The notes beneath the pieces were generated by a model. That model was not told where the DNA came from, made no database searches, and saw only the letters and a list, made by a program, of their open reading frames with translations. This document shows, in pieces, positions 1-64,000 of a DNA stretch of 64,000 nt. How positions within the stretch are numbered: position 1 is the stretch's first letter; the number at the start of each line of letters is the position of its first letter. Both the position numbers and the translations under genes were made by a program. Origin of the DNA: Nocardioides sp. L-11A (lineage in GTDB: Bacteria; Actinomycetota; Actinomycetes; Propionibacteriales; Nocardioidaceae); contig CP124680.1 of the NCBI GenBank assembly GCA_029961745.1, forward strand, positions 744,001-808,000, read 5' to 3'.

Positions 1-66
1 GGGTTGCCGGATACGCTCGCCTCGCTCGACCTTCCGAACCAGCCGCGATCTTGAGGAGTCCAGGCG

Positions 67-843
67 GTGACCAGCTCCCGCGATGAGGCCCGTCCTCAGT
101 TCACCAGCGTCACCCCGGTGCGCGCCTACGAGAGCGTCGTCGCCCAGATCGAGGACGCGGTGTTCGCCGGCCAGCTCGTCCCCGGTGACCGGCTGCCGTC
201 CGAGCGCGATCTGATGGCGCAGTTCGGCGTCTCCCGCGGCACCGTCCGCGAGGCGCTGCGGGTGCTGGAGAGCGGCGGCCTGATCCGGTCGCGCCCCGGT
301 GACCCGGGCGGCGCGACGGTCCAGGCGAACTCCTCGGCGCGGCTGGCGAAGGCGCTGACGACCTTCGTCAAGCTCGGACAGATCGGTGTCGGTGAGCTGA
401 TCGAGTTCCGGATGGTGGTCGAGGGCAGTGCCGTGCGCCTGGCCGCCGAGCTGCACGACGAGGCTGCGCTGGGGTCGATGGAGGAGGCGTTCGCCCGGAT
501 GGAGGAGGCCGCCGGCATCTCCTACGAGGCGTTCTCCGCGGCCGACGTCGCCTTCCACCTGGCTGTCGCGTCCTGCTCGAGCAACTCGCTGTTCAGCGCC
601 TGCAGCGAGTTCGCGCGCGACACGGTGCTCGCGCTGACCACCGAGAACCTCAAGGAGTCCGGCGACCCGTCGGAGCGGATCCAGGAGACGCTGCGCCGTC
701 ACGGCGCGTACCTGCAGGCGATCCGCGACCGTGACGGCCGGGCCGCCGAGGCGCTGGCCCGGCAGGACCTCGTCGACTACTACGGGCCGCACCTGAGTCC
801 GGACGAGCGGGCTCGGATCCAGCTGCTCCTGCTGCCGGTGTAG
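67..843 (+). CDS. FadR-type GntR family transcriptional regulator
   Basis: Predicted DNA-binding repressor or activator of 258 aa. An N-terminal winged helix-turn-helix spans about residues 18-85, with the classic PSERDLMAQFGVSRGTVREA stretch, and a C-terminal all-helical FCD ligand-binding domain covers about 105-235. The start is GTG, preceded by a GAGGAG ribosome site 8 nt upstream. It is not one of the two close GntR paralogues further right: its HTH and FCD sequences are clearly different. No target can be read from its neighbours because the window begins just upstream. The family call is secure; the effector is unknown. Confidence 0.88.
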   Translation: MTSSRDEARPQFTSVTPVRAYESVVAQIEDAVFAGQLVPGDRLPSERDLMAQFGVSRGTVREALRVLESGGLIRSRPGDPGGATVQANSSARLAKALTTFVKLGQIGVGELIEFRMVVEGSAVRLAAELHDEAALGSMEEAFARMEEAAGISYEAFSAADVAFHLAVASCSSNSLFSACSEFARDTVLALTTENLKESGDPSERIQETLRRHGAYLQAIRDRDGRAAEALARQDLVDYYGPHLSPDERARIQLLLLPV

Positions 844-949
844 ACCACAGGGCACGGGCGTCCGGCCGGCGATCCTCGACCAAAGTCGGGAAGGACCAGC
901 CTGCCGGAGGATGTGGTCGGTCGATCCGGCCGCCTACCGTGGACGCATC

Positions 950-1666
950 ATGAGCGAGAAGCCCCCGGTGCAGGTATGGGAGGGAGTCGTCGACGGCCGC
1001 CACCACCGCGTCGAGATGAGCGGCGGGCTGCTTCCCCTCCTCTCCTGGAGCATCGACGACCGGCCGGTCGCGACCAAGAAGATCACCGACGCGAAGGTCA
1101 CCCTGGCCGAGCCGCACGAGCGCGAGGGCGCGGCGGTGCGCCTCGTCGTACGCACCACCCGGCTCTCGACCAGGCCCCGGCGGGCGACCGTGCTGGGTCC
1201 GGAGGAGCTGGTCGGCGGGACCGACCTCACCCCGGCGCCGGGCTCCCCGGCCGCCGTCCACCACGACAAGGTGCTCGCCCACCCACGCCGCTACACCGCG
1301 ATCACCACGCTCGGCGCCGCGGCCGGCGTCATCGTGCCGATCGTGGTCATCGCCCTGCTGGCCCGCCTGGCGACGACGATCCCCTGGCCGGACATCCCGT
1401 GGCCCGACATCGACCTGCCCAGCATCCCCTGGCCGAGCATCGACCTGCCGAGCATCCCGTGGCCGAGCGTCGACCTGCCGGACGTCACGGTGCCGGGCTG
1501 GGTCGAGTTCGTCCTCGACAACGCCCAGTACGTCGTACCCGTGGTCGTGGCCTTCGTCCTCGCCCGCGCCGAGATCCGTCGGCGGCGCCAGCAGTCCTCG
1601 TCCGCGGCTGGTCCGGATGGTGCCGATGGTGTCCGTGCCCGGGCGGAGGAGCCCGACGGGCGCTGA
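950..1666 (+). CDS. Membrane protein with Pro-Trp-Pro repeat linker
   Basis: Unrecognised protein of about 238 aa. I chose the ATG at 950; an in-frame ATG at 911 would add 13 residues. The first 110 residues are hydrophilic. A transmembrane segment follows (AAGVIVPIVVIALLARLA). Next comes a low-complexity stretch of alternating IPWP and IDLPS units (about eight units), then a second hydrophobic segment (YVVPVVVAFVLARAE) and a basic tail. The repeat probably forms an extended Pro-rich linker between the two membrane spans. Function unknown. Confidence 0.6.
   Translation: MSEKPPVQVWEGVVDGRHHRVEMSGGLLPLLSWSIDDRPVATKKITDAKVTLAEPHEREGAAVRLVVRTTRLSTRPRRATVLGPEELVGGTDLTPAPGSPAAVHHDKVLAHPRRYTAITTLGAAAGVIVPIVVIALLARLATTIPWPDIPWPDIDLPSIPWPSIDLPSIPWPSVDLPDVTVPGWVEFVLDNAQYVVPVVVAFVLARAEIRRRRQQSSSAAGPDGADGVRARAEEPDGR
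1388..1485 (+). repeat. In-gene degenerate tandem repeat coding for PWP and DLPS units
   Basis: Related short units (variants of atcccGTGGCCG and acatcgacctgcc) are repeated head to tail. They encode alternating IPWP(D/S)I and DLP(S/D) peptides. Such repeats can change copy number by slippage. The reading frame is kept, so selection is on the protein. Confidence 0.7.
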
Positions 1667-1694
1667 GCGCGGGCGGCTCAGCCTGGATCCACGC

Positions 1695-1850
1695 TCAGGC
1701 GGCCAGGGCGACGGTGCCCGGCAGCACGGTGGGCGCGCAGTCGCAGCTGTCGCTGCAGGCGAGGTAGGTGTGCACGGCGTGCCCGCACGCGGGGCACGGC
1801 AGGTCGTGGCTGAGGTGCTGGTGCTGGGTGCTCGGGGTGGTGGTCCACAT
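1695..1850 (-). CDS. Small Cys-rich protein, paralogue 1
   Basis: A 51-aa reading frame with ATG start and TGA stop. Its core HLSHDLPCPACGHAVHTYLA is followed by CSDSCDCAPTV. A paralogue of 46 aa lies at 2290-2430 on the same strand, and the two share most residues from HLSHDLPC onward, which supports both as real genes. The CxxC pair plus the CxxxCxC cluster and several His residues suggest a metal-binding (zinc ribbon-like) miniprotein. No known family is recognised. Confidence 0.6.
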   Translation of the reverse strand: MWTTTPSTQHQHLSHDLPCPACGHAVHTYLACSDSCDCAPTVLPGTVALAA

Positions 1851-1958
1851 GGCCGCTTCTCCTTCGTGGTCGGTGCCTGCTTCTATGAGGACGACGAAGC
1901 CGGGGCGACGGATACGACACGACGGGGCCGGGAACCGTGCAGAGAGATCCCCGGCGGC

Positions 1959-2276
1959 TCAGCCGGTCAGGCCGTGGAGCTCGAACGGCGCGGCCAGCAG
2001 GAGGGTCGCGACAGCGGCGGCGTTGGTGAGGACGGTCAGCCACAGCACGGTCACGAAGGGCTGCTTGCGGGTCTTGTGGCGGAACAGTCGGCGCCCGGCC
2101 AGCGCCCCGGGCCAGCCGCCGAGGACTGCGACGAGGTGGAGGGTCGACTCGCGGATGCGCCACCCGCCGTGCTGGGCCGCGCGCTTGTCGGCACGGTAGA
2201 GCCCGAGCGCGACGAGACTCAGGGCGACGTACGCCGTCAGCAGGGCGCCGAGGACGTCGGCACGGGCGATGATCAC
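1959..2276 (-). CDS. DUF1294 family small membrane protein
   Basis: A 105-aa protein with GTG start. It has a hydrophobic N-terminal helix (LLTAYVALSLVALGLY), the family signature GGWPGALAGRRLFRHKTRK, and a second hydrophobic segment (VLWLTVLTNAAAVATLLLAA). The YRADKRAA stretch before the signature is also typical. DUF1294 proteins are small inner-membrane proteins of unknown role, sometimes fused to a cold-shock domain; no such domain is present here. It sits between the two small Cys-rich paralogues on the same strand, so the three may be transcribed together. Confidence 0.85.
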   Translation of the reverse strand: MIIARADVLGALLTAYVALSLVALGLYRADKRAAQHGGWRIRESTLHLVAVLGGWPGALAGRRLFRHKTRKQPFVTVLWLTVLTNAAAVATLLLAAPFELHGLTG

Positions 2277-2289
2277 GCCCGGAAGCCTG

Positions 2290-2430
2290 TCAGGCGACGG
2301 CGAAGGCCGCCGACCCGGGCATCACGGTGGGGGCGCAGGCGCAGGTGTCGCTGCAGGCGAGGTAGGTGTGCGCCGCGTGCCCGCAGGCGAGGCAGGGCAG
2401 GTCGTGGCTGAGGTGCTCGGTGCGGTCCAT
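2290..2430 (-). CDS. Small Cys-rich protein, paralogue 2
   Basis: A 46-aa frame with ATG start. Its core HLSHDLPCLACGHAAHTYLA is followed by CSDTCACAPTV, matching the protein at 1695-1850 almost residue for residue after an unrelated short N-terminus. The conserved block holds six Cys and four His. A local duplication around the DUF1294 gene is the simplest explanation. Function unknown; metal binding is an inference from the residue pattern. Confidence 0.6.
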   Translation of the reverse strand: MDRTEHLSHDLPCLACGHAAHTYLACSDTCACAPTVMPGSAAFAVA

Positions 2431-2561
2431 GGCGGCCCTCCTCTCGGTGCTGCGGCGGTCCGAACAGGATGACCCGACCGCGCTGTCGGACTCATCGGCC
2501 GTTCGGGGCCGAAGCGGAGTGGTCCGGAGGGACCAGGGCGTGGCCCGAGTGGGCCACGGGC

Positions 2562-3368
2562 TCAGCGGCCGCGGGGACCGTAGACCGCCTCCGCCTTCTT
2601 GAACGCGGCCTCGCGGGCCGCCTTCGTGTTGCGGGCGGCGAGGAGATAGGCCTGCTCGATCCGCTCCCGGGCGAAGGTGCGCCGGGGCGACGACGTCCAG
2701 GTGTCGTTGAAGAGCCGCTTGGCCGCGGCGAGCGCGTCGGGCGAGCGGCGGGACAGCTCCTCGGCCAGGCGGAGGGCACCGGAGAGCGGGTCGTTGTCGA
2801 GCCGGGTGACCAGGCCGAGCTCATGGGCGCGGGAGCCGTCGACGACCTCGGCGGTCATGGTGAGCAGCTTGGCCTGGTCGATCCCGACGAGCTCCTTGAG
2901 GGCCTGGACGCCGGACATGTCGGGGATCAGGCCCCACTTCCCCTCGAGCACCGACCAGCGCGAGTCGGGCGTGGCGATCCGGAAGTCCGCGGCGAGAGCG
3001 ATCTGGAGGCCGCCGCCGAGACAGTGCCCGTGGACCGCGGCGATCACCGGGACCGGGATCCGCCGGAAGGCCCACGGCGCCTCCTGGAAGGTGTTGGTGC
3101 CGCGCAGCGGCCGGGGCACGAACGCCTTGGCGATCCCCGCCGGGTTGCGCATCACCGACGCGAAGTCGAGGCCGGCGCAGAAGGCGTCGCCCTCACCGCT
3201 CACGACGACCGCGCGCAGTGTCTTGTCGCGCCGCAGGTCGTGCGCCGTCGTGACGAGGTCCTCGAGGATGTCGAGCGTCAGCGCGTTGAGCTTGTCGGGA
3301 CGGTCCAGCCGGACGTGGGCGATGCCGTCGGTGACCGTGCAGCTGACCTGGTCGTCGCGAGTGCTCAT
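2562..3368 (-). CDS. Enoyl-CoA hydratase/isomerase family protein (crotonase)
   Basis: A 268-aa crotonase-fold enzyme acting on acyl-CoA thioesters. It shows the VRLDRPDKLNALT N-terminal signature. The two oxyanion-hole regions are GDAFCAGLDFASV (about residues 60-72) and HGHCLGGGLQIALAADFRIA (about 115-134). A segment EGKWGLIPD carries the acidic position common to hydratases, but the second acidic residue of true hydratases is not obvious, so isomerase or other crotonase chemistry is possible. ATG start. It is transcribed alone, separated from the next minus-strand gene by a nested palindrome. Confidence 0.85.
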   Translation of the reverse strand: MSTRDDQVSCTVTDGIAHVRLDRPDKLNALTLDILEDLVTTAHDLRRDKTLRAVVVSGEGDAFCAGLDFASVMRNPAGIAKAFVPRPLRGTNTFQEAPWAFRRIPVPVIAAVHGHCLGGGLQIALAADFRIATPDSRWSVLEGKWGLIPDMSGVQALKELVGIDQAKLLTMTAEVVDGSRAHELGLVTRLDNDPLSGALRLAEELSRRSPDALAAAKRLFNDTWTSSPRRTFARERIEQAYLLAARNTKAAREAAFKKAEAVYGPRGR

Positions 3369-3427
3369 GCCCCCGATGCTACCCGTCGGTAACGTCCGAG
3401 GCCGAACGGGTGGCGGCCGGGTGCTGC

Positions 3428-3511
3428 TTCATCACGGTATGTAGCCGAGGCGTCACTTCTGTAGCGGGGCCCCGCTACAGAAGCACCGGCTCACCTACAT
3501 ACCGTGATGAA
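3428..3511. terminator. Nested perfect palindromes between minus-strand genes
   Basis: The outer arms are 17 bp (TTCATCACGGTATGTAG at 3428-3444 and its exact complement at 3495-3511). Inside lies a perfect 28-bp palindrome, 3456-3483, with arm CTTCTGTAGCGGGG. The element follows the stop codon of the amidohydrolase (3546) and precedes the crotonase start. A U-less actinobacterial terminator is most likely; an operator or repeat element is also possible. Confidence 0.6.
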
Positions 3512-3545
3512 ACCGCTCGGCCCCGCGGCCAGGGATTCGGGCGGC

Positions 3546-5114
3546 TCAGGGGCGGCCGGGCGACGGGACGGCGCGCGCGTTGAAGAGGGTGCCTCCGACG
3601 ACCTCGCGGGAGTAGGGGTCGCGGTAGATGTCGGGCAGCACACCGCTGACGAGGTGGCCCAGCTCCTGGTGCCGGCGGGTGCGCGCGTCCGGTCGATAGA
3701 CCCGGGTGCGCAGGGCGGTGTCCAGCTCCGCCGCGAGAGCCGTCTCGTCGATGGTGGTCAGGACGCCGTCGTCCATCACGACCTGTCCGTTGATCAGCAC
3801 GGTGCGCAGATCGTGGCGTTGGGCGCGGTCGATCAGGATGTCGAGGAACGGGGTCGTGTCGTAGCGGCCCGCGGGCGCCGCGATGCGGGTGCGGTCGAGC
3901 ACGAGGAGATCGGCGAGCAGGCCCGGGGCGAGGCGCCCGAGCCGGCCGTCGTGGCGGACGGCTCGGGCACCGTTCTCGCCGGCGGCCCGCAGCAGCTGCT
4001 CGCTGTCGGCGCGCACGTGCTCGAAGTCGCGGGGGTCCCGATACAGGTACGACGCCAGGCGCAGCTCGGCGAACATGTCCTCGTCGTCGTTGAACGAGAT
4101 CCCGTCGGTGCCGAAGGCGACCCGGCCGCCGGCGGCCATGATGTCGCGGGTCCGGGCGATGCCGGCCGACAGCCGCAGGTTCGACCCGGGGTTGTTCGAC
4201 GCGACCGCCCCGCTGTCGGCGAAGATCCTCAGCTCCTCGTCGGTGACCCACACGAAGTGGGCGCAGACCATGTCGGGGCCGAGCACGCCGAGCCGGTGCA
4301 GTCGCTCGACGGCCGACATCCCGTAGCGGTCGTGGCTGAAGTGCATCTCGGACCGGGTCTCCAGCACGTGCGAGGTGATGCCGGTGTCGTACTCGTCGGC
4401 CAGGCGACGGCAGCGCAGGTAGAGCTCGTCGGAGCAGGCCGGCGTCCAGTCCGGGGCGAGCACGGTGCGGATCCGGCCGTCGTGCCCGTCCCAGGTGCGG
4501 GCCAGGTGCTCATAGGTGGCGAGCACCTCGTCGAGCGGCCACGCATAGCCCATCGGCGAGGCCCGGACCTCGGCCGCGAGCTCGGGAGGGAGGCGATCGA
4601 GGAAGCACTCGTCGGACTCGTGGGCGTAGATGTGCTGGTCGCGCGCGACCAGCCCGAAGGCCACCCGGAAGCCGGTGTCGGCGTAGGCCTGCAGCACGGG
4701 CTCGGTGCCGAACCGCGGCAGGGACGGCCGGCCGTAGTACATGTCGACCGCCGAGGTCTGCCCGCCGCGGATCATCGCGGCGATGGAGTGCTGGGCGATG
4801 AGGTAGAGATCGCGCTCCAGCGCCGGGCCGTAGCCGCCGTGCACGTGCACGTTCGCCTGTTCGAAGACGTACTGGTAGTGCCCGGGGCCGACCGAGAGCT
4901 CGGAGTGGAAGTGCCCGTTGACCAGGCCCGGCATCACGATGTGGTCCGGTCCGCCGATGACGCGGTCGAACGGCCCGCGGGCGGCGATCTCCGCACGCGG
5001 ACCGACGGCCTCGATGGTGGTGCCCGCCACGATGACCGCTCCGTCCTCGATGGTCGCGGTCCGGTCGAGTGTCACGACCGGATCACCCAGGACGAGAGTG
5101 CGCGGAGTGCCCAT
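3546..5114 (-). CDS. Amidohydrolase of the AtzA/SsnA (cytosine-deaminase-like) superfamily
   Basis: A 522-aa metal-dependent hydrolase, probably removing an amino or other group from an N-heterocycle. Metal-ligand motifs are visible: GLVNGHFHSELS (HxH), SHVLETRSEMHFS (His), MVCAHFVWVTDEE (His) and FGTDGISFNDDEDMFAE (Asp). The usual beta-sandwich segments flank the barrel (N-terminal VVTLDRTATIEDGAVIV and C-terminal GLLADLLVLDRT). ATG 5114 is chosen because a promoter placed at normal spacing would start transcription within 1 nt of it, implying a leaderless message. It is divergent from TenA-1 and shares its control region. A role in deaminating an aminopyrimidine is inference. Confidence 0.8.
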   Translation of the reverse strand: MGTPRTLVLGDPVVTLDRTATIEDGAVIVAGTTIEAVGPRAEIAARGPFDRVIGGPDHIVMPGLVNGHFHSELSVGPGHYQYVFEQANVHVHGGYGPALERDLYLIAQHSIAAMIRGGQTSAVDMYYGRPSLPRFGTEPVLQAYADTGFRVAFGLVARDQHIYAHESDECFLDRLPPELAAEVRASPMGYAWPLDEVLATYEHLARTWDGHDGRIRTVLAPDWTPACSDELYLRCRRLADEYDTGITSHVLETRSEMHFSHDRYGMSAVERLHRLGVLGPDMVCAHFVWVTDEELRIFADSGAVASNNPGSNLRLSAGIARTRDIMAAGGRVAFGTDGISFNDDEDMFAELRLASYLYRDPRDFEHVRADSEQLLRAAGENGARAVRHDGRLGRLAPGLLADLLVLDRTRIAAPAGRYDTTPFLDILIDRAQRHDLRTVLINGQVVMDDGVLTTIDETALAAELDTALRTRVYRPDARTRRHQELGHLVSGVLPDIYRDPYSREVVGGTLFNARAVPSPGRP

Positions 5115-5119
5115 ATCGC

Positions 5120-5150
5120 ATATCTGATGCGATTTTGGGCGGTGCGTCAA
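5120..5150 (-). promoter_or_regulatory. Leaderless promoter with overlapping operator core (site A1)
   Basis: On the minus strand, TTGACG (5150-5145) and TCAGAT (5127-5122) are separated by 17 nt. The predicted transcript starts at about 5115, next to the ATG at 5114, and there is no ribosome site. The -10 element lies inside GCATCAGATATGCG, which carries the ATNTCAGATNT-like core found at the other island promoters. A regulator bound here would cover the -10 box. Confidence 0.55.
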
Positions 5151-5167
5151 CCCTCTCCGCGAGACCG

Positions 5168-5217
5168 TTGACCTCCCCGAGGGGCACGGCTACTGTCATC
5201 TTATATCTGATATGCGA
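5168..5217 (+). promoter_or_regulatory. Promoter and operator core for TenA-1 (site A2)
   Basis: TTGACC (5168-5173) and TACTGT (5191-5196) are spaced 17 nt. The expected start is near 5203. The operator core ATATCTGATAT (5203-5213, complement ATATCAGATAT) begins exactly there and continues into GCGA. An AAAGG ribosome site follows at 5217-5221. Site A1 lies on the opposite promoter of this divergent pair, so both genes are probably controlled together. Confidence 0.6.
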
Positions 5218-5228
5218 AAGGTGACGAG

Positions 5229-5972
5229 ATGACCGCACAGGCGATCGACGTCGGTTTCAGCGAGGCCGCCCGGCGCGAGGTGGTGCAGGTGTGGGACACG
5301 CTGCCGGAGCACCCGTTCGTGCGAGGGATGGCGGACGGCTCGCTCCCGCCGCAGGTCTACCGGCACTACGTCACCCAGAACCTGCTCTATCTGCCGCACT
5401 ACGCACGCGCGATCGCGATGGCCGTCGCGAAGGCGCGCGACGACGACGAGCTGCGGCGCTACGCCGACGCCCTCGCCAATATCGTCGACGTCGAGATCCC
5501 GCAGAACCGGCGACTGCTGCATCGGGTTCGCGAGCTGTGCGAGGAGGGAAGCGGCCGCCGCGCCGATGGCTCGGATGACTCCGATGACTCCGATGACTCC
5601 GCCGTGATGGCCGCCGCGACGCGCAACTACACCTCCTATCTGCTCGGCGTCGCCGCGCGCTGTGACGTCGTGGCGATCGGCGCGGCGATCCTGCCCTGCG
5701 CGTGGAGCTACGGCGAGATCGCTCGGCGACATGCCTCCGGCGTGGTCGAGCATCCCGTGTACGCCGAGTGGTTCCGCTTCTTCGCCGCGCCGGAGTACGA
5801 CGCGCTGGTGGTCGGGATGCGAGAGCGTCTCGACGCCGACGTGGCGCCGCTGCCCCCGGTCGAGGTCCGGCGCCTGGCGCGCATCTTCGCCGACGCGACC
5901 AGGCTCGAGAGGGAGTTCTGGGACATGGCGATGGAGGCGGCCGGCCCCCGTTCGCCCGGGATTTCGGGGTAG
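5229..5972 (+). CDS. TenA-like protein 1 (thiaminase II family, altered pyrimidine site)
   Basis: A 247-aa TenA/THI-4 family helical protein. Members hydrolyse thiamine or amino-HMP-type pyrimidines. By alignment from memory to Bacillus TenA, the catalytic Cys135 (AILPCAWSYGEIA), Tyr47, Tyr112, Tyr139 and Glu205 (LEREFWDMA) are kept. Asp44, which contacts the pyrimidine amino group, is Asn here (TQNLLYL), and Tyr163 is Phe. It is closer to TenA-3 than to TenA-2: both share the NIVD.E.P.NR.LL.RV pattern. An acidic DDS tandem insertion sits near residue 115. The Asp to Asn change suggests a modified substrate, such as a 4-oxo instead of a 4-amino pyrimidine. Confidence 0.82.
   Translation: MTAQAIDVGFSEAARREVVQVWDTLPEHPFVRGMADGSLPPQVYRHYVTQNLLYLPHYARAIAMAVAKARDDDELRRYADALANIVDVEIPQNRRLLHRVRELCEEGSGRRADGSDDSDDSDDSAVMAAATRNYTSYLLGVAARCDVVAIGAAILPCAWSYGEIARRHASGVVEHPVYAEWFRFFAAPEYDALVVGMRERLDADVAPLPPVEVRRLARIFADATRLEREFWDMAMEAAGPRSPGISG
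5565..5600 (+). repeat. 9-bp in-frame tandem repeat in TenA-1
   Basis: Three perfect copies of GATGACTCC (5574-5600) follow one degenerate copy (GATGGCTCG, 5565-5573). They encode DGS then DDS three times in a surface loop before the Tyr112 helix. The unit length keeps frame, so copy number can vary without breaking the gene. Confidence 0.85.
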
Positions 5973-6015
5973 TCAACCCGCAGGTCCACCTCTATGCTGC
6001 TGTGGACATCATATG

Positions 6016-6028
6016 TCAGATCTCACAT
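6016..6028 (+). promoter_or_regulatory. Operator core upstream of the ABC operon (site B)
   Basis: TCAGATCTCACAT lies 17 nt before the ATG at 6046, just upstream of the ribosome site GGAG (about 6037). The 12 bases CAGATCTCACAT are identical to site C at 10356-10367. A weak promoter candidate is TAGTCA (5970-5975), 17 nt, TATGCT (5993-5998), which would start transcription about 10 nt upstream of this core. Confidence 0.55.
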
Positions 6029-6045
6029 CCGAACCTTGGAGTGAT

Positions 6046-6846
6046 ATGCGCTCACAAACCGGGAGCCAGCTCCCATCCGCAGAGAGCCGCTCGGGCGACG
6101 GCATCGATCTCGTGAACGTCGTGAAACGGTTCGGGGAGACCGTCGCCGTCTCCGGTGCCGACCTCTCCCTGCCTCGCCACGGTCGTATGTCGATCATCGG
6201 CCCCAGCGGCTGCGGGAAGTCGACGATCCTGTCGATGATCTCCGGCCTGCTCGACCCCACTGAAGGCGTGGTCCGGGTCGAGGGCGCGACGACGATGAAG
6301 GAGCGGCTCGCGCGGTGCGCGTGGATGCCGCAGCGTGACCTCCTCCTGCCCTGGCGCGATGTGGCGGGCAACGCGGCCCTCGCGCTGGAGAACCACGGGA
6401 TCTCCAAGAAGGAGGCCCGCGAGCGGGTGCTCGAGCTGATCGACCGGTTCGGTCTGTCCGGCTTCGAGCGGAGGTTCCCGCACCAGCTCTCGGGGGGCAT
6501 GCGTCAGCGGGTGTCGTTCCTGCGGACCATGGCGGCGGGCAAGGACGTGCTCCTGTTCGACGAGCCGTTCGGCGCGCTCGACTCCATCACCCGTGCGGAC
6601 CTCCAGCAATGGCTGCGCCGCACGCTCGACGAGGCGCCGCGCACGACGGTGCTGGTCACCCATGACGTCGAGGAGGCGCTGCTCCTGGGCGACACCGTCG
6701 TCGTGATGAGTGCGCGACCCGGCCGCATCGTGCAGACCGTGCAGGTGGAGCTTCCCCAGACGGAGAACCGGCGTGAGCTGATCCGTCACCCGGCCTTCGC
6801 CGAACTGCGCGACGAGCTCCTGTCGCTGCTGGAGGTGGCGGAATGA
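6046..6846 (+). CDS. ABC transporter ATP-binding protein (SsuB/ThiZ-like)
   Basis: A 266-aa cytoplasmic ATPase of a nitrate/sulfonate/pyrimidine-type importer. It has Walker A GPSGCGKST, signature LSGGMRQR, Walker B VLLFDEPFGALD and the switch His in VTHDVEEALLLGD. ATG 6046 is chosen because it has a GGAG ribosome site; the in-frame ATG at 6013 has none and overlaps the operator. It overlaps the permease gene by 4 bp (ATGA), and the binding protein and TenA-2 follow with the same overlap. The operon resembles thiXYZ-tenA arrangements, so it likely powers uptake of a thiamine-related pyrimidine. Confidence 0.9.
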   Translation: MRSQTGSQLPSAESRSGDGIDLVNVVKRFGETVAVSGADLSLPRHGRMSIIGPSGCGKSTILSMISGLLDPTEGVVRVEGATTMKERLARCAWMPQRDLLLPWRDVAGNAALALENHGISKKEARERVLELIDRFGLSGFERRFPHQLSGGMRQRVSFLRTMAAGKDVLLFDEPFGALDSITRADLQQWLRRTLDEAPRTTVLVTHDVEEALLLGDTVVVMSARPGRIVQTVQVELPQTENRRELIRHPAFAELRDELLSLLEVAE

Positions 6847-7691
6847 CCCTCGCCGAGACCGTCCGGTCGTCCCGCACCAAGGTGCCGGCACCCGGCAAGC
6901 GGCAGAGCCGGCGTCAGCAGCGGCGGAATGCGGCAGTGAAGCGGATCCTGCCGCCCACCGGCATCCTCCTGCTGGTGGGCATCCTCTGGCAGGTGGCCAG
7001 CGACTCCTTCGGAGTCCCGAAGTACATCCTGCCCTCGCTGAGCGACATCTGGGCCTCGGCCAGCGAGCGATGGTCCGACACCTTCTCCAGCGCGACCTGG
7101 GTGACCCTCCAGGAGGTGCTGATCGGCTTCGCCTTCGCGATCGCCGTAGGTGTCGTCATCGCCCTGGCGCTGCACCTGTCCGCCACGCTGCGGACCGCCT
7201 TCATGCCGCTGCTCATCGGCTCGCAGGCCGTGCCCATCGTCGTCATCGCGCCGGTCCTGGCCATCATCTTCGGCTACACGCTGATGCCGAAGGTGATCGT
7301 GGTGGCGTTGATCTGCTTCTTCTCGATCGTGGTCAACACCATGCACGGCCTCTCGTCGGTCGACCCCGAGCTGATCAAGGTGATGCGCACCCTCGACGCG
7401 AACCGGTGGGCGATCCTGCGCCGGGTGGAGATCCCCGCGGCGCTCCCGTCGTTCTTCACGGGGCTGAGGATCTCGGCGACCTACGCCTCCGTGGGTGCGG
7501 TCTTCGGCGAGTTCGCCGGATCCCTCGACGGACTGGGCTACGTGATGATCCAGGCGACCTCGCAACTGCAGACGGACATGGTGTTCGTTGCGATCTTCAT
7601 CCTCACCTTCATGTCCATCTCACTCTTCGTGGCCGTCTCGATCGTCGAGCGGCTCGTGTGCCCTTGGGCAAGAAAGGAAGATCGCCGATGA
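6843..7691 (+). CDS. ABC transporter permease (SsuC/ThiX-like)
   Basis: A 282-aa inner-membrane permease with a basic cytoplasmic N-terminus (about 35 residues) and about six membrane segments, such as GILLLVGILWQVASD and VIVVALICFFSIVVNTM. The EAA coupling loop is EIPAALPSFFTGLRISATYA. It is translationally coupled at both ends: the ATG overlaps the ATPase stop and its own TGA overlaps the ATG of the binding protein. It is the channel of the importer encoded by 6046-8716. Confidence 0.9.
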   Translation: MTLAETVRSSRTKVPAPGKRQSRRQQRRNAAVKRILPPTGILLLVGILWQVASDSFGVPKYILPSLSDIWASASERWSDTFSSATWVTLQEVLIGFAFAIAVGVVIALALHLSATLRTAFMPLLIGSQAVPIVVIAPVLAIIFGYTLMPKVIVVALICFFSIVVNTMHGLSSVDPELIKVMRTLDANRWAILRRVEIPAALPSFFTGLRISATYASVGAVFGEFAGSLDGLGYVMIQATSQLQTDMVFVAIFILTFMSISLFVAVSIVERLVCPWARKEDRR

Positions 7692-8716
7692 GGAATCTCA
7701 GCGTCCGCCGGAGGGCGACTCTTCTCGGGACCAGTCTGCTGCTCGCCGCCGGCATCATGACGGCGTGCGGCGACGACGGCGCCGGCTCGGGTGCCGACGG
7801 CAAGGTGAGCGTGCTGTTGGAGTGGTTCCCCAACCCCGACCACATCTCGCTCTACACCGCCCAGGACATGGGCGCCTTCGAGGACGAGGACCTGACCGTC
7901 AAGTTCCAGCCCCCGTCCAACAACACCGACTCGTTGAAGATGGTCAGCCTGGGACAGATGCCGCTGGCGATCTCCTACGCCAACGCGGTGATCAACGCCG
8001 AGGCCCAGGGGCTCGACGTCGTGGCCGTCGCGGCCCTGATCCCGACCACCCTCAACTCGCTGATCCTCAACCGCACCGACGACGTCCAGGAGATCGCGGA
8101 CCTCAAGGGCAAGCCGATCGGCTCCTCGGGCGACCCGGTGTCGGAGGCCATGTGGGCCTATGCGCTGAAGGAGAACGGCTTCAAGGACGAGGACATCAAG
8201 TTCGTCGCGATCAACCAGGGCTACTCGCCGGCGATGATCTCCGGCCAGGTCAGCGCGATCATCGGTGCGTACCCCAACATCGAGAGCGTCGAGCTCAAGG
8301 AGAACGGGCTCGACCCGGTCTCGTACGCCGTCGGCGACGTCGGCGTGCCGACCTACGACGAGCTCGTGCTCATCGCCAATCGCTCCAAGCTGGCGAAGGA
8401 CAAGGACTATCAGGACGTCGTCAAGCGGTTCCTGGCCGGCGCCGCGAAGGGTGCCGCCCGGGCGCAGGAGGACCACGCGGCGGCTCTCGACGCGATCAAG
8501 CCGGTCGCCAAGGGCTACAGCGAGGAGAGCCTGCGCGACATGGTCGACCTGACCGCGCCGCTGCTGGAGAACCCGGACGGCTTCGGCCAGATGGACGTCG
8601 CCGAGTGGCAGGCGCTGGCCGACTGGCTGCTCGCGAACGGGCAGCTGGACAAGGAGGTCGACGCGGCCGTCGTGGTCAACACCGACTTCCTTCCGGAGGG
8701 CGGTGACGCGCAATGA
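7688..8716 (+). CDS. THI5/NMT1-like substrate-binding lipoprotein (ThiY-like)
   Basis: A 342-aa extracytoplasmic binding protein. The signal peptide starts MRNLSVRRRATLLGTSLLLA and ends in a lipobox with Cys near residue 24 (GIMTACG), so it is lipid-anchored. The mature start VLLEWFPNPDHISLYTAQD followed by PPSNNTDSLKMVSLGQMPLAISY matches the NMT1/THI5 family, whose ThiY members bind formylaminopyrimidine or HMP. The ATG overlaps the permease stop. The pairing with TenA downstream makes an aminopyrimidine ligand likely, but related proteins bind sulfonates or riboflavin. Confidence 0.87.
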   Translation: MRNLSVRRRATLLGTSLLLAAGIMTACGDDGAGSGADGKVSVLLEWFPNPDHISLYTAQDMGAFEDEDLTVKFQPPSNNTDSLKMVSLGQMPLAISYANAVINAEAQGLDVVAVAALIPTTLNSLILNRTDDVQEIADLKGKPIGSSGDPVSEAMWAYALKENGFKDEDIKFVAINQGYSPAMISGQVSAIIGAYPNIESVELKENGLDPVSYAVGDVGVPTYDELVLIANRSKLAKDKDYQDVVKRFLAGAAKGAARAQEDHAAALDAIKPVAKGYSEESLRDMVDLTAPLLENPDGFGQMDVAEWQALADWLLANGQLDKEVDAAVVVNTDFLPEGGDAQ

Positions 8717-9411
8717 CGGTCCAGCTCGCCCAGCGTCGACGCCAGGGCTGGACGGGTGAGCTGTGGGACGCGATCGAGCCCACCCATCTGCGGATCCTCG
8801 AGCACCCGTTCATCACCGGCCTGACGACGGGGGAGCTGGCGCCCGACGCGTTCCTCCGCTTCCTCGCCCAGGACACCTACTACGTCAACGAGTACGCCCG
8901 CTCGCTGGCGGCCCTCAGCTCGACCGCGCCGACGATGGCACTGACCCGCTCGCTGCTCGAGCACGCGTCGGGCGCGGTCGCCGCGGAGTCGACCCTGCAT
9001 GCCGAGCTGGTCGCGATGCTGGGTGGGCCCCCCGACCTCCTCGCGCGGGTGGTGCCGAGTCCCACCGCGGCGGCGTACGTCGACTTCGTGACCGCGCGCG
9101 TGCACACGGGGTCCTTCTTCACCGGGCTGGCGGCCGTGCTGCCGTGCATGTGGGTCTACGCCGAGGTGGGTGTGCACCTCGTGGCGAGCGGCTCCTCGGA
9201 CCCGGCGTACCAGCGCTGGATCGACAACTACGCGGGCTCCGGCTATCTCGAGGAGGTCGACCGGATCCTCGACGACGTCGATGCGTTGGCCCAGGTCGTC
9301 GGCGGCGAGGAGCGGGCGCGAGCGGCCGAGGTCGCACTGACGGCGACGCGCTACGAGTGGATGTTCTGGGACGCGGCCTACGCCGGGGAGCAGTGGCCCT
9401 CGCTGCCCTGA
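8713..9411 (+). CDS. tenA: TenA family protein 2 (thiaminase II, canonical site)
   Basis: A 232-aa TenA protein, coupled to the binding-protein gene by a 4-bp ATGA overlap. All TenA active-site positions appear conserved by alignment from memory: Asp44 and Tyr47 (AQDTYYV), Tyr112 (TAAAYVDF), Cys135 and Tyr139 (VLPCMWVY), Tyr163 (WIDNYAG) and Glu205 (YEWMFWDAAY). Such enzymes cleave thiamine or release HMP from aminomethyl-pyrimidine. As the last gene of the import operon it probably acts on the imported compound first. It is the most orthodox of the three TenA copies here. Confidence 0.9.
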   Translation: MTVQLAQRRRQGWTGELWDAIEPTHLRILEHPFITGLTTGELAPDAFLRFLAQDTYYVNEYARSLAALSSTAPTMALTRSLLEHASGAVAAESTLHAELVAMLGGPPDLLARVVPSPTAAAYVDFVTARVHTGSFFTGLAAVLPCMWVYAEVGVHLVASGSSDPAYQRWIDNYAGSGYLEEVDRILDDVDALAQVVGGEERARAAEVALTATRYEWMFWDAAYAGEQWPSLP

Positions 9412-9503
9412 TGTCGCGGCGGGATCCGGCGGCGCGCCGGGTCCCGCCGCGGTGGGTGCAGTAGTCTCGCCCCCACCACATCGACATCACTCGAGGGAGT
9501 CAC

Positions 9504-10175
9504 ATGGGCGTGGACGACCAGGGTCGACTGGAGCACATGCAGCTGAAGGACCGCGTCTACCACCACCTGCGTGACGGCATCATCGACGGCACCTACGACG
9601 TGGGCGTCGCGTTGCGCGAGGTGGAGATCGCGCAGCGCCTCGGCGTCAGCAAGACCCCCGTCCGCGAGGCCTTCGTCCGACTCGAGAAGGATCGCCTGGT
9701 CGAGCTGATCCCGTATCGCGGTGCCGTGGTCGCCGGCTACACCGCCGCCGACCTCGAGGAGATCTCCCAGGTCCGCCAGCTCGTCGAGGGTGCGTGTGCG
9801 CGATCCGCGGCTCGGCACGCGACCGAGAAGGACGTCGCCGAGATCGAGCGCAACGTGGAGCTGTCGCGCGAGGCCCTGGGCAAGGGCCGGGTCGAGCGGG
9901 TGGCCCAGCTCCTCGACGCCTTCGACCAGCTCATGTACCGGCACTCCCGCAACAAGTGGCTCGACGAGCTCGTCGAGAACCTCGAGGGACACCAGCGCCG
10001 CATCGGACGGCTGACCGTCGACATCCCCGGCCGGCTCGAGAAGTCGGTCGAGCAGCACCAGCGGATCCTCGACGCGATCCGCAACCGCGACGAGCGTCGC
10101 GCCGAGCGCGCGATGCAGGCGCACATCGCCAGCGTCATGGACGACCGGTTGAAGGCGTTCGTCAGCGCCTCCTGA
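9504..10175 (+). CDS. GntR/FCD regulator, paralogue 1 (candidate island repressor)
   Basis: A 223-aa regulator with a GntR winged helix (LGVSKTPVREAFVRLEKDR, about residues 48-66) and an FCD domain (about 80-210). It is a full-length paralogue of the regulator at 34255: they share LIPYRGAVVAGY, GHQRRIGRLTV and IPGR. It follows the ABC-TenA operon by 92 bp and has no clear copy of the shared operator in its own leader. It, or its paralogue, is the best candidate to bind the TCAGATCTCA sites. The ligand is unknown. Confidence 0.88.
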   Translation: MGVDDQGRLEHMQLKDRVYHHLRDGIIDGTYDVGVALREVEIAQRLGVSKTPVREAFVRLEKDRLVELIPYRGAVVAGYTAADLEEISQVRQLVEGACARSAARHATEKDVAEIERNVELSREALGKGRVERVAQLLDAFDQLMYRHSRNKWLDELVENLEGHQRRIGRLTVDIPGRLEKSVEQHQRILDAIRNRDERRAERAMQAHIASVMDDRLKAFVSAS

Positions 10176-10324
10176 GCGCATCCCTCCCGTCGGCCGACCG
10201 AGGCCGCCGGCCGCCGGCCGTCCCGCGGCCCCCGCGTGGTCCGCGACCCGCCGCACCGGGCTCCCGTGCCCCGCCGTTCCCGGGGGAGGCGCGGCCGGGG
10301 CGACGGATCGACGGGGCGGAACCG

Positions 10325-10382
10325 TTGTGGCGCGACGGCGAAGCGGCTACGATTTCAGATCTCACATGCAAAACATGATCTG
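10325..10382 (+). promoter_or_regulatory. Promoter and operator of the 10.4 kb operon (site C)
   Basis: TTGTGG (10325-10330) and TACGAT (10348-10353) are spaced 17 nt, giving a start near 10360. The operator core TCAGATCTCACAT (10355-10367) covers that start. A further half, GATCTG (10377-10382), pairs with CAGATC (10356-10361) as an inverted repeat with a 15-nt spacer. The rest of the gap from 10176 is GC-rich with no gene. Confidence 0.6.
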
Positions 10383-10413
10383 ATTCCCGGCCCTGATCCG
10401 AAGGACCTGACGC

Positions 10414-11421
10414 GTGATCATCGACGCCCACACCCACATCCTCGGCCTGGCGGCCGATCCCGAGTTCACCGCGCGGTACGGACGCGAGGGCGCCCTGTGC
10501 ATCTACCGGTCCCGCGGGCAGCTGCCCAGCCACCGGATGCCGACCGAGGCCGAGTACGGCGCCTGCGGGCTGGCGCACGACGGCTTCCTGGAGATCGGCC
10601 CCGAGGAGTCGATCGCCGCGCACCCCGGGTTCGATCGGATCGTGCTGCTGGCGATGTCGCCGCAGTACCTCGACGGCCGATTGATCGGCACCGTCGACAA
10701 CCTCGGCGTCACCTCGGTCGCCGGCCCGCCGTCACCGGAGAAGTGCAACGACTACATCGCCGACCTGCAGGCCCAGCACCCGGACGTGTTCATCGGCTTC
10801 GGCTCGGTCAACCCCAACCATCGGGGTGTCAAGGCGGCCGTCGCCGAGCTCGAGAGGTCCGTCCTCGAGCTCGGCCTCCAGGGCCTGAAGCTGTACCCGA
10901 TGTACCAGCACTGGTCACCGGCCGACCCGATCCTCTCCTTCCCGATCTTCGAGAAGGCGGCCGAGCTCGACATCCCGGTGCTGGTGCACCAGGCGGGCTC
11001 CACGCGCGTCGACGCGCGGATGGACTTCGCCCGTCCGGCACTGCTCGACGACGTCGGCCGTCACTTCCCCGGCGTGCGTCTCCTGATCGCTCACTGCGGG
11101 ACGCCATGGGTCGAGGAGGCGATGTTCATGTGCACGAAGCACCCGAACTTCTTCGCCGAGCTCAGCTATCACGTCTCCACCGTGACCTCGGAGGAGCTGT
11201 ACCGGTGGCTGCTGCACCTGGAGCAGATGTTCGTCCCGCTGGAGAAGGTCGTCTTCGGATCGGATCATCCCGGCTTCACCTATGACCCGGTGCTGCTGCG
11301 GGACAAGGTGCTGGGCGTCAACGAGATCGCCCGCCGCCTGGACATGCCGGAGATCCCGCAGGCGAAGCTCGACGGGATCCTGGGCGACAACTTCGCGCGC
11401 ATCATGCGGCTGGTCGGCTGA
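10414..11421 (+). CDS. Amidohydrolase family 2 (ACMSD-like) hydrolase or decarboxylase
   Basis: A 335-aa TIM-barrel metalloenzyme with GTG start. Metal-site motifs are IIDAHTHI (HxH at residues 5-7), VLVHQAGS (His), LLIAHCGTPWVEE (His) and FGSDHPG (Asp). The family includes ACMSD, gamma-resorcylate decarboxylase and ring-fission product hydrolases, so either decarboxylation or hydrolysis is possible. It is first in a tight operon with TenA-3, an FAD oxidase, an aldehyde dehydrogenase and a VOC protein, under operator site C. It probably processes a ring-derived intermediate. Confidence 0.82.
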   Translation: MIIDAHTHILGLAADPEFTARYGREGALCIYRSRGQLPSHRMPTEAEYGACGLAHDGFLEIGPEESIAAHPGFDRIVLLAMSPQYLDGRLIGTVDNLGVTSVAGPPSPEKCNDYIADLQAQHPDVFIGFGSVNPNHRGVKAAVAELERSVLELGLQGLKLYPMYQHWSPADPILSFPIFEKAAELDIPVLVHQAGSTRVDARMDFARPALLDDVGRHFPGVRLLIAHCGTPWVEEAMFMCTKHPNFFAELSYHVSTVTSEELYRWLLHLEQMFVPLEKVVFGSDHPGFTYDPVLLRDKVLGVNEIARRLDMPEIPQAKLDGILGDNFARIMRLVG

Positions 11422-11478
11422 GATGCGGCGCTGGACGGCGCGGCCGACCGGGCCGGCCGGGGGAGAGGGGGAGCGAGG

Positions 11479-12171
11479 ATGACGACGTCGACCGCCCGAT
11501 GGCTGCGGGCATCGTGCCCGGAGATCTGGAGCTCGCTGCACGGGCATCCGTTCCTGGGTGACATGGCCGCCGGCACGCTGAGCCTGGAGCGCTTCCGGTT
11601 CTACCTCGAGCAGGACACCATGTACCTGACCGAGTACGCCAAGTGCATGGCCCTGGGCGCCGCGCGGGCTCGCTCGGTCGACGAGGTCGCCTGGCTGCGC
11701 GACTCGATGGACAACATCGTGGACAACGAGCTGCCCCGGAACCGGGAGCTGCTCCAGCGTGTGGTCGACCTCGGCGCCGCGGACCGCGGCGGGTCGCGGG
11801 GGATGGCGCCGACGACGCTGGCCTACACCTCGTTCCTCACCTCGACCGCCTACCGCGGCGACGCCCTCGACGTGATGACGGTGATCCTCCCGTGCGCGGT
11901 GAGCTATCGGGAGATCGCCCTGGAGCTCGTCGACCGGATCGCACCCGACTCGCTCTACACCGCCTGGATGGACTTCTTCGTCGGCGACTTCTACGGCGCC
12001 CGGCTGGACCGGATGCAGGCGAACCTCGACGAGCTCGCCGACCGGGCCGATCCGCGCCGCCGGGAGTCGCTGCGGGAGGCGTTCGCCACCGCCAGCCGCC
12101 TGGAGGTCGCGTTCTGGGACATGGCCTACGACTGCCGGCAGTGGCCGGACCTCGCGGTGGCGACCGACTGA
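11479..12171 (+). CDS. TenA-like protein 3
   Basis: A 230-aa TenA/THI-4 family protein. Asp44 and Tyr47 (EQDTMYL), Tyr112 (LAYTSF), Cys135 (ILPCAVSY), Tyr139 and Glu205 (LEVAFWDMAY) are kept by alignment from memory. Tyr163 is Phe (WMDFFVG), as in TenA-1. It shares the DNIVDNELPRNRELLQRV helix pattern with TenA-1, so those two form one subtype apart from TenA-2. ATG start with GGGAG upstream. It lies between the ACMSD-like enzyme and the FAD oxidase. Confidence 0.85.
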   Translation: MTTSTARWLRASCPEIWSSLHGHPFLGDMAAGTLSLERFRFYLEQDTMYLTEYAKCMALGAARARSVDEVAWLRDSMDNIVDNELPRNRELLQRVVDLGAADRGGSRGMAPTTLAYTSFLTSTAYRGDALDVMTVILPCAVSYREIALELVDRIAPDSLYTAWMDFFVGDFYGARLDRMQANLDELADRADPRRRESLREAFATASRLEVAFWDMAYDCRQWPDLAVATD

Positions 12172-12221
12172 GCCCGGGGCACCCCTCCCACCCCACGACG
12201 TACGACGACAGGAGCCCGGCC

Positions 12222-13451
12222 ATGCGATGGTCCAACTGGTACGGCAACCAGACCTGCACACCGGCCGAGGTGGTGCGCCCACGCGCCGAGGACGAGGTGG
12301 TCGCCGCCGTGGAGCGGGCGGTCCGGGACGGACGGGTCGTGCGGGCGGCCGGCTCCGGCCACTCCAATGTCGCGCTGGTGCCCACCGACGGCCAGGTCGT
12401 CGACCTGCGCGACCTGTCCGGGCTGGTCGGCGTCGACCGGGAGTCCCGGCAGGTGCGGGTGCGAGCCGGCACCCGCATCCACGACCTGGGCCCGTTGCTG
12501 TGGGAGCACGGCCTCGGCCTGGTCAACCAGGGCGACATCGACGGGCAGCAGATCGCGGGCGCGGTCGCGACCGGCACGCACGGCACGGGCCGGCACCTGG
12601 GATCCCTGTCGAGTGCCGTCGTCGGGGCTCGCGTGGTACGGGGCGACGGCAGTGTGGTGTCGGTCGACGCGTCGACGCCGGAGTGGCTGCGCGCCGTCCG
12701 GACCTCGCTGGGCGCCCTCGGCGTCATCACCGAGCTGACCCTCCAGGTCGCCGATGCCTACTGCCTGGCCGCCGAGCTCGTGCCCTGCACCTTCGCGGAG
12801 CTGGTGGACTCGTGGCGCGAGCGGCTGGCGCGGCACCGCCACTTCCTCTGCTACTGGTTCCCGAGTCCGGCGGCGGCCTCGGCCTGGTTCACCTTCGACC
12901 CGCCCCTGGGCGACGACACGGTCCTGATCAGGACGATGGACCAGCTGCCGGCCGACGCCGTCGCGCAGGAGACGCCGCGCCGGATCGACCGCGCGTACCG
13001 GGTCTTCGCCGATCCCTGCGAGCCGACCTTCCACGAGCTCGAGTTCATGGTCCCCGTCGACCAGGCCATCGACGCCCTCGGTGAGCTGCGTGCGATGCTC
13101 CGCTCCCGCCACCCCGAGCATCCGCTGCCCCTGGAGGTGCGGTTCGTCGCCGCGGACGACGCCCACCTCAGCCCGTTCGCCGGGCGGGCGTCGTGCGCGA
13201 TCTCGGTGTCCGGGGTGATGGGCGAGGACAACGCCGAGGTCTTCGCCGACTGCGCCCGCGTGTTCGCGCAGTTCCGCGGACGGCCGCACTGGGGCAAGTG
13301 GCATCCATACGACGCCGCCGACCTGTCCCGCCTCTATCCGGAGTGGGACGCCTTCCGCACCGTCCGGGCCGCCTTCGATCCCGGCGGCACCTTCACCAAC
13401 CCCTATCTCGAGCAGCTGCTCGGGCCGATCGGATCCGGAGCCGCCCGATGA
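12222..13451 (+). CDS. VAO-type FAD-linked alcohol oxidase (aldonolactone/alditol oxidase-like)
   Basis: A 409-aa flavoprotein. The N-terminal FAD_binding_4 domain has RAAGSGHSNV, where His47 of GSGHS is the residue that carries covalent 8-alpha-N1-histidyl FAD in gulonolactone and alditol oxidases. The C-terminal ALO domain ends in the typical HWGKWHPY and FDPGGTFTNPYLEQLL. It oxidises an alcohol, usually passing electrons to oxygen. It is coupled to the aldehyde dehydrogenase by ATGA, which suggests alcohol to aldehyde to acid. In this context hydroxyethylthiazole, HMP or thiamine itself are candidate substrates; the known thiamine oxidase has this flavin linkage. Confidence 0.82.
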   Translation: MRWSNWYGNQTCTPAEVVRPRAEDEVVAAVERAVRDGRVVRAAGSGHSNVALVPTDGQVVDLRDLSGLVGVDRESRQVRVRAGTRIHDLGPLLWEHGLGLVNQGDIDGQQIAGAVATGTHGTGRHLGSLSSAVVGARVVRGDGSVVSVDASTPEWLRAVRTSLGALGVITELTLQVADAYCLAAELVPCTFAELVDSWRERLARHRHFLCYWFPSPAAASAWFTFDPPLGDDTVLIRTMDQLPADAVAQETPRRIDRAYRVFADPCEPTFHELEFMVPVDQAIDALGELRAMLRSRHPEHPLPLEVRFVAADDAHLSPFAGRASCAISVSGVMGEDNAEVFADCARVFAQFRGRPHWGKWHPYDAADLSRLYPEWDAFRTVRAAFDPGGTFTNPYLEQLLGPIGSGAAR

Positions 13452-14881
13452 GTGTCGCACCCACCCCGTTCGCCAACCTGGTCGACGGGCAGCAGGTCGA
13501 GGCCGCCTCCGGAGCACGGATCCCTGTCGTGGACCCCTCCACGGGGGAGGCCTTCACCACCGCGCCCGACTCGGGGCGCGAGGACGTCGATCGCGCCGTC
13601 GCCGCCGCGACCAGGGCGGCCCGCACCTGGGGAGAGACGACGCCCGCCCATCGGTCCGGACTGCTGCTCGCACTGGCCGACGCCATCGCCGAGCATCGCG
13701 ACGCGTTCGTGGCGGACGACTCCCGGAACGCGGGGAAGCCGATCGGCACCGTGGGCGACGAGGTCGACGGCGGGCTCGACAGCCTGCGCTACTTCGCGGG
13801 CGCGGCGCGCGTGCTGGAGGGCAGGAGTGCGGGGGAGTACCTGCCGGGCGCGACCTCACTGGTACGGCGCGAGCCGGTCGGCGTGGTCGGGCAGATCGCC
13901 CCGTGGAACTACCCCCTGATGATGGCACTGTGGAAGATCGGTCCGGCGCTGGCGGCCGGGAACACCATCGTGCTCAAGCCGGCTCCACTGACCCCGGTCT
14001 CGACGCTGCGCCTCGCCGCGGTGGCCGCCGAGGTCCTCCCCCCGGGCGTGCTGAACGTGGTCGCCGGCGGCAACGACGTCGGCGCCGCCATCGTGGAGCA
14101 TCCGGATGTGGCGATGGTCGCGCTGACCGGCTCGGTCGGGACCGGCCGGGCGATCGCCCGAGCGGCGGCGAACACCCTGAAGCGGGTGCACCTCGAGCTG
14201 GGCGGCAAGGCGCCGGTGGTGGTCTTCGACGACGCCGACGTCGCGGCGGCCGCCGCCGCGGTCGTGGGCGGCGGCTTCTGGAACGCCGGGCAGGACTGCA
14301 CCGCCGCGACCCGGGTCCTGGTGACCCCGGCGCGCTACGACGAGCTGGTCGCGGAGGTCGTCCGCGGTGCGCGGAGCCTGGTCATCGGCGACCCGTCGGA
14401 CCCGGCGACGACCCTCGGCCCCCTCATCAGCGGTTCCCAGCGCGCCCGGGTCGCGGGCCTGGTCGACGGGCGGGGGCGCGGGGTCGAGGTGCTCACGGGC
14501 GGCGCCGCGCCCGAGCGGCCGGGCTTCTACTACGAGCCGACGGTCGTCGCGGGTGCGACCGACGCCGACGACCTGATCCAGCAGGAGATCTTCGGGCCGG
14601 TCGTGACGATCCAGCGGGTGGCCGACGAGGAGGAGGCGGTCCGCGCGGCCAACGCGACGCCGTACGGCCTGGTCGCGTCGGTCTGGACCCAGGACGTGGG
14701 TCGGGCGATGCGGATGACGAAGGCCCTGAGGTTCGGGACGGTCTGGGTCAACGACCACTTCCCGGTGACCCCGGAGATGCCCTTCGGCGGCTGCAAGCAG
14801 TCGGGCTACGGCAAGGACCTGTCGAGCTATGCGCTGGAGGAGTACACCTTCGTCAAGCACGTCCTCCTCCGTCATGGCTGA
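13448..14881 (+). CDS. NAD(P)-dependent aldehyde dehydrogenase (aminoaldehyde DH-like)
   Basis: A 477-aa ALDH superfamily enzyme. The Asn motif is APWNYPLMMALWKIGPAL, the general base lies in LELGGKAPVVV and the catalytic Cys in WNAGQDCTAATRVLV. The GQDCTA version is common in gamma-aminobutyraldehyde dehydrogenases. Its ATG overlaps the stop of the FAD oxidase by 4 bp, and it probably oxidises that enzyme's aldehyde product to a carboxylate. Confidence 0.88.
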   Translation: MSVAPTPFANLVDGQQVEAASGARIPVVDPSTGEAFTTAPDSGREDVDRAVAAATRAARTWGETTPAHRSGLLLALADAIAEHRDAFVADDSRNAGKPIGTVGDEVDGGLDSLRYFAGAARVLEGRSAGEYLPGATSLVRREPVGVVGQIAPWNYPLMMALWKIGPALAAGNTIVLKPAPLTPVSTLRLAAVAAEVLPPGVLNVVAGGNDVGAAIVEHPDVAMVALTGSVGTGRAIARAAANTLKRVHLELGGKAPVVVFDDADVAAAAAAVVGGGFWNAGQDCTAATRVLVTPARYDELVAEVVRGARSLVIGDPSDPATTLGPLISGSQRARVAGLVDGRGRGVEVLTGGAAPERPGFYYEPTVVAGATDADDLIQQEIFGPVVTIQRVADEEEAVRAANATPYGLVASVWTQDVGRAMRMTKALRFGTVWVNDHFPVTPEMPFGGCKQSGYGKDLSSYALEEYTFVKHVLLRHG

Positions 14882-15305
14882 GACGCCGGCGCTGCCCGGG
14901 CTGCGGCGGATCCACCATGTCGCGTTCGCCGAGGAGGAGGGCGCCGCGCTGGTGGGGCGGCTGCAGGAGCTGTTCGGCCTCGACGTCGACAGCGAGGAGT
15001 CCGCGGCCGGCTTCGTCGAGCGGATGCTCCCCGTGGGCGAGTGCCATCTGCAGGCTCTGGAGGCGACGGGCGAGGGGGTCGTGCGCAGCTCGCTCTCCCG
15101 CCGCGGTCCCGGACTGCACCACGTCGCGTTCGAGGTCGACGACCTCGCGGGAGTCCTCCGTCATCTCAGCGACAACGGCGTCGAGCTGATCGATCGGCAC
15201 CCGCGGCCGGGCGGCGGCGGTCATCTGATCGCCTTCGCGCATCCGCGCTCCTTCGGCGGCGTCCTGGTCGAGTTCGTCGAGGCGTCGCCGTCCGCGCGCC
15301 CCTAG
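14874..15305 (+). CDS. VOC family protein, methylmalonyl-CoA epimerase-like
   Basis: A 143-aa protein of two beta-alpha-beta-beta-beta VOC modules. Metal positions are IHHVAFAEE (His), GPGLHHVAFEVDD (His) and GVLVEFVE (Glu). This layout is that of methylmalonyl-CoA epimerases. The ATG overlaps the ALDH stop by 8 bp. A B12-dependent mutase is encoded at 27868-29881, so epimerisation of a branched dicarboxyl-CoA is a reasonable role, though other VOC chemistry is possible. Its TAG stop overlaps the convergent ligase stop (CTAG). Confidence 0.75.
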   Translation: MAETPALPGLRRIHHVAFAEEEGAALVGRLQELFGLDVDSEESAAGFVERMLPVGECHLQALEATGEGVVRSSLSRRGPGLHHVAFEVDDLAGVLRHLSDNGVELIDRHPRPGGGGHLIAFAHPRSFGGVLVEFVEASPSARP

Positions 15306-16978
15306 GACCTGGTGGTGCGGGGGTCGACGCGGGCCGCCTCCTGCTCGCGCAGCACGTTGCGCCGGATCTTGCCGGTCTGCGTCTTCGGGAGGTCGGCGAC
15401 GACCTGCACGACCCGGGGACACTTGTACGCCGCGAGCCGGTCGCGGGCGAACGCGATCAGCTCCTCGGGAGCGGCCAGGGCTCCGGCCTTCAGCGACACG
15501 TGGGCCACCACCACCTCCCCGCGATAGTCGTCCGGGACGCCGACCACGGCGACCTCGTGCACCGCGGGGTGCGCGTAGAGGGTGTCCTCCACCTCGCGTG
15601 GCCAGACCTTGTAGCCCGAGGTGTTGATCTGGTCCTTGAGCCGATCGACGAGGTACACCCAGCCCTCGGCGTCGATGATCGCCCCGTCCCCGGTGTGCAG
15701 CCAGCCCTCGGGGATGGCGGCTGCCGTCTCCTCGGGCCTGCGCCAGTAGCCAGGGACGATCTGGGGCCCGCGGAGCACCAGCTCCCCCTGCTCGCCGGCG
15801 GGCAGGACGCGTCCGGAGGAGTCCACCACGCGGGCGTCGAGGCCCGGGAGCGGGACCCCCACCGACAGGGTGCCGCTGGCCTCGTCGACGGGCGCCTGGG
15901 CGCCGAGGGGCACCGCGATCACCCCGGAGGAGGTCTCCGTCATCCCGTAGATGTTGTGGATGTAGACGCCGAAGCGCTCACGGAAGCGCTCGATGGTCGA
16001 GGGCGGGATCGGTGCTCCGCCGCTGTAGACCGACCGCAGCGAGGCGAAGTGCTCGCGGGAGGCGTGGGGGAGCTGGGCGATGGCGTTGAACGCCGTGATC
16101 GAGCCGATCGTGAAGGTCACCCGGTGCTCCCTGAAGGCGTCGATCGCGACCGCGGGGTCGAAGCGGTTGGTCATCACCAGCAGAGCATCGTGCAGCAGCG
16201 CGATCGTCGCGTTGATGACCGCTCCGGTGATGTGGAAGAGCGGGGCCATGGCATAGACCGCGTCGCCGGGCCGCAGCTCGATCCAGGTGGCGTAGGTCCC
16301 GGTGACCGCCAGCAGGTTGGCGTGGGTGTTCATGGCGCCCTTCGGCGGGCCGGTGGTCCCGGACGTGTAGGTCAACAGGGCGACGTCCTCGCCGCTCTGC
16401 GTCGCTGCCCGCGGTCCGATCCCGCGGAACTCGGCGATCAGCTCCTCGAGGTCGTACTCGGCCGCGGTGAGCCGCCGGCCGCCGTCGGGGAAAACGCGGG
16501 GGTCGTGGCGGGACTGGAAGGCGAGGGGACTGGTGCTGACCATCCACTCCACCGAGCTGCCGGTCAGGGTCGCCGCCGCGTCGGGTACGTCGGCGTCGGC
16601 GCACACGATGCCGATGGCGTCCGCGTCGTCGACCAGGTGGCGCAGCTCCTGGCCGCGATACATCGGGTTCAGTACCAGGCCGGTCGCGCCGAGCTTCCAG
16701 AGGGCGAGGAGGCACAGCGCGAACTGTGGGATGTTCTGCAGGTAGATGCCGACCCGGTCGCCCCGGCGGGTGCCGAGGGAGTGGAAGCCCGCGGCCAGGG
16801 CGTCGGAGAGCTCGTCGACCTCGCGTGCGGTCAGGACGGTGTCGAAGTAGGCGATCGCGGGCGCGTCCGGGTGACGCGCGACCCGGGCGCGCCAGGCCTC
16901 GGTCAGCGACGGTGCGGACGTGGGCTCCGCCCGGCCGACCGCGTCGGTGTAGAGGGTGGTCCAGCGCCTGTCGTCCAT
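15302..16978 (-). CDS. AMP-forming acyl-CoA synthetase
   Basis: A 558-aa ANL superfamily ligase that activates a carboxylic acid to its CoA thioester. The P-loop is LLTYTSGTTGPPKGAM, A5 is IYGMTETSS, A7 is GWLHTGDGA, A8 is LVDRLKDQINTSGYKV and the A10 Lys is in PKTQTGKIRRN. It lies on the opposite strand between two island operons and is followed by a TetR gene in the same direction. It may supply the CoA ester for the mutase and CoA-transferase enzymes. Confidence 0.9.
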   Translation of the reverse strand: MDDRRWTTLYTDAVGRAEPTSAPSLTEAWRARVARHPDAPAIAYFDTVLTAREVDELSDALAAGFHSLGTRRGDRVGIYLQNIPQFALCLLALWKLGATGLVLNPMYRGQELRHLVDDADAIGIVCADADVPDAAATLTGSSVEWMVSTSPLAFQSRHDPRVFPDGGRRLTAAEYDLEELIAEFRGIGPRAATQSGEDVALLTYTSGTTGPPKGAMNTHANLLAVTGTYATWIELRPGDAVYAMAPLFHITGAVINATIALLHDALLVMTNRFDPAVAIDAFREHRVTFTIGSITAFNAIAQLPHASREHFASLRSVYSGGAPIPPSTIERFRERFGVYIHNIYGMTETSSGVIAVPLGAQAPVDEASGTLSVGVPLPGLDARVVDSSGRVLPAGEQGELVLRGPQIVPGYWRRPEETAAAIPEGWLHTGDGAIIDAEGWVYLVDRLKDQINTSGYKVWPREVEDTLYAHPAVHEVAVVGVPDDYRGEVVVAHVSLKAGALAAPEELIAFARDRLAAYKCPRVVQVVADLPKTQTGKIRRNVLREQEAARVDPRTTRS

Positions 16979-17020
16979 CGGGACCTCCTGGGAGGGGACC
17001 GAGCCGGTCGGTCCTCGTTG

Positions 17021-17683
17021 CTACGGGATCTGGTGCAGGAGCAGCCGCACGATGTGGTCCACGCGCCGGTCCTGGAACGCCCGGGTCCAGCCGCGCTGGC
17101 CCATGCCCGCGACGATCGTGGCGTCGTGCTCGAGGGGGAAGTAGCACATGCCGATCAGGCTCAGGAAGAGCTGCTCGGGGGCGAGGGCCGCCTCGGCGAC
17201 CCCCGCTCGGGTCATCACCGCGACCATCCGGTCCGCGAAGCGCTGGTCGTGGCGGGGCAGCTCCTCGCGCCGTCCCGCGTGCTCCAGGGCGTCGCGGGTC
17301 AGCAGCCAGACGAAGGTGGGGTTGGACAGCAGGAAGTCGACGTAGCCGCGGATGAGCAGGCGCAATGCCTCCTCGCCCGCCTCGGGATCGTCGTCCAGGA
17401 CCTGCTCCGCCCGGGTCGCCACCTCGTCGAGCGCCGCGTTGCGCCGGTCGAACACCCGGTGCAGCACGGCGTCGTGCAGTGCTTCCTTGGAGCCGAAGAA
17501 GTAGGCGGGCAGTCCGACCGAGACGGTGGCGCGGTCCGCGATCGCGGCCAGCGAGGCGCCCTGGAAGCCGAGATCGGCGAAGAGCTGCTCGGCGGCGTCG
17601 AGGATCGCGGCCCGCGACCGGTCCGCGTCGCGGGTCCGGCCCGCGCGCCGCCCGGCCGGCGCCGTGTCCACCTGCTCGTCCAT
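17021..17683 (-). CDS. TetR family regulator
   Basis: A 220-aa regulator. The N-terminal HTH is AILDAAEQLFADLGFQGAS followed by LAAIADRATVSVGLPAYFFG. The start at 17683 is preferred because the domain begins soon after; an upstream in-frame start at 17758 would add 25 residues overlapping the control region. It is upstream of the acyl-CoA synthetase gene on the minus strand and divergent from the sulfur/molybdenum operon at 17948. An inverted repeat in the intergenic region is its likely operator. Confidence 0.85.
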   Translation of the reverse strand: MDEQVDTAPAGRRAGRTRDADRSRAAILDAAEQLFADLGFQGASLAAIADRATVSVGLPAYFFGSKEALHDAVLHRVFDRRNAALDEVATRAEQVLDDDPEAGEEALRLLIRGYVDFLLSNPTFVWLLTRDALEHAGRREELPRHDQRFADRMVAVMTRAGVAEAALAPEQLFLSLIGMCYFPLEHDATIVAGMGQRGWTRAFQDRRVDHIVRLLLHQIP

Positions 17684-17757
17684 CGGCCTCCGCCCCCAGA
17701 GTCTCGGTCCTGTCACCGGAACAGTACGGCACCGGGCGAGCGGTGCGCACCCCTCCA

Positions 17758-17879
17758 ACTAACTATTTATGTGTTCAGTTAGTACTTCCCAGACGTCTGA
17801 CCGTGAGTTAGTGTCCCGTTCCACAGCGAGAAGGTGTCCTTCGATGGACGCCAGCATCTGCTGTTCAGACGTTCAGTTA
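17758..17879. promoter_or_regulatory. Candidate TetR operator region
   Basis: ACTAACT (17758-17764) and AGTTAGT (17777-17783) form an inverted repeat with a 12-nt spacer in AT-rich DNA. CAGACGTCTG (17790-17799) is a perfect 10-bp palindrome. GTTCAGTTA occurs twice, at 17773-17781 and 17871-17879. The region separates the divergent TetR (17683) and MBL (17948) genes. No other gene is seen in the 264-bp gap. Confidence 0.45.
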
Positions 17880-17947
17880 CGCCCGACTCGAGTCGGGTCG
17901 GCACAGACCCAGGAGGCGCCGGGGTCGGCGCTGGAGGAGGATCGCCC

Positions 17948-18739
17948 ATGTTCACCATCGAGCCGCTGGTCGTGGCCTACGGCCCGCACCGCGAGAAGAG
18001 CCGGTTCACGTACATGCACAACGCCGGCGTGCCCATCGACATCCCCTATGTCGCGTGGCTGGTGCGGGGCCAGGGATTCGCCGCCCTGGTCGATGTCGGG
18101 TGCAGTGCCGACGACTACAACCAGCACATCCGCCCGGTGGACCGCGAGCTGGTGCACGTCGGCCAGGTCTTCGCCGACGTCGTCGACGTCAAGCCCATCG
18201 AGTCCCACCTGCGTGAGCGGGGGATGAAGCCCTCCGACATCGACGTCACCATCCTGACCCATCTCGACTGGGACCACTGCATGACGATGGAGCCCTTCGG
18301 CGACAGCGAGATCCTGGTCCAGCGCGAGGAGTGGCAGCGCACGCCGTCGCACGAGATGTTCGCGACCTCCTTCGCCCCGGCCGAGCACTACCAGCGCATC
18401 GAGGACATGGGCCTGACCCAGCTCGACGGCGACCACCAGATCGCCGACGGCTTCGACCTCCTGCTCACGCCGGGCCACACCCACGGCGGTCAGTCGGCGG
18501 TGGTCAAGACCTCGGAGGGCACCTATGTCATCGCCGGCATGTGCGTGCTCAAGGAGAACTTCTACCCCTCCGAGGAGGAGGCCGAGCACTTCCAGGTCAT
18601 CCCGCCCGGAGGTCACACCGACCTCTTCCAGGCCTACGACCAGATGGTGCGTCTCAAGGAGCTGGGCGGCGACAACGTGCTGCCCCTGCACATGACCGAG
18701 GCCTTCGACCTCGGCCGGATCGGCACCCTGCCCGACTGA
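17948..18739 (+). CDS. Metallo-beta-lactamase fold hydrolase (lactonase-like)
   Basis: A 263-aa MBL-fold enzyme. The metal motif is ILTHLDWDHC (HxDxxDHC form), with His in TPGHTHGGQS and a further His in LPLHMTEAF. This pattern is closest to the AHL-lactonase group, which opens lactones. ATG start after a strong GGAGGAGG ribosome site. It is first in a run of tightly packed genes to 26505 that mixes sulfur and molybdenum-hydroxylase functions, so its natural ester, lactone or thioester is probably a pathway intermediate rather than a quorum signal. Confidence 0.78.
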   Translation: MFTIEPLVVAYGPHREKSRFTYMHNAGVPIDIPYVAWLVRGQGFAALVDVGCSADDYNQHIRPVDRELVHVGQVFADVVDVKPIESHLRERGMKPSDIDVTILTHLDWDHCMTMEPFGDSEILVQREEWQRTPSHEMFATSFAPAEHYQRIEDMGLTQLDGDHQIADGFDLLLTPGHTHGGQSAVVKTSEGTYVIAGMCVLKENFYPSEEEAEHFQVIPPGGHTDLFQAYDQMVRLKELGGDNVLPLHMTEAFDLGRIGTLPD

Positions 18740-18772
18740 CCGACGTCCGAGCGAGCTACCTGGGAGCATGAC

Positions 18773-19594
18773 GTGGACCTCTATCTCGATCCGAGTGCGC
18801 TGGCGGCGCTGCTCGACCGACCCGGCACCTGCGACATCCGGGTCGTCGACACCCGCGCGTCCCTCGCCGACGGCCCCCGTGGCCGGGACCTGTGGGCCGC
18901 CGGGCACATCCCGGGCGCGGTCCACGCGGACTGGCTCGACGACTGGGGCACGACCGTCGACGGCGTCGAGGGGATGCTGCCCGAGGCGGAGGAGTTCGCC
19001 GCGGCGATGTCGCGGCTCGGCATCGGCGACGACACGCTCGTCGTCGCCTACGACGACAACGAGCTCTTCACCGCCTCGCGCCTGGCCTGGGCGCTGCTGC
19101 ACCACGGCCACGAGCGGGTCGCTGTCCTGGACGGCGGCCTGCCCGCGTGGGAGCGGTCCGGTCGGGTGGTGACCGGTGAGGCCTCCGCCCTGGAGCCGGC
19201 CGTCTTCACCGTGCGACCGGGGTGCGGACTGCGCCGGACGATGGCCGAGGTCCGCGCGCTCGTGGACCGCGGCGACGTACGCCTGGTCGACTGCCGGATG
19301 GAGGAGACCTTCTCGACCTCGGCCGGACGGATCCCGGGTGCCACGCGGCTGCCGGCACCGGCACTGGTCGGCGGCGAAGGGCGCTTCAAGCGGGGCGAGG
19401 AGGTGGTCGCGCTGGCTGCCGCCGCCGGAATCGAAAGCGACGGACCGACGCTCCTCTACTGCGGCGGCGGGGTCTCCGCGGCCGCCGTGCTCGTCGCGCT
19501 GCGGGCGGCCGGATTCGCTGACCTGTCGCTGTACGACGGCTCGTGGTCGGAGTGGTCGCGCCACGAGGAGAACCCGGTGGAGGAGCACGCATGA
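18773..19594 (+). CDS. Two-domain rhodanese sulfurtransferase
   Basis: A 273-aa thiosulfate or 3-mercaptopyruvate sulfurtransferase. The inactive N-terminal domain has VVDTRASLADGPRGRDLW and GHIPGAVHADW. The C-terminal domain has VDCRMEETF, GRIPGATRL and the catalytic loop YCGGGVSAAA, whose Cys carries the persulfide. GTG start with GGGAG upstream. It overlaps RidA by 4 bp. With the MBL-rhodanese fusion and TauE at the end of the same operon it suggests handling of sulfane sulfur. Confidence 0.88.
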   Translation: MDLYLDPSALAALLDRPGTCDIRVVDTRASLADGPRGRDLWAAGHIPGAVHADWLDDWGTTVDGVEGMLPEAEEFAAAMSRLGIGDDTLVVAYDDNELFTASRLAWALLHHGHERVAVLDGGLPAWERSGRVVTGEASALEPAVFTVRPGCGLRRTMAEVRALVDRGDVRLVDCRMEETFSTSAGRIPGATRLPAPALVGGEGRFKRGEEVVALAAAAGIESDGPTLLYCGGGVSAAAVLVALRAAGFADLSLYDGSWSEWSRHEENPVEEHA

Positions 19595-19965
19595 GCGCGA
19601 CCCGCGGCCCGGCGCCGCTCGGCGCCTACACCCAGACGATCACCGCCGCCGGACTGTGCTTCGTCTCCGGCCAGGTGCCTGTCGACGGCGACGGCCGGCA
19701 CAGCACGGAGGTGGCCGATCAGGCGGAGCAGGTGTTCACGAACCTGGCGGCCTGCCTGGCGGATGTCGGCCTCACGATGGCCGATGTCGTGTCCCTCACG
19801 ACCTTCCTCTGCGAGATCGCCGACGGTCCCACGGTGTCGTCGGTGCGCGGTCGGTTCTTCGGGGACCACCGGCCGACCAGCACGGTGGTCGAGGTCTCCG
19901 GCCTCCTCGACCCGGCATGGCGCCTGGAGGTCCAGGCGATCGCCGTGACCCGCGACCAGGACTAG
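19591..19965 (+). CDS. RidA family protein (Rid/YjgF)
   Basis: A 124-aa trimeric-type RidA homologue with GAYTQTI, FVSGQVPVDGDG and a C-terminal RLEVQAIAVT. The Arg that binds the 2-imino acid carboxylate in RidA is not clear at the usual place, so it may belong to the Rid4-7 or RutC-like groups, which act on enamine, imine or aminoacrylate-like intermediates. The ATG overlaps the rhodanese stop. RutC is the RidA-like member of the Rut pyrimidine-breakdown pathway. Confidence 0.82.
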   Translation: MSATRGPAPLGAYTQTITAAGLCFVSGQVPVDGDGRHSTEVADQAEQVFTNLAACLADVGLTMADVVSLTTFLCEIADGPTVSSVRGRFFGDHRPTSTVVEVSGLLDPAWRLEVQAIAVTRDQD

Positions 19966-19973
19966 GAGCACGC

Positions 19974-20597
19974 GTGCGCATCGACAACAGGTTCACCGTC
20001 CCAGCCACCCCGGACCGGGCCTGGGCATTCCTCACCGACCTCGCCCGGGTCGCACCCTGTCTCCCCGGCGCCATGGTCGACTCCGTCGCCGAGGATGTGC
20101 TCTGCGGTCGCGTCGCGCTCCGCATCGGGCCGATGAGCATGACCTACGCCGGCGAGGCGGCCTTCGTGGTGAAGGACGACGTCAACCGGATCGCGACGAT
20201 CCGTGCCGGCGGTCGCGACGGCCGCGGTGGCGGCGCGGTGAAGGCGACGATCAAGGCCTCGCTGATCGAGGTCCCCGGCGGGTCGGAGGTGAACCTGACG
20301 ACCGAGCTGGCGCTCACCGGCCGGGTCGCCCAGCTCGGCCAGGGACCGATCAAGGACGTCAGCGCCAAGCTGATGGGCCAGTTCGCGGACTGTCTCGCGA
20401 CGAGGATCGACCTGCCCGCGGGGACCGACGCGACCGATGCCGACGCGGCCGCGCCGGCACCCGTCGAGCCGATCGACCTGCTCGACTCGTCGCTGATGCC
20501 GCCCCGGGCGCTCGCCGGCGGGGCCGCGGCCCTGGCGGCGGTCGTGGCGCTCTGCGTGCTGCTCGGTCGACGTCGGCGCGCGGACGGGGGCAGCTGA
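19974..20597 (+). CDS. CoxG-like SRPBCC protein with C-terminal membrane anchor
   Basis: A 207-aa protein of the CO-dehydrogenase subunit G family. The SRPBCC fold covers about residues 1-145 (FTVPATPDRAWAFLTDLARV start; DVSAKLMGQFADCLATRI end). A linker rich in Asp, Ala and Pro leads to one transmembrane helix (GGAAALAAVVALCVLLG) and a basic tail. CoxG recruits molybdenum hydroxylases to the membrane in related systems. GTG start. It directly precedes the three hydroxylase subunits, with TGATG overlap to the FAD subunit. Confidence 0.85.
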   Translation: MRIDNRFTVPATPDRAWAFLTDLARVAPCLPGAMVDSVAEDVLCGRVALRIGPMSMTYAGEAAFVVKDDVNRIATIRAGGRDGRGGGAVKATIKASLIEVPGGSEVNLTTELALTGRVAQLGQGPIKDVSAKLMGQFADCLATRIDLPAGTDATDADAAAPAPVEPIDLLDSSLMPPRALAGGAAALAAVVALCVLLGRRRRADGGS

Positions 20598-21469
20598 TGT
20601 CCGACGTCCTCACCACGATGGCCTACGAGCGCGCGCGCAGCGTTCCCGAGGCGCTCGTGCTGCTCGCGGAGGGCGGCGAGGACGCGCGCCCGATCTCGGG
20701 GGGCCAGAGCCTCGTGCCCATGATGAACCTCGGTCTCGCCGCGCCGGCGTTCCTCGTCGACGTCTCGACCATCCCGGCGCTGCGCACCCTCGCGATCGAG
20801 GGCGAGCATCTCGTCATCGGCGCCGCGGTGACCCACGCCGAGCTCACCAGCGATCCGCTGGTCGCCGATCATGCTCCCCTGCTGGCCCGCGCCGCCCGGC
20901 AGATCGGGAGTCAGCGGATCCGCAACCGCGGCACCATCGGCGGCTCGGTCGCCCACGGAGACGCGGCTGCCGAGCTCCCGATGAGCTGTCACGTGCTCGA
21001 GGCGGACTACCGGGTCGAGAGCGCGACCGGCGCCGAGCTGCGGCCGGCGGGCCCCTTCTCGCTCGGCTACTACCAGACCGACCTGGCCCCGGGGGAGCTG
21101 GTGACCGCGATCCGGGTGCCGTTGCGGCCCCAGCACGGCTGGGGCTTCCGGGAGTACTCCCGGCGCGCCGGTGACTTCGCGCTGGCCTCCGCCGCCGCGG
21201 GGGTCCGACTGGAGGGCGACCGGATCGCTGAGGTGGCGATCGCCGTCACGGGAGCCGCCGACCGGCCGACGCGCCTGAGCGGGCTGGAGCGGAGCCTCGT
21301 CGGGCAGAGCGTTGCGTCGGCCGTGCGCTCGGTCGCGGGGCTGGCCCGCGAGCTGACCGTGGCCGACGACCCCTACTGCGCCGGCGCGGACCGCGGCCGG
21401 CTGATCGAGGTGATGGTGGAGCGGGCCCTGCGCGACGCCTGCGCCGAGGTGAGGAAGGAGCAGTCGTGA
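20597..21469 (+). CDS. Molybdenum hydroxylase FAD-binding medium subunit
   Basis: A 290-aa CoxM/XdhB-like subunit. FAD-binding motifs are ARPISGGQSLVPMMNLGLA (about residues 31-49) and QRIRNRGTIGGSVAHGDAAAE (about 108-128), the usual RNxGTxGGxxAHxDPxxE form with Ala for Pro. The C-terminal CO_deh_flav_C domain follows. It passes electrons from the Fe-S subunit to an acceptor. Coupled to both neighbours by overlaps. Confidence 0.92.
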   Translation: MSDVLTTMAYERARSVPEALVLLAEGGEDARPISGGQSLVPMMNLGLAAPAFLVDVSTIPALRTLAIEGEHLVIGAAVTHAELTSDPLVADHAPLLARAARQIGSQRIRNRGTIGGSVAHGDAAAELPMSCHVLEADYRVESATGAELRPAGPFSLGYYQTDLAPGELVTAIRVPLRPQHGWGFREYSRRAGDFALASAAAGVRLEGDRIAEVAIAVTGAADRPTRLSGLERSLVGQSVASAVRSVAGLARELTVADDPYCAGADRGRLIEVMVERALRDACAEVRKEQS

Positions 21470-21954
21470 CCGAGGCGATGGGAAGCGTGGAGACCACGAT
21501 CGTCCTGAACGGCGCGGAGGTCACCGGGCATGCGCCGGCGGACACCACGCTGCTGCGCTGGCTGCGCGAGCAGGCCCACGCCTACGAGGTCAAGGAGGGC
21601 TGCAACGAGGGGACCTGCGGCACGTGCACCGTCCTCGTCGACGGCCGTGCGACGACCGGCTGCACGACCCTCGCGGTCCAGGCCGCGGGCGGCGAGGTGG
21701 AGACCAGTGTGTCGCTGTCCGAGGGCGACGAGCTGAGTCCGCTGCAGGCCAGCTTCTGGGAGCACGGGGCCGCGCAGTGCGGCTTCTGCACCCAGGGCAT
21801 GCTGATGTCGGCGGTCGAGCTGCTGCGCTCGGGCGAGGACGTCACCCCCGCGTCCGTGCGCGAGCACCTGCACGGCAACCTGTGTCGCTGCACGGGCTAT
21901 CAGGCCATCGTCGATGCCGTGGTCCGCGCGGCCAGCGAGGGGGCGACCCGATGA
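21466..21954 (+). CDS. Molybdenum hydroxylase 2Fe-2S small subunit
   Basis: A 162-aa CoxS/XdhC-type ferredoxin subunit. The plant-type cluster is bound by CNEGTCGTC plus a later Cys (TGCTTLA). The helical cluster is bound by CGFCTQGM and CRCTGYQAIV. GTG start overlapping the FAD subunit stop; its TGA overlaps the ATG of the large subunit. Complete and typical in length. Confidence 0.94.
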   Translation: MTEAMGSVETTIVLNGAEVTGHAPADTTLLRWLREQAHAYEVKEGCNEGTCGTCTVLVDGRATTGCTTLAVQAAGGEVETSVSLSEGDELSPLQASFWEHGAAQCGFCTQGMLMSAVELLRSGEDVTPASVREHLHGNLCRCTGYQAIVDAVVRAASEGATR

Positions 21955-24251
21955 CCGACGCCGTCCGCGACCAGGTCCGGCGCCCGACCCGGGTGGTCAA
22001 CACCTCGGTCCTCCGCAACGACGCGCGGGAGAAGCTGCTCGGACGCACCCGCTACGCCGGCGACTTCGACGTCGCGGGCCAGCTCCATGCCCGGGTGGTC
22101 CGTTCACCCGTCCCCTCGGCCCGGATCGTCGCCAAGGACGCGACGGCCGCCCTGGCGGTCCCCGGGGTCGTCGCCGTCCTCTTCGGCGAGGACGTGCCGA
22201 ACAACGAGATCCCCACCAACACCGCCGGCATCAAGGGCCGCCCCCTGCCCCCGTCCTGGGTGCTGGCCACCGACCGGGTCCGCTACCACGGGGAGCCGGT
22301 CGCGCTCGTGGTCGCTGTGGACCCGCGCTCACTGGTGGCGGGCGAAGCGGCGGTCGAGGTGGAGTACGACCTGCTCCCGGTGGTCTCCGACCCCGAGCGA
22401 GCTCTCGAACCGGACGGGCCGGAGGTGCACGAGGGCGGCAACCTGCTCAGTCAGTGGGAGATCGACCGGGGCGACGTCGATGCCGCGTTCGTCGCCGCCG
22501 ACGTCGTGGTCGAGGGACGCTACGAGGCGCAGGTCGTCGACCACGCCTATCTCGAGCCGGAGACGGGGGTCGGCTGGCTCGACGACGAGGGCGTGATCAA
22601 CATCCGCGTCTCGACCCAGGAGATCGAGCACTACCGCCGGATCGCCCATGTGGTGGGCCTCTCGGACTCCAAGGTGAGGGTGCAGGCGCCGTACCTGGGG
22701 GGCGGCTTCGGCGGCAAGGAGGACATGACGGTCGAGCCGTACATCGCGCTCGCCGTGCAGCGCACCGGCCGACCGGTCAAGATGACCTGGACGCGCCAGG
22801 AGTCGCTCACGGCCCGCGCCAAGCGGCACCCGGTCCGGATGTCCTACCGGACCGCCGCGACGGCGGACGGCCGACTGCTGGCGCACGACATCGAGGTGGT
22901 CTCCGACGCCGGGGCGTATCCGCTGTTGAGCGGGTTCGTGCTCCTCTACATCACGCTGAACGCCGCCGGACCGTACCGGTGCGACAACGTCCGGGTCCGC
23001 TCGCGCGCCGCGTACACCAACAACACCCCGGGTTCGGCCTTCCGCGGTTTCGGCGGCATGCAGCCCGTGCTGGGCTACGAGGCCCAGATCGACAAGGTCG
23101 CCGATGCCAGTGGGCTGGACCGCGTGGCAGTCCGCAAGCGCAACGCGCTGGCCGCCGGAGATCGGATCCCGGCCGGGCAGCGGATCGAGACGGCGGTGTG
23201 GCTGCCGCAGTGCATCGACGCGGTGCTCGAGCGGATCGGGCCCCGTCCCGAGCCGTCGTCGCCCGACCACCGCGTGGGTCTGGGCCTGGCCTGCAACGTG
23301 CAGCCCTACGGTCGGGTGGCCTGGATGAACGACTCGGCGTCGGCCTGGGTCGGTTGCGAGCGCAACGGCGACGTGGTGGTGCGCTGCGGCGTCCCCGACG
23401 TCGGTGGCGGCCAGGTGTCCTCGCTCGCGCAGATCGCAGCGGAGGTCCTCCACGTCCCGATGGAGAAGGTGACGGTGCACTTCGGCGACTCCGCCCGCAC
23501 CCCCCTCGCCGGACGGACCACCGCCACCCGGCAGCTGTACATGTCCGGCAATGCCGTCCTGGCGGCGGCCCGAGCGCTGCGCGCCCAGCTGGTCGAGGGC
23601 GTCGCCCGGGGAGCCGGTCACCCCGAGTCCGCGCTGACCCTCGCGGAGGGTGGGGTGATCACGCCGGACGGTGTGGTCCCCCTCGCCGAGGTCGTGATGA
23701 TGTGCCTGGCCCAGGGCGTCGCGATCAACGCGATGGAGACCTACTTCGCGCCGACGGCACCGCCGGTCGCCCAGCGGGTCGACGCGGAGCGGATCGTCCC
23801 CGACTTCACCTTCGGTGCGCACGCCGCCTACGTCGAGGTGGACACCCGCACCGGTGCGGTGCGTCCGCTGCGCTATGTCGCGGCCCACGACGTGGGTCGC
23901 GCCATCAACCCGGCCAGCGTGCGCGGCCAGATCGAGGGAGCGGTCGTGCAGGGGCTCGGCTACGCCCTGTCCGAGCGCATCGTCTACGACGAGGGCGTCA
24001 ACCTGACCGGGGCGTTCTACCAGTACGCCATGCCGACCGCGGCGGACTGCCCGGAGATCGAGGTGGTCGTGCTCGAGTCCGGCGAGGGCGTGGGACCGTT
24101 CCACGCGCGAGGGATCGGCGAGCCCCCGATCGGCCCGTGCGCCGCCACCGTCGCGAGCGCGATCGAGGACGCCGTCGGCGTCCGTCCGGCCACGCTGCCC
24201 ATGCTCGCCGAGCGGGTGCGCGCCTGCATCGACGAGGCGGCCGGCTCGTGA
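21951..24251 (+). CDS. Molybdenum hydroxylase catalytic large subunit
   Basis: A 766-aa molybdopterin-cytosine-dinucleotide-type subunit. It shows GGGFGGKED (about residue 250), TPGSAFRGFGGMQ (about 365) and the catalytic Glu in RGIGEPPIGPCAA near the C-terminus. The AYRCSFR loop of true CO dehydrogenase is absent; AFRGFG is the form of xanthine, nicotinate and other N-heterocycle hydroxylases. The likely reaction is water-derived hydroxylation of a ring carbon next to nitrogen. No XdhC/CoxF-type maturation gene lies nearby. A pyrimidine or thiazole substrate is inferred from the neighbours. Confidence 0.9.
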   Translation: MTDAVRDQVRRPTRVVNTSVLRNDAREKLLGRTRYAGDFDVAGQLHARVVRSPVPSARIVAKDATAALAVPGVVAVLFGEDVPNNEIPTNTAGIKGRPLPPSWVLATDRVRYHGEPVALVVAVDPRSLVAGEAAVEVEYDLLPVVSDPERALEPDGPEVHEGGNLLSQWEIDRGDVDAAFVAADVVVEGRYEAQVVDHAYLEPETGVGWLDDEGVINIRVSTQEIEHYRRIAHVVGLSDSKVRVQAPYLGGGFGGKEDMTVEPYIALAVQRTGRPVKMTWTRQESLTARAKRHPVRMSYRTAATADGRLLAHDIEVVSDAGAYPLLSGFVLLYITLNAAGPYRCDNVRVRSRAAYTNNTPGSAFRGFGGMQPVLGYEAQIDKVADASGLDRVAVRKRNALAAGDRIPAGQRIETAVWLPQCIDAVLERIGPRPEPSSPDHRVGLGLACNVQPYGRVAWMNDSASAWVGCERNGDVVVRCGVPDVGGGQVSSLAQIAAEVLHVPMEKVTVHFGDSARTPLAGRTTATRQLYMSGNAVLAAARALRAQLVEGVARGAGHPESALTLAEGGVITPDGVVPLAEVVMMCLAQGVAINAMETYFAPTAPPVAQRVDAERIVPDFTFGAHAAYVEVDTRTGAVRPLRYVAAHDVGRAINPASVRGQIEGAVVQGLGYALSERIVYDEGVNLTGAFYQYAMPTAADCPEIEVVVLESGEGVGPFHARGIGEPPIGPCAATVASAIEDAVGVRPATLPMLAERVRACIDEAAGS

Positions 24252-25633
24252 GCGGCCAGGGCGACGCCCTGTGCGTCGTACCGATCGACACCCCGAGCCT
24301 CGGCGACCGCAGCTACCTCGTCCACGACGGCTCGGTGGCGTTCGTCGTCGACCCGCAGCGTGACATCGACCGGGTGCTCGAGGTGCTCGAGCGTGAGGGC
24401 CTCAGGTTGACCCACGTCATGGAGACCCACGTCCACAACGACTACGTCACCGGCGGACTGGCCCTCGCGCGGGCGACCGGTGCCGACTACGTCGTCAGCG
24501 CGCGGGAGGACGTCTCCTTCGATCGCCATCCGGTCGAGGACGGCGAGGTGCTCGCCGTGGGCGACCGGATCCGGGTCGAGGCGCTCGCCACTCCCGGGCA
24601 CACCTTCCACCACCTCTCCTACGTCCTGCGCGACGGGGATGGGACGCCCGGCGTCGCGGTCTTCTCGGGTGGCTCCCTGCTCTACGGCTCGACCGGACGG
24701 CCCGACCTCCTCGGCGCCGAGCACACCGACCGCCTCGCGCGCCTCCAGCACGCCTCGGCCCGACGGCTCGGCGCTGTGCTCCCGGACGACGCCGCGCTGT
24801 ACCCGACGCACGGGTTCGGATCGTTCTGCGCGGCGTCACAGTCACGCGCCTCCCGATCGACGATAGGTGCGGAGCGGCGGGGCAATGCCGTCCTCACGCA
24901 GGACGAGGACGGCTACGTCCGCGACCTCCTGGCCGGTCTGGGCCCCTGGCCCGACTACTACGCGCACATCGCGCCGCTCAACAGTGCGGGTCCCGCGGCC
25001 GCCGACCTCAGTCCGCCCCGGCCGATGGGCGCCGCGGAGATCCGCCGCCGGATCGACGCGGGGGAGTGGGTCGTCGACGTGAGGCATCGCTCGCAGTTCG
25101 CCGACGGGCACGTCCCGGGCAGCTACAACGTCGGCACCGACGGTGCGTTCGCGACCAACCTGGGCTGGCTGATCGACTGGAACGTCCCCCTCACCCTGCT
25201 CGCGGCCACGCCCGACGACCTCGCTCACGCCCAGCGTGAGCTGGTCCGCATCGGCCTCGATCGTCCCGCGGGCGCCGCCACCGGTGAGGTGCGCCGGTGG
25301 AGCGATCGCGACCTGGTGCGCTTCGAGCAGGCCGACTTCGCAGCGCTCGCCGCCGAGGCGTCGGCCCGCGAGGTGCCGGTGCTCGACGTACGTCGGGCGG
25401 AGGAGTTCGCCGCCGGACATGTCGTCGGCGCACGCAACATCCCCCTCCATGAGCTCAGGGCCCGGCTCGCCGAGGTCGCCGACGACGAGGTCTGGGTGCA
25501 CTGCCAGAGCGGCTACCGGGCGTCGATCGCGGCGTCCTTCCTGCTCGCGCCCGGGCGCCGCGTGGTCGCGGTCGACGACCACTTCGCCACGGCCGGCGCG
25601 GTCGGCCTTCCCGTCACGGTCGCGAGCGGGTGA
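24248..25633 (+). CDS. Persulfide dioxygenase-like MBL protein with two rhodanese domains
   Basis: A 461-aa fusion. The N-terminal MBL domain (about 1-235) has METHVHNDYVTGG, ATPGHTFHHLSY and YPTHGFGSFC, as in ETHE1/BlrB-like persulfide dioxygenases. Two rhodanese domains follow. The first (about 255-340) has VVDVRHRSQFADGHVPG and lacks a catalytic Cys loop. The second (about 365-455) has VLDVRRAEEFAAGHVVGA and the active loop HCQSGYRASIA. It would oxidise persulfide to sulfite. GTG start overlapping the hydroxylase stop, and the TauE gene follows with another GTGA overlap. Confidence 0.85.
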   Translation: MSGQGDALCVVPIDTPSLGDRSYLVHDGSVAFVVDPQRDIDRVLEVLEREGLRLTHVMETHVHNDYVTGGLALARATGADYVVSAREDVSFDRHPVEDGEVLAVGDRIRVEALATPGHTFHHLSYVLRDGDGTPGVAVFSGGSLLYGSTGRPDLLGAEHTDRLARLQHASARRLGAVLPDDAALYPTHGFGSFCAASQSRASRSTIGAERRGNAVLTQDEDGYVRDLLAGLGPWPDYYAHIAPLNSAGPAAADLSPPRPMGAAEIRRRIDAGEWVVDVRHRSQFADGHVPGSYNVGTDGAFATNLGWLIDWNVPLTLLAATPDDLAHAQRELVRIGLDRPAGAATGEVRRWSDRDLVRFEQADFAALAAEASAREVPVLDVRRAEEFAAGHVVGARNIPLHELRARLAEVADDEVWVHCQSGYRASIAASFLLAPGRRVVAVDDHFATAGAVGLPVTVASG

Positions 25634-26505
25634 CGCTCGCCGTCGTCCTCGCGCTGGCGCTCATGGTGGGGGTGGCCCTCGGTGCCCTGGGAGGCGGCGG
25701 GTCGATCCTGACGGTCCCGCTGCTGGTCTATGTCGCGGGTCTGGAGCCGAAGCAGGCGATCGCCACCTCGCTGCTGGTCGTCGGCGTCACGTCGGGGGTG
25801 GGGGCGCTGGCGCACGCGCGAGCCGGGAGGATCCGCTGGCGCACCGGGCTGCTGTTCGGGGCGGGTGGGACCGTGGGCGCCCTGGGGGGCGGCGTCCTCG
25901 GCTCGCGGGTGCCCGGTCACCTGCTGCTCGTCGGCTTCGCGCTGATGATGCTGGCCACTGCCCTGGCGATGCTGCGCGACACCCGGCAGATCGAGGCGGC
26001 CGACGAGCCCCAGGTGCTGGGAGCACTCGTCGACGGCGTCGTGGTGGGGGCGGTGACGGGCCTGGTCGGTGCCGGAGGCGGCTTCCTCGTCGTACCCGCC
26101 CTCGTCCTGCGCGGCGGCATCGCGATGTCGGCCGCTGTCGGCACGTCCCTGGTCGTGATCGTCATGAAGTCGCTCGCGGGCTTCGCCGGCTATGCCAGTC
26201 ATGTGTCGGTCCCTTGGGGCCTCGCCGCCGGCGTCGCCGCGGCGGCCGTGGCCGGCAGCATCCTCGGCAGCCGGCTCGCGGGCCGCCTGTCCGAGGACCG
26301 GCTGCGCCGCTGCTTCGGGTGGTTCGTCCTGCTGGTCGGCGGCTTCGTGCTCCTCCAGGAGGCGGCCCCGGCGACCTGGCTGGGGCCGGGCATCGCGGTG
26401 CTCACGGCGGCCGGCTGCGGGCTCGGGTGCCGGCGGGTGTGGTCGTCCCGGTCCCGCGCGGGACGCTCCGCCCGCTCGGCCCGGGGTGGCGCGGCCTCGG
26501 GCTGA
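25630..26505 (+). CDS. TauE/SafE family sulfite/organosulfonate exporter-like permease
   Basis: A 291-aa membrane protein with about eight hydrophobic helices arranged as an internal duplication. The family repeats are GGGGSILTVPLLVYVAGLEPKQAIATSLLVV (split across about residues 17-47) and GAGGGFLVVPALVLRGGI (about 148-165). GTG start, last gene of the 17948-26505 run. Next to persulfide-oxidising genes it probably exports sulfite or a sulfonate; transport direction is inferred from the family. Confidence 0.85.
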   Translation: MTLAVVLALALMVGVALGALGGGGSILTVPLLVYVAGLEPKQAIATSLLVVGVTSGVGALAHARAGRIRWRTGLLFGAGGTVGALGGGVLGSRVPGHLLLVGFALMMLATALAMLRDTRQIEAADEPQVLGALVDGVVVGAVTGLVGAGGGFLVVPALVLRGGIAMSAAVGTSLVVIVMKSLAGFAGYASHVSVPWGLAAGVAAAAVAGSILGSRLAGRLSEDRLRRCFGWFVLLVGGFVLLQEAAPATWLGPGIAVLTAAGCGLGCRRVWSSRSRAGRSARSARGGAASG

Positions 26506-26593
26506 GCTGTCGTACCTCGCCGGTCCCGCGCGCTTCTCGCCGCGCGTCCGGAGTTGTCCCGCCCGGGGGCTGGCGCGCTGCCGCGCCTACCGC

Positions 26594-26624
26594 TACATTG
26601 AATATCAGATCTCAAGCGCGAGAT
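26594..26624 (+). promoter_or_regulatory. -10 element and dyad operator of the M20/mutase operon (site D)
   Basis: TACATT (26594-26599) is a good -10 with a poor -35 (TGGCGC, 26571-26576). The expected start is near 26606. AATATCAGATCTCA begins there. The dyad ATCTC (26609-26613), 6-nt spacer, GAGAT (26620-26624) has the same geometry as site E at 34183-34198. The rest of the 157-bp gap holds no gene. Confidence 0.6.
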
Positions 26625-26662
26625 ATGTACACCTCGCCCCGGGTAGAAGAAGGGACCCATCC

Positions 26663-27871
26663 ATGACCGACCTGATCGATGCCGCGGCCCAGAAGGCTGT
26701 CGAGGCGATCGACTACCAGCGCCTGAACGAGCTCGTTCAGGAGGTGTGCCGGATCCCGAGCGTGCTCGGGGACGAGGGACCCCTCGCGAGCTTCCTCGCG
26801 GACTACATGAAGAACTCCGGGTTCGAGGGCGTGGGCCTGCAGGACGTCGTGGGTGAGCGTCCGAACGCGGTCGGGGAGCTCGCCTTCGGGACGGGCAAGC
26901 GGATCGTGTTCACCGGCCACATGGACACCAAGCCCGTGTCCATCGGGTGGGAGAAGACCTCGCCGTTCTCCGGGGAGCTCATCGACGGCGCGATCTACGG
27001 TCACGGGATCATGGACATGAAGGCCGCGCTGGTGTGCCAGATCGTGGCCATGGAGGCGCTGCGCGACTCGGGGGTCGGCCTCGCCGGCACGGTCGCCATG
27101 GCCGCGGTGTCCGACCACATGGGCGACCAGCTCGGCTCGATCCGCTACTTCGACGAGTACGCCGCGGACCTCGCCGTCCTCGGAGAGCTGTCGGGCAACG
27201 AGATCTTCCTCGGCCACCGGGGTCGCTACTACTTCGACATCACCGTGCAGGGCCGCTCGGCGCACACCTGCCACAAGCCGCTCGCGGTCAACGCGAACCT
27301 GCTGGCCGCGCACGCGATCATCGAGCTCGACCAGTCACGCCTGACGCCGGTCCTCGAGGACTGGGTGGTCGACCTGTTCGGTGCCGAGACCTATATGGCT
27401 CCGGGACGCGTCTACGGCGGGCTGCCGCCGGGCGGACCGTCGATGATCCCCGACGAGTGCGTGATCCGGGTGGACTGCCGCCCGCAGCCGGGTGTCACGG
27501 TCGATCAGGTCCGGGCGGAGATCGAGCGCTGCCTCGACTCCGCGCGCTCGCGCGACAGCCGCTTCCGCGCCGAGGTCGAGCTCGTCGACGTCAAGAAGGG
27601 CTATCTCGCCGAGCCCGGCGACGAGGTCGTCGAGCTGATGCGCGACTCGGTGCGGTCGGTGCGCGACGGAGCCGAGCCCCCGCTCCAGGCGGCCGGGTGG
27701 CTCGGCGACACGGCGAGCTTCGGCGACAAGGTCCCGACCGTCATCTTCGGGCCCGGCGGGGAGCCGGTGTACTGCCCCGACGAGCATCTCTCCGTCGCCG
27801 ACATCGTGGAGGCCACCCGCGTCTACACCGAGTTCGCCGTCCGGGCGCTCACGCCTCGGGAATCGGCGTGA
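26663..27871 (+). CDS. M20 family peptidase/deacylase homologue with altered catalytic pair
   Basis: A 402-aa ArgE/DapE/YlmB-type protein. Present are TGHMDTKPV (His and Asp), YGHGIMDMKAALV (bridging Asp), LGELSGNE (Glu) and CPDEHLSV (final His). The dimerisation insert begins at HRGRYYFDITVQGRSAHT. At the usual DEE position the sequence reads VSDHMGDQLG, so the general-base Glu and the adjacent metal-ligand Glu appear replaced by His and Met. YlmB, which deformylates formylaminopyrimidine, belongs to this superfamily. It may be catalytically altered. First gene of an operon under site D. Confidence 0.78.
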   Translation: MTDLIDAAAQKAVEAIDYQRLNELVQEVCRIPSVLGDEGPLASFLADYMKNSGFEGVGLQDVVGERPNAVGELAFGTGKRIVFTGHMDTKPVSIGWEKTSPFSGELIDGAIYGHGIMDMKAALVCQIVAMEALRDSGVGLAGTVAMAAVSDHMGDQLGSIRYFDEYAADLAVLGELSGNEIFLGHRGRYYFDITVQGRSAHTCHKPLAVNANLLAAHAIIELDQSRLTPVLEDWVVDLFGAETYMAPGRVYGGLPPGGPSMIPDECVIRVDCRPQPGVTVDQVRAEIERCLDSARSRDSRFRAEVELVDVKKGYLAEPGDEVVELMRDSVRSVRDGAEPPLQAAGWLGDTASFGDKVPTVIFGPGGEPVYCPDEHLSVADIVEATRVYTEFAVRALTPRESA

Positions 27872-28299
27872 GCACTGGGGTGCGTCCGCGCCCCCGCGTG
27901 GTGCTCGCCAAGCCGGGGCTCGACGGGCACGACCGGGGGGTCAAAGTGGTCGGCATGGCGCTACGGGACGCTGGCGCCGAGGTCGTCTACCTCGGGCTCC
28001 AGCAGACAGCGGCCCAGATCGCCCGAGCGGCGGCCGCGGAGGACGCCGACGTGATCGGGCTCTCCGTGCTCTCCGGCGTCCACGTCGACGTGGCCCGCCA
28101 GGTCCTCGCCGCCTGCGCGGGCGAGGACCTGGGCGACGTACCCCTGGTGGTGGGCGGCACCATCCCGCCCGCGGACGTCATCCGCCTGCGCGACCTCGGC
28201 GTCCGCGACGTCTTCCCGGTGGGGACGCCGCTCGACGACCTGGTCGCGCGCATCTTCGCGATCGCCGCCACCGAGGAGGAGGTGCCCGATGAGCAGTGA
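27868..28299 (+). CDS. B12-binding small subunit of an acyl-CoA mutase
   Basis: A 143-aa stand-alone cobalamin-binding domain. The lower-ligand motif is LDGHDRGVKV (DxHxxG), followed by LSVLSGVH and VVGGTIPP, the standard base-off set. GTG start overlapping the M20 stop. The large subunit begins 11 bp before its end. Split large and small subunits are known for archaeal methylmalonyl-CoA mutase, isobutyryl-CoA mutase and 2-hydroxyisobutyryl-CoA mutase. Confidence 0.92.
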   Translation: MSTGVRPRPRVVLAKPGLDGHDRGVKVVGMALRDAGAEVVYLGLQQTAAQIARAAAAEDADVIGLSVLSGVHVDVARQVLAACAGEDLGDVPLVVGGTIPPADVIRLRDLGVRDVFPVGTPLDDLVARIFAIAATEEEVPDEQ

Positions 28300-29881
28300 G
28301 CCTCGGCCCGTCGTGACCGACTCCGGCATCCCGCTCGACCCGATCTACGACGCCACCTCCGTCGCCGACGACCTGGCGGGACGGCTCGGCCGACCGGGCG
28401 AGCCGCCCTTCACCCGCGGGCCGTATCAGACCATGTACCGCGAGCGGTTGTGGAGCATGCGCCAGTACGCCGGCTACGGCTCGGCGGACGACACGAACGC
28501 GCGCTTCCGCTACCTGCTCGACCAGGGCCAGACGGCGCTCTCGGTCGCGTTCGACCTGCCGACCCAGCTGGGCTACGACTCCGACGACGAGCTGGTCCTC
28601 TCCGAGGTGGGCCGCGTCGGCGTGGCGATCGACTCCGTCGAGGACATGGAGGCGGTCTTCGCCGGCCTGCCGATCGACCAGCTCTCGGTGAACTTCACCA
28701 TCAACGGCACCGCCCCGATCATCCTGGCGTTCTACCTGGTGGCCGCCGAGCGCCAGGGCGCCGACCTGGCGCAGGTGGCCGGCACGCTCCAGAACGACAT
28801 CCTCAAGGAGTTCCTGGCGCGCAAGACCTTCATCTTCCCGCCGGACCACTCGATCCGGCTGGTGGCCGACGTCGTCGAGTACTGCTCGGAGCACCTGCCG
28901 CGGTTCAACGGCATCTCGATCACGGGCTATCACGCGCGGGAGGCGGGATGCGACGCCGTCCAGGAGATCGGGCTCACCATGGCCTCGGCGATCGCCTACA
29001 CGGAGGCGTTCCTCGCGCGCGGCCTGGACTTCGACGCGTTCGCACCGCGGCTGTCCTTCCACTTCTCCAGTCAGCTCGACCTGTTCGAGGAGGCGTCGAA
29101 GGTCCGGGCGGCGCGCCGGATGTGGAGCAGCCTGGCCCTGGAGAGGTTCGGGGCGAAGAAGGAGACCTCCGCCCGCCTGCGCTTCTTCTCCGGCTGCTCG
29201 GGCGCCACGCTGACGGCGCAACAGCCGCTCAACAACGTCGTCCGCTCCACGCTGCAGTGCCTCGCCGCGGTCCTCGGCGGCGCGCAGTCCATCCACGTCA
29301 TGGGCTACGACGAGGCGTTGGAGATCCCCACCGAGGAGTCGGTGCGGCTGGCGCTGCGGACCCAGCAGATCATCGCCCACGAGTCCGGGGTCGCGAAGGT
29401 CATCGACCCGCTCGCCGGCTCCTACTTCGTGGAGCACCTCACCGACGAGATCGAGGAACGGGCCTGGGAGCTCGTCCGCCGGGTCGAGGACGGAGGGGGA
29501 CTCGTCGAGCTGCTCGCGCAGGGCGTCCCCCAGCGCTGGGTGGCCGAGTCGGCGTACCGCTACGAGCAGGAGGTCCGCTCCGGCGAGCGGGTCAAGGTCG
29601 GCGTCAACAGGTACGTCGACGACGACGGTGTCGTGCCGCCGCTGTTCGAGGTCGACGGAGCCAGCGCGGCGCGACAGCGGGAGCGACTCGCCGGTCGTCT
29701 CGCCGAGCGTGACGGCGACGCCGTCGCCGCCGCATTGGCGACCCTGCGGACGGCGCTGGTCGACGGGACCAACAGCATGCCCCACATCATGCAGGCCGGT
29801 CGGGTGGGTGCCACGCTGGGCGAGATCGCCGACACGATGCGCGCGGTCTTCGGCGTCTACCGGGAGCCGCAGCCGTGGTGA
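28289..29881 (+). CDS. Acyl-CoA mutase large subunit, methylmalonyl-CoA mutase family
   Basis: A 530-aa TIM-barrel substrate-binding subunit without its own B12 domain. By alignment from memory to Propionibacterium mutase, Tyr89 corresponds to Tyr60 (MRQYAGYGS), Arg207 to Arg178 (ILKEFLARKT) and His244 to His215 (ITGYHAREAG). Isobutyryl- and hydroxyisobutyryl-CoA mutases change the Tyr and Arg, so this one should accept a carboxylated acyl-CoA such as methylmalonyl- or ethylmalonyl-CoA. PTQLGYDSD differs from the THRGYDSD of classic mutases. It pairs with the preceding small subunit. No MeaB chaperone gene is nearby. Confidence 0.87.
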   Translation: MSSEPRPVVTDSGIPLDPIYDATSVADDLAGRLGRPGEPPFTRGPYQTMYRERLWSMRQYAGYGSADDTNARFRYLLDQGQTALSVAFDLPTQLGYDSDDELVLSEVGRVGVAIDSVEDMEAVFAGLPIDQLSVNFTINGTAPIILAFYLVAAERQGADLAQVAGTLQNDILKEFLARKTFIFPPDHSIRLVADVVEYCSEHLPRFNGISITGYHAREAGCDAVQEIGLTMASAIAYTEAFLARGLDFDAFAPRLSFHFSSQLDLFEEASKVRAARRMWSSLALERFGAKKETSARLRFFSGCSGATLTAQQPLNNVVRSTLQCLAAVLGGAQSIHVMGYDEALEIPTEESVRLALRTQQIIAHESGVAKVIDPLAGSYFVEHLTDEIEERAWELVRRVEDGGGLVELLAQGVPQRWVAESAYRYEQEVRSGERVKVGVNRYVDDDGVVPPLFEVDGASAARQRERLAGRLAERDGDAVAAALATLRTALVDGTNSMPHIMQAGRVGATLGEIADTMRAVFGVYREPQPW

Positions 29882-31041
29882 GCGGTGATCTTCCGCTGGA
29901 CGGCGTCCGGGTGGTGGACCTGACCCGGTTCGTGTCCGGTGCCTACGCCGGCCGGCTCCTGGCCGCGCTCGGCGCCGACGTCATCAAGGTGGAGCTGCCG
30001 GAGACGGGCGACCCCTACCGCGAGCAGGGCACGGCGTTCGTGGGCGACGAGAGCGCGCTCTTCGGTGCGCTCAACTGCGGCAAGCGATCGATCCTGATCG
30101 ACCTGGCCGCCGATGAGGGCCGCGCCCAGCTGGACGCGCTCCTGGAGACCGCCGACGTGTTCTTGGAGAACGGCAGGCCAGGTGCGCTGGCGAAGCTCGG
30201 GCTCGACGCGGCGAGTGTCGCGGCCCGCTTCCCGCACGTCGTCTACGGATCGATCTCCGGCTACGGCCAGAGCGGCCCGGACGCCGGGCGCGGCGGCTTC
30301 GATCTCATCCTCCAGGCGGAGGGCGGTCTGATGAGTGTGACCGGGGAGCCCGACAGTGGTCCGGTCAAGGTCGGCGTGCCGGCCCTCGACATCGGCAGCG
30401 CCGTCTCGTGCGCGCTCGGTGTCGTGTCGGCCCTCTACGCACGCAACCGCACCGGCAGGGGCGCCCGGGTGGCCGCGTCGCTGCTCGAGTTCGCGGTGGC
30501 GAGCTTCACCAGCGTGGCACCGTCGTACTTCGTCGACGGGGAGGTGCCGGGCCGGATCGGCAGCCATTCGCCGACCTTCGCGCCCTATGGCGCCTTCCGG
30601 GCCAAGGACGGCCATCTCGTCATCGCCGGCGCGGGGAGCGAGGCCCTGTGGCAGCGGCTGTGTGAAGCACTGGATGCTCCGGAGCTCGCGGACGACCCGC
30701 GTTTCGCCGACAACGCCGCGCGGGTGCGCAACCGCTCGGTCCTGACCGACGAGCTCGAAGCACGTCTGCGGCGCTGCGACCGGGCGCACTGGCTGAGCCG
30801 GCTCGACGCGGCGAGGGTTCCGGCGGCCGAGGTGCGTGATCTGGCCCAGGTCCTCGACTCGGCGCAGGTGCGTCACCTCGGGCTGGTCCAGGCCGATCCC
30901 GGGGCGCCGGCGATGACGCCCGTCCTGGGCGTCCCGCTCCAGGTCGACGGACCGCTCCCGAGCGCGGGCCGGTGGCCGCGGCTGGGGGAGCACACCGCGG
31001 AGATCCTCGCCGAGCTGCGCACCCGGCCCGGTGCTCGATGA
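29875..31041 (+). CDS. CaiB/BaiF family (family III) CoA transferase
   Basis: A 388-aa enzyme moving CoA between acids. The N-terminal LDGVRVVDLTRFVSGAYAGR and GADVIKVELPETGDPYR are typical, as is YGSISGYGQSGPDA. The catalytic Asp lies in RGGFDLILQAEGGLMSVTG. GTG start at 29875 has GGGAG 8 nt upstream; the adjacent GTG at 29878 is also possible. It overlaps the mutase stop and is followed by an overlapping M20 gene. Probably activates an organic acid of the pathway. Confidence 0.9.
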   Translation: MVSGDLPLDGVRVVDLTRFVSGAYAGRLLAALGADVIKVELPETGDPYREQGTAFVGDESALFGALNCGKRSILIDLAADEGRAQLDALLETADVFLENGRPGALAKLGLDAASVAARFPHVVYGSISGYGQSGPDAGRGGFDLILQAEGGLMSVTGEPDSGPVKVGVPALDIGSAVSCALGVVSALYARNRTGRGARVAASLLEFAVASFTSVAPSYFVDGEVPGRIGSHSPTFAPYGAFRAKDGHLVIAGAGSEALWQRLCEALDAPELADDPRFADNAARVRNRSVLTDELEARLRRCDRAHWLSRLDAARVPAAEVRDLAQVLDSAQVRHLGLVQADPGAPAMTPVLGVPLQVDGPLPSAGRWPRLGEHTAEILAELRTRPGAR

Positions 31042-32177
31042 GCGGCACCGAGCGGGAGGCCGGCCCCGAGGCGGGTGCGCCGCTGGCGCACTGTGCGGCC
31101 CAGGCGGCCCGCGTGCTGGAGCGCACCTTCGAACTCGCCCAGATCCCCGCGCCGCCCTTCGACGAGGGTGACCGGGTCGCCCGCGTCGCGGACTGGTGGC
31201 ACACCGACGGGCTCGAGGTCGAGCGGCAACCGGTCGGCAACCTCTGGGCGCGCCTGCGCGAGGGCACGGATCCGGGGCGGGGCGCCGTCGTCGTGGCCGC
31301 CCATCTCGACACTGTCTTCGGCCGCGAGGTGCGCCACGGGCTGCGCCGCGAGGCGGGCCGGGTCGTGGGACCGGGATGCGGGGACGACACCGTGGCCGTC
31401 GCGGCGCTGTCGGCTCTCGACAGCCTCCTGCCCTCGCGGACCGCGGCGCCGGTGTGGGTCCTGGCGACGGTGGGCGAGGAGGGCCTGGGCGACCTCGCCG
31501 GTGCCCGGGCCGCTCTGGCACACCTCCCCGAGCCGGTGGAGACCTTCGTCGCGCTCGAGGGCAACTACCTCGGGCGGGTGAACGTCGTGGGGGTCGGCTC
31601 GGTGCGCAAGCGGGTGCGGATCTCCGGCCGAGGCGGTCACGCGTGGGAGGACGCCGCTGCGCCGAGCGCGGTGCACATCGCCGCCGCGATGGTGCAGGCC
31701 ATCGCGCAGTTGCCCGAGCCGGCCGGCGTCCGGTCGTCCCGCAACGTCGGTCTGCTGCGGGGCGGTGAGTCCATCAACTCCCGAGCCATCCACGCCAGCT
31801 TCGACGTCGACCTCCGTGCGGAGGATCCGGCAGCCCTCGCCGCGCTCGGCGCAGCCGTCGACGAGATCGTCGCCCGGCGCCACGAGGGTGTCGACGTCGA
31901 GGTGGAGCCCCTCGGCAACCGGCCTGCCGGTCGGATCGATCCCGATCACGCGCTGGTGCGGACGGCGGTGGATGCCCTGGCCGAGGTCGGCATCACCGCG
32001 CGGCTCACCGCGGCCAGCACCGACGCCAATGTCGCCTACGCGGCGGGCATCCCGGCCGTGACCCTGGGGATCACCTACGGCGACGGCACCCACACCGAGG
32101 AGGAGTGGATCGATCCCGACGCGATCCGGCTCGGCCTGCACGCGCTCGCTCGTACCATCACCGAACGGTCAGCTTGA
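31038..32177 (+). CDS. M20 family metallopeptidase (PepT/CPG2-like), canonical site
   Basis: A 379-aa zinc hydrolase with an intact site: AAHLDTVFG (His, Asp), GPGCGDDTV (bridging Asp), VGEEGLGD (general base and ligand Glu), ALEGNYLG (Glu) and a late His in GDGTHTEEEW. A dimerisation domain with GRGGHAWE lies in the middle. This contrasts with the altered M20 protein at 26663 in the same operon. It overlaps the CoA transferase by 4 bp. Substrate unknown; an amide or N-acyl ring-opening product is plausible. Confidence 0.86.
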   Translation: MSGTEREAGPEAGAPLAHCAAQAARVLERTFELAQIPAPPFDEGDRVARVADWWHTDGLEVERQPVGNLWARLREGTDPGRGAVVVAAHLDTVFGREVRHGLRREAGRVVGPGCGDDTVAVAALSALDSLLPSRTAAPVWVLATVGEEGLGDLAGARAALAHLPEPVETFVALEGNYLGRVNVVGVGSVRKRVRISGRGGHAWEDAAAPSAVHIAAAMVQAIAQLPEPAGVRSSRNVGLLRGGESINSRAIHASFDVDLRAEDPAALAALGAAVDEIVARRHEGVDVEVEPLGNRPAGRIDPDHALVRTAVDALAEVGITARLTAASTDANVAYAAGIPAVTLGITYGDGTHTEEEWIDPDAIRLGLHALARTITERSA

Positions 32178-32196
32178 CCTCGAAAGGACGGAACAA

Positions 32197-33201
32197 ATGC
32201 TCAGTGGTGTCGCTCTTCAGCCGGTGGACCCGCCCCGGGAGTTCGAGGACGCGGTCGAGGAGATCGAACGGGCGGGGTTCGACGAGCTCTGGCTGACCGA
32301 CTCCTCGCTGCACGCACGTAACGTCTACGCCTACCTGACGCTCGCCGCGCGGCGCAGCGTCACGCTGCGACTGGGCACCGCGGTGACCAACCCGGTGACC
32401 CGGCATCCCGCGGTGACGGCGACCGCCGCCGCGACCATCGACGAGATCAGTGACGGCCGCTTCTCGCTGGGGATCGGCGCCGGCGACCGACCGCTCCTGG
32501 CCCTGGGGTCCAAGCCGGCGACGCTCGCGCGCCTGGAGTCGTCCATCGGCGCGATCCGTCAGCTCTGGACCGGTGAGCACGTGACGCTCGAGGGTGCGGG
32601 CTTCAGCCTCGACGATGCCCACATGCGGGTCGCCGCCGACCGGGAGATCCCGATCTACATCTCCTGCAGCGGTCCCAAGACGCTGGAGCTCGCCGGCCGC
32701 GTGGCCGACGGAGTCATCCTGCTGGCGGGCCTGCACCCCGAGGGACTGCAGTGGGCGCTCGACCACATCGACCGGGGCGTCGACGCCGCCGGGCGCTCGG
32801 AGCGACCGAAGATCACCGTGTTCGCCTACGGTGCCGTCGACGAGGACGAGGAGGCGGCGCTGGCCGCCGGCCGGACCATCGCGGCCTGGTTCCCGCAGAC
32901 GGCCCCGGGCTACTGCGAGATGGCCGGCCTGTCGCGGGAGCTGATCGACAAGGTCCGCACGATGTACGTCGGTGGCGAGTTCCAGGAGGCGGAGGAGGCC
33001 GCGCGCCTGCTTCCGGACGAGTTCGTACACCGGATGGCCCTCGCCGGCGGTCAGGATCGCGCCCGCGCCCACGTCGAGAACATGCTCGACCTCGGGATCG
33101 ACTGCATCACGGTCTTCCCGCTCGGGGAGGACCGATTCGCGACGATGCGCAACTTCAAGGGGGTCTTCGACCAGGTCGTGGGCGGGACCCGTGTCTCCTG
33201 A
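32197..33201 (+). CDS. LLM-class flavin-dependent oxidoreductase
   Basis: A 334-aa luciferase-like TIM-barrel protein using FMN or F420. The N-terminus GVALQPVDPPREFEDAVEE, the LRLGTAVTNPVTRHPAVTA strand, the ISDGRFSLGIGAGD loop and IYISCSGPKTLELAGRVADG are typical; overall it resembles F420-linked reductases of the MER type. ATG start with AAAGGA upstream. RutA, which opens the uracil ring, is in the same superfamily, so a ring monooxygenase role is possible but unproven. An 11-bp overlap joins it to the next gene. Confidence 0.85.
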   Translation: MLSGVALQPVDPPREFEDAVEEIERAGFDELWLTDSSLHARNVYAYLTLAARRSVTLRLGTAVTNPVTRHPAVTATAAATIDEISDGRFSLGIGAGDRPLLALGSKPATLARLESSIGAIRQLWTGEHVTLEGAGFSLDDAHMRVAADREIPIYISCSGPKTLELAGRVADGVILLAGLHPEGLQWALDHIDRGVDAAGRSERPKITVFAYGAVDEDEEAALAAGRTIAAWFPQTAPGYCEMAGLSRELIDKVRTMYVGGEFQEAEEAARLLPDEFVHRMALAGGQDRARAHVENMLDLGIDCITVFPLGEDRFATMRNFKGVFDQVVGGTRVS

Positions 33202-34174
33202 CCTGGTCCCCGACCGCACCCTCGCGACCGTCCTGGACCAGTGCCTGGCCGTCCGGAGGCGGGAGGAGGTGGTGCTCCTCGTCGACGAGGAGACCGATCC
33301 CCTCGTGGTCGAGGCCCTGGTGGGGGGCCTCGACCACCGTGGCTGCATCGCGGTGGTGGCGCGGATGCCGCGCTACGCCGTCCCGGGGAGCGAGCCTCCC
33401 GAAGCGGTCGCCCGGATCCTCGACGGGGCCTCGGCGGCGATCGAGCTGACGTCGACGTTCATCGGGTCCAGTCGGGCCCGGCAGCAGGCGACGGCAGGCG
33501 GCACCCGCTACCTGTGCATGCCGGGGGTCGTGGCCGACACCTTCCGCCTGGGCGGTCCTCTGGACGTCGACTTCGACGAGCTGCGCTCGGTCACCGAGCG
33601 CCTGGCCGAGGCGTGGGCCGCGGCCGACACCTACCGGTTGACGACCCCCGCGGGGACCGACCTCCGCGGCTCGGTGCGGGGCCGGGGCGGACGTGCGCTC
33701 TACGGGATCGCCCGGGAGCCGGGTGCCTACATGTGCCCGCCGGACGTCGAGTCGGGCACCGCGCCGGTGGAGGGCAGCTCGACGGGGGTCGTGGTCGTCG
33801 ACGCGGACTTCCTCTTCATGGGCCGCGGGCCGGTCGCCCGGCCGGTGGCGCTCCACGTCGAGAACGGCGCGCTGCGCCGGGTCGAGGGTGCCGAGGGCGA
33901 GCGGCTGACGGCGATGATCGAGCGGTGCGCGGACGGCCGGATGGAGAACCTGGCCGAGGTCTCGCTCGGCCTGAACCCCAACGGTCGGGTCTGCGGCGTC
34001 CCGATGGAGACCGAGTCGACGCTGGGGAGCGCGCATGTCGCGTTCGGCAACTCGATCGCCTACGGCGGGACCGTGGACGCACCGGCGCACCTGGACTGCG
34101 TGATGCAGCGCGCGACGCTGGAGCTCGACGGTCGGCCGGTGATGGTCGAGGGTGTGCCGGTGGCCGACAAGTAG
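33191..34174 (+). CDS. M29 aminopeptidase-like / 2,5-dihydroxypyridine dioxygenase (NicX)-like protein
   Basis: A 327-aa protein, GTG start, overlapping the LLM gene. The C-terminal metal region is conserved: NLAEVSLGLNPN (Glu), LGSAHVAFGNSIAYGG (His) and APAHLDCVM (HxD). This His plus HxD arrangement is shared by M29 aminopeptidases and by NicX, an iron enzyme that cleaves the pyridine ring. The length fits NicX (about 350 aa) better than M29 enzymes (about 400). Beside a molybdenum hydroxylase and an LLM protein, ring cleavage is attractive, but peptidase activity cannot be excluded from sequence. Confidence 0.65.
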   Translation: MSPDLVPDRTLATVLDQCLAVRRREEVVLLVDEETDPLVVEALVGGLDHRGCIAVVARMPRYAVPGSEPPEAVARILDGASAAIELTSTFIGSSRARQQATAGGTRYLCMPGVVADTFRLGGPLDVDFDELRSVTERLAEAWAAADTYRLTTPAGTDLRGSVRGRGGRALYGIAREPGAYMCPPDVESGTAPVEGSSTGVVVVDADFLFMGRGPVARPVALHVENGALRRVEGAEGERLTAMIERCADGRMENLAEVSLGLNPNGRVCGVPMETESTLGSAHVAFGNSIAYGGTVDAPAHLDCVMQRATLELDGRPVMVEGVPVADK

Positions 34175-34200
34175 AATATTGTATCTCCAATGTGAGATCG
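34172..34200 (+). promoter_or_regulatory. Dyad operator upstream of GntR paralogue 2 (site E)
   Basis: TAGAAT (34172-34177) fits a -10 box; its -35 is weak. The predicted start near 34184 falls in ATCTC (34183-34187), 6-nt spacer, GAGAT (34194-34198), the same dyad as site D. Read on the minus strand, 34190-34200 gives CGATCTCACAT, which matches sites B and C. It precedes the GntR gene at 34255, suggesting autoregulation. Confidence 0.6.
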
Positions 34201-34254
34201 TAATGGCCCGCTGTGGCCGGTCCGGATGACGAGGGTCTCGAGGAGGTGCCGACG

Positions 34255-34935
34255 ATGAGCACGACTGAACGGGTGGGCGGGGAGCTGCGCCACCTCCAGC
34301 TGAAGGACCGGGTGTACGAGCACCTCCGCAACGCGATCATCGACGGGGACCACGCCATCGGCGCGGCCCTGCGGGAGGTCGACATCTCGACGTCCCTGGG
34401 AGTCAGCAAGACCCCGGTGCGCGAGGCCTTCGTCCGCCTGCAGAAGGACCGCTTCGTCGAGCTGATCCCCTACCGCGGCGCTGTCGTGGCCGGCTACAGC
34501 AAGCGGGATCTCCGCGAGATGTACGAGGTGCGCGAGCTGCTCGAGGGGCGCTGTGCCGCGCGGGCCGCCGAGGTCGAGGACGACCGGGTGCGCGCCGACC
34601 TCCAGCGCAACGTCGAGGAGACCCGTCGTGCTGTCGAGGAGGATCGGCTCGAGAAGGTCATCGAGCTCTTCGAGAACTTCGACCGCCTGGTCTATTCCGC
34701 GTCCGACAACAAGTGGATCAACGACATCATCCACGACCTCGACGGACACCAGCGGCGGATCGGTCGGCTCACTGTGGGCATCCCGGGGCGGATCGAGCAT
34801 TCCCTGAGCGAGCACGAGAAGATCTGCGCCGCCATCGTGAAGCGCGACGCCGCCGCGGCCGAGAAGCGGATGCGCGCCCATGTGCGGTCGGTCATGACCG
34901 ACCAGTTGCGGAGCTTCCGCGCCGAGGAGGCCTGA
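34255..34935 (+). CDS. GntR/FCD regulator, paralogue 2
   Basis: A 226-aa regulator, closely related over its whole length to the one at 9504. The winged helix contains LGVSKTPVREAFVRLQKDR and the FCD domain contains DNKWINDIIHDLDGHQRR. ATG 34255 is chosen because AGGAGGT lies 8 nt before it; a GTG at 34213 would add 14 residues and lacks a ribosome site. The leader carries site E, so it probably regulates itself. With its paralogue it brackets the operator-bearing operons. Confidence 0.88.
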   Translation: MSTTERVGGELRHLQLKDRVYEHLRNAIIDGDHAIGAALREVDISTSLGVSKTPVREAFVRLQKDRFVELIPYRGAVVAGYSKRDLREMYEVRELLEGRCAARAAEVEDDRVRADLQRNVEETRRAVEEDRLEKVIELFENFDRLVYSASDNKWINDIIHDLDGHQRRIGRLTVGIPGRIEHSLSEHEKICAAIVKRDAAAAEKRMRAHVRSVMTDQLRSFRAEEA

Positions 34936-34953
34936 GGCACCTCGCGAGGTGCC
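34936..34953 (+). terminator. Perfect 18-bp palindrome after GntR paralogue 2
   Basis: GGCACCTCGCGAGGTGCC begins at the base after the TGA stop. It forms a 9-bp stem without a loop in DNA. It is followed by a second hairpin at 34971-35000, giving a tandem terminator arrangement. Confidence 0.6.
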
Positions 34954-34970
34954 GGCGCAGCGCGCCCGTC

Positions 34971-35000
34971 GCTGTCCCGGATCGTCGGATCCGGGACAGC
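34971..35000 (+). terminator. Stem-loop terminator, 13-bp stem
   Basis: GCTGTCCCGGATC (34971-34983) pairs exactly with GATCCGGGACAGC (34988-35000) around a GTCG tetraloop. No U-tract follows, as is common in high-GC actinobacteria. It separates the GntR gene from the promoter of the 35 kb operon. Confidence 0.7.
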
Positions 35001-35065
35001 GGGCGGGCGCGTCGGCGTCCCCTCGAGCAGGGCCGGGTGAACCGGGGACTGCTCCGCGCAATTCG

Positions 35066-35125
35066 TTGACGCAGATCACATGGCCCACCTAAGGTGGATG
35101 TCAGATCTCAGATATTACATGTGAG
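35066..35125 (+). promoter_or_regulatory. Promoter and operator of the 35 kb operon (site F)
   Basis: TTGACG (35066-35071) and TAAGGT (35090-35095) are 18 nt apart. The expected start is near 35102, on the operator core ATGTCAGATCTCA (35098-35110). A second half, TGTGAG (35120-35125), faces it and ends in the ribosome site GAGGA. The ATG follows at 35134. Confidence 0.65.
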
Positions 35126-35133
35126 GATGCGCC

Positions 35134-36609
35134 ATGGTTGCACTGCTCGAGTCAGTAGAGGCCTTCTCGTCCCGAGAGCACGGGCTCTTCATCGGGGGAG
35201 AGTTCGTCGCGTCGCGCGGAAGTGAACGCATCGATGTGCACGACCCGGCGACGGGACGGCTGCTGACCACCGTCGCCTCGGCCAACGCCGAGGACGTCGA
35301 CGCGGCCGTCGCCGCCGCGCGCGCCGCGCTGCCGGCGTGGGCCGCGCTGCCGGCCGCCCAGCGCGGCGAGCTGCTGTGGCGGCTCGGCGCGCGCCTGGAG
35401 GAGCTCGCCGAGGAGTTCGCCCAGCTCGAGGCCATCGACAACGGCAAGCCGACCTCGGAGTCGCTGGCTGTCGACGTACCGCTGACGGCAGGGCTGTTCA
35501 AGTACTACGCGGGTGCGGTGAGCCGGATCGAGGGGCGCACGATCGCGCCCATGGGTGGTGCGAACTTCCATGTCTACACCCGGCGCGAGCCCGTCGGCGT
35601 CGTCGGTGCCATCATCCCGTGGAACTTCCCGCTGCTCATGTGCGGCTACAAGCTGGGGCCGTCGCTGGCCGCGGGCAACACCGTCGTGCTCAAGCCCGCG
35701 GAGCAGACGCCGCTCGCGGCGTTGCGGCTGGCCGAGGTGCTCGCGGAGGTCGGCTTCCCGCCCGGCGTGGTCAACATCGTGACCGGCCTCGGCCCCTCGG
35801 CCGGCGCCCCCCTGGCCGCGCACGGCGACGTCGACAAGGTCACCTTCACCGGCGAGACCTCCACCGGCCAGAAGATCATGGAGGCCGCGAAGGGCAACAT
35901 GAAGAAGGTGTCGCTGGAGCTCGGCGGCAAGTCGCCGAGCCTGGTGTTCGCCGACGCCGACCTCGATGCGGCCGTCGAGGGCACCTTCGGCGCGGTCTTC
36001 TTCAACCAGGGCCAGTGCTGCATCGCCGGCGCGCGCGTCTACGTCCACGACGACATCTACGACGAGTTCACGAAGCGGCTGGTCGAGCGGGTTGCGGAGG
36101 TGCGCCTGGGATCGGGCCTCGAGCCCGGGACGACGATGGGGCCGCTCGTGAGCGAGGAGCAGCAGGCGCGGGTCAACGGCTACATCAGGTCCGGCCTGGA
36201 GGAGGGCGCGAGCATCGCGTCGGACGCCGGCTCGGCGGTTCCCGAGGTCGGCAACTTCGTCCGGCCCACCGTCTTCACCGACGTCCGCCCCGACATGCGG
36301 ATCATGCGGGAGGAGATCTTCGGCCCGGTCGCGATGGTCGGCAGGTTCGCCACCGAGGAGGAGGCGGTCGCGGCGGCCAACGACACGTCGTACGGTCTCT
36401 GCTCGGGCGTCTGGACCCGCGACGTGGCGCGGGTGCACCGGATCGCCGCCGCGATCCACGCAGGCACCGTGTACGCCAACACCTACGGCTACTTCGACCC
36501 GGCCGTTCCCTTCGGGGGCTTCAAGATGAGCGGCTTCGGCAAGGAGCTCGGCGAGGAGGCCCTCGACCACTACCTCCAGACCAAGACGGTCTGGGTCAAC
36601 CTCGACTGA
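35134..36609 (+). CDS. NAD(P)-dependent aldehyde dehydrogenase
   Basis: A 491-aa ALDH of the ALDH1/2-like group. Motifs are IPWNFPLLMCGYKLGPSLA (Asn), SLELGGKSPSLVF (general base) and FNQGQCCIAGARV (catalytic Cys). It is the first gene under operator site F and is followed by an alcohol dehydrogenase and an amidohydrolase. It could oxidise the aldehyde made from a hydroxymethyl or hydroxyethyl side chain. It is not especially close to the ALDH at 13448 (GQCC versus GQDC). Confidence 0.9.
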   Translation: MVALLESVEAFSSREHGLFIGGEFVASRGSERIDVHDPATGRLLTTVASANAEDVDAAVAAARAALPAWAALPAAQRGELLWRLGARLEELAEEFAQLEAIDNGKPTSESLAVDVPLTAGLFKYYAGAVSRIEGRTIAPMGGANFHVYTRREPVGVVGAIIPWNFPLLMCGYKLGPSLAAGNTVVLKPAEQTPLAALRLAEVLAEVGFPPGVVNIVTGLGPSAGAPLAAHGDVDKVTFTGETSTGQKIMEAAKGNMKKVSLELGGKSPSLVFADADLDAAVEGTFGAVFFNQGQCCIAGARVYVHDDIYDEFTKRLVERVAEVRLGSGLEPGTTMGPLVSEEQQARVNGYIRSGLEEGASIASDAGSAVPEVGNFVRPTVFTDVRPDMRIMREEIFGPVAMVGRFATEEEAVAAANDTSYGLCSGVWTRDVARVHRIAAAIHAGTVYANTYGYFDPAVPFGGFKMSGFGKELGEEALDHYLQTKTVWVNLD

Positions 36610-36638
36610 GCCCCACCCATGCGTGCGAAAGGACAGCA

Positions 36639-37658
36639 ATGAAAGCCGTAGTGATGAGCGCCGACGGGTCATTCGACGTCGAGCAGGTGCCGGAGCCGGA
36701 TGAGAGCGACCTCGTCCTGGTCGAGGCCCGGGCCGCGGGCATCTGCGGCACGGAGCTCCACATCCTCGACAAGATGCTCGAACCGCCCGCCTATCCCTTC
36801 ATCCTCGGTCACGAGGGCGCGGGCGTGGTGCGCTACGTGCCTCCGGGGACCACAGGGGTCGCCGTCGGCGACCGGGTCGCGATCTACAACTTCATCGGCT
36901 GTGGGCACTGCCTGTGGTGCCGCACCGGCCGCGAGGAGGTGTGCGCCGACCCCGGTGGCCAGATCGGCTTCACCCAGGACGGCACCTTCCGCGACGTGAT
37001 CCCGGTGCCGGCCGCCAACCTGATCAAGCTGCCCGACAACGTGACCTTCGAGGACGCGGCCCTCCTCAGCTGCAGCGGGATGACGGCCGTGCACGCGCTG
37101 CGGCTCTCGGAGGTCGCCCTCGACGACACCGTCGTCGTCGACGGCGTCGGCGGCGTGGGGCTCATGGTGATCCAGGTCGCCCGGGCCGCGGGCGCCCGGG
37201 TGATCGCGATCGCCGACTCCGACGCCAAGGCCACGCTCGCCCGGGAGGCCGGGGCGAGCGACGTCATCGTCCTCGACGACGCCGGCTACGAGCCGGTCGC
37301 CGACCGGATCAGAGCCGCCACCGACGGACTGGGTGCGGACCACTTCTTCGAGCTGGTCGGCACCAGTGCGAGCATGCTGGCCGGCATCCGCGGACTCGGT
37401 CGGCACGGCAGCGCCGTCATCATCGGCTACACCGGCGAGGACTTGGTGATCAACCCCGTCGAGCTCATCCTCTCGGAGGTCCGGGTGATGGGCTCGGTCG
37501 CCGCGGCCAAGCAGGACCTGGAGACGGCGATCGCGCTGGCTGCCCGGGGACAGCTCTCGGCCCAGATCGACACCCGCTACGGCATCGACGAGGTCGGCAC
37601 CGGCCTGGAGCGCCTCCGGCGGCGTGAGGTCAACGGCCGCAACGTCCTCGTCTGGTGA
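36639..37658 (+). CDS. Zinc-dependent medium-chain alcohol dehydrogenase
   Basis: A 339-aa MDR protein. Catalytic zinc ligands lie in AAGICGTELH (Cys) and LGHEGAGVV (His, Glu). The structural zinc lobe is GCGHCLWCRTGREEVC with four Cys. The Rossmann motif is VDGVGGVGLMVIQVA and is followed by an Asp in AIADSDAK, which favours NAD over NADP. ATG with AAAGGA upstream. Together with the ALDH it can take an alcohol to an acid. Confidence 0.9.
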   Translation: MKAVVMSADGSFDVEQVPEPDESDLVLVEARAAGICGTELHILDKMLEPPAYPFILGHEGAGVVRYVPPGTTGVAVGDRVAIYNFIGCGHCLWCRTGREEVCADPGGQIGFTQDGTFRDVIPVPAANLIKLPDNVTFEDAALLSCSGMTAVHALRLSEVALDDTVVVDGVGGVGLMVIQVARAAGARVIAIADSDAKATLAREAGASDVIVLDDAGYEPVADRIRAATDGLGADHFFELVGTSASMLAGIRGLGRHGSAVIIGYTGEDLVINPVELILSEVRVMGSVAAAKQDLETAIALAARGQLSAQIDTRYGIDEVGTGLERLRRREVNGRNVLVW

Positions 37659-37695
37659 GAGACACCCCCGAACCCCACACCCCTAGGAGGCTCCG

Positions 37696-39000
37696 ATGAG
37701 CAGAATCGTCCTCAACGGCGGCACCGTCCTCACCATGGACGACGACCTGTCCGTGCACCCCGAGGGCCACGTCGTCATCGAGCAGGACCGCATCGTCCAG
37801 GTGGGCGCGGGCGACGCGCCGACCGGTCCCGGCGACGTCGTGCTCGACACGTCCGGTCAGCTGGTGATGCCCGGCCTGGTCGATCTGCACTACCACACGG
37901 CGATCGGCAAGGGATACAGCGATCATCTGCCGTTGTGGGAGTACCTCGATACCTGCTGGTACCCCCTGATCCGCAACCTCGACGAGGAGGCTGCCTACTG
38001 GGCAGCGGCCGCCAGCTACATGGAGTCGATCCGGTCCGGTGTGACCACCGTCAACGACATGTACCGGCGGCTGCCCGACCTCGCCCGCGCCGCGCGCGAC
38101 ATCGGCATCCGGGCGGTGCTCTCCAACGACGTCGCCCTCGACGAGCACGACCTGGACACGCTGGAGGACAACCTCACCGCTCACCGCGAGGTCCACGGCT
38201 GGGGCGACGGGAGGATCGAGGTGTACGTCGGGATCGAGTGGCTCCCGCTCGCCGACCCGGGCCTGCTGCGCGACGCCCGGGCGCTGGCCGACCAGCTGGG
38301 CACCGGCATCCACGTCCACCTCAACGAGTCGCTCACCGAGGTCCAGGACAGCGTCAAGCGCTTCGGCAAGCGCCCGACGGAGGTGGCCTACGAGGCGGGC
38401 CTGCTCGGACCCGACTGCATCGCCGCCCACTGCGTGTGGCTGTCCGACGTGGAGATCGCGCTGATGCGCGAGACCGGGACGCACATCTCCCACAACCCCA
38501 GCTCGAACGCCAAGCTGGGCAACGGGATCGCCCGACTGCCGGAGATGCTCGCTGCCGGCATCAACGTCGGCCTGGGCCACGACGCGGCCGAGTGCAACAA
38601 CAGCCGGGATCCGTTCGAGGTGATGAAGTTCGCCTCGCTCATGCACCGCGCCGCGCGCGTCGACCCCAGCCTCCAGCAGGCGCCCGACGTCGTCCGGATG
38701 GCGACACGGAACGGCGCGGACGCGCTCAAGCACGACACGGGCCGGCTGGCCGTGGGCCGCAAGGCCGACGTGATCACGCTCGACCTCCGCAACGAGATGT
38801 TCACGCCGTTGATCCACGGCGACCCCGACCACCTCTACTCCCACCTGGTCTTCAGCGCCAACGGGAGCTGCGTCGACTCCAGCATCATCGACGGCCAGAT
38901 CGTGATGCGGGAGCGACGACTGCTGAACCTGGACCAGGAGGAGGTCCTGGCGAAGGCCAACGAGGCGTTCCTCCGCGTCCTGGACCGCATCCGGTCATGA
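37696..39000 (+). CDS. Amidohydrolase, AtzA/TrzN/SAH-deaminase-like
   Basis: A 434-aa metal-dependent hydrolase. Metal motifs are GLVDLHYHT (HxH), GIHVHLNES (His), IAAHCVWLSD (His) and LGHDAAECNNS (Asp). The Glu that polarises the substrate in deaminases is in HLNES. These enzymes remove amino, chloro or similar groups from N-heterocycles such as adenine-like, triazine or pyrimidine rings. It is a distant homologue of the enzyme at 3546. ATG with AGGAGG upstream. Deamination of an aminopyrimidine is a plausible role. Confidence 0.86.
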   Translation: MSRIVLNGGTVLTMDDDLSVHPEGHVVIEQDRIVQVGAGDAPTGPGDVVLDTSGQLVMPGLVDLHYHTAIGKGYSDHLPLWEYLDTCWYPLIRNLDEEAAYWAAAASYMESIRSGVTTVNDMYRRLPDLARAARDIGIRAVLSNDVALDEHDLDTLEDNLTAHREVHGWGDGRIEVYVGIEWLPLADPGLLRDARALADQLGTGIHVHLNESLTEVQDSVKRFGKRPTEVAYEAGLLGPDCIAAHCVWLSDVEIALMRETGTHISHNPSSNAKLGNGIARLPEMLAAGINVGLGHDAAECNNSRDPFEVMKFASLMHRAARVDPSLQQAPDVVRMATRNGADALKHDTGRLAVGRKADVITLDLRNEMFTPLIHGDPDHLYSHLVFSANGSCVDSSIIDGQIVMRERRLLNLDQEEVLAKANEAFLRVLDRIRS

Positions 39001-39473
39001 CCGCCGTCGCGGGCGGTCACGGGAGCCGGTCGACCACGCAACCCTGGCGCGACGACCTGGATCCCGACGTGCTCGTGACGGCGGTGGGCTGGTGCCTCGG
39101 TGAGGTGCTCGAGCTCGCGGACTGGGAGGAGCTGGCGCGCATCACGGGGACGACCGCATGGATCTGCGGCCATCCGCGGCTCCTCAGCTCACTCGCGTTC
39201 GGCGAGCCCGACTACACCGAGCACGTCCGCGCCGCCGTCCCGGTGGTGCTCGGAGATCGCCTCACCGAGCACGAGGCGAGCACCGCGCGTGCGGCCGAGG
39301 ACGCCGACCCCGCGGTGGGGGATCGCTTCCCCCACCTCGGGACGGTCGCCGGATTCGTCGGTCTCCGGGAGTGGCTGGCGTTGCGTGACCCCGAGCTGTT
39401 CGCCCGGCTCTACGCGCCGACGGTGGGATTCGCCTGGGAGGTCGGCCGAGCCACTGCTCCTGCGGTGGGCTGA
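38997..39473 (+). CDS. Unrecognised protein, last gene of the island
   Basis: A 158-aa predicted soluble protein coupled to the amidohydrolase by a 4-bp ATGA overlap. It is helical and acidic, with WEELARITGTTAWICGHP near residue 45 and FVGLREWLALRDPELFARLY near the C-terminus. There is no membrane segment, signal or metal cluster. The coupling suggests a partner or processing role for the amidohydrolase. I do not recognise the family. Confidence 0.65.
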   Translation: MTAVAGGHGSRSTTQPWRDDLDPDVLVTAVGWCLGEVLELADWEELARITGTTAWICGHPRLLSSLAFGEPDYTEHVRAAVPVVLGDRLTEHEASTARAAEDADPAVGDRFPHLGTVAGFVGLREWLALRDPELFARLYAPTVGFAWEVGRATAPAVG

Positions 39474-39474
39474 G

Positions 39475-39501
39475 CCGGCTCAGCCGGCTCAGACGGCTCA
39501 G
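39475..39501. repeat. Triple 9-bp tandem repeat at a convergent gene junction
   Basis: Two copies of CCGGCTCAG and one of ACGGCTCAG lie between the stop of 38997-39473 and the stop of the desaturase. On the minus strand each unit carries TGA in the same frame, so the desaturase has three successive in-frame stop codons (39500-39498, 39491-39489, 39482-39480). Confidence 0.75.
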
Positions 39502-40739
39502 GCGGCCTTGGCCAGGTCCTTCTTGGCGGCGGCGCTCTCCAGCAGGCGCTGCATGACGCGGCGCTTGCGCTTGTCGGCCGTGGTCATTGCGTAGAGCAGC
39601 TTGAGCTGGCTCGGCAGGTTCTTCGCGTTCGTGGTCGCGAGCCAGCCGTTCGGGAAGGACAGCCGGATCACCCGGTGCCAGGCGCTCCCGACCTGCTGGG
39701 GGAGCGGTGCCGCGTGGTAGTTGAGGCCGTACTTGTCGAAGACGGCGCGCACCTTCGGCGCCACCTCGGCGTACCGGCTGCTGGGCAGGTCGGGGAAGAG
39801 GTGGTGCTCGATCTGGTGCGACAGGTTGCCGGTCATGATGTGCATCAGCTTCGAGCCGGAGATGTTGGCGGAGCCCAGCATCTGGCGCAGGTACCACTCG
39901 CCGCGGGTCTCCTTCTCCGGGATCGACTTCAGCTCGAAGGTCTCGACGCCCTCGGGGAAGTGGCCGCACATGATGACGGAGTGCGACCACAGGTTGCGGA
40001 TCACGTTGGCGGTGAAGTTCGCGGCGAGGGCCGGCAGGAAGGAGCCGGTCGGCAGCGCGAGCGCCGGGTTGACGACGTAGTCCTTGGTCGCCTGCTTGCG
40101 GATCTTCTTGAGCGTGTTCGAGAGGTTCCGCTTGAACTCCTCGCTGCGCTTCTCCTTGGGGGTGCGCAGGTTGCGGCCGAGCTCGAGGTCGTACGCCGCG
40201 ATGCCGTACTCGAAGAAGCAGGCGTTGATGAAGTTCCACAGCGGCTGCGCGAGGTAGAGCGGGTACCAGCGCTGCTCCTCGTCGACGCGCATGATGCCGT
40301 AGCCGAGGTCGTTGTCCTTGCCGACGATATTCGTGTAGGTGTGGTGGACCTCGTTGTGCGAGTGCTTCCAGCCCTCGGCGGTGGAGGCGTTGTCCCACTC
40401 CCAGGTGGTCGAGTGGATCTTCGGGTCGCGCATCCAGTCCCACTGGCCGTGCATGACGTTGTGGCCGATCTCCATGTTCTCGAGGATCTTGGCGACCGAG
40501 AGGCCGGCGGTGCCGAGCAGCCACGCCGGCGGGAACGCGCTGACGAGGAGCACCGCGCGCGAGCCCAGCTCGAGCTTGCGCTGCACGTCGACCATCCTGC
40601 GGATGTACGCCGCGTCCTCCTCGCCGCGCGCGTCGAGGATCTCCTGGCGGATCGCGTCGAGCTCGGCGCCGAGCTCCTCGATCTGCTCGGGGGACAGGTG
40701 GGCGGTGGGGTTCTCGGGCTTGTTGGTGATCGTCGTCAT
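39498..40739 (-). CDS. Membrane acyl desaturase (DesA3/Rv3229c-like)
   Basis: A 413-aa di-iron fatty-acid desaturase. The three His boxes are GHNVMHGQW, HSHNEVHHTYTN and SHQIEHHLFP. Hydrophobic segments flank the first box. It introduces a cis double bond into a long-chain acyl-CoA or lipid using electrons from the reductase encoded just upstream at 40815-41969, as in the mycobacterial Rv3230c-Rv3229c pair. A palindromic repeat lies between the two genes. ATG start with GGAG upstream. Confidence 0.92.
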   Translation of the reverse strand: MTTITNKPENPTAHLSPEQIEELGAELDAIRQEILDARGEEDAAYIRRMVDVQRKLELGSRAVLLVSAFPPAWLLGTAGLSVAKILENMEIGHNVMHGQWDWMRDPKIHSTTWEWDNASTAEGWKHSHNEVHHTYTNIVGKDNDLGYGIMRVDEEQRWYPLYLAQPLWNFINACFFEYGIAAYDLELGRNLRTPKEKRSEEFKRNLSNTLKKIRKQATKDYVVNPALALPTGSFLPALAANFTANVIRNLWSHSVIMCGHFPEGVETFELKSIPEKETRGEWYLRQMLGSANISGSKLMHIMTGNLSHQIEHHLFPDLPSSRYAEVAPKVRAVFDKYGLNYHAAPLPQQVGSAWHRVIRLSFPNGWLATTNAKNLPSQLKLLYAMTTADKRKRRVMQRLLESAAAKKDLAKAA

Positions 40740-40756
40740 GGGGGCTCCTTCTCGGT

Positions 40757-40817
40757 GACCCGTCGCGTTTGAACGCGACGGGTCGGCGTGATTCAGGTGT
40801 ACAGATGCGACGGGTCA
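40757..40817 (-). repeat. Three-arm palindromic repeat, copy 1
   Basis: GACCCGTCGCGTT (40757-40769) pairs with AACGCGACGGGTC (40772-40784). A third arm, ATGCGACGGGTC (40805-40816), also matches the first and runs into the TGA of the ferredoxin reductase (40817-40815). Copies 2 and 3 are at 44721 and 60504. The 20-nt spacer between arm 2 and arm 3 differs from the other copies. Confidence 0.75.
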
Positions 40818-41969
40818 GTGGTCGAGGGTGCAGTCGCCGGCGGCGGCGCTGATGCAGGTCTGGATCTTCACGCCGTCGGGGTGGGTCTCGCCGGGGACGG
40901 CGACGGTGAGCTCGCCGTTGCGCAGGTCGCGCACCGCGCCGGACTTCATGGGCAGCACGCAGCCCATGCAGATGCCCATTCGGCAGCCACTCGGCATGAG
41001 GACGCCGGCCGACTCGGCTGCGTCGAGGATCGGGACGGAGCCGTCGGTCTCGACGGTCGTGGCGGCGCTCCCGGCGAAGGTCAGCGTGCCGCCCTCGGCG
41101 GCGACGTCGACGACGGTCGGGCGGAAGCGCTCGGTGTGCAGCGTCATCCGGCGCTGGTCGTAGAACGCCTCGAGCGTGTCGAGCAGCCCCGCCGGACCGC
41201 AGGCGTACGCCGTGCGCTCGGCCAGGTCGGGGACCTCGGTCTCGAGGTCGTCGGTGGTGAGCAGGCCGTCGGTGTCGGTGTGCCGCTCGATCAGGCGCAG
41301 CCGGCCGGCCTCGGCGTGGGCGCGCAGCTCGGCGCCGAAGATGACCTCGTCGCGCTTCATCGCGGAGTGCACGAGCACGATGTCGTACGCCGCCGTCGCC
41401 GTGTCATGAGCGGACTCGTTGCGCGAGTAGAGGTTGCGCAGCATGCCGATGACCGGGGTGATGCCGGAGCCGGCGGTGACGAGCAGCAGCTTCTGGCGAC
41501 GCCCGGACCGCGGCGGCGTGAGCACGAAGTCGCCCTCGGCCTGGGCCAGGTGGAGCATCTGGCCGGCCCGTGCGCCGTGGACCAGGTGCTGGGACACGGC
41601 GCCGTCGGGGATCGCCTTGACCGTGATCGAGATGTGCCCGTCACGGCGGGGGCCGTGGGTCAGGGAGTAGGTGCGCCACAGGCGCGTGCCGTCGACGTCG
41701 ACGCCGACGCGGACGTACTGCCCGGGGATGTGCCCGGCCCAGTCGCGGCCGGGTCTGATCACCAGGGTCGCGGCGTCGGCGGTCTCCTTCTCGACGGAGA
41801 CGATCCGGCCCTGGAGGCCGGTCGCGGCGCCGGCGCGGAGGGGGGCGAAGTGGTCGAGCAGGTCGTCGACGCTGAGCGGCGTCACGGCCGCGTCGAGGAG
41901 CGAGCGGAGGCCGGTGCGGAGGCGGCCGGTCCGGGCGGCCGCGTCGGGGGCGGCGGTCGTCGTACTCAC
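40815..41969 (-). CDS. Ferredoxin reductase with C-terminal 2Fe-2S domain (Rv3230c-like)
   Basis: A 384-aa electron-transfer flavoprotein. The FAD domain has WRTYSLTHGPRRDG and the NAD(P)H domain has TAGSGITPVIGMLRNLY and AYACGPAGLL. The C-terminal plant-type ferredoxin has CRMGICMGC plus a distal Cys (IQTCISAA). It feeds electrons to the desaturase encoded next. ATG 41969; divergent from the PucR regulator at 42065 across 95 bp, which likely controls the pair. Confidence 0.92.
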   Translation of the reverse strand: MSTTTAAPDAAARTGRLRTGLRSLLDAAVTPLSVDDLLDHFAPLRAGAATGLQGRIVSVEKETADAATLVIRPGRDWAGHIPGQYVRVGVDVDGTRLWRTYSLTHGPRRDGHISITVKAIPDGAVSQHLVHGARAGQMLHLAQAEGDFVLTPPRSGRRQKLLLVTAGSGITPVIGMLRNLYSRNESAHDTATAAYDIVLVHSAMKRDEVIFGAELRAHAEAGRLRLIERHTDTDGLLTTDDLETEVPDLAERTAYACGPAGLLDTLEAFYDQRRMTLHTERFRPTVVDVAAEGGTLTFAGSAATTVETDGSVPILDAAESAGVLMPSGCRMGICMGCVLPMKSGAVRDLRNGELTVAVPGETHPDGVKIQTCISAAAGDCTLDH

Positions 41970-42064
41970 ATCTCAAGAGTCCCAGCCGGGAAGGCTAAAC
42001 TCATGACCTCAGCCGGTGAATCTACTCCCCGGTTTTGTTCAGAGAAGACAAAGAAAGGGTCGCG

Positions 42065-43249
42065 ATGTCACGTCGGGTGCTGCGCCAGGCCGGGACCGAC
42101 GAGCGGGTCCTGCTCCCGCCGGCCACGGTGTCGGCGATCCGGGCCGAGCTCGCGGCCGTCGCCGACGACGTCGTCGACCAGATCATCCGCGACGTGCCGG
42201 CCTACGAGGACGCCTTCGGCGGCCCGATGGGCGAGACCATCCGGGGTGCCGTCCAGGTCGCGCTCGGCGGCTTCCTCTCACTGACCAGCGACCGGCGCGG
42301 GCCCGACGCGCTCGCTCCGCGCGCCTCGGCCGTCGACGGCGCCTACCAGCTCGGCCGGGGCGAGGCGCGCAGCGGACGCAGCACCGACGCGCTGCTCTCC
42401 GCGTTCCGGATCGGTGCCCGGGTGTGCTGGCAGCGGCTCTCCGCGCGTGCGGTCGAGGAGGGCATGGAGCCGGCCACGATGGCCTCCTTCGCCGCCCTGG
42501 TCTTCGCCTACATCGACGAGCTGTCCGCGGCGTGCGTCGCGGGACACCAGGACGAGACCGCGACCGAGGGCCGGGTCCGCCAGCGGATGATGGAGCGCCT
42601 CGCCCGCCAGCTCCTCACCGGTGCTCCCGAGGCGAGCGTCCTGGCCGCCGCCGAGCGCGCGGAGTGGACGCCGCCGGCGACCCTGACCGCCGTCATCGTC
42701 CCCGAGTCCCAGGCCGGCGCGCTGCAGCAGTCCCTGCGCCGCGGCACGATCCAGGCCAGCGACCTGCCCGAGCTCGACGGCGCCGCGCTGCTGCTCGTCC
42801 CCGACGCCCACGATCGCCGGCGACCGACCCTGCTGCGCTCGGTGCAGGGGCGCGACTGCGTCGTCGGTCCCCCGCGTGCGTGGCTGGAGGTGCGCTCGTC
42901 GTACGACCGGGCGGTGCGGGCCCGCGACCTCGGCCTGGCCGGTGACACCGAGGCGCACCTGCCGCGACTGGTTCTCACCGCCGACCCGGCCGCGCTCGAC
43001 GACCTCCGCACCCGGGTGCTCGCGCCGCTCGACGCGCTGCGCCCGGCCACCGCGGCGAAGCTGCGCGAGACGCTGCGCGCCTGGCTGCTCCACCAGGGGC
43101 GGCGCGACGACGTGGCGGCCGCGCTGTTTGTGCACCCGCAGACGATCCGCTACCGGATGACCCAGGTCCGCGACCTGTACGGCGACCGGCTGGAGGAGCC
43201 GGACACCGTCCTCGCGCTGACCATCGCGCTGGGCGTCGAGGAGCGCTGA
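42065..43249 (+). CDS. PucR/CdaR family transcriptional regulator
   Basis: A 394-aa regulator. The C-terminal PucR HTH_30 domain is clear (LRAWLLHQGRRDDVAAALFV then HPQTIRYRMTQVRDLYGDRL). The N-terminal region (VVDQIIRDVPAYEDAF) matches the RsbRD-like sensor domain found in such proteins, and a GGDEF-like CdaR spacer lies between. ATG 42065 follows AAAGGG; a TTG at 42035 is an alternative. Being divergent from the desaturase operon, it is the probable regulator of it, as MadR-type controls are in other actinobacteria, though from a different family. Confidence 0.85.
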   Translation: MSRRVLRQAGTDERVLLPPATVSAIRAELAAVADDVVDQIIRDVPAYEDAFGGPMGETIRGAVQVALGGFLSLTSDRRGPDALAPRASAVDGAYQLGRGEARSGRSTDALLSAFRIGARVCWQRLSARAVEEGMEPATMASFAALVFAYIDELSAACVAGHQDETATEGRVRQRMMERLARQLLTGAPEASVLAAAERAEWTPPATLTAVIVPESQAGALQQSLRRGTIQASDLPELDGAALLLVPDAHDRRRPTLLRSVQGRDCVVGPPRAWLEVRSSYDRAVRARDLGLAGDTEAHLPRLVLTADPAALDDLRTRVLAPLDALRPATAAKLRETLRAWLLHQGRRDDVAAALFVHPQTIRYRMTQVRDLYGDRLEEPDTVLALTIALGVEER

Positions 43250-44308
43250 TCAGTCGGTCGGCACCGGCGTGACCGGCTCGGCGGGCGCGGGCCACGCGGG
43301 CGCGACCGGCGGCAGGGTCGCCAGCGGGAAGCTCGGCGCGAAGGCGGCCAGGGCACGCTCGGGGGTGCACGGTCCACCCGACCCCGGTGCGAGCCGAGCG
43401 AACGGGAAGGCGTTGCGGACCGGCGCGTCCCCGTTGCGGGCCGGGCAGGCGACGATCGGCTCGCCGCTGCGGTCGTCCCACCGGACGGCGGCGCCGGGCG
43501 CGATGTCGAGCGGCCGGCCGTCCTGGTCGACGAGCTGGACCAGCGGGATCGGCTGGCCGGCGGCGTCGTACGCGAAGATGTCGGTCACCGGCTCGCCGTG
43601 GTTGAGCAGGCCCTGGCGGGTGGCGTCGGACCAGCCCTGCGCGTAGCCGTCGTCGCCGTACTGGTCGTAGCTGAGGTACGACGGCCACGGCAGGTTCCAG
43701 GTCAGTGGGATGAGCACGGCGGCGGTGTTGGCCGCCAGCAGGATCGCTCGCTTGGCGATCGGGCGGTCGGGTCCGGAGCCGGGCCAGAGTCGGCCGGTGC
43801 CGATGAGCACGCTGAGCACGATCGCGACGAGCAGCAGCAGGGCGCCGAGCCCGGGCACGACGAGGGTCGGGATCAGGCTGATCGCCTCCCAGCCGCCCGC
43901 CGCCACGTCGACGAGCGTGACCGCGACCCAGGCGCGCGCGACCCACCACGCCGGACGCAGCGTCACGAGCAGGTCCCAGGCGGGGCGGATCCGTGGGTCC
44001 GTCGCCCGGTCGAGGAAGGCATCCCGGCTGCGGTCGAGCAGCTCGCCAGGCGTCCGCGGCCAGCCGCTGGTGTCGATCCGGCGGCGCCGGCGTACCCGCT
44101 CGGGCAGTCCCGCGGCCGCGCGCAGCTCGGTGGCGTACGCCGCCGGGTCGGCCAGCGGCGTGCCGTCGGCCAGCTGGTCGGCCAGGTCCGCCTCGAGCCC
44201 GCCGACCAGGTCGTCGCGGGTCTCCTCGTCGAGGTCGGCCAGGTGGCGGCGTACCTCCTCGACGAAGGCCGTGACCTCGGGGCGGGCCAGCGTGTGGTCG
44301 GTGCTCAT
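43250..44308 (-). CDS. HAAS/DUF1700-type membrane protein paired with PadR
   Basis: A 352-aa protein. The N-terminus (FVEEVRRHLADLDEETRDDLVGGLEADL) is a HAAS signalling helix domain. Three or four hydrophobic segments follow (WVAVTLVDVAAGG, LGALLLLVAIVLSVLIG, ILLAANTAAVLIPLTW), then a long extracytoplasmic Pro-rich tail. The start at 44308 is chosen as it overlaps the PadR gene by 4 bp. PadR-HAAS pairs commonly act as membrane-linked regulatory modules. Its stop abuts that of the PucR gene. Confidence 0.75.
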   Translation of the reverse strand: MSTDHTLARPEVTAFVEEVRRHLADLDEETRDDLVGGLEADLADQLADGTPLADPAAYATELRAAAGLPERVRRRRRIDTSGWPRTPGELLDRSRDAFLDRATDPRIRPAWDLLVTLRPAWWVARAWVAVTLVDVAAGGWEAISLIPTLVVPGLGALLLLVAIVLSVLIGTGRLWPGSGPDRPIAKRAILLAANTAAVLIPLTWNLPWPSYLSYDQYGDDGYAQGWSDATRQGLLNHGEPVTDIFAYDAAGQPIPLVQLVDQDGRPLDIAPGAAVRWDDRSGEPIVACPARNGDAPVRNAFPFARLAPGSGGPCTPERALAAFAPSFPLATLPPVAPAWPAPAEPVTPVPTD

Positions 44309-44634
44309 GCCGAGGCTCCTGTCGGGAGGAGGGAGGTGACGGTGCCGGCGAAGGAGACCCACTCCTTGGCCTGCTGGGCGAGCTGGTCGCGGCCCGCGGG
44401 CGTGATGCCGTAGTACTTGCGGTGCGGGCCCTCGTCGGACGGCACGACGTACGACGTCAGTGCGCCCGCGGCGTAGAGGCGGCGCAGGGTCCCGTACACG
44501 GAGGCGTCGCCGACCTCGGCCAGGCCGCCGGCGCGCAGGCGGCGCAGGACGTCGTACCCGTAGCCGTCCTCGCGCTCGACCACCGCCAGGACGGCGAGGT
44601 CGAGCACGCCGCGGAGGAGCTGGGTGGTGTCCAT
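44305..44634 (-). CDS. PadR family transcriptional regulator
   Basis: A 109-aa winged-helix regulator: LLRGVLDLAVLAVVEREDGY, DASVYGTLRRLYAAGAL and HRKYYGITPAG are the usual PadR blocks. ATG 44634 is chosen; upstream in-frame codons extend into non-conserved sequence. It is co-transcribed with the HAAS membrane protein by a 4-bp overlap. Confidence 0.9.
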   Translation of the reverse strand: MDTTQLLRGVLDLAVLAVVEREDGYGYDVLRRLRAGGLAEVGDASVYGTLRRLYAAGALTSYVVPSDEGPHRKYYGITPAGRDQLAQQAKEWVSFAGTVTSLLPTGASA

Positions 44635-44720
44635 GCGCCGCACACTACTACGGCTCGCGCAATAGTGTGCGGCAGCAACATGGTCCGGCGCGCCGCTCCG
44701 GCCCGGACCGACCCCAGAAC

Positions 44721-44790
44721 GCACCGACCCGTCGCGTTCAAACGCGACGGGTCGGTGCCTCTGGGACGTTCAGATGCGACGGGTCGGTCA
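44721..44790 (-). repeat. Three-arm palindromic repeat, copy 2
   Basis: A perfect 38-bp palindrome (44721-44758) has 18-bp arms around a CA centre; arm 1 is GCACCGACCCGTCGCGTT. The third arm ATGCGACGGGTCGGT (44774-44788) can replace arm 2 in pairing with arm 1 and touches the stop codon of the lyase (44790-44788). Confidence 0.85.
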
Positions 44791-45663
44791 GGACTGCAGC
44801 GCCTGGATCGCCTCGTGGATCGCGAGCGTGCGCTCCGCGGACTCGACGTGGAGGCTCTCGACCATCTTGCCGTTGTAGGTGACGACGCCGGTGTCGCTCG
44901 ACCGGCGCGCGTCCTCCCACGCCCGGATCAGGCCGCGGGCATCCTCGACGGCCTTCTCGTCGGGGGCGAAGCCGGCGTTCGCGCCCTCGACCTGGCCGGG
45001 GTGGATCAGGGTCTTGCCGTCGAAACCCATCTGGCGGCCCTGCTCGACCTCGGCGAGGAAGCCGTCGATGTCCTTCACGTCGTTGTAGACGCCGTCGATG
45101 ATCACGATGCCGGCGGCGCGGGCCGCGAGCAGGGCGAGGCCGAGGCCGGTGATCACGGGGGCGCGGCCGGGCACGTGCTCGGCGTACAGCTCCTTGACCA
45201 GGTCGTTGGTGCCCATCACGAATCCGGTGAGCCGCTCGGAGGCCTGCGCGATCGCGAGCGCGTTGAGCATGCCGATCGGCGTCTCGACCATCGCCCACAG
45301 CGTGGTCCGCTCCGGTGCGCCGGCGGCCTCGAGGGCGGCGACGAGCTGGCGGACCTCGTCGGCGGAGTTCACCTTCGGGACGAGGACGACGTCCGGCCCG
45401 GCCGCCGCGGCCGCCCGGATGTCGTCGACGTGCCACTCGGTGCCGATGCCGTTGACCCGGATGATCAGGTGGCGCCCGCCGTACTCGCCGGACCGGACGG
45501 CGGCCGCGGCGGCCTCCCGGGCGGCCGGCTTGGCGTCGGGCGCGACGGCGTCCTCGAGGTCGAAGATGATCGCGTCGGCGGGCAGTGTCTTCGCCTTCTC
45601 CAGCGCCCGCTCGTTGGAGCTGGGCATGTAGAGGACGGAGCGCAGCGGCTTGAACTCGGACAT
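44788..45663 (-). CDS. HpcH/HpaI-CitE family CoA-ester lyase
   Basis: A 291-aa TIM-barrel aldolase. Motifs are RSVLYMPSSNERALEKA, DAIIFDLEDAVAPDAK (metal-binding Glu/Asp), VPKVNSADEV, MVETPIGMLNA and HPGQVEGANAGF. It resembles citrate lyase beta-like, L-malyl-CoA and citramalyl-CoA lyases and thioesterases. It overlaps the next CitE-like gene by one base (TGATG). The two paralogues may form one pathway step pair, as Mcl1/Mcl2 do. Confidence 0.85.
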   Translation of the reverse strand: MSEFKPLRSVLYMPSSNERALEKAKTLPADAIIFDLEDAVAPDAKPAAREAAAAAVRSGEYGGRHLIIRVNGIGTEWHVDDIRAAAAAGPDVVLVPKVNSADEVRQLVAALEAAGAPERTTLWAMVETPIGMLNALAIAQASERLTGFVMGTNDLVKELYAEHVPGRAPVITGLGLALLAARAAGIVIIDGVYNDVKDIDGFLAEVEQGRQMGFDGKTLIHPGQVEGANAGFAPDEKAVEDARGLIRAWEDARRSSDTGVVTYNGKMVESLHVESAERTLAIHEAIQALQS

Positions 45664-46754
45664 CAGGCCTCCTCGGGGGCGGGGATGGCGTCGTAGACGG
45701 CCTTGAGGTCGGGGTCGATCTCGGCCAGCTTCTCGGCGAGCTCGACGAGGACCAGGCACTGCTTGAGGGAGGCGTCGTCCTCCATCTTCCCGTCGATCAT
45801 CACCGCGCCGGTGCCGTCGCCCATCGCGGCGACCACACGCCGGGCGTGGGCGATGTCCTCGGGCGAGGGGGAGAAGACCCGGTTCGCGATCTTGATCTGG
45901 ACCGGGTGCAGCGACCAGGTGCCGACGCAGCCGAGCAGGAACGCGTTGCGGAACTGGTCCTCGCAGGCGACCGTGTCCTTGATGTCGCCGAACGGCCCGT
46001 AGTAGGGGTAGATGCCGTGGGTCGCGCACGCGTCGACCATCTTGGCGATCGTGTAGTGCCACAGGTCCTGCTGGAAGATCGCGCGCTGCGCGTCGAGGAC
46101 CGGCAGGCCGTCCGCGCCCCGCGGAGCGTCCTCGCGCACGAGGTAGCCGGGGTGGCCGCCGCCGACGCGGGTCGTCTTCATCTTGCGGTCGGCCGCGAGG
46201 TCGGCCGGGCCGAGGGAGAGGCCCTGCATGCGCGGCGAGGCGCCGCAGATCTCCTCCACGTTGGCCACGCCGCGCGCGGTCTCGAGGATCGCGTGGATCA
46301 GGATCGGCTTGGTGATGCCGGCCTTGGCCTCGAGCTGGGCGAGGATCCGGTCGACGTAGTGGATGTCCTCGGCGCCCTGCACCTTCGGGACCATGATCAC
46401 GTCGAGCTTCTCGCCGATCGCGGGCACCAGGGTGGTGAGGTCGTCGAGCACCCACGGGCTGTCGAGCGCGTTGATGCGCGTCCAGAGCTGGGTGGGCCCG
46501 AAGTCGGTCTCCTGGGCGATCTTCACGAGGCCCGTACGGGCAGCGACCTTGTTGTCGGCCTTGATCGCGTCCTCGAGGTTGCCCAGGAGGACGTCGACGG
46601 TGCCGACCATGGCCGGGATCTTCGCGGCCATCTTCTCGTTGCTGGGATCGAAGAAGTGGATCGCGCGGCTCGGCCGGGCGGGGATCTCGCGCAGCGGCTG
46701 GGGCGCACCCACCGCCAGCGGTCGGAAGAAGTCCTTGGCGCTCTTGTGGCTCAC
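45663..46754 (-). CDS. HpcH/HpaI-CitE family lyase, larger paralogue (malyl-CoA lyase-like)
   Basis: A 363-aa protein with GTG start. [31 protein letters not shown] (acidic metal site), [24 protein letters not shown] and [15 protein letters not shown] follow the order of malyl-CoA/beta-methylmalyl-CoA lyases. It cleaves or forms a 3-hydroxyacyl-CoA, with glyoxylate or a similar product. It is the promoter-proximal gene of the pair with 44788-45663. Confidence 0.85.
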
Positions 46755-46822
46755 GTCGGCTGAACCTACCCGTGAGTCACGCCCTCCGGGTATGACGGAT
46801 GTCTCGCGAGACGGTGGGGCAC

Positions 46823-47416
46823 TCAGCGACGCCGCGACCAGCGGCGCCGCCACCAGTGGCGGCTCGGCGCGGGCTCCATGGCCACCGCGGTCGTACGCCG
46901 GGCCGCCCGGCGCTCCTGCCACGCGGCCAGGGTCGCGTCGACGTCGCGGGGCATGGTGATCAGCGGCGGGCCGTCGACCGGGGTGTAGCGGGCGCGGAGG
47001 ACCCGGGCGTTGAAGTCCTCGACGAACGCGCGCGCCTCGTGCTCGGAGCCGAGCCGGTCGAGGGCGGTGTCGAGCTCGGCGTCGTCCTTGCGGAGCTGGA
47101 GTGCGGCGGGCAGCACGGTGATCTGCTCGCGCTCGACGAGCCGCTTGACCCACCAGTCCGGGTCGTGGGTGGCGCCGAGGTCGGCGATCGGCTTGCCCGC
47201 ACCGGGCAGGTCGTCGAAGTCGCCGCGCTCCATCGCCTGGCGCACCTGGAGGTCGACCCAGCTCTGCTGCTGCTCGATCCGGGCGCGGGCGGCGGCCTGC
47301 CCCGCCCGGGGGTCCTGGACCGGGCGGGTGGCCGGTCGGTCCGACTGGTCGGCCTCCCCGGCGGAGGCGGGCCGGTCCCCGGGCAGGTCCTGGTTCCGGT
47401 CGTCGCTCTCGGGCAT
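46823..47416 (-). CDS. DUF1992 (DnaJ C-member-28-like domain) protein
   Basis: A 197-aa protein. The DUF1992 block is [20 protein letters not shown] followed by [20 protein letters not shown] and LRKDDAEL. The first 50 residues are acidic and disordered; the C-terminus ends in [13 protein letters not shown] 47416 is preferred since GAGG lies 8 nt before it; a GTG at 47425 sits too close to that site. Function unknown in bacteria. Confidence 0.82.
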
Positions 47417-47452
47417 CGCGCTCACCTCGGGGCCCAGCGTACGGGCGGGGCA

Positions 47453-47560
47453 GTAACACGTTGTCCGCCCGACTGGTCGCCGCCTTTCAGCACGACACGC
47501 CGTGCGAGCTGGCTGGATCCTGCTGAGAACCGCCGGGTAGTCAGGTGGACAGCGTGTTAC
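47453..47560. promoter_or_regulatory. Long-range inverted repeat between divergent genes
   Basis: GTAACACGTTGTCC (47453-47466) and GGACAGCGTGTTAC (47547-47560) are complementary with one mismatch, 80 bp apart. The gap between DUF1992 and DUF1918 genes is 220 bp and holds no gene. The pair could be two operator half-regions or matching elements of the two divergent promoters. Confidence 0.4.
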
Positions 47561-47636
47561 ATGCCGGCCGCCGCCTCCGGCAGCCGACCACCCGGCGGCC
47601 CTTGTGCCGACGCCGGGTCAGGCGCATGGTGGAGAC

Positions 47637-47825
47637 ATGCACGCGCGCGTGGGTGACCGCCTGGTCGTCGAGGGGCGGACGGTCTCGATGCACCGCCGCG
47701 AGGCGGAGGTGCTCGAGGTGCGCGGCCCGGACGGCGGGCCGCCCTACCTCGTGCGCTGGGAGGACGGGCACGAGTCGCTCGCCTTCCCGGGGCCGGATGC
47801 GCACGTCGTACCCGCGCAGCCCTGA
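47637..47825 (+). CDS. DUF1918 small protein
   Basis: A 62-aa protein. The family pattern is MHARVGDRLVVEGRTV then PYLVRWEDGHESLAFPGPDA. DUF1918 is an SH3-like fold widespread in actinobacteria, of unknown function. ATG start with GGAG 4 nt upstream. Complete. Confidence 0.88.
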   Translation: MHARVGDRLVVEGRTVSMHRREAEVLEVRGPDGGPPYLVRWEDGHESLAFPGPDAHVVPAQP

Positions 47826-47859
47826 GCGCCCGGGTCCGGATCCTGGGGCTGGGTGAGCG

Positions 47860-47922
47860 CGTCGTACCGGACATCCCGGTCGTGAATCTCCTGCAGACAC
47901 GACCGGAATGTCCGGTACGACG
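47860..47922. terminator. Convergent 25-bp stem palindrome
   Basis: Arm 1 (47860-47884, CGTCGTACCGGACATCCCGG then TCGTG) pairs with arm 2 (47898-47922) with one mismatched position, around a 13-nt loop. It sits between convergent DUF1918 and transporter genes, so it can terminate both. A related palindrome is at 63511-63577. Confidence 0.75.
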
Positions 47923-47939
47923 ATCAGACCGGGCCGCGA

Positions 47940-49235
47940 CTAGGCCAGCAGGAAGTAGCGCAGGTAGACGTAGACCCAGGCGATGATCAGCGTCACCACG
48001 GTCGTCACGAGGCCGTACTTGGTGAACTTCCAGAAGCTGATCGGCTCGCCCGACTTGGCGGCGATGCCGAGGACGACGACATTGGCGCCGGCCGCGACCG
48101 CCGTCGCGTTGCCGCCGAGGTCGGCGCCGAAGACGAACGCCCACCACAGCGGACTGTCGGCGCCCGACGTCCCGGTCGCCGCGACCATCTCCTCGACGAT
48201 CGGGACGGTCGCCGTGGTGTAGGGGATGTTGTCGACGAAGGCGCCGACGATCCCGGAGCCGAAGAGCAGCGCGGTCGAGGCCAGCAGCTCGCGGTCGCCC
48301 ATCGCCTCGGCGGCGAGCTCGCTGATCCGGCCGATGACGCCGACCTGGACGAGCGAGCCGACCAGGACGAAGAGCGCCATGAAGAAGGCGAGGGTGCCCC
48401 ACTCGACCTCCTCGAGGAACTCCTCCGGCTCGGTCCGCGACACCAGCACCGTGGCGCCGGCCCCCATCATCGCGACCACCGACGGGTCGAGGTGCAGGAC
48501 GGTGTGGAGGCTGAAGGCGACCATGACCAGGCCCAGCACGATCAGGCAGCGCCGCAGCATCCGCATGTTGGTGATCGCGTCGCGCGGGTGGAGGTCGCCC
48601 AGGACGTCACCCATATCGACCGACCGGGACAGATCGTGACGGAACAGCCACTTGGCCATGACCACGAAGACGACCAGCAGGATGATCGTCAGCGGCAGCG
48701 AGTGGATGAGGAAGTCGAGGAAGCTCAGGCCCGCCCGGCTGCCGATGATGATGTTGGGCGGGTCGCCGATCAGGGTGGCCGTACCGCCGATGTTGGAGGC
48801 GAGGATGAGCGCGATGAGGTACGGCGCCGAGGGCAGGTTGAGCTGGCGACACACCGAGATGGTCACGGGCGCCACGAGCAGCACGCAGGTGACGTTGTCG
48901 AGGATCGGGGCGACCGTGGCGCTGATCAGGACGAGCAGCACCAGCAGCCGGTAGGGCCGACCGCCGGACTTGAGTGCTGCCCACAGCGCGAGGAACTCGA
49001 AGAGGCCCGTCTGCTTCAGTACGCCGACGATGATCATCATCCCGAAGAGCAGGAAGATGACGTTCCAGTCGATGCCCGTGTGGTGGTCGAAGAAGGCGGA
49101 GTTCGCATCGACGAGCCCGATCACCACCATGCCGGCCACGCCGCCGAGCGCCGCCGCCACGCGGTGCACCCGCTCGGTGGCGATGAGGGCGTAGGCGACG
49201 ATGAAGATGGAGAGGGCGGCGGAGGTGAGGATCAC
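47940..49235 (-). CDS. ArsB/NhaD (ion transporter superfamily) membrane permease
   Basis: A 431-aa protein with about 11-12 hydrophobic helices. Family motifs are NVIFLLFGMMIIVGVLKQTG, LDNVTCVLLVAPVTI, ASNIGGTATLIGDPPNIIIG and, in the second half, VDNIPYTTATVPIVEEM and GADLGGNATAVAAGANVVV. It transports an anion or exchanges Na+ for H+. GTG start overlapping the TrkA-C protein by 4 bp. The substrate is not evident; there is no ArsR or ars gene nearby. Confidence 0.85.
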   Translation of the reverse strand: MILTSAALSIFIVAYALIATERVHRVAAALGGVAGMVVIGLVDANSAFFDHHTGIDWNVIFLLFGMMIIVGVLKQTGLFEFLALWAALKSGGRPYRLLVLLVLISATVAPILDNVTCVLLVAPVTISVCRQLNLPSAPYLIALILASNIGGTATLIGDPPNIIIGSRAGLSFLDFLIHSLPLTIILLVVFVVMAKWLFRHDLSRSVDMGDVLGDLHPRDAITNMRMLRRCLIVLGLVMVAFSLHTVLHLDPSVVAMMGAGATVLVSRTEPEEFLEEVEWGTLAFFMALFVLVGSLVQVGVIGRISELAAEAMGDRELLASTALLFGSGIVGAFVDNIPYTTATVPIVEEMVAATGTSGADSPLWWAFVFGADLGGNATAVAAGANVVVLGIAAKSGEPISFWKFTKYGLVTTVVTLIIAWVYVYLRYFLLA

Positions 49236-49717
49236 GCCGCACTCTCCCCGGCGGTCCGGACGCCGAACGCCCGCGCGGAGTTCGGCGGCTCGAGCGACTC
49301 GTACCAGCCGGCCAGCCGGCCGTACCGGCTCACCGCGCGCAACCGCTCCTCGACCTCGTCGACCTTGCCGAGCGCGGTGACCACCAGCACCTGGTCGCCG
49401 GTGCGCAGGGTCGTGCGGCCGGACGGCACCAGTGCGTCCTTGCCGCGGGTGATGAGCGAGACCGCCGCGCCGGGCGGCAGGCGCAGCTCGCCGACCTCGA
49501 CGCCGGTCATCCTCGACTCCGGCTCCACCTCGAAGCGCAGCAGCACGCCGTCCATCCGGTCGAGGGTCGCGAACCCGATCGAGACCTTGTGCACGAAGCT
49601 GCCCTTCTCGGCCCAGCGCGGCTGCCTGCCGCGCCCCACCGCGAGCCCGATCGCGAATCCCAGCGCCGCGCAGAGCATCCCGACCGCGACGGCCAGCTCC
49701 AGCTCAGCGGTCCCCAT
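49232..49717 (-). CDS. Membrane-anchored TrkA-C (RCK_C) domain protein
   Basis: About 161 aa. One N-terminal transmembrane helix (LELAVAVGMLCAALGFAIGL) is followed by a basic linker and a TrkA-C regulatory fold (MTGVEVGELRLPPGAAVSLI then LRTGDQVLVVTALGKVDEVE). Such domains gate cation/proton antiporters. It is coupled to the ArsB/NhaD-type transporter, which supports an ion-antiport function for that protein. A GTG at 49723 is an alternative start. It overlaps the upstream gene by 14 bp. Confidence 0.75.
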   Translation of the reverse strand: MGTAELELAVAVGMLCAALGFAIGLAVGRGRQPRWAEKGSFVHKVSIGFATLDRMDGVLLRFEVEPESRMTGVEVGELRLPPGAAVSLITRGKDALVPSGRTTLRTGDQVLVVTALGKVDEVEERLRAVSRYGRLAGWYESLEPPNSARAFGVRTAGESAA

Positions 49718-50150
49718 GCTCACCGCCCTGGTCGGCGTCGGCCGACGGGGACACGAGGAGGTGCTCGACGGCCACGACCTCGACGGAGAGCAGGTCCGCG
49801 CCGAGCGCGCGGGTCTGGTGGCACACGCCCTCCTCGACCTCGCGCAGGCGGGGGCCGAGGGAGTCCTCCAGGGCGGCGAGCCGCTGGCGGCGTACCCACG
49901 CGCCCGCAGCGGGTACGACGAGCGCGAGCGCGATCCGGTCGACCTCCGCGCGCGGCAGGGTGGCCGAGGACAGCTTGGCCTCCAGCAGGAGGCGGATGTC
50001 GGCGTCGTCGTCGGTGCGGTCGCGGACGGTCACCGGCACCACGAACACCGGCTGGCCCGGCGCGTCACCGCCGCGCGAGCGGGGAGCGTCGTGCCGCCTG
50101 CCGGAACGCAGGCCGAGGGCGCGACGCAAGGAGGAGAGGGTGGACGCCAT
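49704..50150 (-). CDS. Unrecognised protein upstream of the transporter
   Basis: A 148-aa protein with ATG start, first of a three-gene minus-strand operon with the TrkA-C protein and transporter. It is basic at the N-terminus (LRRALGLRSGRRHD), then has an alternating hydrophobic pattern (PVFVVPVTVRDRTDDDADIR) and a C-terminal acidic tail. No membrane helix is clear. Its overlap with the TrkA-C gene suggests a regulatory role for the transporter. Confidence 0.6.
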   Translation of the reverse strand: MASTLSSLRRALGLRSGRRHDAPRSRGGDAPGQPVFVVPVTVRDRTDDDADIRLLLEAKLSSATLPRAEVDRIALALVVPAAGAWVRRQRLAALEDSLGPRLREVEEGVCHQTRALGADLLSVEVVAVEHLLVSPSADADQGGEHGDR

Positions 50151-50264
50151 GGCTCAAGCCAAGTCGCCGGGAGCGTGGCACGGTATGGGTGCTAGCCCCC
50201 ATTTTCGGTGCCGGTGAGGGGTGGTGGCTGGTCCGCGGCGCCCCGGTCGGCGAAGGTGGACACC

Positions 50265-51224
50265 GTGCGGCTCGCGAACTCCTCCCTCTACTGGAAGGTC
50301 TCCCTGATCAACGGCGCCGTGCTGTGCGCGAGCCTGCTGGTGCTCCTGCTCTCACCCGCCCGCGTCTCCCGGCAGGTCGTGGTCTCCGAGGCCGTGGTGC
50401 TCGTGGTCGGCCTGGCCCTGGTTCTCGGGGTCACCGCGGTGCTGCTGCGGCGGGCGCTGGCGCCGGTCGACCGGGTCATCCACGAGATGGCGACGGTGCG
50501 GCTCGGCGGGGTCGGCCAGCGTCTCGACGCCGGCGGCGAGGGACCGGGCGCCCAGCTCGTGCGCAGCTACCACGCCATGCTCGAGCGGCTCGACGACGAG
50601 CGCCGCGCCAGCAGCGCCCAGGCGCTCGCGGCGCAGGAGGCCGAGCGGCACCGGATCGCCCAGGAGCTGCACGACCAGGTGGGCCAGAGCCTGACCGTCG
50701 TACTGCTGGGCCTCAAGCGGCTCGAGGAGCAGGCGCCCCCGGACCTGCGCGACGAGCTCGCGGCGGTCCGCGAGAGCGCCCGCGCCGGCCTGGACGACGT
50801 ACGCCGGGTGGCCCGCGAGCTGCGCCCCGGCGTCCTCGACGACCTCGGCCTCCAGGCGGCGCTGGCGTCGTTGGCGACCGACGTCGCGCGGTACGGCGGG
50901 CCCGCGGTGCGGCGTACCTTCGGGCCGGGGCTGCCCGATCTCAGCCCCCAGGCCGAGATCGTGATCTACCGGGTCGCGCAGGAGGCGTTGACCAATGTCG
51001 TCCGGCACGCCGGCGCGTCCCGGGTCGAGCTGTCCCTGCTGCGGTTGGGCGACGAGGTGGTGCTGGAGGTCGTCGACGACGGGCAGGGACTGCCCCCCGC
51101 CGGCGGCCGGGGCAACGGGACCGGCATCGCGGGCATGCGCGACCGGGCGGACCTGGTGACCGGGTCGGTGGAGGTCGTCTCGTCGGGGCAGGGGACGACG
51201 GTGCGGCTGCGGGTGCCGGCATGA
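50265..51224 (+). CDS. NarL-type sensor histidine kinase (HisKA_3)
   Basis: About 319 aa. Two transmembrane helices (VSLINGAVLCASLLVLLL and AVVLVVGLALVLGVTAVLL), a HAMP-like linker, then HisKA_3 with ERHRIAQELHDQVGQSL (phospho-His in ELHDQ) and HATPase motifs NVVRHAGAS, VVDDGQGLP and GTGIAGMRDR. GTG 50265 is chosen with AAGG 8 nt upstream; GTG codons at 50208 and 50256 are alternatives. No large periplasmic sensor domain. It overlaps its response regulator by 4 bp. Confidence 0.88.
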   Translation: MRLANSSLYWKVSLINGAVLCASLLVLLLSPARVSRQVVVSEAVVLVVGLALVLGVTAVLLRRALAPVDRVIHEMATVRLGGVGQRLDAGGEGPGAQLVRSYHAMLERLDDERRASSAQALAAQEAERHRIAQELHDQVGQSLTVVLLGLKRLEEQAPPDLRDELAAVRESARAGLDDVRRVARELRPGVLDDLGLQAALASLATDVARYGGPAVRRTFGPGLPDLSPQAEIVIYRVAQEALTNVVRHAGASRVELSLLRLGDEVVLEVVDDGQGLPPAGGRGNGTGIAGMRDRADLVTGSVEVVSSGQGTTVRLRVPA

Positions 51225-51889
51225 GCGCCCTCGTCACGGGTCGCCGGATCCGGGTGCTGCTGGCCGACGACCATGCGCTGGTCCGGCACGGGGTCCGGCT
51301 GATCCTCGAGCAGCAGCCCGACATCGAGGTCGTGGCCGAGGCGTCCGACGGGGCCGAGGCCGTGGCGCTGCTGCGCGAGCACGACGTCGACCTCGTCGTC
51401 CTCGACATCGCGATGCCCACGATGACCGGGCTGCAGGCCGCCCGGGAGATCAACCGGCGCCGGGAGCCGCCGCGGATCCTGATGCTCTCGATGCACGACA
51501 ACGAGCAGTACTTCTTCGAGGCGCTCAAGCTCGGCGCCAGCGGCTACGTGCTCAAGTCGGTGGTCGACGAGGACCTGGTCGAGGCGTGCCGGGCCGCCAT
51601 GCGCGACGAGGCGTTCGTCTACCCCGGGGCGATGGGCGCCATCGTGCGCGACTACCTCGACCGGCTGGCCCGCGGCGAGCGGGTGCCGGAGACGGTGCTC
51701 ACCCCGCGTGAGGACGAGGTGCTCAAGCTCATCGCGGAGGGCCGGTCGTCGCGCGAGATCGCCCGGCTGCTCTCGATCAGCGTCAAGACGGTCGAGAAGC
51801 ACCGCTCCAACATCCTCGCCCGGCTGGGGATGAGCGACCGCACGCAGCTGACCCGCTACGCCATCCGGGCCGGTCTCGTGGAGCCGTGA
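51221..51889 (+). CDS. NarL/FixJ-type response regulator
   Basis: A 222-aa regulator. The receiver has VLLADDHALVRHGV (acidic pair), LVVLDIAMPTMTG (phospho-Asp) and GYVLKSVVDEDL (Lys). The LuxR HTH is LTPREDEVLKLIAEGRSSRE then IARLLSISVKTVEKHRSNI. Partner of the kinase encoded just upstream. Targets are not evident. Confidence 0.93.
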   Translation: MSALVTGRRIRVLLADDHALVRHGVRLILEQQPDIEVVAEASDGAEAVALLREHDVDLVVLDIAMPTMTGLQAAREINRRREPPRILMLSMHDNEQYFFEALKLGASGYVLKSVVDEDLVEACRAAMRDEAFVYPGAMGAIVRDYLDRLARGERVPETVLTPREDEVLKLIAEGRSSREIARLLSISVKTVEKHRSNILARLGMSDRTQLTRYAIRAGLVEP

Positions 51890-51898
51890 GTCGTGTCG

Positions 51899-51984
51899 GA
51901 ACAACCGGTCGACCGGTTGTTCTGTCACTTGTCGGGCGTTGCAACGCCCGACAAGTGACAGTTTCGCCGGTCGACCGGTTGTTC
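51899..51984. terminator. Compound palindrome between convergent genes
   Basis: A perfect 24-bp palindrome (51899-51922, arm GAACAACCGGTC) abuts a perfect 40-bp palindrome (51922-51961, arm CTGTCACTTGTCGGGCGTTG). Most of the first is then repeated at 51967-51984. It fills the gap between the response regulator and the ABC exporter, both ending here, so it is a strong two-way terminator candidate. Confidence 0.75.
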
Positions 51985-51992
51985 CTACGCCC

Positions 51993-53966
51993 TCACAGCG
52001 GGACGTCGGCGCGCCGGGGGTCGCACCAGGGGGTGCCGGCGGGGGCGCGGGAGAACTGCTCGTCGTACAGCCGCTTGTAGAGGCCGCCGGCCGCCATCAG
52101 CTGGTCGTGGCTGCCGTGCTCGACGAGCCGGCCGTCCTCCAGCCCGAAGATCACGTCGGCGGAGCGGATGGTGGAGAGCCGGTGGGCGATGGCGATGGTG
52201 GTGCGCGAGCGGGTGGCGCGCTCCAGGGCCTCCTGCACCAGCCGCTCGGTCTCGTTGTCGAGCGCGGACGTCGCCTCGTCGAGGATGAGGATCCGCGGGT
52301 CCTTGAGCAGCACCCGGGCGATGGCGAGGCGCTGCTTCTCGCCGCCGGAGAGGCGGTAGCCGCGCTCGCCGGTGATCGTCTCGTAGCCCGCGGGGAAGCT
52401 CATGATCCGGTCGTGGATGTTGGCGTCGCGCGCTGCCTGCACGATCTCCTCCGGGCGCGCGTCGGGGCGGGCGTAGGCGATGTTGTCGCGGATGGTGCCG
52501 TGGAAGAGATACGGCTCCTGGGTGACCATCCCGACGGCGTCGGCCAGCGAGGAGAGGGTGAGCTCGCGCACGTCGTACCCGTCGATGAGCACGGCGCCCT
52601 CGGTGACGTCGTAGAACCGCGGGACGAGGTACGTCGCCGTGGTCTTGCCGCTGCCGGAGGGGCCCACGATGGCGGCGAGCTGCCCGGGTTCGACCACGAG
52701 CGACACGTCGTCCAGCGCCCAGCCCGATCCCACCGGTCGGTCGGTGCCGTCGTCGGCGTCGGCCTCGATCCGCACCCCCGTCCCACCGAACCGGTCGCGG
52801 TCGACCGTGCCGGACAGCGAGCGCGGCTCGGGGTAGCGGAACCGGACGCCGCGCAGCTCGACCCGCCCCCGCAGCCGGTCGGGTTCGAGGGCGACGGCGC
52901 CGGGCCGCTCGGTGATCGCGGGCTCGAGGTCGAGGTACTCGAAGATCCGGCGGAACAGCGCCATCGAGGTCTGGACGTCGAGCGTCACGCGCATCAGCTG
53001 GAGCAGCGGCATCTGCAGTCGGCTCTGCAGGGTCGTGAACGCGACCAGGGTGCCGGCGGTGATCGTGTCGGCGCCGACGGGGACGTGGCCGGTGATGATC
53101 CAGCCGGCCGCCAGGTAGATCAGCGCCGGCGTGATCGCGAAGAAGGTCTGCACCATCGCGAAGAAGGTCCGGCCGGTCATCGCCTGGTCGACCTGGAGCC
53201 GGGTCTGGCGGCGGTTGGCCTCGCGGTAGCGCTCGACCTCCGACTCGGACCTGTTGAACACCTTGGCGAGCAGGATCCCGCTCACCGAGAGGGCCTCCTC
53301 GGTGATCGCGGTCATCTCCGAGAGGGACTCCTGGGTGCGCCGGGCGAGCCGCTGCCGCGCGCGACCGACCCGGAACTGCAGGCCGATGAACAGCGGCATC
53401 ACGAACAGCGTGAGCACGGTGAGCTGCCAGCTCAGCACGACCATCGACACGAACGCCGCGGTGACGGTGACGGAGTTCTGCACGATCGTCGTCGCGGTGT
53501 CGGTGAGCACCGTGCGTACGCCGGCGACGTCGTTGGCGAGCCGCGACTGGATCGCGCCGGTCTTGGTGGCGGTGAAGAACGCCAGCTCCATCTTCTGCAG
53601 GTGCTCGAAGAGGTCGCCGCGCAGGTCGGCCATCGCGGAGTTCCCGACCGTCGAGGTCAGCCACATCTGCACGATGCCGATGAGGGCCGCCACGATCGGG
53701 ATGGCGCACATGCCGCCGATCAGCCAGGCCAGCAGGTCCAGGCGCGGGCCGCCGCCGTCGAGGGGGAACAGCGCGTCGTCGAACACCGCCCGGGTCAGGA
53801 AGGGCACCATCGCCTGCAGCGCGGCCGCGGCCAGCACGGCCACCAGCACCAGGGTGATCTTGCCGCGGTAGGGGCGTAGCAGGCGGGCGATCCGGGGCAG
53901 CACCGGCGCCCGGCCGCGCAGGTCGGCCGCGGTCAGGTGCGTGACGACCGGGCTCGGGCGGGGCAT
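51993..53966 (-). CDS. ABC exporter, fused permease and ATPase (MsbA/LmrA-like)
   Basis: A 657-aa half-transporter. The N-terminal ABC_membrane domain (about 35-330) has roughly six helices. The ATPase domain (about 380-630) has Walker A GPSGSGKTT, signature LSGGEKQR, Walker B ILILDEATSALD and switch AHRLST. A 20-residue insertion precedes the ATPase core (DRFGGTGVRIEADADDGT). ATG 53966 overlaps the nitroreductase stop by one base. Substrate unknown; it probably works as a homodimer since no partner half is adjacent. Confidence 0.9.
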   Translation of the reverse strand: MPRPSPVVTHLTAADLRGRAPVLPRIARLLRPYRGKITLVLVAVLAAAALQAMVPFLTRAVFDDALFPLDGGGPRLDLLAWLIGGMCAIPIVAALIGIVQMWLTSTVGNSAMADLRGDLFEHLQKMELAFFTATKTGAIQSRLANDVAGVRTVLTDTATTIVQNSVTVTAAFVSMVVLSWQLTVLTLFVMPLFIGLQFRVGRARQRLARRTQESLSEMTAITEEALSVSGILLAKVFNRSESEVERYREANRRQTRLQVDQAMTGRTFFAMVQTFFAITPALIYLAAGWIITGHVPVGADTITAGTLVAFTTLQSRLQMPLLQLMRVTLDVQTSMALFRRIFEYLDLEPAITERPGAVALEPDRLRGRVELRGVRFRYPEPRSLSGTVDRDRFGGTGVRIEADADDGTDRPVGSGWALDDVSLVVEPGQLAAIVGPSGSGKTTATYLVPRFYDVTEGAVLIDGYDVRELTLSSLADAVGMVTQEPYLFHGTIRDNIAYARPDARPEEIVQAARDANIHDRIMSFPAGYETITGERGYRLSGGEKQRLAIARVLLKDPRILILDEATSALDNETERLVQEALERATRSRTTIAIAHRLSTIRSADVIFGLEDGRLVEHGSHDQLMAAGGLYKRLYDEQFSRAPAGTPWCDPRRADVPL

Positions 53967-54640
53967 CAGGCCTCCTGCCCGGACCAGCCGGCGCCCCAGC
54001 GGCCGCGGTGGGCCACCTCCTGCCACGGCGTACGCCGCCGGCGGCTCGCGGAGCCCTGCGCGCCCGTCGCCCGGATCGCCGGGGGGGCGGGATGACCGAT
54101 GGTGATCGCGCCGATCGGGTGCGGTGCCTCGTCCTGCGCGGTGTCCCGGAGGCCGAGGACCTCCTTGACGGCCTCGACCCGGCCGGGGACCAGCCCGAAG
54201 AAGCAGGCGCCGAGCCCTGCGTCGGTCACCGACTGGAGCACCAGCAGCGCGGCCATGGCGGTGTCGAGGTGCCAGTAGGGCATCGCCCAGCGGCCCTCGT
54301 CGTGACCGCCCAGGCCGGCGCGTCGCTTGTCGGCCTCGGCGTACCGGTCGAGATAGGCGTCGCGACGGCTGCAGGGCACGACGACCACGGGCGCGCTCAT
54401 CATGCCCGCCAGCCAGCGGTCGGGGACGCCCTGCGGGCCGGCGTCGTCGGTCTGCGCGGCCCAGAAGCCGTGCACCGCCTCCGGCGTGTCGAGCACGACG
54501 AACGCCCAGCCCTGGGAGAAGCCGGCGCTGGGCGCCCGGGTGGCGTCGTCGAGCGCCCGCTCCAGCACTCCCGGGTCGACCGGGTCCGAGGTGTAGGCGC
54601 GGGTCATCCGCCGTCGGCGTACCACCTCGGAGAACTCCAC
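53966..54640 (-). CDS. Nitroreductase family FMN oxidoreductase
   Basis: A 224-aa protein. VVRRRRMTRAYTSDPVDP is the FMN-phosphate-binding start and DATRAPSAGFSQGWAFVVL the next motif, with LGACFFGLVPGRVEAVKEV and GAITIGHPAPP later. The C-terminal RRRRTPWQEVAHRGRWG is common in actinobacterial members. First gene of a pair with the ABC exporter. Confidence 0.88.
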   Translation of the reverse strand: MEFSEVVRRRRMTRAYTSDPVDPGVLERALDDATRAPSAGFSQGWAFVVLDTPEAVHGFWAAQTDDAGPQGVPDRWLAGMMSAPVVVVPCSRRDAYLDRYAEADKRRAGLGGHDEGRWAMPYWHLDTAMAALLVLQSVTDAGLGACFFGLVPGRVEAVKEVLGLRDTAQDEAPHPIGAITIGHPAPPAIRATGAQGSASRRRRTPWQEVAHRGRWGAGWSGQEA

Positions 54641-54671
54641 CCGCCCAGCCTAGGGGCGACGCACGGCGGAA

Positions 54672-54730
54672 CCTGAGGTAGCCGGGATGTCCGGATAAGG
54701 CAGTTGTCCGATGTAGGGACCTACCTCAGG
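54672..54730. promoter_or_regulatory. Inverted repeat in a divergent promoter region
   Basis: CCTGAGGTAG (54672-54681) and CTACCTCAGG (54721-54730) are exact complements 39 bp apart, between the nitroreductase (minus) and a small gene (plus, 54748). They could bind one looping regulator; no promoter boxes are clear. Confidence 0.4.
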
Positions 54731-54747
54731 CGAGGAGTCTCTACGTC

Positions 54748-54900
54748 ATGAGCAACGACTACTTCATCACCGCGGAGAACGACTACCGCCGTCAGCAGGC
54801 GGCGCGCACCATGGCCGCCAGCCGTGCGGGACGCAGCCGTGCGTCCTGGCTGCGCCGGCTCGCGGCCACCGACCCCAGCGTGGAGCGCCGCTCGCGCTGA
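54748..54900 (+). CDS. Small basic protein
   Basis: A 50-aa frame, ATG start with GAGGAG 12 nt upstream, TGA stop. It begins MSNDYFITAENDYRRQQAAR and continues with an Arg/Ser-rich half ending in VERRSR. Small proteins of this kind, with a Tyr-rich start and basic end, occur in actinobacteria, but I cannot assign a family. It lies 15 bp before the LAL regulator and may be co-transcribed with it. Confidence 0.55.
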   Translation: MSNDYFITAENDYRRQQAARTMAASRAGRSRASWLRRLAATDPSVERRSR

Positions 54901-54915
54901 GCCCCGGTCCGACCC

Positions 54916-57900
54916 GTGCCGGTCCTGTCGGCGGCGGACGCCATGATGGTGTCCGTGGCCGCACACAGCAGCCTGACCATGGTCGGGCGTGACACCGAGC
55001 TCGCCGAGGCCGTCGCCGTGCTCGACGACGCCGTGAGCGCCGCCGAGGCCGGGACGTCCCAGCGGGCGGTGCTGCTGTCCGGCGACGCCGGAGTCGGGAA
55101 GACCCGCCTGCTGCGGGCGCTGCGCGACCATGCCCTCGACGCCGGCTGGCAGGTGCTGGCCGGCCACTGCCTCGACTTCGGCGACAGCGCCCTGCCCTAC
55201 CTCCCCTTCAGCGAGGTGCTGGGTCGGCTCGACGCCAGCCACCCCGACCTGGTCGAGGCGGTGGCCGCCGTCCACCCGGCCCTCGCGCGGCTCCAGCCGG
55301 GACGGCGTACCCGCGTCGTCGGCGACGACACCTCCGACGAGCACAGCCGCGGCTCCGACCGCGGCGACACCCTGGTGGCCGTGCACGCCCTGCTCGAGGC
55401 GGCGGCCACCGAGGCGCCCGTGCTGCTCGTCGTCGAGGACCTGCACTGGGCCGACCAGTCCACGCGCGACATGCTCGGCTTCCTGTTCACCCGGGCCTTC
55501 GCGCGCCCGGTCGCCATCGTGGCGTCGTACCGCTCCGACGACCTGCACCGCCGACACCCCCTGCGCCGTCAGGTGGCCGAGTGGACCCGCCTCCCGCAGG
55601 TCGGGCGGCTCGCGCTCGGCCCGCTGCCCCCCGAAGCCGTGCGGGCTCTGGTCCACGAGCTCGCCCCGACCGGACTCGATGAGCGGTCGGTGAGCCGGAT
55701 CGTCGACCGGGCGGAGGGCAACGCCTTCTTCGTCGAGGAGCTGGTGGCCTCCGGCTCCTGCGCCGACGGCGACGTCCCCGGTGACCTGGCCGACCTACTG
55801 CTCGTCCGGCTCGACCGGCTGTCCGAGGGCGCCCGCCAGGTCGCCCGGGTCGCCAGCGTCGCCGGCCGGCGCGTCGCCCACGACCTGCTCGCCGCCACGG
55901 CCGGCATCCCTGCCGACGAGCTCGACGCCGGGATCCGGCAGGCCGTGGAGATGAACGTCCTCGAGGTCGGCGGCCACCTCTACGCCTTCCGCCACGCGCT
56001 GCTCGGCGAGGCGATCTACGACGACCTGCTGCCGGGGGAGCGGGTCCGGCTCCACGCGCGGTACGTCGACGCGCTCTCCACCGGTGCCGCCCGCGGCACC
56101 TCCGCCGAGCTGGCCCTCCACGCCCGCCGGGCCAACGACCTCGACCGGGCGGTCACCGCGAGCATCGAGGCCGGGGACGAGGCGATGGCCGTCGGCGGGC
56201 CCGACGAGGCGGCCGACCACTACCAGCAGGCGCTCGAGCTGCTCGAGGACCCCGCCCGGGTCGAGCGGCTCGGCGTCGACCACGCCCGGCTCGTGGTCCG
56301 CGCCGCCGACGCGCTGATCACCGGCGGCAACGCCGTCCGCGCGGGCCAGCTGGTCACCGCCCGGCTCGGCCAGCTCTCGCCCGGGGCGCCCGACGCCGAC
56401 CGCGCCCGCCTGCTCAACGCCCAGGCCGAGGTGCTGTCGATGACCGAGACCGAGCTCGACCCGGTCGAGGTCTCGGCACGGGCCCTGGCGCTCGCTCCCG
56501 CGGGCGAGAGCCCGCTGCGGGCGAAGGTGCTCGCCAACCACGCCCGGATCCTCGGTGCCTACCGGCCCGACCATCAGGACGAGGCCGAGGCCTTCGCGAC
56601 CGAGGCGCTGGCCCTCGCCGAACGGCTCGCCATGCCCGAGCTGGCCTCCGACATCGTCACGACCCTGAGCGGCCTGCGGGTCAAGACCGCTGCAGGATCC
56701 GAGCAGGACGCCCTGCGCGGCGCGCTGGAGTCGGCGGTCAACAGCGCCGTCCGGGCCGGCGCCTTCCAGGCCGAGATCCGCGGCCGCTGGCTGCTCGGCC
56801 GGTCCTATCAGGACTCCGGCGACTGGGAGCAGTCCGCGCGCTGGTTCCGCTCGGCCATGGCCCAGGGCGAGCAGGCCGGACTGGTCTGGGCGCCGTTCAG
56901 CATCGAGGCCCGGTGGCAGCTCACCCGGATCAGCTATCTCCTCGGCGACTGGGACGACGTCGTCGCCCTCGTCGACAGCGTCGACGCGATGAGCGGTCCG
57001 CCCATCCCACGGGGGATCCTCGAGCCGGCCCGCCTGGCGGTGCTGGCGGCGCGGGGCGAGGACGTGCTCGACCGGCTGCTCGCGCTGCGCGGGCTCTGGG
57101 AGGACGAGGGCGGCGTGGCGGTCTACAGCGCCGGCGCCGAGATCGACGTCCACGGTCTGCGCGGCGACGCCGCCGCGGCACTCAGCGTCTACGACGACGT
57201 CGTCGAGGTGCTCGGCCGGATCTGGGGCGAGTACTTCGGCGGCCGGATCCGGCTGGCCGCGCTCGCGCTGGTGGCGATCGCGCGGGCGATGTCCGGGGCG
57301 AGCGCGGCCGAGCGCCGGGCCCTGGTGGCGCATGCCGACCGGCTGCTGGCCGACGGCGAGGCGGTGCTCACGGCGATCCGCGAGCGCAGCGGCCCGTGGG
57401 GGCCCGAGGGGCGGATGTGGTCCGACCGGCTCGTCGCCGAGCACCACCGCGTGCACTGGCTCGGTGGTGCCGGCGGTGACGAGTCGCGGCGCGGTGAGCT
57501 GCTCGCCGCCTGGGAGGCCGTGCTCGACTCCACCCTCAAGGTGGGCGACCTGCCCGAGCTGCTCCGGGTGCGGGCGGCGTACTCCCAGATCCTGCGGCTC
57601 ACCGGCGACCCGGCCCGGGCCCGCGCGGAGGCCGACCAGGCCCGCGCGATCGCCGACCGGCTCCGCGCGCCGCTCCTGGTGGCCGACCTGCACGCCGAGC
57701 CCGGAGCGGGGCGGGCCGCGGGGGCCACGACGCACACGGGAGGCGCGGCCCTGACCGCTCGCGAGCTCGAGATCCTGGCCCTGGTCGCCGAAGGCCGCTC
57801 CAACGGCGAGATCGGCAAGCAGCTGTTCATCAGCACCAAGACGGTGAGCGTCCACGTCTCCAACATCCTCGGCAAGCTCGGCGCCGCCGGACGCACCGAG

Positions 57901-57939
57901 GCCGCCGCGATCGCCCGCCGCGACCACCTGCTGCCGTAG
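54916..57939 (+). CDS. LAL-type LuxR regulator with AAA ATPase domain
   Basis: A 1007-aa MalT-like regulator. The N-terminal AAA_16 ATPase has MVGRDTELAEAV, Walker A GDAGVGKTRLL (about residue 57-67) and Walker B VLLVVEDLHWADQ (about 172-184). A long TPR-like helical sensor fills the middle. The C-terminal LuxR HTH is LTARELEILALVAEGRSNGE then TVSVHVSNILGKLGA. GTG 54916 is given; later GTG codons before MVGRD could be the true start. Ligand and targets unknown. Confidence 0.9.
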   Translation: MPVLSAADAMMVSVAAHSSLTMVGRDTELAEAVAVLDDAVSAAEAGTSQRAVLLSGDAGVGKTRLLRALRDHALDAGWQVLAGHCLDFGDSALPYLPFSEVLGRLDASHPDLVEAVAAVHPALARLQPGRRTRVVGDDTSDEHSRGSDRGDTLVAVHALLEAAATEAPVLLVVEDLHWADQSTRDMLGFLFTRAFARPVAIVASYRSDDLHRRHPLRRQVAEWTRLPQVGRLALGPLPPEAVRALVHELAPTGLDERSVSRIVDRAEGNAFFVEELVASGSCADGDVPGDLADLLLVRLDRLSEGARQVARVASVAGRRVAHDLLAATAGIPADELDAGIRQAVEMNVLEVGGHLYAFRHALLGEAIYDDLLPGERVRLHARYVDALSTGAARGTSAELALHARRANDLDRAVTASIEAGDEAMAVGGPDEAADHYQQALELLEDPARVERLGVDHARLVVRAADALITGGNAVRAGQLVTARLGQLSPGAPDADRARLLNAQAEVLSMTETELDPVEVSARALALAPAGESPLRAKVLANHARILGAYRPDHQDEAEAFATEALALAERLAMPELASDIVTTLSGLRVKTAAGSEQDALRGALESAVNSAVRAGAFQAEIRGRWLLGRSYQDSGDWEQSARWFRSAMAQGEQAGLVWAPFSIEARWQLTRISYLLGDWDDVVALVDSVDAMSGPPIPRGILEPARLAVLAARGEDVLDRLLALRGLWEDEGGVAVYSAGAEIDVHGLRGDAAAALSVYDDVVEVLGRIWGEYFGGRIRLAALALVAIARAMSGASAAERRALVAHADRLLADGEAVLTAIRERSGPWGPEGRMWSDRLVAEHHRVHWLGGAGGDESRRGELLAAWEAVLDSTLKVGDLPELLRVRAAYSQILRLTGDPARARAEADQARAIADRLRAPLLVADLHAEPGAGRAAGATTHTGGAALTARELEILALVAEGRSNGEIGKQLFISTKTVSVHVSNILGKLGAAGRTEAAAIARRDHLLP

Positions 57940-58057
57940 CGACCGGTTCCGAGGGATCGGGCGGGCGCGCGTCGCGGACCGGGCGGCGATCGGGCACCCG
58001 GCGATCTCCTACCGTGGGAGGGTGCCGGGGCCCGGGCCGCGGCGTAGCGTCGGCTCC

Positions 58058-59461
58058 GTGACGACCGTCGAGGACCGCGAGGACACCCTGCCGCTGACCA
58101 TGCGGCGCTTCCGCCGGATGAGCGTCGTCGGCGGCGGCGACCTGCCGCCGGTCCCGATGGACCGGCTCCCGCCCGGCCCCCGGTGGCCGGCGTTCGCCCA
58201 GACGGTGGCGCTGATGCGGTTCCGGCACTGGTTCCACCCCTGGCTGCACCGCAGGTACGGCGAGGCGTTCACCCTCAACCTGATCCCCGGCAACCGCCCG
58301 CTGGTGCTGTTCACCTCGCCCGCCGTGACGAAGGAGATCTTCGCCGGGGACCCCGAGGTCTTCCACGCCGGTCGCGGCAACGCGATCCTCGGTCCGATCA
58401 TGGGTGAGCACTCGCTGCTCCTCCAGGACTCCGGTGAGCACCACCGCGCGCGCAAGCTGCTCATGCCCGCCTTCCTCGGCCATGCGCTGCGCGGCTACCG
58501 GTCGATGGTGGCCGAGGTCGCCGCCGACGAGGTCGCGAGCTGGCGCGAGGGCGAGGAGTTCCGGGCCCTGGAGCGGATGAACGCCCTCACCCTCGAGGTG
58601 ATCCTGCGCGTCGTCTTCGGGGTCACCGACGAGGGCCGACTGGCCCGGCTGCGGCCCGCGGTGAACCGGACGGTCGAGATCAGCCCGGCGATCCTGCTCG
58701 GCTGGGCCTATCCACGGCTGCAGCGGCTCGGCCCGTGGCGGCGCACCGTCGACAACCAGGTCGAGCTCGACCGGCTGATGTACGCCGAGATCCGCGAGCG
58801 TCGTACCGCCACCGACCTCGCCGACCGCTCCGACGTGCTCTCCCGGCTGCTCGCCGCGCACGACGCCGACGACCCGGGCAGCGGCCTCTCCGACGTCGAG
58901 CTGCGCGACCAGCTGGTCACGCTGCTGCTGGCCGGGCACGAGACCACCGCGTCGGCGCTGTCGTGGGCGCTGGTCGAGGTCGGCCGCAGCCCGGACCTGT
59001 TGGCCCGCACGCAGCGCGCGGTCGACGAGGGCGATGACGCCTGGCTGGAGGCGGTGCTCAAGGAATCGATGCGGCTGCATCCCATCATCCCGATGGTCGT
59101 GCGCACCCTGATGCAGCCGGCCAAGGTCGGCGGCTGGGACCTGCCCCGCGGCACCACCGTCGGCCCGTCGATCGTGGTCAGCCACCAGCGCGAGTCGAAC
59201 TTCCCCGACCCCGAGGTGTTCCGTCCGGAGCGCTTCCTCGGCGACGACGTCCCGGCGCTGAACGTGTGGATCCCGTTCGGCGGCGGCGTCCGGCGCTGCA
59301 TCGGCGCCGGGTTCTCGCTGATGGAGGGCGTCGAGGTGCTCCGCCAGGTCTTCGCCGCCTACGACGTCGCCGCCGTCGGCACCGAGGTGCCCAAGGTCCG
59401 CAATATCACCAGCGTGCCGCGCCGAGGTGCGCGGATCCGGGTCAGCCGGCGCGCTCGCTGA
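58058..59461 (+). CDS. Cytochrome P450
   Basis: A 467-aa soluble-type P450. The I-helix is LLLAGHETTASALSWAL, the ExxR motif KESMRLHP, the PERF-like region FRPERFLGDD and the heme loop FGGGVRRCIGAG with the axial Cys. The N-terminal PPGPRWPAFAQ is typical of mycobacterial CYP132/135/138-like enzymes. GTG 58058 is the chosen start; GTG 58022 and ATG 58100 are alternatives. No ferredoxin gene is adjacent. Its end overlaps the convergent gene by 20 bp. Confidence 0.9.
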   Translation: MTTVEDREDTLPLTMRRFRRMSVVGGGDLPPVPMDRLPPGPRWPAFAQTVALMRFRHWFHPWLHRRYGEAFTLNLIPGNRPLVLFTSPAVTKEIFAGDPEVFHAGRGNAILGPIMGEHSLLLQDSGEHHRARKLLMPAFLGHALRGYRSMVAEVAADEVASWREGEEFRALERMNALTLEVILRVVFGVTDEGRLARLRPAVNRTVEISPAILLGWAYPRLQRLGPWRRTVDNQVELDRLMYAEIRERRTATDLADRSDVLSRLLAAHDADDPGSGLSDVELRDQLVTLLLAGHETTASALSWALVEVGRSPDLLARTQRAVDEGDDAWLEAVLKESMRLHPIIPMVVRTLMQPAKVGGWDLPRGTTVGPSIVVSHQRESNFPDPEVFRPERFLGDDVPALNVWIPFGGGVRRCIGAGFSLMEGVEVLRQVFAAYDVAAVGTEVPKVRNITSVPRRGARIRVSRRAR

Positions 59462-59924
59462 GCCCGTCGGTCGATCCCGTGCCGGGCGCCAGCTCGACGG
59501 TCGCGGCGACGTCCTCGAAGAGGTCGTAGTAGTCGCCGTAGTCGGCCCGGGCGACGCTCCCGGTCAGGACCACGCCGACCCCGTCGCGCAGCCAGGCCCA
59601 CTGGTCGCACAGGACGTCGACCCCGTCGGCGCCGCCCAGGCGGTGGGAGAACCGGTGGTAGGCGACCGGCTCGTCCCCGAGGTCGAACGTGTCGGCGTCC
59701 TCGACCTCGAGATCGACGAGCTGCCCGGCGAGCACCGCCATCGCGGCGGTGCGCCACTCGGGCAGCGAGGTCGACCGGTCGACCGGGCAGGTGCGCACGA
59801 CCAGCTCGGGGGTGAAGCCGGACCCGGTCGGGGCGGGCGCTCGGGCGACCAGCACGATGCCGGGCGCGGGGGCATCGCGGGTGGACCAGCGGCGGGGGAC
59901 GGCGAGGGACACGGTGTGGCTCAT
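59442..59924 (-). CDS. Unrecognised protein convergent with P450
   Basis: A 160-aa protein, ATG 59924. The pattern of a Pro-poor beta-rich domain (FTPELVVRTCPVD, VAYHRFSHRLGG, GVGVVLTGSVAR) with a final DYGDYYDLFEDVAATVEL helix loosely resembles the LpqN/DcrB fold found near type VII secretion components. There is no signal peptide or lipobox. No secretion gene is nearby, so the similarity is only a suggestion. Confidence 0.6.
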   Translation of the reverse strand: MSHTVSLAVPRRWSTRDAPAPGIVLVARAPAPTGSGFTPELVVRTCPVDRSTSLPEWRTAAMAVLAGQLVDLEVEDADTFDLGDEPVAYHRFSHRLGGADGVDVLCDQWAWLRDGVGVVLTGSVARADYGDYYDLFEDVAATVELAPGTGSTDGLSERAG

Positions 59925-60070
59925 GCGCGGCAGCCTCGGCACCGCGGCGCTGTGGACAAACGTCGGTCCCGCGGATCTGTGGACGGGAGCCTGCGGAGCG
60001 GTGTCGGAAGGACCGCCCGGCGTCGTCCGTGGCACCCGAGGATGTCCACGGGGTCTCCTAGGGTCGGGAC

Positions 60071-60430
60071 ATGGCCATCGCACGCAATCCCCAGTTCGTC
60101 CTCGACTGCCCGGATCCGAAGGCGCTCGCCGCGTTCTACGGCGCCCTCCTCGACCTCCCGGCCGAGGTCGACCCCGACGGCACCTGGGCGACCGTGTCGC
60201 CGGGCGACCACCCCATCCACTTCCAGCAGGTCGACGACTACCGGGCCCCGCAGTGGCCCGGCCAGGAGGTGCCCCAGCAGGTCCACCTCGACGTCGACGT
60301 CGACGACCTCGACGAGGCCGAGGCGGCGACCCTCGCGCTGGGCGCGACCAGGCACGCCCACCAGCCCGGTACGTCCTTCCGGGTCTTCCTCGACCCCGCG
60401 GGTCACCCGTTCTGTCTCTGTCTGGCGTGA
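60071..60430 (+). CDS. VOC family protein (glyoxalase/bleomycin-resistance fold)
   Basis: A 119-aa single-unit VOC protein: NPQFVLDCPDPKALAAFYGA, VHLDVDVDDLDEAEA and FRVFLDPAGHPFCLCLA. The first metal His is replaced by Leu/Asp surroundings (VLDCPDP), which is common in VOC_2-type binding proteins lacking catalysis. Complete. A 35-bp segment over its stop codon is duplicated just downstream. Confidence 0.82.
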   Translation: MAIARNPQFVLDCPDPKALAAFYGALLDLPAEVDPDGTWATVSPGDHPIHFQQVDDYRAPQWPGQEVPQQVHLDVDVDDLDEAEAATLALGATRHAHQPGTSFRVFLDPAGHPFCLCLA

Positions 60431-60496
60431 GCGTGTCGGAGATCGCGCTCGCCGCCACGCGTGTCTGGCGTGAGCGTGTCGGAGATCGCGCTCGCC
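60419..60496 (+). repeat. 35-bp direct repeat over a stop codon
   Basis: The same 35 bases, starting TGTCTGGCGTGAGCGTGTCG, occur at 60419-60453 and 60462-60496. The first copy includes the last codons and TGA of the VOC gene. It looks like a recent local duplication. No gene is seen in the duplicated part. Confidence 0.85.
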
Positions 60497-60503
60497 CTCG
60501 TGA

Positions 60504-60572
60504 GCATCGACCCGGCGCGTTCAAACGCGCCGGGTCGATGCCTCTCAGGCGTTCAGATGCGCCGGGTCGATG
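60504..60572 (-). repeat. Three-arm palindromic repeat, copy 3
   Basis: A perfect 38-bp palindrome (60504-60541) with arm GCATCGACCCGGCGCGTT and CA centre; third arm ATGCGCCGGGTCGATG (60557-60572). Compared with copy 2, GTCGC became GGCGC and CCGACCC became TCGACCC, and all three arms changed together. It ends 3 bp before the sulfotransferase stop (60576). Confidence 0.85.
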
Positions 60573-60575
60573 GGA

Positions 60576-61733
60576 TCAGCGGGTGAAGGAGGCCCGCACC
60601 TCGTCCTCGGTGATGCCGTAGTCGGAGAGGTCGTAGCTGTGCGAGGGCCGGCGCGCACCGCTGCGCGACTCCTCGTCCATGCGGCGCACCTCCTGCTGCG
60701 CCGCCTGGCTCCAGGTGAGCCCGAACGCGTCGTAGATCGCGCCGACGGTGCCGACCGGATCCTGGACGAAGCCGCGGTAGTCGACGTCGAAGAACTGGCT
60801 CTCGTCGTGCTTCTCGCGGGCCTGCCAGAAGGCGTCCCACTGCCGGGTGAGGTGGCCGAGCTGGTCGCGACCGAGGGTCTCGCCGACGAAGGTCGTCGAG
60901 TGACCGTCGGTGGCCTCCGCAGACAGCGAGCAGGCCGAGGCGACCGAGGTGACCGGGTCGCGCTGGGTCATCACGACCAGCGCGTCGGGGTAGACCTCCA
61001 GCAGCGCGTCGAGCGCGATCAGGTGCGACGGATTCTTGAGGACCCAGCGCCGGTCCTGGTCGTTGAGGCCGATCAGCTGCAGGTTGCGGCGGTGCCGCTC
61101 GTAGGCGTCGGTCCAGCCCTGCGTCGCCAGCCAGCGGGAGTACGCCGGCACGTGGGCCAGCGACTCGAAGCCGAGTGACTTGCCGGTCTGGCGCAGCACC
61201 CGCCAGCACTCCTCGGGCTCCGTGGCGTCGGAGTAGTGGATGCCCATGAACTCCGGGTTGGTGACGTGGTGCTCCCGGAACGCCGCCTGCATGGCGGTGA
61301 AGATCGGGTCGTCCTCCCAGGTGTCCCGCGGAGGGCGGGGCTGGGGGAACTCGGTCAGCCACATCTCCAGGCCCTGGTGGGCGGGATCCGCGCAGAGCAG
61401 CCGGCTCAGGGCCGTCGTACCGGTGCGGGGGAGGCCGACCACGAAGATCGGCCGCTCGATCGCGACGTCGGCGTGCTGGGGGAACTCGGCGAACCGCGCC
61501 TCGGTGAGCAGGCGCGCGACCAGGGCGCTCTTGACCTGCGAGCGCATGAAGTAGTTGCCCGCGCCGGTCAGTCCGGCCTCGGCGGAGCCGAGGTCCTCGA
61601 CGAGGATCCGGAACGCCTCCTCGTGGCCGGGGGCGTCCGCGAAGCCGAAGTCGCTCAGGCCGGTGGTGCGGGTGGCGGCGGCGCAGATGTCCTCGAAGCT
61701 GCCGACGTCCGCGCGCTGGCGGGGCTCAGGCAT
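60576..61733 (-). CDS. Sulfotransferase family protein
   Basis: A 385-aa PAPS-dependent-type sulfotransferase of the actinobacterial Sulfotransfer_3 group. The 5'-phosphosulfate loop is IFVVGLPRTGTTALSRLL; the 3'-phosphate region is WVLKNPSHLIALDALLEVYP and VVMTQRDPVTSVAS. The C-terminal DYGITEDEVRASF is a common ending in this group. The acceptor is unknown. It overlaps the SDR gene by 8 bp and probably forms an operon with it. Confidence 0.87.
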   Translation of the reverse strand: MPEPRQRADVGSFEDICAAATRTTGLSDFGFADAPGHEEAFRILVEDLGSAEAGLTGAGNYFMRSQVKSALVARLLTEARFAEFPQHADVAIERPIFVVGLPRTGTTALSRLLCADPAHQGLEMWLTEFPQPRPPRDTWEDDPIFTAMQAAFREHHVTNPEFMGIHYSDATEPEECWRVLRQTGKSLGFESLAHVPAYSRWLATQGWTDAYERHRRNLQLIGLNDQDRRWVLKNPSHLIALDALLEVYPDALVVMTQRDPVTSVASACSLSAEATDGHSTTFVGETLGRDQLGHLTRQWDAFWQAREKHDESQFFDVDYRGFVQDPVGTVGAIYDAFGLTWSQAAQQEVRRMDEESRSGARRPSHSYDLSDYGITEDEVRASFTR

Positions 61734-62520
61734 GGAATTCGCCGCAGTCGACGTTGAGCATCTGGCCGGTGACGGCCGAGGCGAGGTCCGAGGCTAGGAA
61801 CAGCGTGGCCCGGGCGACCTCGTCGGGCGTGGCGAGCCGCTTCAGGTCGGTGGGCGCCGCCTTCTCGGCGTACACGTCCTCGTGCGTGCGCCCCGACTCC
61901 TGCGCGATCCAGTCGAAGTAGGCCTTGTTGACGTCCTCGTAGATGTACGACGGAGCCACGCTGTTGACCCGGATGCCGCGCGGGCCGAGCTCGGTGGCGA
62001 GCGACTGCGCGAGGTGCTCGAGGGTGCCCTTGGAGAGCTTGTAGCCGGAGTACTCGGGCTGGCTGCTGTAGATGACGCAGGAGTTGACCATGATCACCGA
62101 GCCGCCGATCTTGTCCTCGCTCTGCGCGAGGGCGTCGGCGAACAGGGCGGACAGCCGCAGCGGCGCGAACACATTGGTCTCGTTGGCGGTGCGCAGGCCG
62201 TCGAGGTCGAGCGTGCTGATCGGGTCCATCGGCGGGATGCCGAAGGCGTTGTTGATCAGGCAGTCGACCTTCCCGAACTCGTCGAGCGCCGCCTCGACCA
62301 GCGCCTTGCGCTGGTCCTCGTCGGTGATGTCGGTCGGTACGACGAGCGCCCGGCGCCCGTACGACCGGACCACCTCGGCCATCTTCTCCAGCCGCTTCGG
62401 GGTCCGGCTCACCAGGACGAGGTCGGCGCCCATCTTGGCCGCCTCCTCGCCGAGGGAGCGTCCGAGGCCCGGCCCGACGCCGGAGAGCACGACGACCTTG
62501 TCGGTCAGCAGATCCACCAT
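61726..62520 (-). CDS. Short-chain dehydrogenase/reductase
   Basis: A 264-aa Rossmann enzyme. The cofactor loop is VVLSGVGPGLGRSLGEEAAK, NNAFG replaces the usual NNAG, and the active site keeps Ser (VNSCVIYSS) and YSGYKLSK (Tyr, Lys). The C-terminal TLFLASDLASAVTGQMLNVD is standard. SGVGPGLG is frequent in actinobacterial SDRs of steroid and lipid clusters. ATG 62520. Confidence 0.9.
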   Translation of the reverse strand: MVDLLTDKVVVLSGVGPGLGRSLGEEAAKMGADLVLVSRTPKRLEKMAEVVRSYGRRALVVPTDITDEDQRKALVEAALDEFGKVDCLINNAFGIPPMDPISTLDLDGLRTANETNVFAPLRLSALFADALAQSEDKIGGSVIMVNSCVIYSSQPEYSGYKLSKGTLEHLAQSLATELGPRGIRVNSVAPSYIYEDVNKAYFDWIAQESGRTHEDVYAEKAAPTDLKRLATPDEVARATLFLASDLASAVTGQMLNVDCGEFHA

Positions 62521-62621
62521 GGCGCACAGAGTAGAACGTGTTTCAGTTTTCGGGAAGGGGTTCCTGCTGCCGCCGTGGCCGACCGGCGGAATAGTCGCGG
62601 ACGGGAGTCGTTGGAACGGAG

Positions 62622-63470
62622 GTGAGCACTCCGCGGATCGACCTCAACGACCAGACCTCCATCCCCCAGTTCGGCGTCGGCGTGTGGCAGGTGCCGCCGG
62701 GGGACGCGGAGCGCGTGGTGTCCGACGCCCTCGAGCTCGGCTACCGCCACGTCGACACCGCCCAGATGTACGGCAACGAGGAGGGTGTCGGCGCCGCCAT
62801 CGCACGGTCCGGCCTCGCCCGCGAGGACCTCTACGTCACCACCAAGCTCAACAACAACCGCCACGAGCCGGGCGCGGCCAAGGACTCGCTCCGGGTCTCC
62901 CTCGAGAAGCTCGGTCTGGAGAAGGTCGACCTGTTCCTCATCCACTGGCCGCTGCCCACGCGGTACGACGGCGACTTCGTCTCCACCTGGGAGGCGCTGC
63001 TCGAGCTGCGCGAGGCCGGCCTGACCACCTCGGTCGGCGTCTCCAACTTCCAGCCCGGCCACCTCGATCGCATCGTCGAGGCCACCGGCGTCGTCCCGGC
63101 CGTCAACCAGGTCGAGGCGCATCCCTACTTCGCCAACGACGCGGTCCGCGCGGCGACCACGGGCCACGGCGCCCACGTCCAGGCCTGGTCCCCGCTCGGT
63201 CAGGGCGGCGGCGAGCTGAACGACCCGGCGGTGACGGCGCTGGCCGAGCGGTACGCCAAGACGCCCGCCCAGGTGCTGCTGCGCTGGGCGCTGGACCGCG
63301 GCGACATCGTCTTCCCGAAGTCGCTGAGCAGGGCCCGGCTGGCGGAGAACGCCGAGATCTTCGACTTCGCGCTCACCGCCGACGAGGTGGCCGCCCTCGC
63401 CGGGCTCGACAAGGGCGAGGCGGGCCGTCAGGGCCCCAACCCGGACACCTTCGACTGGATCCCCGACTGA
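62622..63470 (+). CDS. Aldo/keto reductase
   Basis: A 282-aa NADPH-dependent reductase similar to 2,5-diketo-D-gluconate reductases. The catalytic tetrad is visible: Asp and Tyr in YRHVDTAQMYGNE, Lys in YVTTKLNNN and His in LFLIHWPLP. The C-terminal cofactor loop is IVFPKSLSRARLAENAEIF. GTG start directly abuts GGAGG, an unusually short ribosome-site spacing. Confidence 0.9.
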   Translation: MSTPRIDLNDQTSIPQFGVGVWQVPPGDAERVVSDALELGYRHVDTAQMYGNEEGVGAAIARSGLAREDLYVTTKLNNNRHEPGAAKDSLRVSLEKLGLEKVDLFLIHWPLPTRYDGDFVSTWEALLELREAGLTTSVGVSNFQPGHLDRIVEATGVVPAVNQVEAHPYFANDAVRAATTGHGAHVQAWSPLGQGGGELNDPAVTALAERYAKTPAQVLLRWALDRGDIVFPKSLSRARLAENAEIFDFALTADEVAALAGLDKGEAGRQGPNPDTFDWIPD

Positions 63471-63510
63471 TCCCCACCTGGGCCCCGCCGGATCCCCCCA
63501 CCGCCCGCCG

Positions 63511-63577
63511 GGCGTCATACCCGGCATTCGAGTCGTCAGAGCCTCCCAATGACGACCCGAATGCCGGGTACGACGCC
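63511..63577. terminator. Convergent 28-bp stem palindrome
   Basis: Arm 1 (63511-63538, GGCGTCATACCCGGCATTCG...) and arm 2 (63550-63577) are complementary except at two positions, which read as G-U pairs on the minus strand. The loop is 11 nt. It separates two convergent genes and shares the GTCGTACC..CATTC..GGTCGT plan with the element at 47860-47922. Confidence 0.75.
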
Positions 63578-63594
63578 CGGTGGGTGCCGCCGCG

Positions 63595-63999
63595 CTACGA
63601 GATCATCCGGCGCGCGACGGCCCGCTGCCGGGCGGTGATCCGGGCGGCGTACTCCTCGACCGACAGTGCGGCCAGGCCGGGCAGGTGCTTCGGGACCTCG
63701 GCCACCGGCACGATCTCGACGCTCGGTCCGTCGGAGGCCGCGAGGGAGCGGGTGAGCTGCTGCCAGCGGAGCATGATCGGGCCGGTGCGATGGCCGGTGG
63801 TCTCCAGCCAGTTGGCGACCGGGGCGCCGTCGGGCCCGGGTGGGCGCTCGGAGATGACGAACCGCATCACGCCGTCGTCGTCGGTGACGGCCTGGGCCTT
63901 GGTCAGCGAGGTCTGGTGCGTCTCGTAGTCGGTCGAGACATACCAGTCCGACCCGATCTGGATCGCCTGGTAGGTGCAGTCGTCGCAGCGGGGGACGGA
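63595..63999 (-). CDS. Unrecognised protein, N-terminus cut by the window edge
   Basis: The frame stays open to the window end, giving at least 134 C-terminal residues. It starts in view with SVPRCDDCTYQAIQIGSDWY, which has a CxxC pair, and continues with MRFVISERPPGPDG. The C-terminal half is helical and basic (EYAARITARQRAVARRMIS). An internal ATG at 63870 exists, but the upstream codons look equally coding. Function unknown. Confidence 0.6.
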   Translation of the reverse strand, partial: SVPRCDDCTYQAIQIGSDWYVSTDYETHQTSLTKAQAVTDDDGVMRFVISERPPGPDGAPVANWLETTGHRTGPIMLRWQQLTRSLAASDGPSVEIVPVAEVPKHLPGLAALSVEEYAARITARQRAVARRMIS

Positions 64000-64000
64000 C

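Follow-up and report, generated by a model that had tools for sequence, protein, structure and literature searches.

Pyrimidine rings are broken down in the reductive uracil pathway by ring reduction, hydrolytic opening and removal of an N-acyl group to give an amine product, using dihydropyrimidine dehydrogenase and dihydropyrimidinase and without any step that involves CoA or B12. In soil and water, thiamine is a vitamin in short supply that is traded. Its base-degraded form is salvaged by ThiXYZ, YlmB and TenA (PMC5627462). No gene cluster for breakdown of the thiamine pyrimidine ring was found among the matches listed in the open-access literature.

Here, a window of 64,000 nt (the whole stretch analysed) was taken from the complete, 5.68-Mb, Nocardioides-type genome of Nocardioides sp. 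L-11A (CP124680.1, 744,001-808,000; GCA_029961745.1). It contains an island at 3546..39473 which, judged from sequence, is probably a regulon devoted to the breakdown of thiamine or of HMP, its pyrimidine half; this grading covers pyrimidine catabolism, while the aspartate ending and the thiazole branch are graded separately below. The gene families named in a preliminary description of this DNA, including three TenA genes, were all confirmed by family or domain matches, and two genes that it had overlooked, encoding an epimerase-like VOC protein and a RidA protein, are added. The regulators and the operators, the latter located by motif search, are as follows.

5115..5228 (no strand): divergent promoter with two operators TCAGATAT, at 5115-5127 and 5198-5210
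6016..6028 (+): operator TCAGATCTCACAT preceding the ABC ATPase gene
10355..10367 (+): operator TCAGATCTCACAT in front of AmH2
26605..26612 (+): operator TCAGATCT preceding M20a
35101..35120 (+): two overlapping operators TCAGATCTCAGAT / TCAGATATTACAT
9504..10175 (+): GntR/FCD regulator (PF00392+PF07729)
34255..34935 (+): GntR/FCD regulator (domain match)

A genome-wide pattern search for the motif TCAGATMTNNNAT gave six sites in the 5.68-Mb genome, all six inside the island, and none for the reversed-pattern control; it is this confinement that identifies the island as a regulon. The word TCAGATMT occurs seven times in the window against 0.94 expected, a count reached in none of 100 shuffles. 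Thirteen of 22 relatives, including Frankia, Parafrankia, Nakamurella, Herbiconiux and Microbacterium, have it in their clusters too; it was not found in those of 9/22, Demequina among these. The two GntR/FCD regulators are paralogues (57% over 213 aa).

The enzymes of the pyrimidine core and its oxidation steps are listed here.

3546..5114 (-): AmH1, TRZ/ATZ-type amidohydrolase (aminohydrolase), in type I clusters (PF01979)
10414..11421 (+): AmH2, ACMSD-type Amidohydro_2 enzyme (PF04909)
26663..27871 (+): M20a amidohydrolase, ArgE/DapE type (PF01546; start revised to 26663)
32197..33201 (+): LLM flavoprotein, closest to F420-dependent Mer (domain, structure-relative and NCBIfam comparison)
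33191..34174 (+): NicX/M29-fold metalloenzyme (fold and alignment comparison)
35134..36609 (+): ALDH2 (PF00171)
36639..37658 (+): Zn alcohol dehydrogenase, ADH (PF08240/PF00107)
37696..39000 (+): AmH3, TRZ/ATZ-type aminohydrolase of the core (PF01979)

The core that recurs across Actinomycetota consists of AmH2, AmH3, M20a, LLM and the NicX-fold protein, usually accompanied by TenA, ALDH and the importer. AmH3 and LLM are each found in 21 of the 22 related genomes, the NicX-fold protein in 20 and M20a in 19; the figure for AmH2 (21/22) follows from the way those genomes were selected. Fifteen relatives add a CoA-transferase, a B12 mutase and M20b (type I, as in the window), and six, all lacking the mutase, have an aminotransferase (type II). 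With its island-specific shared operators and a core kept across many genera, the island does appear as the single catabolic unit first described; scattering of the operons in relatives, which had been named as counting against that view, was checked for the core, and the core is not scattered.

The best NCBIfam model for AmH1 is 5'-deoxyadenosine deaminase, under its cut-off, and the best solved relative of AmH3 is 4f0r, a 5-methylthioadenosine/SAH deaminase. AmH2, of which 33 loci were found, has the HxH, His, His, Asp set in alignment. The LLM protein belongs to the family originally named and looks F420-type rather than RutA-type: its nearest solved relative is Mer (150 bits), RutA is distant (27 bits), and it scores under cut-off for all 25 NCBIfam models among the matches listed. 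In Demequina, fgd1, cofE and cofD adjoin the cluster. CofE is present in 6/6 genomes tested and CofH is above cut-off in 9 of 12 genomes, with no match in Demequina and only below-cut-off matches in Herbiconiux oxytropis and Microbacterium; F420 synthesis is thereby not evident in every genome. The protein first described as NicX-like shares the fold of NicX, the 2,5-dihydroxypyridine 5,6-dioxygenase (7cn3). Of the residues that we take to be the NicX iron ligands, however, it keeps His318 and Asp320, while His265 is replaced by Glu in 48/48 homologues aligned, and for this reason the likeness need not imply a ring-cleaving dioxygenase.

Between TenA3 and M20a lies a sulfur/molybdenum block.

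12222..13451 (+): FAD-linked alcohol oxidase, FAD_binding_4 + ALO (domain and NCBIfam matches)
13448..14881 (+): ALDH1 (PF00171)
15302..16978 (-): acyl-CoA ligase (PF00501/PF13193)
17021..17680 (-): TetR regulator of the block (PF00440)
17834..18739 (+): MBL-fold hydrolase, lactonase-like (PF00753; AiiA and 4-pyridoxolactonase models below cut-off)
18773..19594 (+): rhodanese (PF00581)
19591..19965 (+): RidA-family protein (PF01042; ORF from 19543)
19974..20597 (+): CoxG-like protein (PF06240)
20597..21469 (+): molybdenum hydroxylase FAD subunit (PF00941/PF03450)
21466..21954 (+): molybdenum hydroxylase 2Fe-2S subunit (PF01799/PF00111)
21951..24251 (+): molybdenum hydroxylase large subunit (PF02738/PF20256/PF01315)
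24248..25633 (+): MBL-rhodanese fusion, persulfide-dioxygenase type (domain matches)
25630..26505 (+): TauE/SafE exporter (PF01925)

All three subunits (FAD, 2Fe-2S and molybdopterin) of a molybdenum hydroxylase of the xanthine dehydrogenase family are present. The FAD oxidase, ALDH1, CoA ligase, molybdenum hydroxylase, MBL protein, persulfide dioxygenase-rhodanese and TauE may form a thiazole branch, an assignment that we place just short of likely. The thiazole and sulfur half of the preliminary description fared less well than its pyrimidine half: the block occurs in 5/22 relatives, all of them Nocardioides clusters, the window motif search detected no shared operators at its own promoters, and no result links it to thiazole. 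The restriction to Nocardioides and the operator-free promoters, together with the block's own TetR, fit the alternative that the 36 kb hold two unrelated catabolic units, one for the pyrimidine and an independent one, from CoA ligase to TauE, for a sulfur heterocycle or aromatic acid other than thiazole; a 58% homologue of the large subunit also lies on a separate contig of a metagenome-assembled genome (G459), among genes that are not thiamine-like by eye. This we consider possible and on the unlikely side, given that the genes for the FAD oxidase and ALDH1, which share 4 bases, come no more than 50 bases after TenA3 and lie downstream of the operator that precedes AmH2, that N. caldifontis has a further ABC-TenA cassette between the block's TetR and MBL genes, and that the block adjoins the pyrimidine core in the four relatives with long contigs.

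The nature of the substrate is suggested by the importer and the TenA proteins, the latter being the only three TenA genes of the 5.68-Mb genome.

5229..5972 (+): TenA1 (PF03070; TIGR04306, 135.1 bits)
6046..6846 (+): ABC ATPase, ThiZ-like (PF00005; start candidates 6046 or 6013)
6843..7691 (+): ABC permease, ThiX-like (PF00528)
7688..8716 (+): NMT1/THI5 binding protein, ThiY-like (PF09084; best solved relative 3ix1)
8713..9411 (+): TenA2 (PF03070; TIGR04306, 129.3 bits, just below cut-off)
11479..12171 (+): TenA3 (TIGR04306, 143.1 bits)

The equivalog cut-off for thiaminase II (TIGR04306) is 130 bits, which TenA1 and TenA3 exceed and TenA2 narrowly misses. 3ix1 is a FAMP-binding protein of ThiY type (E 7.6e-37); the other five solved relatives listed are one ABC binding protein and THI5/THI13. 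On these matches the proposed link to the thiamine pyrimidine is strong, with the proviso that TenA and ThiY families also function in HMP salvage and that the substrate is assigned by homology. Cys135, Tyr139 and Glu205, which we take to be the catalytic residues of TenA, are kept in all three window proteins and in 120/120 TenA1 homologues among the matches listed. At Asp44, presumably a residue of the pyrimidine pocket, TenA2 and TenA3 keep Asp and TenA1 has Asn, as do 118 of those 120 homologues and none of 23 control TenAs. An Asn44 TenA is found in the clusters of 16/22 relatives as well as in the window and, if our reading is true, would be a sequence signature by which catabolic TenAs in genomes and metagenomes could be told from those of salvage.

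This substitution could also mean that ThiY- and TenA-type proteins were recruited for a different 4-aminopyrimidine or N-heterocycle (an antivitamin, a drug-like pyrimidine or a natural product) with some compound other than thiamine as the natural substrate. Type II binding proteins are just 25-29% identical to that of the island, and Parafrankia (G457) and a metagenome-assembled genome (G456) carry the core with no TenA match in the stretch searched, so that in these two the substrate could be something other than thiamine. We regard this as rather unlikely, since the two other island TenAs keep every catalytic residue checked, TenA3 is above the thiaminase II cut-off, and the binding protein has as its best solved relative a protein that binds a thiamine pyrimidine.

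The CoA mutase branch, noted before as an outlet into CoA metabolism, is indeed present and is now assigned to the pyrimidine core.

27868..28299 (+): B12-binding mutase small subunit (PF02310; TIGR00640, 117.2 bits)
28289..29881 (+): B12 acyl-CoA mutase large subunit, distinct subfamily (PF01642)
29875..31041 (+): class III CoA-transferase (PF02515)
31038..32177 (+): M20b amidohydrolase (PF01546)
14874..15305 (+): methylmalonyl-CoA-epimerase-like VOC protein (TIGR03081, E 9.6e-26; ORF from 14829)

The mutase has a PF01642 large subunit and a separate B12-binding subunit, as do methylmalonyl-CoA mutase (MCM) and 2-hydroxyisobutyryl-CoA mutase (HcmA; 4r3u), the latter being its best-scoring solved relative (514 bits). 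The positions that we take to be characteristic of HcmA, Ile90 and Asp117, are Tyr/Phe and Ala in the island family. MCM Arg207, presumably the carboxylate ligand, is kept in the window and in 15/15 orthologues, and position Tyr89 is occupied by Tyr or Phe. In contrast, Phe287, presumably beside the migrating group, is His in all 16 of these and in 24/24 homologues aligned, and the HTN stretch of MCM is HVM. The epimerase-like protein scores 90.8 bits over the full TIGR03081 model against a cut-off of 114.95, and by this measure is a relative of methylmalonyl-CoA epimerase and not an equivalog. Its gene lies in the TenA3/ALO/ALDH1 run, outside the mutase run; it is found in 10/22 relatives, all ten among the 15 mutase genomes, and was not found in the other five of these.

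That the mutase, CoA-transferase and epimerase belong to ordinary propionate/methylmalonate or branched-acid metabolism and are here by chance would agree with the top score against HcmA and with the many mutase homologues (6377 at E 1e-150 among candidates scored). We think it improbable: a separate MCM at 4,189,453 scores higher (775.6 bits), the island mutase belongs to a series of overlapping genes, with M20a before it and LLM after it, M20a, CoA-transferase, M20b or LLM is found alongside it in each of the 15 genomes, and it pairs the Arg of MCM with an invariant His at Phe287.

With gene families, island-specific shared operators, core conservation and two alternative endings established, we infer the pathway steps as follows. 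The ThiY-type importer would take up the pyrimidine compound, AmH3/AmH1 would exchange its 4-amino group for oxygen, and the Asn44 TenA would cleave the 4-oxo compound, while direct cleavage of thiamine or aminomethylpyrimidine would fall to the Asp44 TenAs. ALDH2 together with ADH, in whose place relatives have a GMC oxidase, would give the pyrimidine-5-carboxylate, whose C5=C6 bond the F420H2-type LLM enzyme may reduce; AmH2 and the NicX/M29-fold enzyme would then bring about ring opening and loss of the amidine nitrogen, and M20a would remove acetate. The product would be aminomethylmalonate, because C4 and the 5-carboxylate are both on C5. In type I clusters, the window included, CoA-transferase, epimerase and B12 mutase would convert its CoA ester to an aspartate skeleton, with M20b removing an N-acyl group before or after; in type II clusters an aminotransferase would stand in for the mutase ending. 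The aspartate skeleton is a tentative ending. The complete scheme, a B12- and F420-dependent route from B1 in which deamination comes first, an Asn44 'oxythiaminase' commits irreversibly, reduction and opening of the ring yield aminomethylmalonate, and aspartate is reached through a new mutase, served by a CoA-transferase and an epimerase of its own, that converts aminomethylmalonyl-CoA or the N-acylated ester to aspartyl-CoA, an aminotransferase replacing the mutase in a second lineage, is slightly more doubtful again. ThiC is present in only 4/12 cluster-bearing genomes, which is odd if these organisms destroy the pyrimidine.

Salvage of thiamine in its base-degraded form, through a ThiXYZ importer, a YlmB-type deacylase and TenA beside unrelated neighbours, would account for the importer, the TenAs and the M20 hydrolases (we take YlmB to be an M20-type enzyme). 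The preliminary description also argued against plain salvage. We hold it to be very improbable, because the window has no Rfam match at all and hence no TPP riboswitch (genome-wide matches lie at 5.06 Mb, 65.3 bits, and 4.38 Mb, 52.5 bits, under the 54.3 cut-off), the genome's own ThiC is outside the island, no ThiD/ThiE family was matched among the scanned island genes other than the TenA portion of a fusion model, and the regulators are GntR and TetR, with a conserved deaminase, oxidation, ring-opening and mutase core superfluous for salvage.

A soil actinobacterium carries one co-regulated gene set that would probably let it eat vitamin B1, and the content of this set points to a new B12-dependent conversion of the pyrimidine ring to ordinary metabolites. 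If so, B1, or the HMP half on which many auxotrophs depend, would be removed by a regulon conserved in actinobacteria, and the B12 acyl-CoA mutases, few in number, would gain a new reaction. The island shares with base-degraded thiamine salvage in bacilli the ThiY-type binding protein and ABC importer, TenA and an M20-type hydrolase; it differs in having island-specific operators and no TPP riboswitch match, in the Asn44 of its conserved TenA, and in adding deaminases, ALDH, LLM, NicX-fold, CoA-transferase and B12 mutase. In thiaminase I systems thiamine is likewise split into pyrimidine and thiazole parts, by one cleaving enzyme, and the accessible portions of those reports describe no further breakdown of the pyrimidine ring (PMC4475313, PMC5627462). 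The riboflavin/lumichrome clusters of Microbacterium and Nocardioides, like the island as we read it, encode the aerobic breakdown by actinobacteria of a B vitamin that contains a pyrimidine ring; their enzymes and substrate are different, and the available part of that account names no TenA, ThiY or B12 mutase (PMC12746152). The step logic proposed for the island is that of the reductive uracil pathway, carried out by different enzyme families and with a CoA/B12 step added.

The window spans 744,001-808,000 of its source genome, which is complete, with 5.68 Mb in one contig; all three TenA genes of this genome are inside the island at 3546..39473. Pfam and NCBIfam scans bore out the gene families listed in the preliminary description, which included TenA homologues, amidohydrolases, a molybdenum hydroxylase and a CoA mutase. 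Two further genes were identified. One encodes an epimerase-like VOC protein and overlaps the end of ALDH1; the other encodes a RidA protein and overlaps the rhodanese gene. For several genes the frame was decided by Pfam scans of the alternative frames. The start of M20a, an M20 amidohydrolase, was placed at 26663, and an ORF at 37935-39473 with a match to AbiJ_NTD5 (E 5.6e-8) was rejected as spurious, its frame not being that of the real gene. The genes form four tight runs, at 6046-9411, 12222-15305, 18773-26505 and 26663-34174, with overlaps of 1-11 bases or gaps of at most 19 bases. Next to the island, 39498-41969 on the minus strand encodes fatty-acid-desaturase-type and ferredoxin-reductase-type proteins, which also adjoin it in N. 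carbamazepini and LHD-245.

Among 36 relatives of the same genus, the second TenA (TenA2) has matches only in G014 and G008; G014 carries the island, mostly at 82-97% protein identity. A wider search used patterns for the amidohydrolase AmH2, drawn from three sequences, against 84,980 species. It gave 33 loci, in Actinomycetota and a few metagenome-assembled genomes (MAGs) labelled 'bacterium' or Dormibacterota. The 22 genomes studied more widely include G014 and G008, which first entered via the TenA search, and G217, which entered via a search with the NicX/M29-fold metalloenzyme (NicX-fold). Presence required half length and E 1e-10, a cut-off that about 30% identical paralogues pass, so that only high identities indicate orthologues; the type II NtaA-type gene discussed below, for example, also matches Frankia G458 at 33%. 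The preliminary description had proposed looking for co-occurrence of these families across genomes, and the core is indeed kept together: the amidohydrolase AmH3 is found in 21/22, the LLM flavoprotein in 21/22, the NicX-fold gene in 20/22 and M20a in 19/22. AmH2 is also present in 21/22, by construction, since it selected the loci; absences in MAGs carry little weight because of contig ends.

As a separate probe, the NicX-fold gene was searched against 396 genomes of the phylum, where 15 matched below 1e-40 and two below E 1e-100. One of these two is the source genome itself. The other is G217, where the gene is accompanied by M20a, the B12 subunit, the mutase, the CoA-transferase, a second M20 amidohydrolase (M20b) and the LLM gene. 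A NicX-fold match below 1e-60 is found in 18 of 22 AmH2-bearing genomes. Homologues of at least 65% identity, among the matches listed, include proteins from Streptomyces, Micromonospora, Streptosporangium and Dactylosporangium for the NicX-fold enzyme (best 120 of 933, of which 48 were aligned), and from Streptomyces, Streptosporangium, Dactylosporangium and Ilumatobacteraceae for the mutase (best 120 of 6377, of which 24 were aligned).

The island also has a regulatory signature. The word TCAGATMT, common to its intergenic regions, occurs 7 times in the window against 0.94 expected, a number reached in 0/100 shuffles. Its longer operator form, TCAGATMTNNNAT, has six sites in the whole genome, all within the island; this pattern was built from the island sites, so that the independent evidence is the lack of any site elsewhere in the genome. 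The reversed pattern, used as a control, has no site in the whole genome. The six sites precede AmH1/TenA1 (two), the ABC genes, AmH2 and ALDH2 (two), and a seventh, shorter operator lies upstream of M20a. The TetR/MBL/molybdenum block has no such site at its promoters. The half-site ATCTCACAT, with one mismatch allowed, is not enriched (6 against 4.59 expected, reached in 31/100 shuffles). The island encodes two GntR/FCD proteins, paralogues with 57% identity over 213 residues, and these are likely to bind the shared operator. TCAGATMT words occur in the clusters of 13 of the 22 relatives, including Frankia, Parafrankia, Nakamurella, Herbiconiux and Microbacterium, and none was found in those of the other nine, Demequina among them; expected counts for the relatives take account of base composition only. 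By eye, AACTAAC...GTTAGT-like words are seen at 17681-17833, between the TetR and MBL1 genes, and may be a TetR operator.

A second signature is found in TenA itself. TenA1 has Asn at the position of Asp44, where TenA2 and TenA3 have Asp. The 38 TenA matches from the clusters and their surroundings have Asn in 18 cases and Asp in 19, one being cut there, and the Asn form is present in 16/22 relatives as well as in the window. Cys135 and Tyr139 are kept in all 38. Among the best 120 of 131 TenA1 homologues, 118 carry Asn, and the Cys, Tyr and Glu are kept without exception. Control TenAs from 24 loci outside such clusters have Asp in 23/23 aligned, with Cys (18/23) or Val (5/23) at position 135. 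We take these four residues, Asp44, Cys135, Tyr139 and the Glu, to have the roles generally assigned to them in TenA. In thymidylate synthase, whether a 4-oxo or a 4-amino pyrimidine is recognised depends on an Asn/Asp pair at the site that binds the base. By analogy, the Asn clade may act on a deaminated pyrimidine, in which case deamination would come before cleavage.

The clusters have two different endings. In type I (15/22 genomes) the mutase, CoA-transferase and M20b are present, with the B12 subunit found in 13. In type II (6/22: Nakamurella, Demequina, two Herbiconiux, Microbacterium and N. mangrovi) none of these four was found in the stretches searched, and there are instead an aminotransferase (PF00155), an NtaA-type monooxygenase (TIGR03860) and a GMC oxidase, families assigned by scanning one representative of each. 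The aminotransferase was not found in the other 16 genomes, and the GMC oxidase was found outside type II only in the two Frankia-type clusters, at 53%. The remaining genome, the fragmented MAG G459, has neither ending. The epimerase-like gene is found in 10/22 genomes, all type I. Both endings would fit an intermediate with an amine group: it could undergo transamination, or its CoA ester, having an epimerisable carbon, could be rearranged by the B12 mutase. Another LLM-like protein, about 358 aa long (N. mangrovi L038, 7721-8797), is found in 4/6 type II clusters, including Herbiconiux and Nakamurella, at 63-100% identity, and is perhaps sulfur-related. In Demequina salsinemoris the F420 genes fgd1, cofE and cofD lie directly beside the catabolic cluster (L115 1-3557; G462:C20:318000-321556); CofH was looked for in that genome and none was found.

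The nearest solved protein to the mutase is 2-hydroxyisobutyryl-CoA mutase, HcmA (514 bits), followed by human methylmalonyl-CoA mutase, MCM (449 bits). In alignments with these two, Ile90 of HcmA is replaced by Tyr/Phe, and Asp117 by Ala. The Arg207-type residue of MCM is present in the window mutase and in 15/15 orthologues, and the Phe287 position is His in the window, in 15/15 orthologues and in 24/24 homologues aligned; these four residues presumably have the functions assigned to them in HcmA and MCM. The simplest reading of these residues is that the substrate has a polar side group as well as a free carboxylate. A separate MCM, which scores higher, is encoded elsewhere in the genome. 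Altogether there are five PF01642 matches: besides the island mutase there are four, of which two (4,189,453 and 4,191,321) adjoin each other.

A route leading to such a substrate can be proposed. In 2-methyl-4-oxopyrimidine-5-carboxylate, C5 carries both C4 and the carboxylate, so reduction of C5=C6 and hydrolysis of the ring must, on chemical grounds, yield a malonate bearing CH2-N, that is, aminomethylmalonate. Its CoA ester could then be rearranged in the manner of MCM to an aspartate skeleton, a conversion that would require just this set of CoA-transferase, epimerase and B12 mutase. The step order, the state of N-acylation and the end product are predictions. The LLM flavoprotein matches RutA poorly (27 bits, against 150 bits for Mer), which makes a RutA homologue a weak reading. 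The reading of the NicX-fold enzyme as a ring-cleaving dioxygenase is retained but is weakened by a change in the iron ligands. AmH2 was also considered as an isoorotate-like decarboxylase, and its residues favour neither possibility. Decarboxylation would break the aminomethylmalonate scheme, leaving the mutase without a dicarboxylate substrate.

The sulfur and molybdenum genes are more narrowly distributed than this core. The FAD oxidase, CoxG, molybdenum FAD and 2Fe-2S subunits, MBL-rhodanese and TauE are found in 5/22 relatives, all Nocardioides; four of these five also have the CoA ligase, TetR and MBL1 orthologues, and the other one is a fragmented MAG. For the molybdenum large subunit, identity in the five is 86-96%; a 58% match in G459 was discounted, its neighbours appearing unrelated by eye. 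TenA3 is directly followed by the FAD oxidase and ALDH1. Judged by its gene families, the block is plausibly a thiazole branch, which would oxidise the alcohol to the acid, hydroxylate C2, open the ring, oxidise the persulfide and export sulfite. In G014, G453 and G454, extra unmatched ORFs lie between the MBL1 and rhodanese genes (for example 406, 293 and 357 aa in G453); the 293-aa ORF is in all three genomes, and there is also an ABC ATPase-like match. The ORFs look like a further importer; the corresponding position in the window (18740-18772) has none. In N. caldifontis (G455), a second ABC-TenA cassette lies inside the TetR/MBL block, about 30-33 kb into the joined stretch (L104); its TenA is TenA2-like (40%) and keeps Asp44.

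ThiC is encoded outside the window, at 4.376 Mb. TPP riboswitch matches are found at 5.06 Mb (over the cut-off) and 4.38 Mb (just under it), and the window has no Rfam match. ThiC is present in 4/12 cluster-bearing genomes, some of the rest being drafts; the eight others may be auxotrophs for the thiamine pyrimidine yet carry genes that would be expected to destroy it, which is a puzzle. Taken together, it is probable that a conserved regulon, specific to this island, serves to break down thiamine or its pyrimidine half, HMP. The full sequence of deamination, cleavage by the Asn44 TenA, F420-dependent reduction and opening to aminomethylmalonate, and conversion to aspartate by a new B12 mutase, with an aminotransferase in the second lineage, is put forward more tentatively, as one possibility that may well prove wrong. 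No gene cluster for thiamine-pyrimidine breakdown was found among the matches listed from the open-access literature. PMC5627462 assigns TenA, YlmB and ThiXYZ to salvage and places TenA under riboswitch control. PMC4475313 speaks of a 'unique thiamine degradation pathway', but its passages are about thiaminase I and thiazole kinase. The B12-dependent ending proposed here would probably be new.
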